Source of the DNA: Butyricicoccus faecihominis | GTDB lineage: Bacteria; Bacillota; Clostridia; Oscillospirales; Butyricicoccaceae | DNA length: 39,302 nt | Direction: 5' to 3' | NCBI RefSeq assembly: GCF_024462775.1 | Contig: NZ_JANGCE010000033.1 | Coordinates: 1-39,302 of the forward strand | Shown here: positions 1-39,302 of the stretch, piece after piece | Position numbering within the stretch: the first letter of the stretch is position 1 | Layout: each line of letters begins with the position of its first letter | Notes under the pieces: generated by a model | Told to the model about the DNA's origin: nothing | The model's database searches: none | What the model saw: the letters and a program-made list of their open reading frames with translations, nothing else | Position numbers and translations under genes: made by a program

Positions 1-30
1 GGGGGGGGGGCCGCGGGGGGCGGCCGGGGG
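1..30. other. G-homopolymer-rich window end
   Basis: Ten G, then CCGC, six G, CGGCC and five G. This composition is unlike the rest of the window and appears mirrored as C runs at 39273-39302. It looks like a low-quality contig end (dark-cycle poly-G or a collapsed repeat) rather than functional sequence. Confidence 0.6.
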
Positions 31-65
31 AGGTCACCCGGCCCTACAAACGGGATGCATCGACC

Positions 66-150
66 GAGCATGTAGGGCGGCGTGACTCACGCCGCCGTCG
101 CGGCTACTGCCGCGTATAAAATTGCGAGCGGCGCGAGCTACCTGTGGTAG
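66..150. repeat. Intergenic palindromic repeat with a stem-loop related to elements A and B
   Basis: A near-perfect hairpin GGCGGCGTGA/TCACGCCGCC (76-96) is followed by CGCGGC-TACT-GCCGCG (99-114), then TATAAAATT, then CTACC-TGT-GGTAG (138-150). The second hairpin and its flanks (CCGTCGCG before, CGCGTATAAAAT after) match the CCCTCGCG...CGCGCATAAAAT block of element A (7177-7201) and the CGCGTATAAA block of element B. GAGCATGTA at 66-74 resembles the GAGCATGTATC loop of those elements, but lies on the other side of the stem-loop. I read this as a partial or rearranged third relative. Mirror at 39153-39237. Confidence 0.45.
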
Positions 151-200
151 TAAAATTACTATTAACGGCAATTCCACTCCTAAAAATTTAGTGTTATGAT
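148..200 (+). promoter_or_regulatory. Promoter of first XRE gene with palindromic operator candidate
   Basis: A -35 TTCCAC (172-177) and -10 TATGAT (195-200) are separated by 17 bp. The palindrome TAGTAA-AA-TTACTA (148-161) lies just upstream of the -35 and is a plausible binding site for the downstream XRE repressor. Mirror at 39103-39155. Confidence 0.5.
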
Positions 201-244
201 AGCGTTACCTACACAGAAAGTTATGATGGACGGAGGAATTGAAA

Positions 245-568
245 GTGACAGAACAAAGCGGTATGGGACAGCGAATCAAGGCGGCGCGTAAAGCCAAGGG
301 ATTGACAGGAGAACATTTATCCGAGTTGTGTCATATCAACGCGACCTATTTTCGGCAAATTGAGGCAGGCCGTAAGATTCCCAGTCTGACGGTTTTCGTT
401 AGCCTATGCAGGGAGCTTGCGGTATCGCCAACCTATTTGCTGGAAGATTGCTTGAACGATAATGAACTGAGCGGTTTTAATGTACTTTCTGACCTATGGA
501 AAACCGCGCCGCCCTATCAAATAGAGGTGGTGACCGCTATGATTCGCAGTGCGTTGGAATGTATGTAA
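245..568 (+). CDS. XRE-family helix-turn-helix transcriptional regulator
   Basis: This 107-residue DNA-binding protein has one Cro/CI-type HTH over about residues 8-65 (GQRIKAARKAKGLTGEHLSE through YFRQIEAGRKIPS, then SPTYLLED) and a short C-terminal helix that may mediate dimerisation. A TTG at 239 would extend it by two residues, but the GGAGG at 232-236 is only 2 bases from that codon and 8 bases from the GTG at 245, so GTG is preferred. Small stand-alone XRE proteins of this size are common in integrated elements and next to a second XRE gene, as here. Target genes are unknown; autoregulation through the upstream palindrome is inferred. Confidence 0.85.
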   Translation: MTEQSGMGQRIKAARKAKGLTGEHLSELCHINATYFRQIEAGRKIPSLTVFVSLCRELAVSPTYLLEDCLNDNELSGFNVLSDLWKTAPPYQIEVVTAMIRSALECM

Positions 569-645
569 TCTCCTGCGCTCGCTTTGCTTTTTTTCATGAA
601 TAATCATATGATACACCTATATACTGTGTCATAAAAAGGTGTGAC

Positions 646-698
646 AACAACTATTTCGTTGTTTTGGGATTTCATCTGCGAACTAGATATGATATAAT
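646..698 (+). promoter_or_regulatory. Promoter and operator candidate of second XRE gene
   Basis: The -10 TATAAT (693-698) has a weak -35 TTTCAT (670-675) 17 bp upstream. A perfect inverted repeat AACAAC-TATTTC-GTTGTT (646-663) sits directly upstream of the -35, as expected for an XRE operator. A second imperfect inverted repeat, ATGATACA/TGTGTCAT, lies at 608-632. Mirror at 38605-38657. Confidence 0.5.
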
Positions 699-727
699 TA
701 TTCTCATTGTAAAGGGGGCGGTCGTCG

Positions 728-1045
728 ATGGTCGGGGAACGTTTAAGCGAGTTGCGCAAGGACAAAGGATTAACGCAAAAAGCAATGGCCGATATCTTTG
801 GTGTTTCGGTAAATACCATTTCTTTATATGAGCGTGATTTAATGTCACCGGAAGATGCCACAGAGGAAGCAATAGCACGTTATTTTGATGTTAGTCTGGA
901 CTATTTGCACGGCTTAACGGATAAACAACGATCGATTGCCTCGGACAATGCACAAATTATCGTATTGCGTGATGTTCCTGACACTGCGTTGACTGAAATT
1001 GCAGGCTTTTTAAACCAGATCAAAAAGAAATATAAACTGAAATAA
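728..1045 (+). CDS. XRE-family helix-turn-helix transcriptional regulator (second)
   Basis: The protein has 105 residues with a clear HTH_3 domain over residues 4-62 (RLSELRKDKGLTQKAMADIF, VSVNTISLYERD, then YFDVSLDYLHGLTD), which is close to phage and ICE repressors. The tail (about 63-105) ends in a lysine-rich helix. The start ATG follows AAAGGGGGCGG. Base composition is visibly more AT-rich than in the metabolic genes that follow, which suggests acquisition by transfer. It has its own promoter and is unrelated in sequence to the preceding XRE protein apart from the HTH. Confidence 0.88.
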   Translation: MVGERLSELRKDKGLTQKAMADIFGVSVNTISLYERDLMSPEDATEEAIARYFDVSLDYLHGLTDKQRSIASDNAQIIVLRDVPDTALTEIAGFLNQIKKKYKLK

Positions 1046-1156
1046 TTGGATACAAAAAACTCAAGTGCACTTTTAGAATCGGCGGCATATGAAATGCTGT
1101 AAATGATTTTAGAGGTGCATTTTGTGTTTGCAAACCTTCCTCCCGCACGCGAAAAA

Positions 1157-1185
1157 TTGTGCTCCCCTCGGATCGGTGGTATACT
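1157..1185 (+). promoter_or_regulatory. Sigma-A type promoter for the prenyltransferase-like gene
   Basis: TTGTGC (1157-1162), a 17-bp spacer and TATACT (1180-1185). It lies 37 bases upstream of the ATG at 1223. Mirror at 38118-38146. Confidence 0.55.
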
Positions 1186-1222
1186 GTTAGCATGAAAATC
1201 AGGAGCGAGGTGACCTGTCGAT

Positions 1223-2050
1223 ATGGAACAACAATATATGACCGATGTGGAGGCAATTTTATCGCACCGGTATGATAATGGCGCGGACTATTGGACGACG
1301 CCCGATCACAAATTGCTGAAAGGCGCGCCCTTTACGACCTTGGAAAGCGCGTTATATCTATTGGAACTCGGGGTGCCGCCGGAGGATGAGGTGATGAAAC
1401 ACGTCGCCGCGCTCATTTTTGACGGCTGGAGAGAGGATGGAAGAATAAAAGTTTCGCCCAGCGGCGGGATATATCCATGTCATACCGCTTTGGCGGTAAA
1501 TGTTTTGTGCCGCATGGGCTATGCGGACGACGAACGGGTGAAAAAGTCGTTTGACTATTTCCTTGCAACGCAACAGCAGGATGGCGGCTGGAAGTGCAAT
1601 AAATATAGCTTTGGCAGGGGCGAGGAGACCGCGTACTCCACCCCCTATACGACCTTGGAAGTCTTGGATTTGTTTCGCTATGCGCGTGTTCTCAACAAGG
1701 AGCAACGCCTCGACCGGGCGGTGGAATTTCTTTTGGAACACTGGGTCATTCGTAAGCCGATCAGCCCTTGCCACTATGGCATTGGTTCCCGGTTCTTGCA
1801 GATCGAATATCCCTTTCGCGGCTACGGCCTGTTTTACTATGTGTATGTGCTATCGTTCTATGACCGGGCCAAGGCCGACCCGCGCTTTTTAGAGGCCTTT
1901 GAAGCACTTCGATCCAAAACGGTCCATGGGGAGGTGCCGGTTGAAAGGGTCGTGCCCAAGCTCGCGGCGCTGCGTTTTTGCAAAAAAGGCGGGACGAGCG
2001 AGCTTGCCACAAGGCGCTATCAGGAGATCCTGCGGAATCTTACGGCGTGA
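1223..2050 (+). CDS. Prenyltransferase/terpene-cyclase-like alpha-toroid protein
   Basis: This 275-residue soluble protein has repeats of the prenyltransferase/squalene-oxidase type. The best is QQQDGGW at residues 117-123, matching the QxxDGGW signature, preceded by an aromatic-rich helical repeat (about 37-115) and followed by another (about 135-215). There is no DxDD cyclase motif, no obvious Zn-binding CaaX-transferase triad and no signal peptide, so the enzymatic activity is unknown; it may only bind a ligand in the toroid. The start is the ATG after GAGGTGA (1207-1213). It is probably transcribed alone: a promoter lies just upstream, and the next gene has its own strong ribosome site after an 8-bp hairpin at 2089-2111. 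Confidence 0.7.
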   Translation: MEQQYMTDVEAILSHRYDNGADYWTTPDHKLLKGAPFTTLESALYLLELGVPPEDEVMKHVAALIFDGWREDGRIKVSPSGGIYPCHTALAVNVLCRMGYADDERVKKSFDYFLATQQQDGGWKCNKYSFGRGEETAYSTPYTTLEVLDLFRYARVLNKEQRLDRAVEFLLEHWVIRKPISPCHYGIGSRFLQIEYPFRGYGLFYYVYVLSFYDRAKADPRFLEAFEALRSKTVHGEVPVERVVPKLAALRFCKKGGTSELATRRYQEILRNLTA

Positions 2051-2129
2051 CGCTGCCGGCGGCATAAGGGCGCCGTTCCCCGCATAGGGTAGAACTAGAA
2101 ATTCTATCCGATGAAAGGAGGAATGGCGG

Positions 2130-2942
2130 ATGCTGAGAGGGATCGACGTCAGCGAGCACGACGGCGCGATTGATTGGCCGCAGGTAGCGCAGCATGGGGA
2201 ACAATTCGCTGTGATTCGGTCAAGCTATGGCCTGTACAGTGTGGACGAACGCTTTGCCTATAACTATGAGCAGGCGGGAGAAGCCGGGCTGCTGCGCGGG
2301 GTCTACCATTACAGCTATGCGCTGAACGACGCGGACGCCCGCGCGGAAGCGAACCATGTGCTTTCCGTTTTGGGCACCAGACGGCCCACTATGCCCATTT
2401 GGCTCGATATGGAGGACGCGGACGGGTACAAGGCGCGGCATGGGTTTGTGTTTTCCAGACAAAACATCACTGGCCTTTGCGCGGCGTTTTTAGAGGTCAT
2501 TCGTGACAATGGGAGGCCCTGCGGCGTTTACGCCAACGAGGATTGGCTGACGCATTACATCGATGTGGAGCAACTGCCGCCCTGCGACGTGTGGCTGGCG
2601 CAGTGGAGCGCAAAGCCTACCTATACGGGCCGCTATGAAATGTGGCAGTATGCCTCGACCGGGCGCGTGCCCGGCATTCCGACCAACGTAGACCTTGATC
2701 TGTGTTATAAAAACTACCGAAAGGAGCCCGAAATGACACAAGAAGAGTTTAATCGGATGTTCGATACGGCGCTGAACGGCTATCTGGCGGCGCAGGAGGA
2801 GAAGGCGCCCAGCCGCTACGCGGTAGAAGCTTGGGCCGACGCGAAGAAACAGGGCATTATGGACGGCACCGCGCCGCGCTCTTGCGCCACGCGCGAACAG
2901 CTTGCGGTCGTGCTCGATCGTCTGGGCCTATTGGATAAATAA
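2130..2942 (+). CDS. GH25 lysozyme (endolysin-like muramidase)
   Basis: This 270-residue glycoside hydrolase family 25 protein hydrolyses the beta-1,4 MurNAc-GlcNAc bond of peptidoglycan. It shows the N-terminal GIDVSEH (Asp6) and the WLDMED catalytic block (Asp93, Glu95), and NVDLD near the end of the barrel (about residue 200). The C-terminal segment (about 230-268, EAWADAKKQGIMDGT through REQLAVVLDRLGLL) is SLH-like, as in endolysins of clostridial phages. There is no signal peptide, so release would need a holin or lysis, and no holin gene is adjacent. Start ATG after AAAGGAGG (2114-2121). It is likely a prophage-derived or domesticated endolysin. Confidence 0.9.
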   Translation: MLRGIDVSEHDGAIDWPQVAQHGEQFAVIRSSYGLYSVDERFAYNYEQAGEAGLLRGVYHYSYALNDADARAEANHVLSVLGTRRPTMPIWLDMEDADGYKARHGFVFSRQNITGLCAAFLEVIRDNGRPCGVYANEDWLTHYIDVEQLPPCDVWLAQWSAKPTYTGRYEMWQYASTGRVPGIPTNVDLDLCYKNYRKEPEMTQEEFNRMFDTALNGYLAAQEEKAPSRYAVEAWADAKKQGIMDGTAPRSCATREQLAVVLDRLGLLDK

Positions 2943-2956
2943 CGGAAGCACGTCCC

Positions 2957-2988
2957 GGGCGGCACAGGAAAACTGTGCCGCCCTTTTT
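2957..2988 (+). terminator. Intrinsic terminator after the lysozyme gene
   Basis: An 11-bp stem GGGCGGCACAG (2957-2967)/CTGTGCCGCCC (2973-2983) with loop GAAAA and five T. Mirror at 36315-36346. Confidence 0.92.
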
Positions 2989-2998
2989 GCGTACCCTA

Positions 2999-3044
2999 TT
3001 GACAAATGGGAAGAAAGCGCCTATTATGAGTTTAGAAACTAAAC
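2999..3044 (+). promoter_or_regulatory. MarR-operon promoter with palindromic operator
   Basis: TTGACA (2999-3004), 17 bp, TATTAT (3022-3027). Immediately downstream, over the transcription start, lies the perfect palindrome GTTTAG-AAA-CTAAAC (3030-3044), typical of MarR-family operators. This implies autorepression of the MarR/oxidoreductase operon. Mirror at 36259-36304. Confidence 0.8.
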
Positions 3045-3075
3045 TGTATAGATGCTAAAATTGGAGGATGATAGC

Positions 3076-3531
3076 ATGAGGGACTTTTCTGAGCTGACCG
3101 CGCTGATGGAGCGCGTTGTCCATAAATATACCCGTTGGGAGGACAAAAAGCGCACCTACGGTACCGAGGTGCCGCTATCCAAGGCGGAAATCCATACGAT
3201 CGCCGCCGTTGGCGATCATCCGAATATCAACATTACCGCGCTTGCGGAGGTTATGGGCGTCACGAAGGGCGCGGCTTCGCAAATGATCTATAAGCTGGTT
3301 GATAAAGGCGCGGTGGAAAAACGGGTATCGCCGGATTCGGATACCGAGGTGGTGCTGAACCTCACCGCGGCGGGAAAAAAGAATCACGAAGCACACGCGG
3401 CCTACCATCGGCAGGCGGGCGACAAAGCCTTGAACCTGCTCAGAGAAATGCCGGAGCCGCTTTTGGAAAGCATGGCGGAATATTTTGAAGCCTTCGAGAA
3501 GGTCATCGATGAAGGCTTGCGGGAAGAGTAA
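3076..3531 (+). CDS. MarR-family transcriptional regulator
   Basis: This 151-residue winged-helix repressor has its HTH at about residues 49-80 (NINITALAEVMGVTKGAASQ), a wing ending in SPDSDTEVVLNLTAAG (about 85-100), and terminal helices for dimerisation. An upstream in-frame ATG at 3052 exists, but GGAGG (3063-3067) lies downstream of it and 8 bases before the ATG at 3076, which decides the start. It heads an operon with two flavodoxin-fold genes (16-bp gap, then a 4-bp overlap), so it probably senses a phenolic, quinone or oxidant ligand and derepresses them. The specific ligand cannot be told. Confidence 0.9.
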   Translation: MRDFSELTALMERVVHKYTRWEDKKRTYGTEVPLSKAEIHTIAAVGDHPNINITALAEVMGVTKGAASQMIYKLVDKGAVEKRVSPDSDTEVVLNLTAAGKKNHEAHAAYHRQAGDKALNLLREMPEPLLESMAEYFEAFEKVIDEGLREE

Positions 3532-3547
3532 AGGGCGGTGAGACCAT

Positions 3548-4051
3548 ATGGCAAAACGATTACTGATTTATGATGTGGAGCCGCGTTTGGAGGCGACTTT
3601 TGACCGGCGACAGGGGATGGACCTGCTCTTTTCCGCCAACCCGCCGGTCGCGCACTGTATCGGTTGTTTTGGGTGCTGGATTAAAACGCCCGGCCGGTGT
3701 GTAATAAAGGATCGGGCTTCGGTGCTCCCTTCCTACTTTGCGCAATGCAGCGAGGTCATGATCGTCAGTCCCATTTTATATGGCGGCTATTCGGCCAATG
3801 TAAAGGCTGTTTTAGACCGTTCGATCGGTTATTTGCTGCCGTATTTCCGGTATATCGATGGACAGATGCACCATCAAATGCGGCACCAAAATCCCTTTCA
3901 TCTAAACGTACACTTTTATGGAACGTGCGGCGATAACGAGCGGAGCATCGCAAAAAGATTGGTCAACGCCAACGCGATCAATTTGGGCGCGGCAGGCTGT
4001 TCGGTACTGTTTTATGAAACGGCGGAAGAAATCGGGGTGGCAACTCAATGA
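3548..4051 (+). CDS. Flavodoxin-fold NAD(P)H-dependent oxidoreductase-like protein, atypical N-terminus
   Basis: The 167-residue protein belongs to the flavodoxin/NADPH-dependent FMN reductase fold. The CIGCFGCWIKTPGRCVIKD block (about residues 37-55) and SPILYGGYSANVKAVLDRS (about 76-94) are family hallmarks. The usual N-terminal FMN-phosphate loop (GSPR-x-x-S/T) is missing and replaced by IYDVEPRLEATFDRRQG, so flavin binding may be weak or shared with the partner. Its stop overlaps the start of the next gene (ATGA), which encodes a related protein with an intact loop, so a complex or sequential function is plausible (inference). Confidence 0.78.
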   Translation: MAKRLLIYDVEPRLEATFDRRQGMDLLFSANPPVAHCIGCFGCWIKTPGRCVIKDRASVLPSYFAQCSEVMIVSPILYGGYSANVKAVLDRSIGYLLPYFRYIDGQMHHQMRHQNPFHLNVHFYGTCGDNERSIAKRLVNANAINLGAAGCSVLFYETAEEIGVATQ

Positions 4052-4668
4052 AAATTGTAATGTTAAGCGGCAGCCCGCGCCCAAAGCGAAGTACGTCTCT
4101 ATATTTGCTGGATATCCTAAAAGATAAACTGGCGGCGGAAAACGAGATAACGATGTATCAGTCGACCGGCACCAATCTGGCTGCCTTGGCGGCTGACCTA
4201 TCCGGCAGCGATGTTTTTGTGATCGCATGCCCGCTCTATGTGGATGGCGTGCCTTCCAACCTGCTGCAAGCGTTAAGCGCCGTCCAACAGGCAAGCATAA
4301 CGGGACGGGAAAAGATCAGAGTCTACACGCTGGTCAACAATGGGTTTTATGACGCCGCGCAAAACAGCATAGCGATCGATATCCTTTGGAATTGGTGCGA
4401 TCAGTGCGGCTTTCAAAGGGGCTGCGCGGTGGGAATCGGCGCGGGGGAAATGGTGCAGATGGCGCCAATGGGACATGGGCCGCTCGTTAATTTGGGCAAG
4501 GCGATCGATCGGCTTGTCAAGACGATAGAAGCCGGAAGCGCCCAAAATGATCTGTTTGTAGAGCCGAATCTTCCACGCTTTTTATATAAGCTGGCCGCCC
4601 ATTATGGTTGGCGCAAGCAGGCGAAAGAAAACGGCTTAAAAAGCGCCGCGATCAGGAAAACCGAATGA
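4048..4668 (+). CDS. NAD(P)H-dependent FMN reductase / flavodoxin family protein
   Basis: This 206-residue flavodoxin-fold oxidoreductase has the FMN-phosphate loop SGSPRPKRSTS at residues 7-17 and the second flavin loop ACPLYVDGVPSNLLQAL at about 55-71. It probably reduces quinones, nitro compounds or flavins using NAD(P)H in the cytoplasm. It is translationally coupled (ATGA overlap) to the preceding flavodoxin-like gene and co-regulated by the MarR protein. A basic tail (KLAAHYGWRKQAKENGLKSA) ends the protein. The substrate cannot be assigned. Confidence 0.82.
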   Translation: MKIVMLSGSPRPKRSTSLYLLDILKDKLAAENEITMYQSTGTNLAALAADLSGSDVFVIACPLYVDGVPSNLLQALSAVQQASITGREKIRVYTLVNNGFYDAAQNSIAIDILWNWCDQCGFQRGCAVGIGAGEMVQMAPMGHGPLVNLGKAIDRLVKTIEAGSAQNDLFVEPNLPRFLYKLAAHYGWRKQAKENGLKSAAIRKTE

Positions 4669-4679
4669 GGATCGAAAAG

Positions 4680-4706
4680 AAATACCTGCTAACGCGGTAT
4701 TTTTTT
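4680..4706 (+). terminator. Intrinsic terminator after the MarR operon
   Basis: Stem AAATACC (4680-4686)/GGTATTT (4696-4702) followed by a run of T to 4706. It separates the MarR operon from the MATE gene. Mirror at 34597-34623. Confidence 0.75.
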
Positions 4707-4731
4707 ACCTATATTGTTTAGCTTTTATACT
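4704..4731 (+). promoter_or_regulatory. Candidate promoter for the MATE gene
   Basis: -10 TATACT (4726-4731) with a weak -35 TTTACC (4704-4709) at 16 bp. The start codon is 45 bases downstream. Mirror at 34572-34599. Confidence 0.45.
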
Positions 4732-4775
4732 GTAGAGGTGCTAACTGACGCGAAAACCGGAAAGAAGGATTTATC

Positions 4776-6116
4776 ATGCAAGAAACACACACCGAGCTGT
4801 TGGAAAACGCGCCGGTGAAGCACGCGCTTTTGCGGCTCGGCATACCGGCCATGACCGGTATGCTGATCTCCACGGTCTATAATCTGGTGGACGCTTTTTT
4901 TATCGGCAAATTGGGCACCCTGCAAACAGCCGCCGTTACGGTGGTCTATCCGCTAACCATGGTCGCCATGGGTGTGGGGCTGCTGTTTGGCAACGGGGCG
5001 GGCTCTAACATTTCTCGGCTGCTCGGCAAAAAGGATGCTGAACAGGTGGGCGCTTTCAGCAGTACGGCCATCCTTTCCGGCGTGGCGGTCATGGCCGTGC
5101 TGGCGGCCGGCATGCTTCTGTTCCTCAAGCCGCTCATGTATGCCTTGGGGGCCTCGCGGAGCAGCTATGGGTTTGCAAGGGATTACGGTATACTTTATAT
5201 CATCGGGTTGATCTTCAATGTGTTCAATATGATAATGAACAACCTGATCGCGGCAGAGGGCGTTTCTTCCTTCGGCATGTTTGCGATGCTGGCGGGCGGC
5301 TGCGCCAATCTGGTGCTGGACCCGATTTTCATTTTCGCCTGCGGCTGGGGCGTGGGCGGCGCGGCGGCGGCCACGCTGCTCTCGCGCTTGGTTTCTTCCG
5401 CGTTTTATATCGGGTACCTGCTGCGGGGAAAAAGCTGCCTTCGTGTTTCGGTTCGGCGCTTTCGGCCGAATGGTAAGCTTTATGCTACAATCTTCCGTAT
5501 CGGCTTGCCCGTTTGTTTGTTCCAGTTTTTGGCCGGCGCCGCGGTTACCTTGACCAACAACGCCGCAAAGCCGTTTGGCGAAGCCGCGGTAGCCGCCATG
5601 GGCATTGTCAACCGGATCATGTCCATTGAGACCAACGCGCTTTACGGCTTCTTAAAGGGGTATTCTCCGCTGGTCGGCTACAGCTACGGCGCGGGAGATC
5701 TGGCGCGCGTGCGCGAAGCGACCAGAACCGCCGCTCGTTGGAGCACGGCGGCCAATATCCTGTTTGGCGTGATCTGCATCGTGCTCGCCGGGCCGCTGAT
5801 CCATCTGTTCAATCAGTCCTCCGCGCAGGTGCTGTCGATCGGCAGCGCCGCACTCCGTGTGGACGCGGTCTCCTTTATGCTGCTGGGCGTGCAGATCGTC
5901 ATCGGCAATTACTTTTTGGCGACGGGCAAGGCGCGGCAGGGCGGCATGCTCAGCGTATTCCGGCAAGGATTATTTTTCATCCCGTTTCTTTTAGTGCTGA
6001 GCCGCCTTTGGGGCATTCCCGGCATGATCGGCGCCCAGCTGGCGGCGGACGTGTGCGCCACGCTGCTGACACTGGCGCTATGGAAAAAGGAACGCGCACT
6101 ACTGCCCGCAGCATAA
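4776..6116 (+). CDS. MATE-family multidrug/Na+ efflux transporter
   Basis: This 446-residue integral membrane protein has about 12 hydrophobic helices in two MatE halves (about 15-175 and 235-400). The first half starts LGIPAMTGMLISTVYNLVDA with FIGKLG after it, and the second contains the SIETNALYGFLKGYSPLVGY block. MATE proteins export cationic drugs or metabolites in exchange for Na+ or H+. Start ATG after AGAAGGA. It sits between a redox MarR operon and an AraC/GyrI-like regulator, which suggests xenobiotic defence (inference). Substrate unknown. Confidence 0.92.
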   Translation: MQETHTELLENAPVKHALLRLGIPAMTGMLISTVYNLVDAFFIGKLGTLQTAAVTVVYPLTMVAMGVGLLFGNGAGSNISRLLGKKDAEQVGAFSSTAILSGVAVMAVLAAGMLLFLKPLMYALGASRSSYGFARDYGILYIIGLIFNVFNMIMNNLIAAEGVSSFGMFAMLAGGCANLVLDPIFIFACGWGVGGAAAATLLSRLVSSAFYIGYLLRGKSCLRVSVRRFRPNGKLYATIFRIGLPVCLFQFLAGAAVTLTNNAAKPFGEAAVAAMGIVNRIMSIETNALYGFLKGYSPLVGYSYGAGDLARVREATRTAARWSTAANILFGVICIVLAGPLIHLFNQSSAQVLSIGSAALRVDAVSFMLLGVQIVIGNYFLATGKARQGGMLSVFRQGLFFIPFLLVLSRLWGIPGMIGAQLAADVCATLLTLALWKKERALLPAA

Positions 6117-6143
6117 AAAGCTGCAAGATCCGTGGATTTGCAT

Positions 6144-6205
6144 TATAATAGAAAAAGCGATTGCGCAAAAAACGTCGAGCGGTTTTTTGCAAAGTCTCCT
6201 ATAAT
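6144..6205 (+). promoter_or_regulatory. Upstream region of AraC-type gene: two TATAAT boxes and an inverted repeat
   Basis: TATAAT occurs at 6144-6149 (with CTGCAA 17 bp upstream at 6121-6126) and again at 6200-6205. Between them lies the perfect 9-bp inverted repeat GCAAAAAAC (6165-6173)/GTTTTTTGC (6182-6190). It could be a regulator-binding site between tandem promoters, or a weak terminator for the MATE transcript. Mirror at 33098-33159. Confidence 0.45.
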
Positions 6206-6229
6206 AACGATTGTCGGGAGGTGACACAG

Positions 6230-7108
6230 ATGCAGGAACAAATAGAAGCCGTACAGCGCATGCAGGATTATATCGAAGCGCACTTGTTTGAAAATATCAC
6301 GCTGGCCGATCTCGCGGCGGCGTCGCTGTTTTCACCGTGGTACGCGCACCGTCTGTTTGTCCGTCAAACCGGAATGGCCCCGGCGGATTATATCCGCAGG
6401 TTCCGCCTTTCCAAATCGGCGCTGCGGCTGCGGGACGAACCGTGCAAAATAGCGGAGGTGGCGTTTGCCATGGGGTTCGGCAGCGTGGACGGCTACCAGC
6501 GCGCGTTTCGCCGTGAATTTGGGTGCAACCCGAGCGAATACGCCGCGCATCCGGTTCCGGTCTATCTGTTCACCCCCTACGGCGTGAAGTTTAGGCATAT
6601 CGAAAGGAGACCGGTCATGGAAAATTTAAAGAACGTATTTGTACAGGTGATCGAAAAGCCCGCGCGCAAGGCGCTGATCAAGCGTGGGATCAAGGCGGCC
6701 GATTATTGGACCTATTGCGAGGAGGTGGGCTGCGACGTGTGGGGCTTGCTGCAAAGCATCCGATCCATTAGCGGCGAACCGGTTTGCCTGTGGCTGCCGC
6801 TGCCGTACCGCAAGCCGGGCACCTCGGAGTATGTGCAGGGCGTCGAGGTCGGCGTGGATTACGACGGCGTCGTGCCCGAGGGCTTGGATGTGATCGACCT
6901 GCCCGCCGCCAAGTATCTGATGTTTCAGGGCGAGCCGTTCGCGGAGGAGGACTACTGTCAGGCCATCGACGAGATGCAGGCTTCGATTCAAAAGTACGAT
7001 CCGGCGGTGATTGGCTATGCGTGGGATGAAACGAACCCCCGCGTGCAGTTGGAGCCGATCGGCACTAGGGGCTATATCGAGCTGCTACCGATCCGAGAGA
7101 AGCAGTAA
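6230..7108 (+). CDS. AraC-family regulator with GyrI-like effector-binding domain
   Basis: The protein has 292 residues. The N-terminal double HTH of AraC type spans about 8-103 (ITLADLAAASLFSPWYAHRLF and IAEVAFAMGFGSVDGYQRAF, ending GCNPSEYAA). A GyrI-like/AraC_E_bind domain (about 125-290, with VFVQVIEKPARKALIKRG and the terminal GYIELLPI) binds small hydrophobic or cationic ligands in relatives such as Rob and BmrR. The preferred start is the ATG at 6230 after GGGAGGTG (6216-6223), not the upstream ATG at 6161. It may control the MATE gene immediately upstream. Confidence 0.9.
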   Translation: MQEQIEAVQRMQDYIEAHLFENITLADLAAASLFSPWYAHRLFVRQTGMAPADYIRRFRLSKSALRLRDEPCKIAEVAFAMGFGSVDGYQRAFRREFGCNPSEYAAHPVPVYLFTPYGVKFRHIERRPVMENLKNVFVQVIEKPARKALIKRGIKAADYWTYCEEVGCDVWGLLQSIRSISGEPVCLWLPLPYRKPGTSEYVQGVEVGVDYDGVVPEGLDVIDLPAAKYLMFQGEPFAEEDYCQAIDEMQASIQKYDPAVIGYAWDETNPRVQLEPIGTRGYIELLPIREKQ

Positions 7109-7157
7109 AAAAACACAGCAGCGCACATGGCAAAACGGTTTGCCGTGTGCGCTGCTG
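7107..7157 (-). terminator. Leftward intrinsic terminator ending element A
   Basis: A long hairpin (7116-7157; arms beginning CAGCAGCGCACA and ending GTGTGCGCTGCTG) is followed on the minus strand by TGT and seven T (7107-7113). It would stop transcription coming from galM through element A. Mirror at 32146-32196 on the plus strand. Confidence 0.8.
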
Positions 7158-7416
7158 CCAGCGTGTCAAAGAACTCCCTCGCGCCGCAGCGCGCATAAAA
7201 TAGAATTTTGCCGTTTGCGGCAAAATTCATAAAAACCGGGAGCATGTATCTCGGTTTTTATACAAACCGACTTCAAGTGTGCCTGCAAGGCGCGCGCAGA
7301 AGTCGGAATTCTCGATCGAAATGGGGCTTTGTTTCGATCGACAGACTGTCAAAACTTGTTTTTTGACAGTCTGACAGCAGCGCACATGGCAAAACGGTTT
7401 GCCGTGTGCGCTGCTG
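7116..7416 (-). repeat. Stem-loop chain 'element A' in the AraC-galM intergenic region
   Basis: The 335 bases between the AraC gene and galM hold no gene but seven stem-loops: 7116-7157, 7180-7193 (CGCGC-CGCA-GCGCG), 7203-7228 (GAATTTTGCCG stem), 7231-7259 (AAAAACCG stem, AGCATGTATCT in the loop), 7267-7306 (CCGACTTC/GAAGTCGG with an inner GCCT/AGGC stem), 7312-7341 (TCGATCGAAA) and 7343-7372 (AGACTGTCAAAA). A last one at 7375-7416 is an exact 42-bp direct repeat of the first. Most of the block recurs, diverged, as element B. Orientation is given as minus because there it follows galM and ends at a T-run terminator. It could be a structured RNA or a mobile palindromic repeat. Mirror at 31887-32187. 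Confidence 0.8.
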
Positions 7417-7443
7417 CTATATGGGGTGGGTTATGGGCTTGTT

Positions 7444-8490
7444 TTATTCCGCCGAAAAGCGGAACACGGTTTGGTGCCGGTATGTCTCGCCGGGGCGCAG
7501 CACGGGCTGCGGGAACTGGGGCAGGGTGAGCGCGCTTGGGTAATACTGCGTTTCCAGACAGAAGCCGTGCCGCGGCGCGTATTTGACGCCGCCCTTGCCC
7601 GCGGGCATATCGGCGCGTAAAAAGTTGCCGGTGTATAGCTGCATACCGGGCATGGTGGTCTCCACATCCATGATGATGCCGGTGCGCTCGCTCCTCACAC
7701 GCGCCGCCGGGCGCAGCGTACCAAAGGCGCCGTCCACGATAAAGTTGTGGTCGTACCCGCCGGCAAGGCGCAGCTGTTCAAAATCGTCGTCCCAATGCGC
7801 GCCGAGGGGCGTTTCGCGGGTCAGGTCCATCGGCGTGTCCTGCGTCGCGGCGATCTCGCCGGTCGGGATACTCGCGGCGTCGATCGGCGTGTAGCGCGCG
7901 GCGTTCAGCCGGATGCGCTGCCCGCCCACCGGACCCGCGCCGTGGCCGTCCAGATTGAAGTAGCTGTGGTTCGTCAGGTTGCAGGGTGTAGGCGCGTCGG
8001 ACTCGGCGTGATAGTCGATGATCAGACTGTCCGCCGTCAGCCGATAGGTAACGGCGGCGTGCAGCGCGCCGGGATAGCCTCCTTCGCCCGCCGGGCTGTG
8101 GTATTGCAGGCTGAGTCCTTCGGAATGGATCGAGGTGATCCACTGCCGTTTATCAAAGCCAATTTCGCCGCCGTGCAGGTGGGTCGTACCGTTTTCATTG
8201 CAGGCAAGCTGATAGGCTTGCCCGTTCAGCACAAAGCGGCCCTCCGCGATGCGGTTGGCGCACCGGCCGATCAACGCGCCGATATAGCAGGTCTGCTGTT
8301 CGTAATCCTCGGCCGAATCAAAGCCGAGCACCACGTCCACGGGCTTGCCGTTCCGGTCAGGCACGGTAAGCGACTGCAAAACGCCGCCCAGCGTCAGGAT
8401 CGAGGCGGAAAGCGCCCCTTCCGTCAACGTATAGCGCAGCACCGCATGGCCCGCGCGGTCGCGCCCAAAGGGCGTGCATACAATATCCAT
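7444..8490 (-). CDS. galM: Aldose 1-epimerase (galactose mutarotase)
   Basis: This 348-residue cytoplasmic enzyme interconverts beta- and alpha-galactose, supplying galactokinase. Catalytic residues are recognisable: His105 in THLHGG, His175 in NHSYFNL (general acid) and Glu313 in ETQYYPSA (general base), plus Arg80 in GRCANRI. Length matches family norms (about 340-350). It is the last gene of galK-galE-galT-galM: its ATG lies 6 bases after the galT stop, with GGTGAGGTG as ribosome site. Element A follows its stop. Confidence 0.95.
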   Translation of the reverse strand: MDIVCTPFGRDRAGHAVLRYTLTEGALSASILTLGGVLQSLTVPDRNGKPVDVVLGFDSAEDYEQQTCYIGALIGRCANRIAEGRFVLNGQAYQLACNENGTTHLHGGEIGFDKRQWITSIHSEGLSLQYHSPAGEGGYPGALHAAVTYRLTADSLIIDYHAESDAPTPCNLTNHSYFNLDGHGAGPVGGQRIRLNAARYTPIDAASIPTGEIAATQDTPMDLTRETPLGAHWDDDFEQLRLAGGYDHNFIVDGAFGTLRPAARVRSERTGIIMDVETTMPGMQLYTGNFLRADMPAGKGGVKYAPRHGFCLETQYYPSALTLPQFPQPVLRPGETYRHQTVFRFSAE

Positions 8491-8496
8491 GTAAAA

Positions 8497-9987
8497 TCAC
8501 CTCACCGTTTCTATAAAGCGAAGGAACGCGGCCTGCCCTTCGTCCGTGCGGGCAAACACGCCCGCGTCCTCGAGCACGGCGGCGAACACCTTGCCGACCT
8601 CCTGCCGCAGCACGTCGCGCACATTGGCTTCGCTCAGCGGTATACGGCGCGCGATCTCCTGCGCCCACGCGGCATGGGACGCGGTGCTTTCATCCGCCGT
8701 CAGATCGGCTCCTTCGATCAGGCCCGCGGCCACGCTTTCCAGCTCGTCTTTCAGGCGGGCGGGCAGCACGGCAAGACCCATGACCTCGATCAGGCCGATG
8801 TTTTCCTTCTTGATATGGTGCTTTTCCGCGTGCGGATGGTACAGGCCGAGCGGGTGCTCCTCGGTCGTTAAATTGTTGCGCAGCACAAGGTCCAGCTCGT
8901 AATCGTCGCCGCGGCGGCGGGCAATCGGCGTGATGGTGGAATGCGGCACGCCGCCGGTCTGGGCATAGATCCGCGCGCCTTCGTCCGTATAGCCGCGCCA
9001 CGCCTTCAGAATGCGATCGGCCAGCTCGATCAGGCGCTCACGGTCCGCGGCGCGCAGGCGAATGACCGACATCGGCCAGCGCACGATACCGGCGGTCACA
9101 TCGTCAAAACCAGCGAACGGTACGCGCGTTTCAATCGGCGCGCGCTCCATGGCAAATTGGTAGTGACCGCCCTGAAAATGATCATGCGACAGGATGGAGC
9201 CGCCGACGATCGGCAGATCGGCGTTCGAGCCGACGAAATAGTGCGGGAACTGGGTGACGAAATCGGTCAGCTTGCGGAAACAAGCGCGGTCGATCTGCAT
9301 GGGCACGTGGCGGCTGTTCAGCACGATGCAGTGCTCGTTATAGTAAACATAGGGGGAATACTGCAAAAACCACGGGCTGCCGTCGATCGTGAGGGGGATG
9401 ATGCGGTGGTTCTGCCGCGCCGGGTGATCGACGCGGCCCGCGTAGCCCTCGTTTTCCGCGCAGAGCTGGCACTTCGGGTAGCCGGATTGCGGCATCTCGC
9501 GCGCGGCGGCGATGGCCTTGGGGTCTTTTTCCGGCTTGGATAGGTTGATGGTGATATCCAGCGTGCCGTAATCGGTCCCGGTCTTCCACTGCATATCCCG
9601 CGCGATGCGGTCGCGGCGTATGTAATTGGTGTTTTGGCTGAACTGATAGAACCAATCGGTCGCCTTTTGGGGCGACTGCGCGTAAAGCGCGCGGAAACGA
9701 GCGGTCACCTCGCGCGGCGGCGGGGTCAGGCGGCCCATCAGCGAGGTGTCGAACAGGTCGCGGTAAACGATGGAGTTTTCACTCGTCACGCCGCGCGCGT
9801 AAGCGTCGTCCGTCAGTTCGTCCAGCACGCCGGGCAGATCGATCGGGCCCTCATAGGCGGGCGCGTCAAAGGCGGGAAGCTGTAATACCTCCAGCAGCGC
9901 GTTCGTGGCCCACACGCGATCCTCGGGCAGGGTTAGCCCGGTCTTTTCCGCGTACGCGATCAGCTTGGCGACTGCGTTGTCGATCAT
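8497..9987 (-). CDS. galT: UDP-glucose--hexose-1-phosphate uridylyltransferase, class II
   Basis: This 496-residue enzyme of the Leloir pathway exchanges galactose-1-phosphate with UDP-glucose to give UDP-galactose and glucose-1-phosphate. It is the Firmicutes-type (class II) GalT, longer than the E. coli type. HPARQNHRIIPL is at about residues 188-199 and the active-site-like SHDHFQGGHY at 267-276. A CQLC pair (173-176) precedes the first block. The start ATG follows AAAAGGAGCG, 15 bases after galE. Downstream it is coupled to galM. Confidence 0.95.
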   Translation of the reverse strand: MIDNAVAKLIAYAEKTGLTLPEDRVWATNALLEVLQLPAFDAPAYEGPIDLPGVLDELTDDAYARGVTSENSIVYRDLFDTSLMGRLTPPPREVTARFRALYAQSPQKATDWFYQFSQNTNYIRRDRIARDMQWKTGTDYGTLDITINLSKPEKDPKAIAAAREMPQSGYPKCQLCAENEGYAGRVDHPARQNHRIIPLTIDGSPWFLQYSPYVYYNEHCIVLNSRHVPMQIDRACFRKLTDFVTQFPHYFVGSNADLPIVGGSILSHDHFQGGHYQFAMERAPIETRVPFAGFDDVTAGIVRWPMSVIRLRAADRERLIELADRILKAWRGYTDEGARIYAQTGGVPHSTITPIARRRGDDYELDLVLRNNLTTEEHPLGLYHPHAEKHHIKKENIGLIEVMGLAVLPARLKDELESVAAGLIEGADLTADESTASHAAWAQEIARRIPLSEANVRDVLRQEVGKVFAAVLEDAGVFARTDEGQAAFLRFIETVR

Positions 9988-10002
9988 GGCGGTTCGCTCC
10001 TT

Positions 10003-10992
10003 TTACTTGATATAGCCGTGGGGATGGGCCTTGTGCCAGTCCCACGCGGTCGCGATAATGGTGTGCAGGTCGTCGTACTGCGGTTCCCAGCCGAGCACCT
10101 CGCGGGCCTTGGCGCTCGAAGCGATTAGCTGCGCCGGGTCGCCCGCACGGCGCGGGCAAACGGTAGCCGGGATCGGGTGGCCGGTCACGCGGCGGGTCTC
10201 CTCGATGACCTCCTTGACCGAAAAGCCCACGCCGTTGCCAAGGTTAAAGATGTTGTTTTCACCGCCCGCGAGCAGGTAGTCGAGCGCCAGAATATGCGCC
10301 TGCGCCAGATCGCAAACGTGGATATAATCGCGGATGCAGGTGCCGTCCGGCGTGGGATAATCCTCGCCGAAGATGGCGATCTGCGCGCGCTGGCCGTTCG
10401 GCACTTGCAGGATCAGCGGCACAAGATGGGTCTCCGGATTGTGGGCCTCGCCGATCGAGCCGTCCGGCTGCGCGCCGCAGGCGTTGAAGTAGCGCAAGGC
10501 CACAAAGCGCAGGCCGTGCGCGGCGGAAACCCATTTCATCATCTTTTCCATCGAAAGCTTGGTCTCGCCGTAGCAGTTGGTCGGATCGGTGCGATCGGTT
10601 TCGAGGATGGGCACGCGCTCGGGCTCCCCATAGGTCGCGGCGGTGGAGGAAAAGACGATCTTCAGCACGCCGTGCGCGACCATGCTTTCCAGCAGCACCT
10701 TGGTGCCGGTCAGATTGTTATCATAATATTTCAGCGGGTCCGTCATGCTTTCGCCGACCTGACTGTTGGCGGCGAAATGGATCACGCCTTCGATCTGCTC
10801 GCTTTCCAGCACACGGTCCACAAACGCGCGGTCGCGGATGTCGCCTTCGTAAAAGCGGGCCTGCGGGTGCACGGCCGCACGGTAGCCGGTCTCCAGATTA
10901 TCGGCCACGGCCACGTCGCGTCCCGCGTCGATCAGCGCGCGTACGGTGTGCGAACCAATGTAGCCCGCGCCGCCCAAAACTAAAATTGCCAT
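10003..10992 (-). CDS. galE: UDP-glucose 4-epimerase
   Basis: This 329-residue extended short-chain dehydrogenase converts UDP-galactose to UDP-glucose using tightly bound NAD. The Rossmann motif GGAGYIGSH is at 7-15, the FAANSQVGES segment at 73-82, and the catalytic Tyr141-x3-Lys145 (CYGETK) with Ser115/Ser116 upstream. RDYIHVCDLAQAH and the FNLGNG block lie in the substrate domain. ATG after AAGGAGG, 35 bases downstream of galK, in the galKETM operon. Length is typical. Confidence 0.96.
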   Translation of the reverse strand: MAILVLGGAGYIGSHTVRALIDAGRDVAVADNLETGYRAAVHPQARFYEGDIRDRAFVDRVLESEQIEGVIHFAANSQVGESMTDPLKYYDNNLTGTKVLLESMVAHGVLKIVFSSTAATYGEPERVPILETDRTDPTNCYGETKLSMEKMMKWVSAAHGLRFVALRYFNACGAQPDGSIGEAHNPETHLVPLILQVPNGQRAQIAIFGEDYPTPDGTCIRDYIHVCDLAQAHILALDYLLAGGENNIFNLGNGVGFSVKEVIEETRRVTGHPIPATVCPRRAGDPAQLIASSAKAREVLGWEPQYDDLHTIIATAWDWHKAHPHGYIK

Positions 10993-11027
10993 AACAAAAT
11001 GCCTCCTTGCATTCGGTGATCGATTCG

Positions 11028-12318
11028 TTAACCCGCAATAACAGCGCCGCCCTCCGGGCGGATACGCAGCACATGGCAGCAGCCCTTGCCGAACGCGGCT
11101 TCGATCCGCTCGCGGAACGTATCAAGCTGCGGGAAGGGCACAAAGGCCTGCACGGTTCCGGCAAAGCCGCCGCCATGCACACGCACCGCGCCCGTACCGC
11201 CGAGCAGGCGGCGCGCCAGCGCAATCACGAGCGGCAGGGCCTGCTGCCCCGGGGCCGACGCGCTGTACAGGTTTTGCAGGTGCTCGGACGAGGAGATGCC
11301 GGACTGGTTGACCAGATTTAAAAACTGAACAAAGTTATCGCTCTCAAGCGCTGTCGCCTGCTTTTGCGCGCACAGGTTGTCGTCGAAAAAGTGGATGGCG
11401 CGCAGCACGGCGCGGTCGCCCGCGGCCTTTCGCAGAGCGGGGATGTTTTGCCAAAACGCTTCATAGTCGACCTGCCGCAGCACATCCTTGCCGAAAAAGG
11501 CGGCCACAGCGCCCATTTCACGGGGGATGGCGGCGTAATCCTCGGTCAGGTCGGCGTGGTCGGCGCCGGAATCGATGATGCACAGCGCGTGGCCCGAAGC
11601 GGAAAGGTCGTAATCGATCTGGTGTACGATGGGCGTTTCGGGGTCCTTAAAGTCGATCGAAACAATGCCGCCCACCGCGCTGGCAAGTTGATCCATCAGC
11701 CCGCAGGGCTTGCCGAAATACACGTTTTCCGCGTATTGGCCGATCTGCGCGATCTGCACGAGCGAGACCGAATCTTGACAGAATAAGTGGTTCACGATCA
11801 CGCCGATCAGCACCTCGTACGCCGCCGAGGACGAGAGGCCCGATCCGCCCAGCACGGTCGATTCGATATAGGCGTTAAACCCGCTTACCGGATGGCCGAG
11901 CGCGGTAAAACGGCGCGCCCACGCCGCGCACCAGCGCGGCGGAGGTGCCCGCTTCGCCCGGCTGTACGGCAAGATCGCCGAGCGATACCGCGATATCCGG
12001 ATAACCGGCCGAGCAAATATGGATGGTATCCGTGCCGTTTGGCCCGGCGCAGGCGAGCGCGTCCAGATTGATGGCGGCGGCCAGCACGCGGCCGCGCTGA
12101 TGGTCGGTATGGTTGCCGCCGATCTCGGTGCGGCCGGGGCCGCTGAACAGGCCGACCTCGCCGTCCGGCCCAAAGGTTTTTCCATATCCTGAAAGCACGT
12201 GGGATAGCCGCGCGCACAGGGCGGGCAGCTCGCTCGGGTCGCAGCCGGTCATGGCGCGCAGGCGTGAATCAAGCGCGCCGTTCCCGATTTCAGCGGAAAG
12301 GCTGCTTTGTCGTAACAT
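11028..12318 (-). pseudogene. galK: Galactokinase, interrupted by a +1 frameshift
   Basis: This GHMP kinase phosphorylates galactose at C1. The N-terminal part (ATG at 12318, ribosome site GGAGAG) carries the galactokinase signature GPGRTEIGGNHTDHQ (60-74). The rest, in another frame, starts ARRFTALGHPVSG and has the ATP-binding LGGSGLSSSAAYE and, near the end, RVHGGGFAGTVQAF. The reading frame is lost at CCC 11918-11920 (GGG on the coding strand), after residue 133. Removing one base restores a continuous 429-residue protein of normal length; as read, translation stops after 147 residues. The same insertion is in both arms. Either a sequencing/consensus error or a true loss of galK, surprising because galE, galT and galM are intact. 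Confidence 0.9.
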
Positions 12319-12369
12319 ATGCTCTCTCTCCATTCTTATCCGTATCAGTTGCGCAGTGCTCCTATCATC

Positions 12370-12398
12370 AGAATAACACTGTTTTAGTAAAAACTCAA
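12370..12398 (-). promoter_or_regulatory. gal operon promoter with LacI-type operator in the spacer
   Basis: On the minus strand: -35 TTGAGT (12393-12398), 17 bp, -10 TATTCT (12370-12375). TTTTACTAAAA (12382-12392) lies in the spacer and is the same 11-mer, inverted, as the one next to the lacI promoter. A second related half, CAGTAAAAC, is about 10 bp upstream, giving an inverted AGTAAAAnCT pair. The LacI-family protein probably represses here when galactose is absent. Mirror at 26905-26933. Confidence 0.75.
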
Positions 12399-12412
12399 TG
12401 AAAGTTTTACTG

Positions 12413-12448
12413 AAAAACCCACCAAAAACGCCCTCGCTTTTTTGGTGG
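12413..12448 (-). terminator. Terminator just upstream of the gal promoter
   Basis: On the minus strand, CCACCAAAAA and TTTTTGGTGG form a 10-bp stem with a 10-base loop (AGCGAGGGCG), followed by G and five T. It insulates the gal promoter from read-through of lacI and element B. Mirror at 26855-26890. Confidence 0.75.
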
Positions 12449-12460
12449 TTTTGCAATAGT

Positions 12461-12483
12461 AAAAAAGCACGCCTTGGCGTGCT
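12461..12483 (-). terminator. Terminator at the end of element B
   Basis: AGCACGCC-AA-GGCGTGCT stem (12466-12483) followed on the minus strand by six T. It is the element B counterpart of the terminator ending element A. Mirror at 26820-26842. Confidence 0.8.
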
Positions 12484-12962
12484 CCAGCTTGTTAAAAAAT
12501 CCCCTCGCGCCGCAGCGCGTATAAAGTGTCAACTTGAAGCAGCGCTTCAAGTTGAAAAAAGTGGGAGCATGTATCCAATGTCATAAAGATAAGGGAAACG
12601 CATAGGAAAAAACAAGGGATTCACCGAGCTAGTAGGGCGCGAGAAGGTGAATTGGCCGAAGGCCAAGAGAAGCTGGTCTGGACCACGCCTCGGCGCGCCG
12701 TCTCGAAGGGACGTAACACTTGCTGAGAAACCATGTCCCTTCGCTCGGCCGTACCAGCCTGTTTGATGCTCTCACTTATCCCGGTGCTTCGCTCTCGGCG
12801 CGCCGAGGGCGTCGCGCCCTACATGTTCTGTGCTTGCGATACCTTTTTGTCTTGTCTGACCTTAACTGAATGACATTGAGCATGTATCTCACCTTTTTAA
12901 CAAACCGACTTCAAGTGCGCCTGTAAGGCGCGCGCAGATGCCTGAAGCACGCCGTAGCGTGC
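12466..12962 (-). repeat. Stem-loop chain 'element B', diverged copy of element A, split by a MITE
   Basis: It shares with A the block TTGTTAAAAAAT/TGTCAAAGAACT before CCCTCGCGC, the hairpin CGCGC-CGCA-GCGCG (at about 12505-12518), the YATAAA after it, the GGGAGCATGTATCTC loop block (interrupted at 12576-12878), ACAAACCGACTTCAAGTG (12900-12917) and AAGGCGCGCGCAGA (12925-12938). The stem at about 12528-12554 (TCAACTTGAAGC/GCTTCAAGTTGA) replaces A's GAATTTTGCCG stem entirely while keeping a perfect hairpin. It is bracketed by AGCACGCC...GCGTGC stem-loops (12466-12483 and 12946-12962), different in sequence from those bracketing A. No ORF. Mirror at 26341-26837. Confidence 0.8.
12576..12878. mobile_element. 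303-bp MITE-like insertion in element B
   Basis: Terminal inverted repeats of 19 bp match at 16 positions (CAATGTCATnnAGnTAAGG; 12576-12594 and 12860-12878). A 10-bp direct repeat AGCATGTATC flanks it (12566-12575 and 12879-12888); element A carries the uninterrupted site once (7241-7250). Inside there is no ORF of note but strong secondary structure: GTAGGGCGCGA/TCGCGCCCTAC (12632-12642/12812-12822), TTGGCC-GAA-GGCCAA (12652-12666), CGAAGGGAC/GTCCCTTCG (12704-12712/12735-12743) and the palindrome CTCGGCGCGCCGAG (12794-12807). It would need a transposase in trans; none is in the window. The boundary is ambiguous by one base. Mirror at 26425-26727. Confidence 0.85.
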
Positions 12963-12970
12963 ACTTTTTT
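12946..12970 (+). terminator. Rightward terminator between element B and lacI
   Basis: GCACGC-CGTA-GCGTGC followed by AC and six T on the plus strand. It faces the 3' end of the lacI-type gene and would stop rightward transcription leaving element B. Mirror at 26333-26357 on the minus strand. Confidence 0.65.
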
Positions 12971-12972
12971 GT

Positions 12973-13998
12973 TTATTTACTGGGTGCAAAAACGCTGTCG
13001 CGTTCGATCAGCGTGGGCGGCACGACGATCTTGAGCGGCATATCCGGCAACGCGCCGTCGGTGCGGCGGGCAAGAAGGCTCACCGCGGTGGCGCTCATTG
13101 CTTCGACGTGCGTGCTGATGCTGGTGAGCGGCGGATCGGTCAGCGCGGAAACAGCGGTGTTATTAAAGCTGATGATGGAAAGGTCGTGCGGCACACGCAG
13201 CCCGGCTTCCCGCATCGCGCCGACCGCGCCGATCGCGGCTTCTTCGTTGGCGGCCAGCAGGGCGGTGGGCATCGGCCCGCCGGCGGTCAGCCGTGCGCTG
13301 ATGGCGTCGCGCGCGTCACGCGCGTTCATTTTCGCGTTAAAGAGCAGTTTGGGATCGAACAGATCCCGGTCCTGCATGTATTGAATAAAATACTGCCGCC
13401 GCACTTCCGGCGCGGGGCGCTTTTTTTGGTCCAGCTTGCAGTCCGGCCCTAAAAAGCCGATGCTGCGGTGGCCGCGCTGCATAAAATAATCAAGCGCTTG
13501 CTCGACGCCAAGGCGAAAATTCAGCACCACGGAATCAAAATGCAGCTCGTCCGGCGCGGAATCGAGAAAAACCAAATTTTCGGTGATGCTGCGCAGCGAT
13601 TCAATCTGCGCTTCGGAAAAAATACCGATGGCGAGCACGCCGTCCACCGGCTGGGGCATATTCTGGCGGTAAGCGCCGTTGCGTTCCAGCAGGTGCGTGA
13701 CCTCGGCGCCCAGATCGAAAAAGCGCTGCTCGGCAAAGTTTTTCAGGTATAAGTAGTAAGGATCAGCCAACTGCTGGGCCGGGGTGAGCATTTCCGCAAT
13801 GGCGAAACGACGTGTGCGTATGTTCACGCGCGCCTTGCGCGTGCGCGCGGCGGTATCGTAATGCAGCTTTCCGGCGGCGTCCAGTATCGCGGCGCGCGTC
13901 GAATCGCTCACGCTCATCGTGGGGTCGTTATTGAGCACACGGGAGATCGTCGCGATGGAAAAGCCCGTATATTCCGCCAGCTCTTTTAGCGTAGCCAT
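12973..13998 (-). CDS. LacI/GalR-family repressor of the gal operon
   Basis: The protein has 341 residues. The N-terminal LacI HTH is at 1-48 (MATLKELAEYTGFSIATISR with VLNND after it) with the hinge to about 60, and a periplasmic-binding-protein-like sugar domain from about 62 to the end (VDGVLAIGIF, GHRSIGFLGPD, NEEAAIGAVGAMREAG, LTSISTHVEAM). It lies upstream of galKETM in the same orientation, and both promoters carry the 11-mer TTTTAGTAAAA, so it probably represses the operon and itself in response to galactose or a derivative. Start ATG after AAGAAGGTGG. The closest functional analogue is GalR, but orthology is not shown. Confidence 0.92.
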   Translation of the reverse strand: MATLKELAEYTGFSIATISRVLNNDPTMSVSDSTRAAILDAAGKLHYDTAARTRKARVNIRTRRFAIAEMLTPAQQLADPYYLYLKNFAEQRFFDLGAEVTHLLERNGAYRQNMPQPVDGVLAIGIFSEAQIESLRSITENLVFLDSAPDELHFDSVVLNFRLGVEQALDYFMQRGHRSIGFLGPDCKLDQKKRPAPEVRRQYFIQYMQDRDLFDPKLLFNAKMNARDARDAISARLTAGGPMPTALLAANEEAAIGAVGAMREAGLRVPHDLSIISFNNTAVSALTDPPLTSISTHVEAMSATAVSLLARRTDGALPDMPLKIVVPPTLIERDSVFAPSK

Positions 13999-14010
13999 GC
14001 AGCCACCTTC

Positions 14011-14068
14011 TTTTACTAAAAAGTTTAAGCTATATTTTCATTATAACCGAAAGCCGGGACGGGTGCAA
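14011..14068 (-). promoter_or_regulatory. lacI-type gene promoter with downstream operator
   Basis: On the minus strand: TTGCAC (14063-14068), 17 bp, TATAAT (14040-14045). The operator TTTTAGTAAAA (14011-14021) lies about 20 bp past the -10, just before the ribosome site, so binding would act as a roadblock and give autoregulation. Mirror at 25235-25292. Confidence 0.8.
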
Positions 14069-14303
14069 GCCGCTTATCGTACGGAAACGTGTTTTTTTCG
14101 TCGTTTTAAGCGGTTTTTTTGAAGGATATACCAGTTTATTGCATGGCACATACATTTTTCCTTTTGTTCATGACGTGATCATAAGAAGCCATATTGACAC
14201 TGCAACCGGTGCGAACACGATTGCGCGCCGACAGCGCAGGGCAGGCAAACGCGTGGTGTGCCATGCGGGTTTGGGAATTTCCACATTTTGTACAGCGGCT
14301 TTC

Positions 14304-14332
14304 TTGACGAAAGGCGGCGGGTGTGGTATCCT
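14304..14332 (+). promoter_or_regulatory. Promoter of the lipoprotein gene
   Basis: TTGACG (14304-14309), 17 bp, TATCCT (14327-14332). Transcription from about 14339 leaves a leader of about 115 bases. Mirror at 24971-24999. Confidence 0.6.
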
Positions 14333-14338
14333 CGACAG

Positions 14339-14453
14339 TGTAAGGGCGGCGCATGTCATGACCCGCAACGGCGCCGCATACGCTATGGGTGGAAATTGCG
14401 CCCCTTGGGGCGTGTTTCAATATAAAACTCACATACACAAAAGGAGACGAAAA
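14339..14453 (+). other. Structured 5' leader of the lipoprotein mRNA
   Basis: GCGGCGC (14346-14352) pairs with GCGCCGC (14371-14377), and CGCCCC-TT-GGGGCG (14399-14412) forms a second hairpin. AAGGAGA follows, 7 bases from the ATG. No known riboswitch consensus was recognised; there is no T-run after the second hairpin. Mirror at 24850-24964. Confidence 0.4.
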
Positions 14454-15344
14454 ATGAGAAATACCAGAAGCTGGCCGCGGCGGGCGGCCGCGGCGATCCT
14501 GACACTGACGATGGCGGCTGGGCTTGGCGCCTGCGGCGACAAGGCTGACGGCGGCGCCGCCGGCCAGAGCATCGAGGATATCATGAAGACCGCGCAGGCC
14601 AACATGGCGGATGTTAAGAGCATGAGCTATGATATGACCATGAGCATGGAAATGAAGGCGAATGACGAGACCCTGAAGATCGCCACGAGCGGCAAGGTCG
14701 ACCAGATCGTCGATCCGATCACGATGAAACTGGATATGAACGTGGATATGGGCGAGGTCGGCAATATGAATACCGCCATGTACGTTGCGCAGGATGGCGA
14801 TAAGTACATGCTGTACACCGGAATTGACGCGGGCGACGGCAATCTGGTTTGGCAGAAGCAGGAGATGGCCGATACCTCCGCGTTCGATCAGATGGACGCG
14901 CGCGAAAGCTTTGACCTGTATCTTTCCAGCGCGGAAAGCTTTAAGGAAAACGGTACCGAAACGGTTGCCGGCGCGGAAGCGACCCGCTATGACGGCACGA
15001 TCTCCGAGGAGGACCTGGCTCAGGTGCTCGAAGCTTCCGGCGTAATGGACCAGTTTTCCAGCCTAGGCATTACGGGCGACCAGCTGGATACCATGCTCAC
15101 CGATCTGGGCGACCTGCCGATCAGTCTGTGGATCTCCAAGGCGGACCAGATCCCGGTCAAGTACGAAATGGACATGACCGCGATCATGCAGAGCCTGATG
15201 GGCAAGATGATGGACAGCATGGGCGCGGGCGAGGACGATAAGCTCGACGTAGCCAACGTGCTCGTATCCATGACCGTGAGCAACATCAACGGTGTGGAAA
15301 GCATTGAAATCCCCGCGGAAGCGCTGAACGCTGCCGCCGCGTAA
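14454..15344 (+). CDS. Secreted lipoprotein, LppX/LolA-like or DUF6612-like
   Basis: This 296-residue protein has a lipoprotein signal peptide: RR-rich n-region, hydrophobic AAAAILTLTMAAGLGAC with lipobox LGAC and lipidated Cys27. The mature part is acidic and methionine-rich with a repeating beta pattern (YDMTMSMEMKANDE, ITMKLDMNVDM, MYVAQDGDKYMLYTG, GAEATRYDGTISEEDL, LPISLWISKADQIPVKYEMD), as in the half-barrel fold of LolA/LppX-type lipoproteins. It would be anchored on the outer face of the membrane; its ligand is unknown. The frame is open to 14139, but AAAGGAGACG and the signal peptide fix the start at 14454. Confidence 0.8.
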   Translation: MRNTRSWPRRAAAAILTLTMAAGLGACGDKADGGAAGQSIEDIMKTAQANMADVKSMSYDMTMSMEMKANDETLKIATSGKVDQIVDPITMKLDMNVDMGEVGNMNTAMYVAQDGDKYMLYTGIDAGDGNLVWQKQEMADTSAFDQMDARESFDLYLSSAESFKENGTETVAGAEATRYDGTISEEDLAQVLEASGVMDQFSSLGITGDQLDTMLTDLGDLPISLWISKADQIPVKYEMDMTAIMQSLMGKMMDSMGAGEDDKLDVANVLVSMTVSNINGVESIEIPAEALNAAAA

Positions 15345-15357
15345 AAAGCAAAAGCGC

Positions 15358-15393
15358 AAAAAGTCTCCGATGTAAGAATCGGAGACTTTTTTT
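15358..15393. terminator. Bidirectional terminator between convergent genes
   Basis: AAAAAGTCTCCGAT (15358-15371)/ATCGGAGACTTTTTTT (15378-15393), loop GTAAGA. T-runs occur on both strands, so it serves the lipoprotein gene (plus) and the antiporter gene (minus). Mirror at 23910-23945. Confidence 0.93.
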
Positions 15394-15421
15394 ATGCGAA
15401 AAAGGCGGTGCGGCGCGTGCG

Positions 15422-16636
15422 CTAACGCAGCTCGCCCGACCATTCAAAGCCTTTTTTGGCGATGACGACCGCGAGCACCTCGTTGATGACCGCCGCGGCC
15501 GCGATCGTGCCCTGAATGATCTGCGCGCTTTCGGGCGCGGGGCCGCTGAGCACGGAAACGGCAATGCCGGTGAAAACGAGCGAGACGCCGGAATGCGGCA
15601 GCAGCGTAAGTCCCAAATACTTGCGCACGGTCTGCGGCGCGCCGGTAAGGGTCGCGCCCAGATAAGCGCCGCCATACTTGCCCGCCGCGCGTGAGAGGAT
15701 GTATAGGGCGGTAAACAGGCCCGCGCCCAAGATCAGATGGTAATCGAGCGGCGCGCCCAAATTTAAAATGACCACGATCATCGACAAACCGAGGAACGGG
15801 TTGAAGCTGCACAGAATCCGTTCCAGCCGTACCTCGCCCACCATATTGGCAAAAACGGCGGAGAACGCCATACCGATGAGCATGAAGTTCAAAACAGGGC
15901 GCGGCATGACCCGGTAGTTCAAGTAAAAACCGGCGGCGGAGGCAAGGAGCAGGGTGCCAACGAGCAGCGCGACCGTCGGCGCGGCCCCCCGTTCCTTTTT
16001 CAGGAGCAAACCGGCCGGCACGCCCACCGCCGCGCCAATTCCCAGCGGCAGCAGCACGACTAACGCGATCATATACGCCGGTAAACGCTCGGTAGAAACA
16101 CGGGAAGCCACAAGGGAGATGACCGAAAAGAACACCACAACGCCCACCATATCGTCCAGCGCGGCCATGGGGATCAGGGTTTTGGTGACCGGCCCATTGG
16201 TTTGAAATTCCCGCACGATCGAAAGCGCCGGAGCCGGAGCGGTGGCCAACGCGATGCCGCCAAAGATCACGGCGAGATAGAGCGGGATATCCATGAAATG
16301 AAAAATGATGCCAAACACCAGACTGACCACCAGAAAGGTGCCGAGCGACTGCGTCAGCGTGGTGACGATGATCTGCTTGCCGAACTGCTTGATTCGCTTC
16401 CACACAAGCTCCGTGCCGATCAGAAGGCCGACAGTGCACTCCAGAACGTGAACGGCGGCTTGGTACCACGGCGCGTCGAGCACGCTCTGATCGAGCAGCT
16501 GCAGCGCGTGCGGGCCGAGGAGCATGCCTGTGATCAGCCAGCCGAGAATAGCGGGCAGCTTGATCCTAGCGAGCAGCCTGCCCACCAGAAAAGCAAGAAC
16601 GACTGTGGCCAAAAGCCTGAGAATCGGTAATAGCAT
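15422..16636 (-). CDS. CPA2-family cation:proton antiporter (Na+/H+ or K+/H+)
   Basis: This 404-residue membrane protein has about 12 transmembrane helices of the Na_H_Exchanger family. The unwound-helix region ATAPAPALSI (131-140) and the ion-binding pair Asp161-Asp162 (ALDDMVG) correspond to the double aspartate of electrogenic antiporters such as NapA. There is no C-terminal RCK/TrkA domain, unlike KefB/C. The start is the ATG at 16636 after AAAGGAGG, not the upstream in-frame ATG. It is 25 bases downstream of the TetR gene, with which it forms an operon. Which ion is moved cannot be told from sequence. Confidence 0.92.
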   Translation of the reverse strand: MLLPILRLLATVVLAFLVGRLLARIKLPAILGWLITGMLLGPHALQLLDQSVLDAPWYQAAVHVLECTVGLLIGTELVWKRIKQFGKQIIVTTLTQSLGTFLVVSLVFGIIFHFMDIPLYLAVIFGGIALATAPAPALSIVREFQTNGPVTKTLIPMAALDDMVGVVVFFSVISLVASRVSTERLPAYMIALVVLLPLGIGAAVGVPAGLLLKKERGAAPTVALLVGTLLLASAAGFYLNYRVMPRPVLNFMLIGMAFSAVFANMVGEVRLERILCSFNPFLGLSMIVVILNLGAPLDYHLILGAGLFTALYILSRAAGKYGGAYLGATLTGAPQTVRKYLGLTLLPHSGVSLVFTGIAVSVLSGPAPESAQIIQGTIAAAAVINEVLAVVIAKKGFEWSGELR

Positions 16637-16661
16637 AGGGCCTCCTTTGTTGCACGCGCCG

Positions 16662-17285
16662 TCAGTCCTTTTCCTTCGCAACGCCGTAAAGCATAAGGTC
16701 GATTAGGGCGGGCAGCTTGCTTTCGTGGTTTTCAATCAGGAGGGACAGGTCGGTGCCGCCGACAGCCTGCATTTGATAATACCCGTTGAACATCTCCTGA
16801 AAAATAAAGAAATACTCTTTGGCGGCCTGCGCCGAGATGCCGTCGCGCAATTCAATGTGATCGAGCACCGCTTGGTAGCGGGCGGCATGGAAGCCGTCGA
16901 ACGCGCGGCGAAGCGTCCGAAGCTCGTTTGCCAGATGAAGCGGGGGCTGGAACAGCGTTTGAAAGAAAAGGCGCTTATACGAGGGATGGTCGGTAAAAAA
17001 GGTTTGCCGCCGCGCGAGCAGCAGCCGCAGGCTGCCCGCCGTATCGTCCGGCGGGTAAGACGCGCTTTGCAGGTATGCGGTCAGCTCGTCAAAGCAGGCC
17101 TGCACACACCGCAGATACAGCTGATCCTTGTTTTCAAAATTGTAATAGATCAGCCCCTTGGGGATATGGTTAACGCTGCAAATGTTGTTGATAGAAGCGC
17201 TTTCATAGCTTTTGCCGCCAAATTCAGCGATTGCCGCGGTTAAAATGCGCTGATACGTGCGTTTGCTCCGTTCCTCCTGCTTCAT
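16662..17285 (-). CDS. TetR-family transcriptional regulator
   Basis: The protein has 207 residues. The N-terminal TetR HTH is at about 10-56 (RILTAAIAEFGGKSYESASI, NHIPKGLIYYNFENKDQLY), followed by a helical ligand domain. It is the first gene of a two-gene operon with the cation/proton antiporter, and its own promoter is overlapped by two palindromes, so it probably represses both genes. Start ATG after TTAGGAGG. The inducer is unknown; drugs, bile acids or ionic stress are guesses from context. Confidence 0.92.
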   Translation of the reverse strand: MKQEERSKRTYQRILTAAIAEFGGKSYESASINNICSVNHIPKGLIYYNFENKDQLYLRCVQACFDELTAYLQSASYPPDDTAGSLRLLLARRQTFFTDHPSYKRLFFQTLFQPPLHLANELRTLRRAFDGFHAARYQAVLDHIELRDGISAQAAKEYFFIFQEMFNGYYQMQAVGGTDLSLLIENHESKLPALIDLMLYGVAKEKD

Positions 17286-17302
17286 GCGCCGGCCTCCTAA
17301 AG

Positions 17303-17346
17303 TAGACTGTATGGTCTATTTTATACGAAATAGACCGATCGGTCAA
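17303..17346 (-). promoter_or_regulatory. TetR-antiporter promoter with two operators
   Basis: On the minus strand: TTGACC (17341-17346), 17 bp, TAAAAT (17318-17323). The perfect palindrome GACCGATCGGTC (17333-17344) covers the -35, and the imperfect palindrome TAGACCATACAGTCTA (17303-17318) follows the -10. The shared TAGAC half suggests two TetR dimers. Mirror at 21957-22000. Confidence 0.8.
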
Positions 17347-17446
17347 TAAATTTTTTCAAACGAATTGAGAATGGAACGGAACCACACCCCCTGCAAACAC
17401 CATGGCGAATCCGGCAAGGCCTTGTGAAAAGTGCTGTTTTATTGAC

Positions 17447-17475
17447 TTGATATGCGGGGGGACGAGTTGTATAAT
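17447..17475 (+). promoter_or_regulatory. Promoter of the diguanylate cyclase gene
   Basis: TTGATA (17447-17452), 17 bp, TATAAT (17470-17475), diverging from the TetR promoter about 100 bp away. Mirror at 21828-21856. Confidence 0.8.
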
Positions 17476-17538
17476 GGTAACAACACAATGCATAGATGTG
17501 CTTGCGGCCCGATATAAAAAAATAAACGGGGGATCACC

Positions 17539-19191
17539 ATGAGCGTTCGTACTTCCATGTACCGCATGGTTTTTGCTTTGATCGTCTTGCCCTTTCTACT
17601 GTTTAGCTTGGTTATCACAAATCTGTACTCCAGCATACTGGAGAACATCATTGCGGATAGCCTTCGTGTGGTCGCGGATGCGCAAGTTGCGGAAATGGCG
17701 AATTTTTGTGAGCAGCAAAAAGAATATCTGGAATTTATCGGCACCATGGATCTGTCTCACGCGGCCATGCGCAGCGAGCTGGCCGGAGATATGAACCAGT
17801 ATTTGGACAATGTGCTTTTGGCCCGCGTGCAAACGCTGGACTATTTGAACACCCTTGCTATCATTGACAACAAGAACCGCGTCGTCGCGTGCAGCGCGGC
17901 CCACACGGCCTTTGCGAATGAGGGCATCGATAACGTGTTGCAAGCCATGAAGGGGCAGCCCTTCCACATTTCCGACGTGTTGACGGACGCCAAGGGCCAA
18001 AAATTGCTGGTGGCGACCGCCCGGATCGAGGAGGGCGGGCAGACGCTCGGCTATATTTTGGCGGAGATCAATCTTGATTTTTACAGCGCGATCCGCGAGC
18101 GGGCCGAGCTTTGGAACGACTCGACGTTCTATTTGCTGGACGGCCGCGGGCAGATCGTCAGCGCGGGCACGCAAAACGAAAAGCGGGAAAGCTTTGTGAC
18201 GAGCGCGCAGGAGCGCGAGGATTATAACGAAAAATATAGCGCCATTGATTTTGAAAAGGAACCCGAAGGCAGCTTTTGCTACACCATGAACGAAAATAGT
18301 TACATCACCTATTATTCCGACGTGGCATATACCGATTGGCGCGTGCTGCTTTCGGTGAATTTGAGCAATTACCAGTCCAAGGAGACCGTGTATTTCGTTT
18401 TGGCGTGCTCCATGGTGCTGTTATGCATCCTGCTGGCGATATGGATCGGCCGGTTTGCCTCCAAGCGGATCATCCATCCCATCAAAAGCATTTCCGGCAC
18501 CCTGCAAAACATCAGGCAGGAGCAGGATTATACGCTGCGGGTAGCGGTTGAACGCAAGGATGAGCTGGGCAGCTTGGCCGGGGAAGTGAACGAGCTGCTT
18601 GACTTTATAGAAACGGAAAATCTCTATAAAACGCAGCAGCAGCGCCTGCTTCAGGCAAAGGCCGAGCAGGATGCGCTGACCAAGGTGCTGAACAAGGAGC
18701 GCATCGATCAGGTCTTGCAGGAGGCGATCGAGCGGCACCGGGCGGATTGCACGCCGATGGCGGTCCTGTTTGTGGATGTGGATGATTTTAAAGATTTCAA
18801 TACACAGTATGGGCATAACGTGGGCGATCAGGTGCTTTTGTACCTCACCTCCAAGTTGGCGCAGCAAACGGGCGGCACGGTGGGCCGCGTGGGCGGAGAC
18901 GAGTTTTTGGTGATCATGGAAGCGCCGGAGCAGCTTGCTTCGCTCGACGCGTTCCTGAACCGGCTGGAAGAGCCGTCGAATAACCAGTTCGTTGTGCGCG
19001 GCAGCGGCGCCCGGCTGTATGTTTATTGCAGTATCGGCGCGGTCCGTATCGACTTTGCGCAAAGCGGTATGGAGAATTTGACTTCGGCCCAAGTGACCGA
19101 ACGGGCGGACGCCGCCATGTACCAAGCCAAGCACGGCGGCAAGCACGGCCACGTGATTTTAGACTATACGCCCCCCGATGTTATGGAATAA
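17539..19191 (+). CDS. Membrane diguanylate cyclase: dCACHE sensor, HAMP, GGDEF
   Basis: The protein has 550 residues. Transmembrane helix 1 is at about 9-29, an extracellular dCACHE-like sensor at about 35-280, helix 2 at about 285-305, HAMP at about 306-358, a short coiled linker, then a GGDEF domain at about 375-540. The catalytic motif GGDEF is exact at 452-456, with VDVDDFKDFN and YGHNVGDQVL upstream, so it should make c-di-GMP from two GTP at the inner membrane face in response to an external ligand. The RxxD inhibitory site expected 9 to 6 residues before GGDEF is absent (QTGG there). Start ATG after GGGGG. No EAL domain or riboswitch was seen nearby. Confidence 0.94.
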   Translation: MSVRTSMYRMVFALIVLPFLLFSLVITNLYSSILENIIADSLRVVADAQVAEMANFCEQQKEYLEFIGTMDLSHAAMRSELAGDMNQYLDNVLLARVQTLDYLNTLAIIDNKNRVVACSAAHTAFANEGIDNVLQAMKGQPFHISDVLTDAKGQKLLVATARIEEGGQTLGYILAEINLDFYSAIRERAELWNDSTFYLLDGRGQIVSAGTQNEKRESFVTSAQEREDYNEKYSAIDFEKEPEGSFCYTMNENSYITYYSDVAYTDWRVLLSVNLSNYQSKETVYFVLACSMVLLCILLAIWIGRFASKRIIHPIKSISGTLQNIRQEQDYTLRVAVERKDELGSLAGEVNELLDFIETENLYKTQQQRLLQAKAEQDALTKVLNKERIDQVLQEAIERHRADCTPMAVLFVDVDDFKDFNTQYGHNVGDQVLLYLTSKLAQQTGGTVGRVGGDEFLVIMEAPEQLASLDAFLNRLEEPSNNQFVVRGSGARLYVYCSIGAVRIDFAQSGMENLTSAQVTERADAAMYQAKHGGKHGHVILDYTPPDVME

Positions 19192-19255
19192 AAAGGTGTT
19201 TTCCGATAAAAAACGTATTTTCTGCGGAATCCGGGAACATTTGCAAAACTTTTTG

Positions 19256-19284
19256 TTGACTTTATCGCGATTAAGAGGTACAGT
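19256..19284 (+). promoter_or_regulatory. Promoter of the zinc-ribbon gene
   Basis: TTGACT (19256-19261), 17 bp, TACAGT (19279-19284); ATG 46 bases downstream. Mirror at 20019-20047. Confidence 0.6.
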
Positions 19285-19330
19285 TAAACCATCGACCAAT
19301 CATGGCGAACTAACTTAAAAGAGGTATTAC

Positions 19331-19606
19331 ATGTTTCAAGACAAAACTATCGTCTGCAAGGATTGCGGACAGGAGTTCACCTTCACAGCCAGCGAACAGG
19401 AGTTCTTTGCTGAAAAGGGCTTCACCAACGAGCCGCAGCGCTGCAAGCCCTGCCGCGATGCACGCAAAGGCAACTCCCGCGGTGGTCAGGGTGGCGGCCG
19501 CCAGATGTATGACGCTGTTTGCGCCGAGTGCGGCAAGCCCTGCAAGGTGCCCTTCGAGCCCCGCAACGACCGTCCTGTGTACTGCAGCGATTGTTTCCGC
19601 AGATAA
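19331..19606 (+). CDS. Small zinc-ribbon protein (zf_Tbcl plus CxxC-x17-CxxC)
   Basis: The protein has 91 residues with two zinc-binding units. The first pairs C9-x2-C12 with C38-x2-C41 (IVCKDCGQEF to RCKPCRDAR). The second pairs C64-x2-C67 with C85-x2-C88, exactly 17 residues apart; C71 is extra. A glycine/arginine linker (about 45-58) joins them. Such proteins are widespread and abundant in Clostridia; a nucleic-acid-binding role is assumed but unproven. AAAAGAGG precedes the ATG. A strong terminator follows, which is also the palindrome axis. Confidence 0.9.
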   Translation: MFQDKTIVCKDCGQEFTFTASEQEFFAEKGFTNEPQRCKPCRDARKGNSRGGQGGGRQMYDAVCAECGKPCKVPFEPRNDRPVYCSDCFRR

Positions 19607-19632
19607 ACAGAACTCGTCTCCCATAGCTTGTT

Positions 19633-19670
19633 AAAAAGCACCCCAAAGCGATCGCTTTGGGGTGCTTTTT
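19633..19670. terminator. Terminator hairpin at the axis of the inverted repeat
   Basis: A perfect 38-bp palindrome: AAAAAGCACCCCAAAGC, loop GATC, and the complementary arm ending GGGGTGCTTTTT. On its own it is a normal bidirectional intrinsic terminator for the zinc-ribbon gene. Its arms are long enough to let a short-k assembly graph, or a self-priming 3' end, fold back onto the opposite strand. Confidence 0.92.
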
Positions 19671-19696
19671 AACAAGCTATGGGAGACGAGTTCTGT

Positions 19697-19972
19697 TTAT
19701 CTGCGGAAACAATCGCTGCAGTACACAGGACGGTCGTTGCGGGGCTCGAAGGGCACCTTGCAGGGCTTGCCGCACTCGGCGCAAACAGCGTCATACATCT
19801 GGCGGCCGCCACCCTGACCACCGCGGGAGTTGCCTTTGCGTGCATCGCGGCAGGGCTTGCAGCGCTGCGGCTCGTTGGTGAAGCCCTTTTCAGCAAAGAA
19901 CTCCTGTTCGCTGGCTGTGAAGGTGAACTCCTGTCCGCAATCCTTGCAGACGATAGTTTTGTCTTGAAACAT
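19697..19972 (-). CDS. Small zinc-ribbon protein (mirror copy)
   Basis: Identical to the gene at 19331-19606: 91 residues, four CxxC pairs. The two copies converge on the shared terminator at 19633-19670, only 90 bases apart. Confidence 0.85.
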   Translation of the reverse strand: MFQDKTIVCKDCGQEFTFTASEQEFFAEKGFTNEPQRCKPCRDARKGNSRGGQGGGRQMYDAVCAECGKPCKVPFEPRNDRPVYCSDCFRR

Positions 19973-20111
19973 GTAATACCTCTTTTAAGTTAGTTCGCCA
20001 TGATTGGTCGATGGTTTAACTGTACCTCTTAATCGCGATAAAGTCAACAAAAAGTTTTGCAAATGTTCCCGGATTCCGCAGAAAATACGTTTTTTATCGG
20101 AAAACACCTTT

Positions 20112-21764
20112 TTATTCCATAACATCGGGGGGCGTATAGTCTAAAATCACGTGGCCGTGCTTGCCGCCGTGCTTGGCTTGGTACATGGCGGCGTCCGCCC
20201 GTTCGGTCACTTGGGCCGAAGTCAAATTCTCCATACCGCTTTGCGCAAAGTCGATACGGACCGCGCCGATACTGCAATAAACATACAGCCGGGCGCCGCT
20301 GCCGCGCACAACGAACTGGTTATTCGACGGCTCTTCCAGCCGGTTCAGGAACGCGTCGAGCGAAGCAAGCTGCTCCGGCGCTTCCATGATCACCAAAAAC
20401 TCGTCTCCGCCCACGCGGCCCACCGTGCCGCCCGTTTGCTGCGCCAACTTGGAGGTGAGGTACAAAAGCACCTGATCGCCCACGTTATGCCCATACTGTG
20501 TATTGAAATCTTTAAAATCATCCACATCCACAAACAGGACCGCCATCGGCGTGCAATCCGCCCGGTGCCGCTCGATCGCCTCCTGCAAGACCTGATCGAT
20601 GCGCTCCTTGTTCAGCACCTTGGTCAGCGCATCCTGCTCGGCCTTTGCCTGAAGCAGGCGCTGCTGCTGCGTTTTATAGAGATTTTCCGTTTCTATAAAG
20701 TCAAGCAGCTCGTTCACTTCCCCGGCCAAGCTGCCCAGCTCATCCTTGCGTTCAACCGCTACCCGCAGCGTATAATCCTGCTCCTGCCTGATGTTTTGCA
20801 GGGTGCCGGAAATGCTTTTGATGGGATGGATGATCCGCTTGGAGGCAAACCGGCCGATCCATATCGCCAGCAGGATGCATAACAGCACCATGGAGCACGC
20901 CAAAACGAAATACACGGTCTCCTTGGACTGGTAATTGCTCAAATTCACCGAAAGCAGCACGCGCCAATCGGTATATGCCACGTCGGAATAATAGGTGATG
21001 TAACTATTTTCGTTCATGGTGTAGCAAAAGCTGCCTTCGGGTTCCTTTTCAAAATCAATGGCGCTATATTTTTCGTTATAATCCTCGCGCTCCTGCGCGC
21101 TCGTCACAAAGCTTTCCCGCTTTTCGTTTTGCGTGCCCGCGCTGACGATCTGCCCGCGGCCGTCCAGCAAATAGAACGTCGAGTCGTTCCAAAGCTCGGC
21201 CCGCTCGCGGATCGCGCTGTAAAAATCAAGATTGATCTCCGCCAAAATATAGCCGAGCGTCTGCCCGCCCTCCTCGATCCGGGCGGTCGCCACCAGCAAT
21301 TTTTGGCCCTTGGCGTCCGTCAACACGTCGGAAATGTGGAAGGGCTGCCCCTTCATGGCTTGCAACACGTTATCGATGCCCTCATTCGCAAAGGCCGTGT
21401 GGGCCGCGCTGCACGCGACGACGCGGTTCTTGTTGTCAATGATAGCAAGGGTGTTCAAATAGTCCAGCGTTTGCACGCGGGCCAAAAGCACATTGTCCAA
21501 ATACTGGTTCATATCTCCGGCCAGCTCGCTGCGCATGGCCGCGTGAGACAGATCCATGGTGCCGATAAATTCCAGATATTCTTTTTGCTGCTCACAAAAA
21601 TTCGCCATTTCCGCAACTTGCGCATCCGCGACCACACGAAGGCTATCCGCAATGATGTTCTCCAGTATGCTGGAGTACAGATTTGTGATAACCAAGCTAA
21701 ACAGTAGAAAGGGCAAGACGATCAAAGCAAAAACCATGCGGTACATGGAAGTACGAACGCTCAT
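20112..21764 (-). CDS. dCACHE-HAMP-GGDEF diguanylate cyclase (mirror copy)
   Basis: Identical to 17539-19191, with GGDEF at residues 452-456 and no RxxD inhibitory site. Its promoter is mirrored at 21828-21856. Confidence 0.88.
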   Translation of the reverse strand: MSVRTSMYRMVFALIVLPFLLFSLVITNLYSSILENIIADSLRVVADAQVAEMANFCEQQKEYLEFIGTMDLSHAAMRSELAGDMNQYLDNVLLARVQTLDYLNTLAIIDNKNRVVACSAAHTAFANEGIDNVLQAMKGQPFHISDVLTDAKGQKLLVATARIEEGGQTLGYILAEINLDFYSAIRERAELWNDSTFYLLDGRGQIVSAGTQNEKRESFVTSAQEREDYNEKYSAIDFEKEPEGSFCYTMNENSYITYYSDVAYTDWRVLLSVNLSNYQSKETVYFVLACSMVLLCILLAIWIGRFASKRIIHPIKSISGTLQNIRQEQDYTLRVAVERKDELGSLAGEVNELLDFIETENLYKTQQQRLLQAKAEQDALTKVLNKERIDQVLQEAIERHRADCTPMAVLFVDVDDFKDFNTQYGHNVGDQVLLYLTSKLAQQTGGTVGRVGGDEFLVIMEAPEQLASLDAFLNRLEEPSNNQFVVRGSGARLYVYCSIGAVRIDFAQSGMENLTSAQVTERADAAMYQAKHGGKHGHVILDYTPPDVME

Positions 21765-21956
21765 GGTGATCCCCCGTTTATTTTTTTATATCGGGCCGCA
21801 AGCACATCTATGCATTGTGTTGTTACCATTATACAACTCGTCCCCCCGCATATCAAGTCAATAAAACAGCACTTTTCACAAGGCCTTGCCGGATTCGCCA
21901 TGGTGTTTGCAGGGGGTGTGGTTCCGTTCCATTCTCAATTCGTTTGAAAAAATTTA

Positions 21957-22000
21957 TTGACCGATCGGTCTATTTCGTATAAAATAGACCATACAGTCTA
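21957..22000 (+). promoter_or_regulatory. TetR-antiporter promoter and operators (mirror copy)
   Basis: Reads forward here: TTGACC (21957-21962), TAAAAT (21980-21985), palindromes at 21959-21970 and 21985-22000. Confidence 0.78.
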
Positions 22001-22017
22001 CTTTAGGAGGCCGGCGC

Positions 22018-22641
22018 ATGAAGCAGGAGGAACGGAGCAAACGCACGTATCAGCGCATTTTAACCGCGGCAATCGCTGAATTTGGCGGCAAAAGCTATGA
22101 AAGCGCTTCTATCAACAACATTTGCAGCGTTAACCATATCCCCAAGGGGCTGATCTATTACAATTTTGAAAACAAGGATCAGCTGTATCTGCGGTGTGTG
22201 CAGGCCTGCTTTGACGAGCTGACCGCATACCTGCAAAGCGCGTCTTACCCGCCGGACGATACGGCGGGCAGCCTGCGGCTGCTGCTCGCGCGGCGGCAAA
22301 CCTTTTTTACCGACCATCCCTCGTATAAGCGCCTTTTCTTTCAAACGCTGTTCCAGCCCCCGCTTCATCTGGCAAACGAGCTTCGGACGCTTCGCCGCGC
22401 GTTCGACGGCTTCCATGCCGCCCGCTACCAAGCGGTGCTCGATCACATTGAATTGCGCGACGGCATCTCGGCGCAGGCCGCCAAAGAGTATTTCTTTATT
22501 TTTCAGGAGATGTTCAACGGGTATTATCAAATGCAGGCTGTCGGCGGCACCGACCTGTCCCTCCTGATTGAAAACCACGAAAGCAAGCTGCCCGCCCTAA
22601 TCGACCTTATGCTTTACGGCGTTGCGAAGGAAAAGGACTGA
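22018..22641 (+). CDS. TetR-family regulator (mirror copy)
   Basis: Identical to 16662-17285: 207 residues, TetR HTH at about 10-56. AGGAGG ribosome site 6 bases before the ATG; the antiporter gene follows after 25 bases. Confidence 0.88.
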   Translation: MKQEERSKRTYQRILTAAIAEFGGKSYESASINNICSVNHIPKGLIYYNFENKDQLYLRCVQACFDELTAYLQSASYPPDDTAGSLRLLLARRQTFFTDHPSYKRLFFQTLFQPPLHLANELRTLRRAFDGFHAARYQAVLDHIELRDGISAQAAKEYFFIFQEMFNGYYQMQAVGGTDLSLLIENHESKLPALIDLMLYGVAKEKD

Positions 22642-22666
22642 CGGCGCGTGCAACAAAGGAGGCCCT

Positions 22667-23881
22667 ATGCTATTACCGATTCTCAGGCTTTTGGCCACAG
22701 TCGTTCTTGCTTTTCTGGTGGGCAGGCTGCTCGCTAGGATCAAGCTGCCCGCTATTCTCGGCTGGCTGATCACAGGCATGCTCCTCGGCCCGCACGCGCT
22801 GCAGCTGCTCGATCAGAGCGTGCTCGACGCGCCGTGGTACCAAGCCGCCGTTCACGTTCTGGAGTGCACTGTCGGCCTTCTGATCGGCACGGAGCTTGTG
22901 TGGAAGCGAATCAAGCAGTTCGGCAAGCAGATCATCGTCACCACGCTGACGCAGTCGCTCGGCACCTTTCTGGTGGTCAGTCTGGTGTTTGGCATCATTT
23001 TTCATTTCATGGATATCCCGCTCTATCTCGCCGTGATCTTTGGCGGCATCGCGTTGGCCACCGCTCCGGCTCCGGCGCTTTCGATCGTGCGGGAATTTCA
23101 AACCAATGGGCCGGTCACCAAAACCCTGATCCCCATGGCCGCGCTGGACGATATGGTGGGCGTTGTGGTGTTCTTTTCGGTCATCTCCCTTGTGGCTTCC
23201 CGTGTTTCTACCGAGCGTTTACCGGCGTATATGATCGCGTTAGTCGTGCTGCTGCCGCTGGGAATTGGCGCGGCGGTGGGCGTGCCGGCCGGTTTGCTCC
23301 TGAAAAAGGAACGGGGGGCCGCGCCGACGGTCGCGCTGCTCGTTGGCACCCTGCTCCTTGCCTCCGCCGCCGGTTTTTACTTGAACTACCGGGTCATGCC
23401 GCGCCCTGTTTTGAACTTCATGCTCATCGGTATGGCGTTCTCCGCCGTTTTTGCCAATATGGTGGGCGAGGTACGGCTGGAACGGATTCTGTGCAGCTTC
23501 AACCCGTTCCTCGGTTTGTCGATGATCGTGGTCATTTTAAATTTGGGCGCGCCGCTCGATTACCATCTGATCTTGGGCGCGGGCCTGTTTACCGCCCTAT
23601 ACATCCTCTCACGCGCGGCGGGCAAGTATGGCGGCGCTTATCTGGGCGCGACCCTTACCGGCGCGCCGCAGACCGTGCGCAAGTATTTGGGACTTACGCT
23701 GCTGCCGCATTCCGGCGTCTCGCTCGTTTTCACCGGCATTGCCGTTTCCGTGCTCAGCGGCCCCGCGCCCGAAAGCGCGCAGATCATTCAGGGCACGATC
23801 GCGGCCGCGGCGGTCATCAACGAGGTGCTCGCGGTCGTCATCGCCAAAAAAGGCTTTGAATGGTCGGGCGAGCTGCGTTAG
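22667..23881 (+). CDS. CPA2-family cation:proton antiporter (mirror copy)
   Basis: Identical to 15422-16636: 404 residues, Asp161-Asp162 pair. ATG at 22667 chosen because AAAGGAGG occupies 22655-22662. Confidence 0.88.
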   Translation: MLLPILRLLATVVLAFLVGRLLARIKLPAILGWLITGMLLGPHALQLLDQSVLDAPWYQAAVHVLECTVGLLIGTELVWKRIKQFGKQIIVTTLTQSLGTFLVVSLVFGIIFHFMDIPLYLAVIFGGIALATAPAPALSIVREFQTNGPVTKTLIPMAALDDMVGVVVFFSVISLVASRVSTERLPAYMIALVVLLPLGIGAAVGVPAGLLLKKERGAAPTVALLVGTLLLASAAGFYLNYRVMPRPVLNFMLIGMAFSAVFANMVGEVRLERILCSFNPFLGLSMIVVILNLGAPLDYHLILGAGLFTALYILSRAAGKYGGAYLGATLTGAPQTVRKYLGLTLLPHSGVSLVFTGIAVSVLSGPAPESAQIIQGTIAAAAVINEVLAVVIAKKGFEWSGELR

Positions 23882-23909
23882 CGCACGCGCCGCACCGCCT
23901 TTTTCGCAT

Positions 23910-23945
23910 AAAAAAAGTCTCCGATTCTTACATCGGAGACTTTTT
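23910..23945. terminator. Bidirectional terminator (mirror copy)
   Basis: Reverse complement of 15358-15393, between the convergent antiporter and lipoprotein genes. Confidence 0.9.
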
Positions 23946-23958
23946 GCGCTTTTGCTTT

Positions 23959-24849
23959 TTACGCGGCGGCAGCGTTCAGCGCTTCCGCGGGGATTTCAAT
24001 GCTTTCCACACCGTTGATGTTGCTCACGGTCATGGATACGAGCACGTTGGCTACGTCGAGCTTATCGTCCTCGCCCGCGCCCATGCTGTCCATCATCTTG
24101 CCCATCAGGCTCTGCATGATCGCGGTCATGTCCATTTCGTACTTGACCGGGATCTGGTCCGCCTTGGAGATCCACAGACTGATCGGCAGGTCGCCCAGAT
24201 CGGTGAGCATGGTATCCAGCTGGTCGCCCGTAATGCCTAGGCTGGAAAACTGGTCCATTACGCCGGAAGCTTCGAGCACCTGAGCCAGGTCCTCCTCGGA
24301 GATCGTGCCGTCATAGCGGGTCGCTTCCGCGCCGGCAACCGTTTCGGTACCGTTTTCCTTAAAGCTTTCCGCGCTGGAAAGATACAGGTCAAAGCTTTCG
24401 CGCGCGTCCATCTGATCGAACGCGGAGGTATCGGCCATCTCCTGCTTCTGCCAAACCAGATTGCCGTCGCCCGCGTCAATTCCGGTGTACAGCATGTACT
24501 TATCGCCATCCTGCGCAACGTACATGGCGGTATTCATATTGCCGACCTCGCCCATATCCACGTTCATATCCAGTTTCATCGTGATCGGATCGACGATCTG
24601 GTCGACCTTGCCGCTCGTGGCGATCTTCAGGGTCTCGTCATTCGCCTTCATTTCCATGCTCATGGTCATATCATAGCTCATGCTCTTAACATCCGCCATG
24701 TTGGCCTGCGCGGTCTTCATGATATCCTCGATGCTCTGGCCGGCGGCGCCGCCGTCAGCCTTGTCGCCGCAGGCGCCAAGCCCAGCCGCCATCGTCAGTG
24801 TCAGGATCGCCGCGGCCGCCCGCCGCGGCCAGCTTCTGGTATTTCTCAT
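23959..24849 (-). CDS. Secreted lipoprotein, LppX/LolA-like or DUF6612-like (mirror copy)
   Basis: Identical to 14454-15344: 296 residues, lipobox LGAC with Cys27. The open frame extends upstream to 25164, but the ribosome site and signal peptide place the start at 24849. Confidence 0.78.
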   Translation of the reverse strand: MRNTRSWPRRAAAAILTLTMAAGLGACGDKADGGAAGQSIEDIMKTAQANMADVKSMSYDMTMSMEMKANDETLKIATSGKVDQIVDPITMKLDMNVDMGEVGNMNTAMYVAQDGDKYMLYTGIDAGDGNLVWQKQEMADTSAFDQMDARESFDLYLSSAESFKENGTETVAGAEATRYDGTISEEDLAQVLEASGVMDQFSSLGITGDQLDTMLTDLGDLPISLWISKADQIPVKYEMDMTAIMQSLMGKMMDSMGAGEDDKLDVANVLVSMTVSNINGVESIEIPAEALNAAAA

Positions 24850-25234
24850 TTTTCGTCTCCTTTTGTGTATGTGAGTTTTATATTGAAACACGCCCCAAGG
24901 GGCGCAATTTCCACCCATAGCGTATGCGGCGCCGTTGCGGGTCATGACATGCGCCGCCCTTACACTGTCGAGGATACCACACCCGCCGCCTTTCGTCAAG
25001 AAAGCCGCTGTACAAAATGTGGAAATTCCCAAACCCGCATGGCACACCACGCGTTTGCCTGCCCTGCGCTGTCGGCGCGCAATCGTGTTCGCACCGGTTG
25101 CAGTGTCAATATGGCTTCTTATGATCACGTCATGAACAAAAGGAAAAATGTATGTGCCATGCAATAAACTGGTATATCCTTCAAAAAAACCGCTTAAAAC
25201 GACGAAAAAAACACGTTTCCGTACGATAAGCGGC

Positions 25235-25292
25235 TTGCACCCGTCCCGGCTTTCGGTTATAATGAAAATATAGCTTAAACTTTTTAGTAAAA
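25235..25292 (+). promoter_or_regulatory. lacI-type gene promoter and operator (mirror copy)
   Basis: Forward reading: TTGCAC (25235-25240), TATAAT (25258-25263), operator TTTTAGTAAAA (25282-25292), then AAGAAGGTGG and ATG at 25305. Confidence 0.78.
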
Positions 25293-25304
25293 GAAGGTGG
25301 CTGC

Positions 25305-26330
25305 ATGGCTACGCTAAAAGAGCTGGCGGAATATACGGGCTTTTCCATCGCGACGATCTCCCGTGTGCTCAATAACGACCCCACGATGAGCGTGAGCGAT
25401 TCGACGCGCGCCGCGATACTGGACGCCGCCGGAAAGCTGCATTACGATACCGCCGCGCGCACGCGCAAGGCGCGCGTGAACATACGCACACGTCGTTTCG
25501 CCATTGCGGAAATGCTCACCCCGGCCCAGCAGTTGGCTGATCCTTACTACTTATACCTGAAAAACTTTGCCGAGCAGCGCTTTTTCGATCTGGGCGCCGA
25601 GGTCACGCACCTGCTGGAACGCAACGGCGCTTACCGCCAGAATATGCCCCAGCCGGTGGACGGCGTGCTCGCCATCGGTATTTTTTCCGAAGCGCAGATT
25701 GAATCGCTGCGCAGCATCACCGAAAATTTGGTTTTTCTCGATTCCGCGCCGGACGAGCTGCATTTTGATTCCGTGGTGCTGAATTTTCGCCTTGGCGTCG
25801 AGCAAGCGCTTGATTATTTTATGCAGCGCGGCCACCGCAGCATCGGCTTTTTAGGGCCGGACTGCAAGCTGGACCAAAAAAAGCGCCCCGCGCCGGAAGT
25901 GCGGCGGCAGTATTTTATTCAATACATGCAGGACCGGGATCTGTTCGATCCCAAACTGCTCTTTAACGCGAAAATGAACGCGCGTGACGCGCGCGACGCC
26001 ATCAGCGCACGGCTGACCGCCGGCGGGCCGATGCCCACCGCCCTGCTGGCCGCCAACGAAGAAGCCGCGATCGGCGCGGTCGGCGCGATGCGGGAAGCCG
26101 GGCTGCGTGTGCCGCACGACCTTTCCATCATCAGCTTTAATAACACCGCTGTTTCCGCGCTGACCGATCCGCCGCTCACCAGCATCAGCACGCACGTCGA
26201 AGCAATGAGCGCCACCGCGGTGAGCCTTCTTGCCCGCCGCACCGACGGCGCGTTGCCGGATATGCCGCTCAAGATCGTCGTGCCGCCCACGCTGATCGAA
26301 CGCGACAGCGTTTTTGCACCCAGTAAATAA
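25305..26330 (+). CDS. LacI/GalR-family repressor (mirror copy)
   Basis: Identical to 12973-13998: 341 residues, LacI HTH plus sugar-binding domain. In this orientation it is the first gene of the forward-reading galactose locus, separated from galK by element B, the MITE and two terminators. Confidence 0.88.
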   Translation: MATLKELAEYTGFSIATISRVLNNDPTMSVSDSTRAAILDAAGKLHYDTAARTRKARVNIRTRRFAIAEMLTPAQQLADPYYLYLKNFAEQRFFDLGAEVTHLLERNGAYRQNMPQPVDGVLAIGIFSEAQIESLRSITENLVFLDSAPDELHFDSVVLNFRLGVEQALDYFMQRGHRSIGFLGPDCKLDQKKRPAPEVRRQYFIQYMQDRDLFDPKLLFNAKMNARDARDAISARLTAGGPMPTALLAANEEAAIGAVGAMREAGLRVPHDLSIISFNNTAVSALTDPPLTSISTHVEAMSATAVSLLARRTDGALPDMPLKIVVPPTLIERDSVFAPSK

Positions 26331-26340
26331 ACAAAAAAGT

Positions 26341-26837
26341 GCACGCTACGGCGTGCTTCAGGCATCTGCGCGCGCCTTACAGGCGCACTTGAAGTCGGTT
26401 TGTTAAAAAGGTGAGATACATGCTCAATGTCATTCAGTTAAGGTCAGACAAGACAAAAAGGTATCGCAAGCACAGAACATGTAGGGCGCGACGCCCTCGG
26501 CGCGCCGAGAGCGAAGCACCGGGATAAGTGAGAGCATCAAACAGGCTGGTACGGCCGAGCGAAGGGACATGGTTTCTCAGCAAGTGTTACGTCCCTTCGA
26601 GACGGCGCGCCGAGGCGTGGTCCAGACCAGCTTCTCTTGGCCTTCGGCCAATTCACCTTCTCGCGCCCTACTAGCTCGGTGAATCCCTTGTTTTTTCCTA
26701 TGCGTTTCCCTTATCTTTATGACATTGGATACATGCTCCCACTTTTTTCAACTTGAAGCGCTGCTTCAAGTTGACACTTTATACGCGCTGCGGCGCGAGG
26801 GGATTTTTTAACAAGCTGGAGCACGCCAAGGCGTGCT
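26341..26837 (+). repeat. Element B (mirror copy, reading with the gal genes)
   Basis: Reverse complement of 12466-12962. In this sense the order is GCACGC hairpin, GGCGC/GACTTGAAGT-type block, MITE-interrupted ATACATGCT loop, TCAACTTGAAGC stem, TTTATACGCG hairpin, then the AGCACGCC terminator with six T at 26837-26842. Confidence 0.78.
26425..26727. mobile_element. 303-bp MITE-like insertion (mirror copy)
   Basis: Reverse complement of 12576-12878. Flanking 10-bp duplications GATACATGCT at 26415-26424 and 26728-26737; 19-bp imperfect terminal inverted repeats. Confidence 0.83.
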
Positions 26838-26854
26838 TTTTTACTATTGCAAAA

Positions 26855-26890
26855 CCACCAAAAAAGCGAGGGCGTTTTTGGTGGGTTTTT
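26855..26890 (+). terminator. Terminator upstream of gal promoter (mirror copy)
   Basis: CCACCAAAAA (26855-26864)/TTTTTGGTGG (26875-26884), then G and five T. Confidence 0.75.
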
Positions 26891-26904
26891 CAGTAAAACT
26901 TTCA

Positions 26905-26933
26905 TTGAGTTTTTACTAAAACAGTGTTATTCT
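26905..26933 (+). promoter_or_regulatory. gal operon promoter and LacI-type operator (mirror copy)
   Basis: TTGAGT (26905-26910), 17 bp containing TTTTACTAAAA (26911-26921), TATTCT (26928-26933). galK ATG at 26985. Confidence 0.75.
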
Positions 26934-26984
26934 GATGATAGGAGCACTGCGCAACTGATACGGATAAGAATGGAGAGAGAGCAT

Positions 26985-28275
26985 ATGTTACGACAAAGCA
27001 GCCTTTCCGCTGAAATCGGGAACGGCGCGCTTGATTCACGCCTGCGCGCCATGACCGGCTGCGACCCGAGCGAGCTGCCCGCCCTGTGCGCGCGGCTATC
27101 CCACGTGCTTTCAGGATATGGAAAAACCTTTGGGCCGGACGGCGAGGTCGGCCTGTTCAGCGGCCCCGGCCGCACCGAGATCGGCGGCAACCATACCGAC
27201 CATCAGCGCGGCCGCGTGCTGGCCGCCGCCATCAATCTGGACGCGCTCGCCTGCGCCGGGCCAAACGGCACGGATACCATCCATATTTGCTCGGCCGGTT
27301 ATCCGGATATCGCGGTATCGCTCGGCGATCTTGCCGTACAGCCGGGCGAAGCGGGCACCTCCGCCGCGCTGGTGCGCGGCGTGGGCGCGCCGTTTTACCG
27401 CGCTCGGCCATCCGGTAAGCGGGTTTAACGCCTATATCGAATCGACCGTGCTGGGCGGATCGGGCCTCTCGTCCTCGGCGGCGTACGAGGTGCTGATCGG
27501 CGTGATCGTGAACCACTTATTCTGTCAAGATTCGGTCTCGCTCGTGCAGATCGCGCAGATCGGCCAATACGCGGAAAACGTGTATTTCGGCAAGCCCTGC
27601 GGGCTGATGGATCAACTTGCCAGCGCGGTGGGCGGCATTGTTTCGATCGACTTTAAGGACCCCGAAACGCCCATCGTACACCAGATCGATTACGACCTTT
27701 CCGCTTCGGGCCACGCGCTGTGCATCATCGATTCCGGCGCCGACCACGCCGACCTGACCGAGGATTACGCCGCCATCCCCCGTGAAATGGGCGCTGTGGC
27801 CGCCTTTTTCGGCAAGGATGTGCTGCGGCAGGTCGACTATGAAGCGTTTTGGCAAAACATCCCCGCTCTGCGAAAGGCCGCGGGCGACCGCGCCGTGCTG
27901 CGCGCCATCCACTTTTTCGACGACAACCTGTGCGCGCAAAAGCAGGCGACAGCGCTTGAGAGCGATAACTTTGTTCAGTTTTTAAATCTGGTCAACCAGT
28001 CCGGCATCTCCTCGTCCGAGCACCTGCAAAACCTGTACAGCGCGTCGGCCCCGGGGCAGCAGGCCCTGCCGCTCGTGATTGCGCTGGCGCGCCGCCTGCT
28101 CGGCGGTACGGGCGCGGTGCGTGTGCATGGCGGCGGCTTTGCCGGAACCGTGCAGGCCTTTGTGCCCTTCCCGCAGCTTGATACGTTCCGCGAGCGGATC
28201 GAAGCCGCGTTCGGCAAGGGCTGCTGCCATGTGCTGCGTATCCGCCCGGAGGGCGGCGCTGTTATTGCGGGTTAA
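26985..28275 (+). pseudogene. galK: Galactokinase with +1 frameshift (mirror copy)
   Basis: Identical to 11028-12318. Codons read GTG-CGC-GGC-GTG to 27383, then the frame shifts at the GGG 27383-27385; with one G fewer the sequence continues GTG-GCG-CGC-CGT into ARRFTALGHPVSG. Presence of the same defect in both arms shows the arms are copies of one sequence. Confidence 0.88.
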
Positions 28276-28310
28276 CGAATCGATCACCGAATGCAAGGAG
28301 GCATTTTGTT

Positions 28311-29300
28311 ATGGCAATTTTAGTTTTGGGCGGCGCGGGCTACATTGGTTCGCACACCGTACGCGCGCTGATCGACGCGGGACGCGACGTGGCCGTGGCC
28401 GATAATCTGGAGACCGGCTACCGTGCGGCCGTGCACCCGCAGGCCCGCTTTTACGAAGGCGACATCCGCGACCGCGCGTTTGTGGACCGTGTGCTGGAAA
28501 GCGAGCAGATCGAAGGCGTGATCCATTTCGCCGCCAACAGTCAGGTCGGCGAAAGCATGACGGACCCGCTGAAATATTATGATAACAATCTGACCGGCAC
28601 CAAGGTGCTGCTGGAAAGCATGGTCGCGCACGGCGTGCTGAAGATCGTCTTTTCCTCCACCGCCGCGACCTATGGGGAGCCCGAGCGCGTGCCCATCCTC
28701 GAAACCGATCGCACCGATCCGACCAACTGCTACGGCGAGACCAAGCTTTCGATGGAAAAGATGATGAAATGGGTTTCCGCCGCGCACGGCCTGCGCTTTG
28801 TGGCCTTGCGCTACTTCAACGCCTGCGGCGCGCAGCCGGACGGCTCGATCGGCGAGGCCCACAATCCGGAGACCCATCTTGTGCCGCTGATCCTGCAAGT
28901 GCCGAACGGCCAGCGCGCGCAGATCGCCATCTTCGGCGAGGATTATCCCACGCCGGACGGCACCTGCATCCGCGATTATATCCACGTTTGCGATCTGGCG
29001 CAGGCGCATATTCTGGCGCTCGACTACCTGCTCGCGGGCGGTGAAAACAACATCTTTAACCTTGGCAACGGCGTGGGCTTTTCGGTCAAGGAGGTCATCG
29101 AGGAGACCCGCCGCGTGACCGGCCACCCGATCCCGGCTACCGTTTGCCCGCGCCGTGCGGGCGACCCGGCGCAGCTAATCGCTTCGAGCGCCAAGGCCCG
29201 CGAGGTGCTCGGCTGGGAACCGCAGTACGACGACCTGCACACCATTATCGCGACCGCGTGGGACTGGCACAAGGCCCATCCCCACGGCTATATCAAGTAA
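28311..29300 (+). CDS. galE: UDP-glucose 4-epimerase (mirror copy)
   Basis: Identical to 10003-10992: GGAGYIGSH at 7-15, Tyr141-x3-Lys145. Second gene of the operon, 35 bases after galK. Confidence 0.92.
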   Translation: MAILVLGGAGYIGSHTVRALIDAGRDVAVADNLETGYRAAVHPQARFYEGDIRDRAFVDRVLESEQIEGVIHFAANSQVGESMTDPLKYYDNNLTGTKVLLESMVAHGVLKIVFSSTAATYGEPERVPILETDRTDPTNCYGETKLSMEKMMKWVSAAHGLRFVALRYFNACGAQPDGSIGEAHNPETHLVPLILQVPNGQRAQIAIFGEDYPTPDGTCIRDYIHVCDLAQAHILALDYLLAGGENNIFNLGNGVGFSVKEVIEETRRVTGHPIPATVCPRRAGDPAQLIASSAKAREVLGWEPQYDDLHTIIATAWDWHKAHPHGYIK

Positions 29301-29315
29301 AAGGAGCGAACCGCC

Positions 29316-30806
29316 ATGATCGACAACGCAGTCGCCAAGCTGATCGCGTACGCGGAAAAGACCGGGCTAACCCTGCCCGAGGATCGCGTGTGGGCCACGA
29401 ACGCGCTGCTGGAGGTATTACAGCTTCCCGCCTTTGACGCGCCCGCCTATGAGGGCCCGATCGATCTGCCCGGCGTGCTGGACGAACTGACGGACGACGC
29501 TTACGCGCGCGGCGTGACGAGTGAAAACTCCATCGTTTACCGCGACCTGTTCGACACCTCGCTGATGGGCCGCCTGACCCCGCCGCCGCGCGAGGTGACC
29601 GCTCGTTTCCGCGCGCTTTACGCGCAGTCGCCCCAAAAGGCGACCGATTGGTTCTATCAGTTCAGCCAAAACACCAATTACATACGCCGCGACCGCATCG
29701 CGCGGGATATGCAGTGGAAGACCGGGACCGATTACGGCACGCTGGATATCACCATCAACCTATCCAAGCCGGAAAAAGACCCCAAGGCCATCGCCGCCGC
29801 GCGCGAGATGCCGCAATCCGGCTACCCGAAGTGCCAGCTCTGCGCGGAAAACGAGGGCTACGCGGGCCGCGTCGATCACCCGGCGCGGCAGAACCACCGC
29901 ATCATCCCCCTCACGATCGACGGCAGCCCGTGGTTTTTGCAGTATTCCCCCTATGTTTACTATAACGAGCACTGCATCGTGCTGAACAGCCGCCACGTGC
30001 CCATGCAGATCGACCGCGCTTGTTTCCGCAAGCTGACCGATTTCGTCACCCAGTTCCCGCACTATTTCGTCGGCTCGAACGCCGATCTGCCGATCGTCGG
30101 CGGCTCCATCCTGTCGCATGATCATTTTCAGGGCGGTCACTACCAATTTGCCATGGAGCGCGCGCCGATTGAAACGCGCGTACCGTTCGCTGGTTTTGAC
30201 GATGTGACCGCCGGTATCGTGCGCTGGCCGATGTCGGTCATTCGCCTGCGCGCCGCGGACCGTGAGCGCCTGATCGAGCTGGCCGATCGCATTCTGAAGG
30301 CGTGGCGCGGCTATACGGACGAAGGCGCGCGGATCTATGCCCAGACCGGCGGCGTGCCGCATTCCACCATCACGCCGATTGCCCGCCGCCGCGGCGACGA
30401 TTACGAGCTGGACCTTGTGCTGCGCAACAATTTAACGACCGAGGAGCACCCGCTCGGCCTGTACCATCCGCACGCGGAAAAGCACCATATCAAGAAGGAA
30501 AACATCGGCCTGATCGAGGTCATGGGTCTTGCCGTGCTGCCCGCCCGCCTGAAAGACGAGCTGGAAAGCGTGGCCGCGGGCCTGATCGAAGGAGCCGATC
30601 TGACGGCGGATGAAAGCACCGCGTCCCATGCCGCGTGGGCGCAGGAGATCGCGCGCCGTATACCGCTGAGCGAAGCCAATGTGCGCGACGTGCTGCGGCA
30701 GGAGGTCGGCAAGGTGTTCGCCGCCGTGCTCGAGGACGCGGGCGTGTTTGCCCGCACGGACGAAGGGCAGGCCGCGTTCCTTCGCTTTATAGAAACGGTG
30801 AGGTGA
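29316..30806 (+). CDS. galT: UDP-glucose--hexose-1-phosphate uridylyltransferase, class II (mirror copy)
   Basis: Identical to 8497-9987: 496 residues, SHDHFQGGHY at 267-276. 15 bases after galE. Confidence 0.92.
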   Translation: MIDNAVAKLIAYAEKTGLTLPEDRVWATNALLEVLQLPAFDAPAYEGPIDLPGVLDELTDDAYARGVTSENSIVYRDLFDTSLMGRLTPPPREVTARFRALYAQSPQKATDWFYQFSQNTNYIRRDRIARDMQWKTGTDYGTLDITINLSKPEKDPKAIAAAREMPQSGYPKCQLCAENEGYAGRVDHPARQNHRIIPLTIDGSPWFLQYSPYVYYNEHCIVLNSRHVPMQIDRACFRKLTDFVTQFPHYFVGSNADLPIVGGSILSHDHFQGGHYQFAMERAPIETRVPFAGFDDVTAGIVRWPMSVIRLRAADRERLIELADRILKAWRGYTDEGARIYAQTGGVPHSTITPIARRRGDDYELDLVLRNNLTTEEHPLGLYHPHAEKHHIKKENIGLIEVMGLAVLPARLKDELESVAAGLIEGADLTADESTASHAAWAQEIARRIPLSEANVRDVLRQEVGKVFAAVLEDAGVFARTDEGQAAFLRFIETVR

Positions 30807-30812
30807 TTTTAC

Positions 30813-31859
30813 ATGGATATTGTATGCACGCCCTTTGGGCGCGACCGCGCGGGCCATGCGGTGCTGCGCTATACGTTGACGGAAGGGGCGCTTTCCGCCT
30901 CGATCCTGACGCTGGGCGGCGTTTTGCAGTCGCTTACCGTGCCTGACCGGAACGGCAAGCCCGTGGACGTGGTGCTCGGCTTTGATTCGGCCGAGGATTA
31001 CGAACAGCAGACCTGCTATATCGGCGCGTTGATCGGCCGGTGCGCCAACCGCATCGCGGAGGGCCGCTTTGTGCTGAACGGGCAAGCCTATCAGCTTGCC
31101 TGCAATGAAAACGGTACGACCCACCTGCACGGCGGCGAAATTGGCTTTGATAAACGGCAGTGGATCACCTCGATCCATTCCGAAGGACTCAGCCTGCAAT
31201 ACCACAGCCCGGCGGGCGAAGGAGGCTATCCCGGCGCGCTGCACGCCGCCGTTACCTATCGGCTGACGGCGGACAGTCTGATCATCGACTATCACGCCGA
31301 GTCCGACGCGCCTACACCCTGCAACCTGACGAACCACAGCTACTTCAATCTGGACGGCCACGGCGCGGGTCCGGTGGGCGGGCAGCGCATCCGGCTGAAC
31401 GCCGCGCGCTACACGCCGATCGACGCCGCGAGTATCCCGACCGGCGAGATCGCCGCGACGCAGGACACGCCGATGGACCTGACCCGCGAAACGCCCCTCG
31501 GCGCGCATTGGGACGACGATTTTGAACAGCTGCGCCTTGCCGGCGGGTACGACCACAACTTTATCGTGGACGGCGCCTTTGGTACGCTGCGCCCGGCGGC
31601 GCGTGTGAGGAGCGAGCGCACCGGCATCATCATGGATGTGGAGACCACCATGCCCGGTATGCAGCTATACACCGGCAACTTTTTACGCGCCGATATGCCC
31701 GCGGGCAAGGGCGGCGTCAAATACGCGCCGCGGCACGGCTTCTGTCTGGAAACGCAGTATTACCCAAGCGCGCTCACCCTGCCCCAGTTCCCGCAGCCCG
31801 TGCTGCGCCCCGGCGAGACATACCGGCACCAAACCGTGTTCCGCTTTTCGGCGGAATAA
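30813..31859 (+). CDS. galM: Aldose 1-epimerase (mirror copy)
   Basis: Identical to 7444-8490: His105, His175, Glu313. Last gene of the operon, 6 bases after galT and followed by element A. Confidence 0.92.
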   Translation: MDIVCTPFGRDRAGHAVLRYTLTEGALSASILTLGGVLQSLTVPDRNGKPVDVVLGFDSAEDYEQQTCYIGALIGRCANRIAEGRFVLNGQAYQLACNENGTTHLHGGEIGFDKRQWITSIHSEGLSLQYHSPAGEGGYPGALHAAVTYRLTADSLIIDYHAESDAPTPCNLTNHSYFNLDGHGAGPVGGQRIRLNAARYTPIDAASIPTGEIAATQDTPMDLTRETPLGAHWDDDFEQLRLAGGYDHNFIVDGAFGTLRPAARVRSERTGIIMDVETTMPGMQLYTGNFLRADMPAGKGGVKYAPRHGFCLETQYYPSALTLPQFPQPVLRPGETYRHQTVFRFSAE

Positions 31860-31886
31860 AACAAGCCCATAACCCACCCCATATAG

Positions 31887-32187
31887 CAGCAGCGCACACG
31901 GCAAACCGTTTTGCCATGTGCGCTGCTGTCAGACTGTCAAAAAACAAGTTTTGACAGTCTGTCGATCGAAACAAAGCCCCATTTCGATCGAGAATTCCGA
32001 CTTCTGCGCGCGCCTTGCAGGCACACTTGAAGTCGGTTTGTATAAAAACCGAGATACATGCTCCCGGTTTTTATGAATTTTGCCGCAAACGGCAAAATTC
32101 TATTTTATGCGCGCTGCGGCGCGAGGGAGTTCTTTGACACGCTGGCAGCAGCGCACACGGCAAACCGTTTTGCCATGTGCGCTGCTG
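31887..32187 (+). repeat. Element A (mirror copy, reading with galM)
   Basis: Reverse complement of 7116-7416. Reads as a chain of stem-loops after galM, beginning and ending with the same 42-bp hairpin; the second (32146-32187) is followed by a T-run to 32196. Confidence 0.78.
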
Positions 32188-32194
32188 TGTTTTT

Positions 32195-33073
32195 TTACTG
32201 CTTCTCTCGGATCGGTAGCAGCTCGATATAGCCCCTAGTGCCGATCGGCTCCAACTGCACGCGGGGGTTCGTTTCATCCCACGCATAGCCAATCACCGCC
32301 GGATCGTACTTTTGAATCGAAGCCTGCATCTCGTCGATGGCCTGACAGTAGTCCTCCTCCGCGAACGGCTCGCCCTGAAACATCAGATACTTGGCGGCGG
32401 GCAGGTCGATCACATCCAAGCCCTCGGGCACGACGCCGTCGTAATCCACGCCGACCTCGACGCCCTGCACATACTCCGAGGTGCCCGGCTTGCGGTACGG
32501 CAGCGGCAGCCACAGGCAAACCGGTTCGCCGCTAATGGATCGGATGCTTTGCAGCAAGCCCCACACGTCGCAGCCCACCTCCTCGCAATAGGTCCAATAA
32601 TCGGCCGCCTTGATCCCACGCTTGATCAGCGCCTTGCGCGCGGGCTTTTCGATCACCTGTACAAATACGTTCTTTAAATTTTCCATGACCGGTCTCCTTT
32701 CGATATGCCTAAACTTCACGCCGTAGGGGGTGAACAGATAGACCGGAACCGGATGCGCGGCGTATTCGCTCGGGTTGCACCCAAATTCACGGCGAAACGC
32801 GCGCTGGTAGCCGTCCACGCTGCCGAACCCCATGGCAAACGCCACCTCCGCTATTTTGCACGGTTCGTCCCGCAGCCGCAGCGCCGATTTGGAAAGGCGG
32901 AACCTGCGGATATAATCCGCCGGGGCCATTCCGGTTTGACGGACAAACAGACGGTGCGCGTACCACGGTGAAAACAGCGACGCCGCCGCGAGATCGGCCA
33001 GCGTGATATTTTCAAACAAGTGCGCTTCGATATAATCCTGCATGCGCTGTACGGCTTCTATTTGTTCCTGCAT
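32195..33073 (-). CDS. AraC-family regulator with GyrI-like domain (mirror copy)
   Basis: Identical to 6230-7108: 292 residues from the ATG preceded by GGGAGGTG. Confidence 0.87.
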   Translation of the reverse strand: MQEQIEAVQRMQDYIEAHLFENITLADLAAASLFSPWYAHRLFVRQTGMAPADYIRRFRLSKSALRLRDEPCKIAEVAFAMGFGSVDGYQRAFRREFGCNPSEYAAHPVPVYLFTPYGVKFRHIERRPVMENLKNVFVQVIEKPARKALIKRGIKAADYWTYCEEVGCDVWGLLQSIRSISGEPVCLWLPLPYRKPGTSEYVQGVEVGVDYDGVVPEGLDVIDLPAAKYLMFQGEPFAEEDYCQAIDEMQASIQKYDPAVIGYAWDETNPRVQLEPIGTRGYIELLPIREKQ

Positions 33074-33186
33074 CTGTGTCACCTCCCGACAATCGTTATT
33101 ATAGGAGACTTTGCAAAAAACCGCTCGACGTTTTTTGCGCAATCGCTTTTTCTATTATAATGCAAATCCACGGATCTTGCAGCTTT

Positions 33187-34527
33187 TTATGCTGCGGGCA
33201 GTAGTGCGCGTTCCTTTTTCCATAGCGCCAGTGTCAGCAGCGTGGCGCACACGTCCGCCGCCAGCTGGGCGCCGATCATGCCGGGAATGCCCCAAAGGCG
33301 GCTCAGCACTAAAAGAAACGGGATGAAAAATAATCCTTGCCGGAATACGCTGAGCATGCCGCCCTGCCGCGCCTTGCCCGTCGCCAAAAAGTAATTGCCG
33401 ATGACGATCTGCACGCCCAGCAGCATAAAGGAGACCGCGTCCACACGGAGTGCGGCGCTGCCGATCGACAGCACCTGCGCGGAGGACTGATTGAACAGAT
33501 GGATCAGCGGCCCGGCGAGCACGATGCAGATCACGCCAAACAGGATATTGGCCGCCGTGCTCCAACGAGCGGCGGTTCTGGTCGCTTCGCGCACGCGCGC
33601 CAGATCTCCCGCGCCGTAGCTGTAGCCGACCAGCGGAGAATACCCCTTTAAGAAGCCGTAAAGCGCGTTGGTCTCAATGGACATGATCCGGTTGACAATG
33701 CCCATGGCGGCTACCGCGGCTTCGCCAAACGGCTTTGCGGCGTTGTTGGTCAAGGTAACCGCGGCGCCGGCCAAAAACTGGAACAAACAAACGGGCAAGC
33801 CGATACGGAAGATTGTAGCATAAAGCTTACCATTCGGCCGAAAGCGCCGAACCGAAACACGAAGGCAGCTTTTTCCCCGCAGCAGGTACCCGATATAAAA
33901 CGCGGAAGAAACCAAGCGCGAGAGCAGCGTGGCCGCCGCCGCGCCGCCCACGCCCCAGCCGCAGGCGAAAATGAAAATCGGGTCCAGCACCAGATTGGCG
34001 CAGCCGCCCGCCAGCATCGCAAACATGCCGAAGGAAGAAACGCCCTCTGCCGCGATCAGGTTGTTCATTATCATATTGAACACATTGAAGATCAACCCGA
34101 TGATATAAAGTATACCGTAATCCCTTGCAAACCCATAGCTGCTCCGCGAGGCCCCCAAGGCATACATGAGCGGCTTGAGGAACAGAAGCATGCCGGCCGC
34201 CAGCACGGCCATGACCGCCACGCCGGAAAGGATGGCCGTACTGCTGAAAGCGCCCACCTGTTCAGCATCCTTTTTGCCGAGCAGCCGAGAAATGTTAGAG
34301 CCCGCCCCGTTGCCAAACAGCAGCCCCACACCCATGGCGACCATGGTTAGCGGATAGACCACCGTAACGGCGGCTGTTTGCAGGGTGCCCAATTTGCCGA
34401 TAAAAAAAGCGTCCACCAGATTATAGACCGTGGAGATCAGCATACCGGTCATGGCCGGTATGCCGAGCCGCAAAAGCGCGTGCTTCACCGGCGCGTTTTC
34501 CAACAGCTCGGTGTGTGTTTCTTGCAT
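33187..34527 (-). CDS. MATE-family efflux transporter (mirror copy)
   Basis: Identical to 4776-6116: 446 residues, about 12 membrane helices. Confidence 0.88.
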   Translation of the reverse strand: MQETHTELLENAPVKHALLRLGIPAMTGMLISTVYNLVDAFFIGKLGTLQTAAVTVVYPLTMVAMGVGLLFGNGAGSNISRLLGKKDAEQVGAFSSTAILSGVAVMAVLAAGMLLFLKPLMYALGASRSSYGFARDYGILYIIGLIFNVFNMIMNNLIAAEGVSSFGMFAMLAGGCANLVLDPIFIFACGWGVGGAAAATLLSRLVSSAFYIGYLLRGKSCLRVSVRRFRPNGKLYATIFRIGLPVCLFQFLAGAAVTLTNNAAKPFGEAAVAAMGIVNRIMSIETNALYGFLKGYSPLVGYSYGAGDLARVREATRTAARWSTAANILFGVICIVLAGPLIHLFNQSSAQVLSIGSAALRVDAVSFMLLGVQIVIGNYFLATGKARQGGMLSVFRQGLFFIPFLLVLSRLWGIPGMIGAQLAADVCATLLTLALWKKERALLPAA

Positions 34528-34634
34528 GATAAATCCTTCTTTCCGGTTTTCGCGTCAGTTAGCACCTCTACAGTATAAAAGCTAAACAATATAGGTAAAA
34601 AAATACCGCGTTAGCAGGTATTTCTTTTCGATCC

Positions 34635-35255
34635 TCATTCGGTTTTCCTGATCGCGGCGCTTTTTAAGCCGTTTTCTTTCGCCTGCTTGCGCCAACCATA
34701 ATGGGCGGCCAGCTTATATAAAAAGCGTGGAAGATTCGGCTCTACAAACAGATCATTTTGGGCGCTTCCGGCTTCTATCGTCTTGACAAGCCGATCGATC
34801 GCCTTGCCCAAATTAACGAGCGGCCCATGTCCCATTGGCGCCATCTGCACCATTTCCCCCGCGCCGATTCCCACCGCGCAGCCCCTTTGAAAGCCGCACT
34901 GATCGCACCAATTCCAAAGGATATCGATCGCTATGCTGTTTTGCGCGGCGTCATAAAACCCATTGTTGACCAGCGTGTAGACTCTGATCTTTTCCCGTCC
35001 CGTTATGCTTGCCTGTTGGACGGCGCTTAACGCTTGCAGCAGGTTGGAAGGCACGCCATCCACATAGAGCGGGCATGCGATCACAAAAACATCGCTGCCG
35101 GATAGGTCAGCCGCCAAGGCAGCCAGATTGGTGCCGGTCGACTGATACATCGTTATCTCGTTTTCCGCCGCCAGTTTATCTTTTAGGATATCCAGCAAAT
35201 ATAGAGACGTACTTCGCTTTGGGCGCGGGCTGCCGCTTAACATTACAATTTTCAT
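34635..35255 (-). CDS. NAD(P)H-dependent FMN reductase (mirror copy)
   Basis: Identical to 4048-4668: FMN loop SGSPRPKRSTS intact. Overlaps the preceding gene by ATGA. Confidence 0.8.
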   Translation of the reverse strand: MKIVMLSGSPRPKRSTSLYLLDILKDKLAAENEITMYQSTGTNLAALAADLSGSDVFVIACPLYVDGVPSNLLQALSAVQQASITGREKIRVYTLVNNGFYDAAQNSIAIDILWNWCDQCGFQRGCAVGIGAGEMVQMAPMGHGPLVNLGKAIDRLVKTIEAGSAQNDLFVEPNLPRFLYKLAAHYGWRKQAKENGLKSAAIRKTE

Positions 35256-35755
35256 TGAGTTGCCACCCCGATTTCTTCCGCCGTTTCATAAAACAGTACC
35301 GAACAGCCTGCCGCGCCCAAATTGATCGCGTTGGCGTTGACCAATCTTTTTGCGATGCTCCGCTCGTTATCGCCGCACGTTCCATAAAAGTGTACGTTTA
35401 GATGAAAGGGATTTTGGTGCCGCATTTGATGGTGCATCTGTCCATCGATATACCGGAAATACGGCAGCAAATAACCGATCGAACGGTCTAAAACAGCCTT
35501 TACATTGGCCGAATAGCCGCCATATAAAATGGGACTGACGATCATGACCTCGCTGCATTGCGCAAAGTAGGAAGGGAGCACCGAAGCCCGATCCTTTATT
35601 ACACACCGGCCGGGCGTTTTAATCCAGCACCCAAAACAACCGATACAGTGCGCGACCGGCGGGTTGGCGGAAAAGAGCAGGTCCATCCCCTGTCGCCGGT
35701 CAAAAGTCGCCTCCAAACGCGGCTCCACATCATAAATCAGTAATCGTTTTGCCAT
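35252..35755 (-). CDS. Flavodoxin-fold oxidoreductase-like protein (mirror copy)
   Basis: Identical to 3548-4051: CIGCFGCW block present, N-terminal FMN-phosphate loop missing. Confidence 0.76.
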   Translation of the reverse strand: MAKRLLIYDVEPRLEATFDRRQGMDLLFSANPPVAHCIGCFGCWIKTPGRCVIKDRASVLPSYFAQCSEVMIVSPILYGGYSANVKAVLDRSIGYLLPYFRYIDGQMHHQMRHQNPFHLNVHFYGTCGDNERSIAKRLVNANAINLGAAGCSVLFYETAEEIGVATQ

Positions 35756-35771
35756 ATGGTCTCACCGCCCT

Positions 35772-36227
35772 TTACTCTTCCCGCAAGCCTTCATCGATGA
35801 CCTTCTCGAAGGCTTCAAAATATTCCGCCATGCTTTCCAAAAGCGGCTCCGGCATTTCTCTGAGCAGGTTCAAGGCTTTGTCGCCCGCCTGCCGATGGTA
35901 GGCCGCGTGTGCTTCGTGATTCTTTTTTCCCGCCGCGGTGAGGTTCAGCACCACCTCGGTATCCGAATCCGGCGATACCCGTTTTTCCACCGCGCCTTTA
36001 TCAACCAGCTTATAGATCATTTGCGAAGCCGCGCCCTTCGTGACGCCCATAACCTCCGCAAGCGCGGTAATGTTGATATTCGGATGATCGCCAACGGCGG
36101 CGATCGTATGGATTTCCGCCTTGGATAGCGGCACCTCGGTACCGTAGGTGCGCTTTTTGTCCTCCCAACGGGTATATTTATGGACAACGCGCTCCATCAG
36201 CGCGGTCAGCTCAGAAAAGTCCCTCAT
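35772..36227 (-). CDS. MarR-family regulator (mirror copy)
   Basis: Identical to 3076-3531: 151 residues. Promoter and palindromic operator mirrored at 36259-36304. Confidence 0.87.
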   Translation of the reverse strand: MRDFSELTALMERVVHKYTRWEDKKRTYGTEVPLSKAEIHTIAAVGDHPNINITALAEVMGVTKGAASQMIYKLVDKGAVEKRVSPDSDTEVVLNLTAAGKKNHEAHAAYHRQAGDKALNLLREMPEPLLESMAEYFEAFEKVIDEGLREE

Positions 36228-36360
36228 GCTATCATCCTCCAATTTTAGCATCTATACAGTTTAGTTTCTAAACTCATAATAGGCGCTTTCTTCCCATTTG
36301 TCAATAGGGTACGCAAAAAGGGCGGCACAGTTTTCCTGTGCCGCCCGGGACGTGCTTCCG

Positions 36361-37173
36361 TTATTTATCCAATAGGCCCAGACGATCGAGCACGACCGCA
36401 AGCTGTTCGCGCGTGGCGCAAGAGCGCGGCGCGGTGCCGTCCATAATGCCCTGTTTCTTCGCGTCGGCCCAAGCTTCTACCGCGTAGCGGCTGGGCGCCT
36501 TCTCCTCCTGCGCCGCCAGATAGCCGTTCAGCGCCGTATCGAACATCCGATTAAACTCTTCTTGTGTCATTTCGGGCTCCTTTCGGTAGTTTTTATAACA
36601 CAGATCAAGGTCTACGTTGGTCGGAATGCCGGGCACGCGCCCGGTCGAGGCATACTGCCACATTTCATAGCGGCCCGTATAGGTAGGCTTTGCGCTCCAC
36701 TGCGCCAGCCACACGTCGCAGGGCGGCAGTTGCTCCACATCGATGTAATGCGTCAGCCAATCCTCGTTGGCGTAAACGCCGCAGGGCCTCCCATTGTCAC
36801 GAATGACCTCTAAAAACGCCGCGCAAAGGCCAGTGATGTTTTGTCTGGAAAACACAAACCCATGCCGCGCCTTGTACCCGTCCGCGTCCTCCATATCGAG
36901 CCAAATGGGCATAGTGGGCCGTCTGGTGCCCAAAACGGAAAGCACATGGTTCGCTTCCGCGCGGGCGTCCGCGTCGTTCAGCGCATAGCTGTAATGGTAG
37001 ACCCCGCGCAGCAGCCCGGCTTCTCCCGCCTGCTCATAGTTATAGGCAAAGCGTTCGTCCACACTGTACAGGCCATAGCTTGACCGAATCACAGCGAATT
37101 GTTCCCCATGCTGCGCTACCTGCGGCCAATCAATCGCGCCGTCGTGCTCGCTGACGTCGATCCCTCTCAGCAT
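36361..37173 (-). CDS. GH25 lysozyme (mirror copy)
   Basis: Identical to 2130-2942: Asp6, Asp93 and Glu95; no signal peptide; SLH-like tail. Confidence 0.87.
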   Translation of the reverse strand: MLRGIDVSEHDGAIDWPQVAQHGEQFAVIRSSYGLYSVDERFAYNYEQAGEAGLLRGVYHYSYALNDADARAEANHVLSVLGTRRPTMPIWLDMEDADGYKARHGFVFSRQNITGLCAAFLEVIRDNGRPCGVYANEDWLTHYIDVEQLPPCDVWLAQWSAKPTYTGRYEMWQYASTGRVPGIPTNVDLDLCYKNYRKEPEMTQEEFNRMFDTALNGYLAAQEEKAPSRYAVEAWADAKKQGIMDGTAPRSCATREQLAVVLDRLGLLDK

Positions 37174-37252
37174 CCGCCATTCCTCCTTTCATCGGATAGA
37201 ATTTCTAGTTCTACCCTATGCGGGGAACGGCGCCCTTATGCCGCCGGCAGCG

Positions 37253-38080
37253 TCACGCCGTAAGATTCCGCAGGATCTCCTGATAGCGCCTTGTGGCAAG
37301 CTCGCTCGTCCCGCCTTTTTTGCAAAAACGCAGCGCCGCGAGCTTGGGCACGACCCTTTCAACCGGCACCTCCCCATGGACCGTTTTGGATCGAAGTGCT
37401 TCAAAGGCCTCTAAAAAGCGCGGGTCGGCCTTGGCCCGGTCATAGAACGATAGCACATACACATAGTAAAACAGGCCGTAGCCGCGAAAGGGATATTCGA
37501 TCTGCAAGAACCGGGAACCAATGCCATAGTGGCAAGGGCTGATCGGCTTACGAATGACCCAGTGTTCCAAAAGAAATTCCACCGCCCGGTCGAGGCGTTG
37601 CTCCTTGTTGAGAACACGCGCATAGCGAAACAAATCCAAGACTTCCAAGGTCGTATAGGGGGTGGAGTACGCGGTCTCCTCGCCCCTGCCAAAGCTATAT
37701 TTATTGCACTTCCAGCCGCCATCCTGCTGTTGCGTTGCAAGGAAATAGTCAAACGACTTTTTCACCCGTTCGTCGTCCGCATAGCCCATGCGGCACAAAA
37801 CATTTACCGCCAAAGCGGTATGACATGGATATATCCCGCCGCTGGGCGAAACTTTTATTCTTCCATCCTCTCTCCAGCCGTCAAAAATGAGCGCGGCGAC
37901 GTGTTTCATCACCTCATCCTCCGGCGGCACCCCGAGTTCCAATAGATATAACGCGCTTTCCAAGGTCGTAAAGGGCGCGCCTTTCAGCAATTTGTGATCG
38001 GGCGTCGTCCAATAGTCCGCGCCATTATCATACCGGTGCGATAAAATTGCCTCCACATCGGTCATATATTGTTGTTCCAT
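37253..38080 (-). CDS. Prenyltransferase/terpene-cyclase-like protein (mirror copy)
   Basis: Identical to 1223-2050: QQQDGGW at residues 117-123; function unknown. Confidence 0.68.
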   Translation of the reverse strand: MEQQYMTDVEAILSHRYDNGADYWTTPDHKLLKGAPFTTLESALYLLELGVPPEDEVMKHVAALIFDGWREDGRIKVSPSGGIYPCHTALAVNVLCRMGYADDERVKKSFDYFLATQQQDGGWKCNKYSFGRGEETAYSTPYTTLEVLDLFRYARVLNKEQRLDRAVEFLLEHWVIRKPISPCHYGIGSRFLQIEYPFRGYGLFYYVYVLSFYDRAKADPRFLEAFEALRSKTVHGEVPVERVVPKLAALRFCKKGGTSELATRRYQEILRNLTA

Positions 38081-38257
38081 ATCGACAGGTCACCTCGCTC
38101 CTGATTTTCATGCTAACAGTATACCACCGATCCGAGGGGAGCACAATTTTTCGCGTGCGGGAGGAAGGTTTGCAAACACAAAATGCACCTCTAAAATCAT
38201 TTACAGCATTTCATATGCCGCCGATTCTAAAAGTGCACTTGAGTTTTTTGTATCCAA

Positions 38258-38575
38258 TTATTTCAGTTTATATTTCTTTTTGATCTGGTTTAAAAAGCCT
38301 GCAATTTCAGTCAACGCAGTGTCAGGAACATCACGCAATACGATAATTTGTGCATTGTCCGAGGCAATCGATCGTTGTTTATCCGTTAAGCCGTGCAAAT
38401 AGTCCAGACTAACATCAAAATAACGTGCTATTGCTTCCTCTGTGGCATCTTCCGGTGACATTAAATCACGCTCATATAAAGAAATGGTATTTACCGAAAC
38501 ACCAAAGATATCGGCCATTGCTTTTTGCGTTAATCCTTTGTCCTTGCGCAACTCGCTTAAACGTTCCCCGACCAT
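38258..38575 (-). CDS. XRE-family regulator, second (mirror copy)
   Basis: Identical to 728-1045: 105 residues with an HTH_3 domain. Confidence 0.85.
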   Translation of the reverse strand: MVGERLSELRKDKGLTQKAMADIFGVSVNTISLYERDLMSPEDATEEAIARYFDVSLDYLHGLTDKQRSIASDNAQIIVLRDVPDTALTEIAGFLNQIKKKYKLK

Positions 38576-38734
38576 CGACGACCGCCCCCTTTACAATGAG
38601 AATAATTATATCATATCTAGTTCGCAGATGAAATCCCAAAACAACGAAATAGTTGTTGTCACACCTTTTTATGACACAGTATATAGGTGTATCATATGAT
38701 TATTCATGAAAAAAAGCAAAGCGAGCGCAGGAGA

Positions 38735-39058
38735 TTACATACATTCCAACGCACTGCGAATCATAGCGGTCACCACCTCTATTTGATAGGGCGGCGCGGT
38801 TTTCCATAGGTCAGAAAGTACATTAAAACCGCTCAGTTCATTATCGTTCAAGCAATCTTCCAGCAAATAGGTTGGCGATACCGCAAGCTCCCTGCATAGG
38901 CTAACGAAAACCGTCAGACTGGGAATCTTACGGCCTGCCTCAATTTGCCGAAAATAGGTCGCGTTGATATGACACAACTCGGATAAATGTTCTCCTGTCA
39001 ATCCCTTGGCTTTACGCGCCGCCTTGATTCGCTGTCCCATACCGCTTTGTTCTGTCAC
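38735..39058 (-). CDS. XRE-family regulator, first (mirror copy)
   Basis: Identical to 245-568. GTG start at 39058 preferred over TTG at 39064 because of ribosome-site spacing. Confidence 0.82.
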   Translation of the reverse strand: MTEQSGMGQRIKAARKAKGLTGEHLSELCHINATYFRQIEAGRKIPSLTVFVSLCRELAVSPTYLLEDCLNDNELSGFNVLSDLWKTAPPYQIEVVTAMIRSALECM

Positions 39059-39302
39059 TTTCAATTCCTCCGTCCATCATAACTTTCTGTGTAGGTAACG
39101 CTATCATAACACTAAATTTTTAGGAGTGGAATTGCCGTTAATAGTAATTTTACTACCACAGGTAGCTCGCGCCGCTCGCAATTTTATACGCGGCAGTAGC
39201 CGCGACGGCGGCGTGAGTCACGCCGCCCTACATGCTCGGTCGATGCATCCCGTTTGTAGGGCCGGGTGACCTCCCCCGGCCGCCCCCCGCGGCCCCCCCC
39301 CC

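Follow-up and report, generated by a model that had tools for sequence, protein, structure and literature searches.

Contigs in which the first half is exactly mirrored in the second, as in the contig analyzed here, have been reported in small number from single-cell cyanobacterial assemblies, where they were considered very likely to be assembly artefacts and were removed by the authors (PMC12755884). They differ from the present case in coming from single-cell genomes, and the passage that describes them names neither an axis sequence nor a mechanism. MDA chimeras are similar in that a sequence is joined in inverted orientation to its own neighbourhood; according to the part of the report used here they are mostly inversions with an intervening deletion, whereas the present contig has zero spacer and 19.65-kb arms without mismatch (PMC1855051). 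Inverted duplications centred on a palindrome, again as in this contig, were described in E. coli sbcDC recA; in the section of that study used here the palindromes were engineered and interrupted (85 and 246 bp) and DNA molecules were detected, whereas the contig is known as sequence alone (PMC3315005). Hairpin telomeres of linear replicons, e.g. those of Borrelia, also give a palindromic reading round a closed end, as set out in the excerpt used (PMC6945570); they differ in that no resolvase match was found in the genome analyzed here and that the axis of the contig is read as a transcription terminator. Literature searches on self-conjugate or palindromic de Bruijn paths returned no description of a turn-around mechanism, and those on perfect-palindrome metagenome contigs as assembly errors returned no description of a mechanism.

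The window was the complete contig C27 (39,302 bases) of the draft genome G000 (3,686,344 bases, 56 contigs). The contig was compared base by base with its own reverse complement, giving 0 mismatches over the full length, with the second half exactly mirroring the first. The axis lies between positions 19651 and 19652 and the spacer is zero, so that the description given in the sequence-only reading, one perfect 19.65-kb inverted repeat without spacer, is exact. The mirrored 39-kb structure is most likely an error and not a real biological feature. When one arm was searched against the genome (40 of 311 first-look candidates scored), it matched C27:1-19651 (+) and C27:19652-39302 (-), both at 100%, and elsewhere stretches no longer than ∼300 bases, most of which are copies of dispersed repeats. 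The arm was assigned to this genome because its dispersed repeats recur on other contigs of the assembly. No near match to the arm was found in E. coli genomes, and a 31-base pattern from the arm had no match in viral contigs.

Nineteen proteins of the arm were scanned. The genes comprise galM, galT, galE, a broken galK, a MATE transporter, an antiporter, a GGDEF protein, a zinc-ribbon protein and others, and are ordinary chromosomal genes by Pfam and NCBIfam, as had been proposed from the sequence. The mirrored galK frameshift noted earlier was also recovered, with galactokinase-like pieces in two frames once per arm; the split is either a pseudogene or a sequencing error. The coordinates of the features are collected in Table 1. 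The core (∼215 bp) of the first repeat element recurs at at least 28 other places in the genome, and the element looks like a MITE-type element. The second dispersed repeat has at least 13 other copies in the genome, some of them incomplete.

Table 1. Positions of features in the 39,302-base window
Feature	Position	Strand	Evidence or remark
G/C-only end noise	1..30		30/30 G+C
Arm, one copy of ordinary chromosomal genes	1..19651	+	Exact mirror of 19652-39302; Pfam, NCBIfam; dispersed repeats common to other contigs
Repeat element	7116-7416		∼55-bp inverted ends (87% alike)
galK, broken	11031-12456	-	Frameshift; mirrored in the other arm
Second dispersed repeat	12575-12878		∼300 bp
Zinc-ribbon (zf_Tbcl) protein gene, last before the axis	19331..19606	+	91 residues; Pfam zf_Tbcl E 5.4e-24
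Perfect palindrome of 38 bp, AAAAAGC...GCTTTTT, centred on the axis	19633..19670	+	Fold -28.1 kcal/mol; 0/200 shuffles as good
Mirror copy of the arm	19652..39302	-	0 mismatches to reverse complement; judged absent as a second genomic copy
Zinc-ribbon gene, mirror copy	19697-19972	-	Reverse complement of 19331..19606
G/C-only end noise, mirrored	39273..39302		Exact reverse complement of 1-30

The zinc-ribbon protein encoded next to the axis has relatives in 55 of the 60 genomes searched, G000 counted in. The palindrome at the axis begins 26 bases past the stop codon of this gene and carries GATC at its centre, which makes the symmetry perfect. The four closest relatives were examined for a similar structure, and a hairpin with a T-run was found just 3′ of the zinc-ribbon gene in three of them (G002, G034 and G044); for G034, 2 of 200 shuffles folded equally well. 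In the fourth (G030), judged by eye, no clear hairpin with a T-run was seen behind the gene. Because relatives carry this structure at the same place, the 38-bp core is interpreted as the intrinsic terminator of the zinc-ribbon gene itself and as the probable turn-around point, its native length being presumed. The axis hairpin was not among the terminators listed by a consensus terminator scan; we think that it was missed since the mirror arm lengthens the stem past the T-run.

The frequency of such structures in the rest of the genome was estimated from 1,904,036 bases at the ends of the 55 remaining contigs, with ∼7.6 kb counted twice where stretches overlapped. The longest perfect palindrome in this set was 48 bp. 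A chance palindrome was ruled out on this comparison (39,302 bp against 48 bp in 1.90 Mb). Exact inverted arms reached at most 264 bp, this pair lying 876 bp apart (searched within each stretch of up to 20 kb), and inverted pairs starting within 100 bases of a contig end had arms of 45 bp or less. A second fold-back of this kind was not seen in stretches of up to 20 kb, longer-reaching ones being outside this scope. Six interior palindromes of 34-48 bp were present without fold-back.

The ends of all 56 contigs (112 ends, or 111 when C27 is counted once) were compared with each other, leaving out the C27-C27 pair. The longest exact end overlaps were of 55 bases (C12R/C11L and C20R/C43L), the first 55 bases were identical in C25L and C36R, and C16R and C40R opened with exactly 55 C. 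No end sequence longer than 55 bases was shared among the 112 ends; overlaps of 15-45 bases were also present. The sharing of 55 bases is a mark of de Bruijn assembly with K=55. By common default, de Bruijn assemblers start at smaller k (e.g. 21 and 33) and pass contigs on. An unsplit long hairpin read, one of the artefact routes named in the sequence-only reading, is disfavoured by the K=55 marks. Six of the 111 ends, that of C27 included, start with 30 bases made purely of G and C; among 643,583 30-mers sampled from the interior, 5 were of this kind. At C17L the contig ends at a 30-bp perfect palindrome and is not folded back, which fits a limit set by k=33.

Toy assemblies were run with error-free reads of 150 bases that covered the arm from position 3001 up to the T-run. 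With the downstream side absent, the longest contig was a perfect palindrome of 24,510 bases at k=21 and 24,534 bases at k=33; an internal repeat shortened both. No palindrome was formed when k=55 was used by itself. Feeding the contigs made at k=33 into the k=55 step yielded a single, perfectly palindromic contig of 33,302 bases, i.e. 2 x the 16,651 arm bases used. When a random downstream side was added, no palindrome was formed at k=21, 33 or 55, and here feeding k=33 contigs into k=55 gave the correct contig. Reads ending 12 bases past the axis gave a palindrome at k=21 only, and reads ending 5 bases past it at none of the three k.

The contig is very probably an artefact of assembly that arose from a path in a multi-k de Bruijn graph identical to its own reverse complement. 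The arm passes the zinc-ribbon gene and enters the perfect 38-bp palindrome at the axis. In a graph that holds both strands, as modelled in the toy assembly, a palindrome longer than k would lead onwards and also back along the other strand; without reads beyond the palindrome, the sole exit would be to return along the opposite strand of that arm, and a mirror contig arising at a small k would persist when handed to a larger one. Reads past this hairpin may have been lost or too few, and the assembler (K=55 by its marks, smaller k first) would then have written the arm, the palindrome and the reverse-complement arm. The genome itself would hold one copy of the arm, running past the terminator into other sequence. 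This explanation fits best because the axis palindrome exceeds the small k values and the contig ends carry the K=55 marks. A native palindrome longer than the assembler's k is consistent with the 38-bp core, native length and k steps below 55 being presumed. Loss of reads beyond the axis must be assumed as well, because the six interior palindromes of 34-48 bp stayed unfolded. Also counting against this explanation are the lack of a palindrome in the toy assembly at k=55 alone, the 15-45-base overlaps among contig ends and the lack of a recognised SbcD.

The earlier judgement that a fold-back artefact is likeliest is supported by the absence of mismatches and spacer, the palindromic axis, the K=55 marks and the mirrored end noise. 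Of the three routes it had named, the turn-around in the graph fits best, and MDA snap-back and the unsplit hairpin read are less likely. The nearest rival to the graph route is a fold-back in the library, in which the terminator hairpin lets single-stranded DNA fold back and prime on itself, the resulting arm-palindrome-arm′ reads are extended to a mirror contig, and the artefact comes from the tube. Such a route would work whatever the k, and, in its favour, contig ends are rich in hairpins: stems of at least 10 were found at 12 of 111 contig ends against 21 of 2000 control positions. A contig end fell exactly at a hairpin edge in 6 of 111 cases (e.g. C12L, C17L, C17R, C19R, C39L, C49L) against 529 of 280,125 control positions; at offsets of 1, 2 and 3 there were 5, 6 and 4 ends, largely inner parts of the same hairpins. 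This enrichment may equally reflect reads lost at hairpins. The route is also superfluous in the toy assembly, the deletion or spacer of an MDA inversion was not found (the spacer is zero), and in the part of the MDA report used here most amplification chimeras have an intervening deletion and hairpin self-priming was excluded as a major mechanism (PMC1855051). A library fold-back is considered unlikely.

A break near a palindrome, followed by fold-back and replication, could produce a genuine 39-kb palindrome, either chromosomal or carried by a fragment. The instability of long palindromes depends largely on the SbcCD nuclease, as established for E. coli. Searching G000 for SbcD gave no match, where the same search gave matches in 13 of 14 control genomes, with 8 above the cut-off; for SbcC, partial matches were obtained under a cut-off that 1 of the 14 controls reached. 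The argument made from the sequence that so large a palindrome would be unstable in vivo is weakened because no SbcD was recognised in this genome. SbcD was over the cut-off in 14 of 60 genomes and in 1 of the 24 of the genus (G018), G000 being counted in. A lineage loss of the palindrome-cutting nuclease is possible on these gene searches.

The missing SbcD match would favour a real duplication, as would the formation of such duplications at the interrupted 85- and 246-bp palindromes in E. coli without both SbcCD and RecA; against this, in the portion of the same study used here, the sbcDC single mutant did not show the fragments (PMC3315005). The outer G/C noise of the contig is mirrored, where a real repeat would run into unique sequence on either side, and no other perfect palindrome longer than 48 bp is present in the 1.90 Mb compared. 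A real duplication is accordingly held to be highly improbable. Reading round the tip of a covalently closed hairpin end of a linear replicon would likewise give a zero-spacer axis and perfect arms. The statement in the sequence-only reading that no resolvase gene is present agrees with the absence of a ResT/TelK telomere-resolvase match (PF16684) in G000, a thin control as the search matches 1 of 14 control genomes; the hairpin telomere was rejected for want of an encoded resolvase on this search. The axis, moreover, is read as a gene terminator among ordinary chromosomal genes, and a closed end is regarded as extremely improbable. Taken as one proposition, a real spacerless 39-kb palindrome or closed end, nucleated at an ordinary terminator in a genus largely without recognisable SbcD, is given very little credence. 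If real, the palindrome would challenge what is known of bacterial palindrome stability. SbcD was present in several genera of the same family, against the single genome over the cut-off in the genus of G000.

The sequence that would truly follow the terminator was sought in several ways, and the failure to find it counts against the turn-around reading. In a search of G000 that allowed up to 3 mismatches, the core palindrome was found at the axis alone, and no 13-mers were common to the axis and the first 300 bases of the other contig ends. It had been suggested that relatives be aligned to see what follows the zinc-ribbon gene; no common neighbour was found downstream of it in the four closest relatives, a further DNA search included. 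In G002, the region downstream of the zinc-ribbon gene contains DNA related to the antiporter and TetR genes of the window, and in the window these genes lie on the other side; because this side differs, synteny was unable to name the missing neighbour. The GGDEF protein was searched against a species-genome collection, where the best 80 of 568 relatives were all distant (26-39% identity over partial lengths) and gave no pointer to sequence beyond the axis.

If C27 is read literally, every gene of the arm is doubled and the sequence after the zinc-ribbon gene is misplaced. Gene counts should include the arm a single time and ignore 19652-39302 for as long as no reads contradict this. Contigs of this kind are detected by a self-reverse-complement test, and where the axis falls on a terminator that is a perfect palindrome, this offers a cause to look for in other short-read drafts. 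In genome G044, two zinc-ribbon paralogues face each other ∼560 bp apart (L113 9559-9807 (+) and 10465-10596 (-)); these are a natural, diverged inverted pair.
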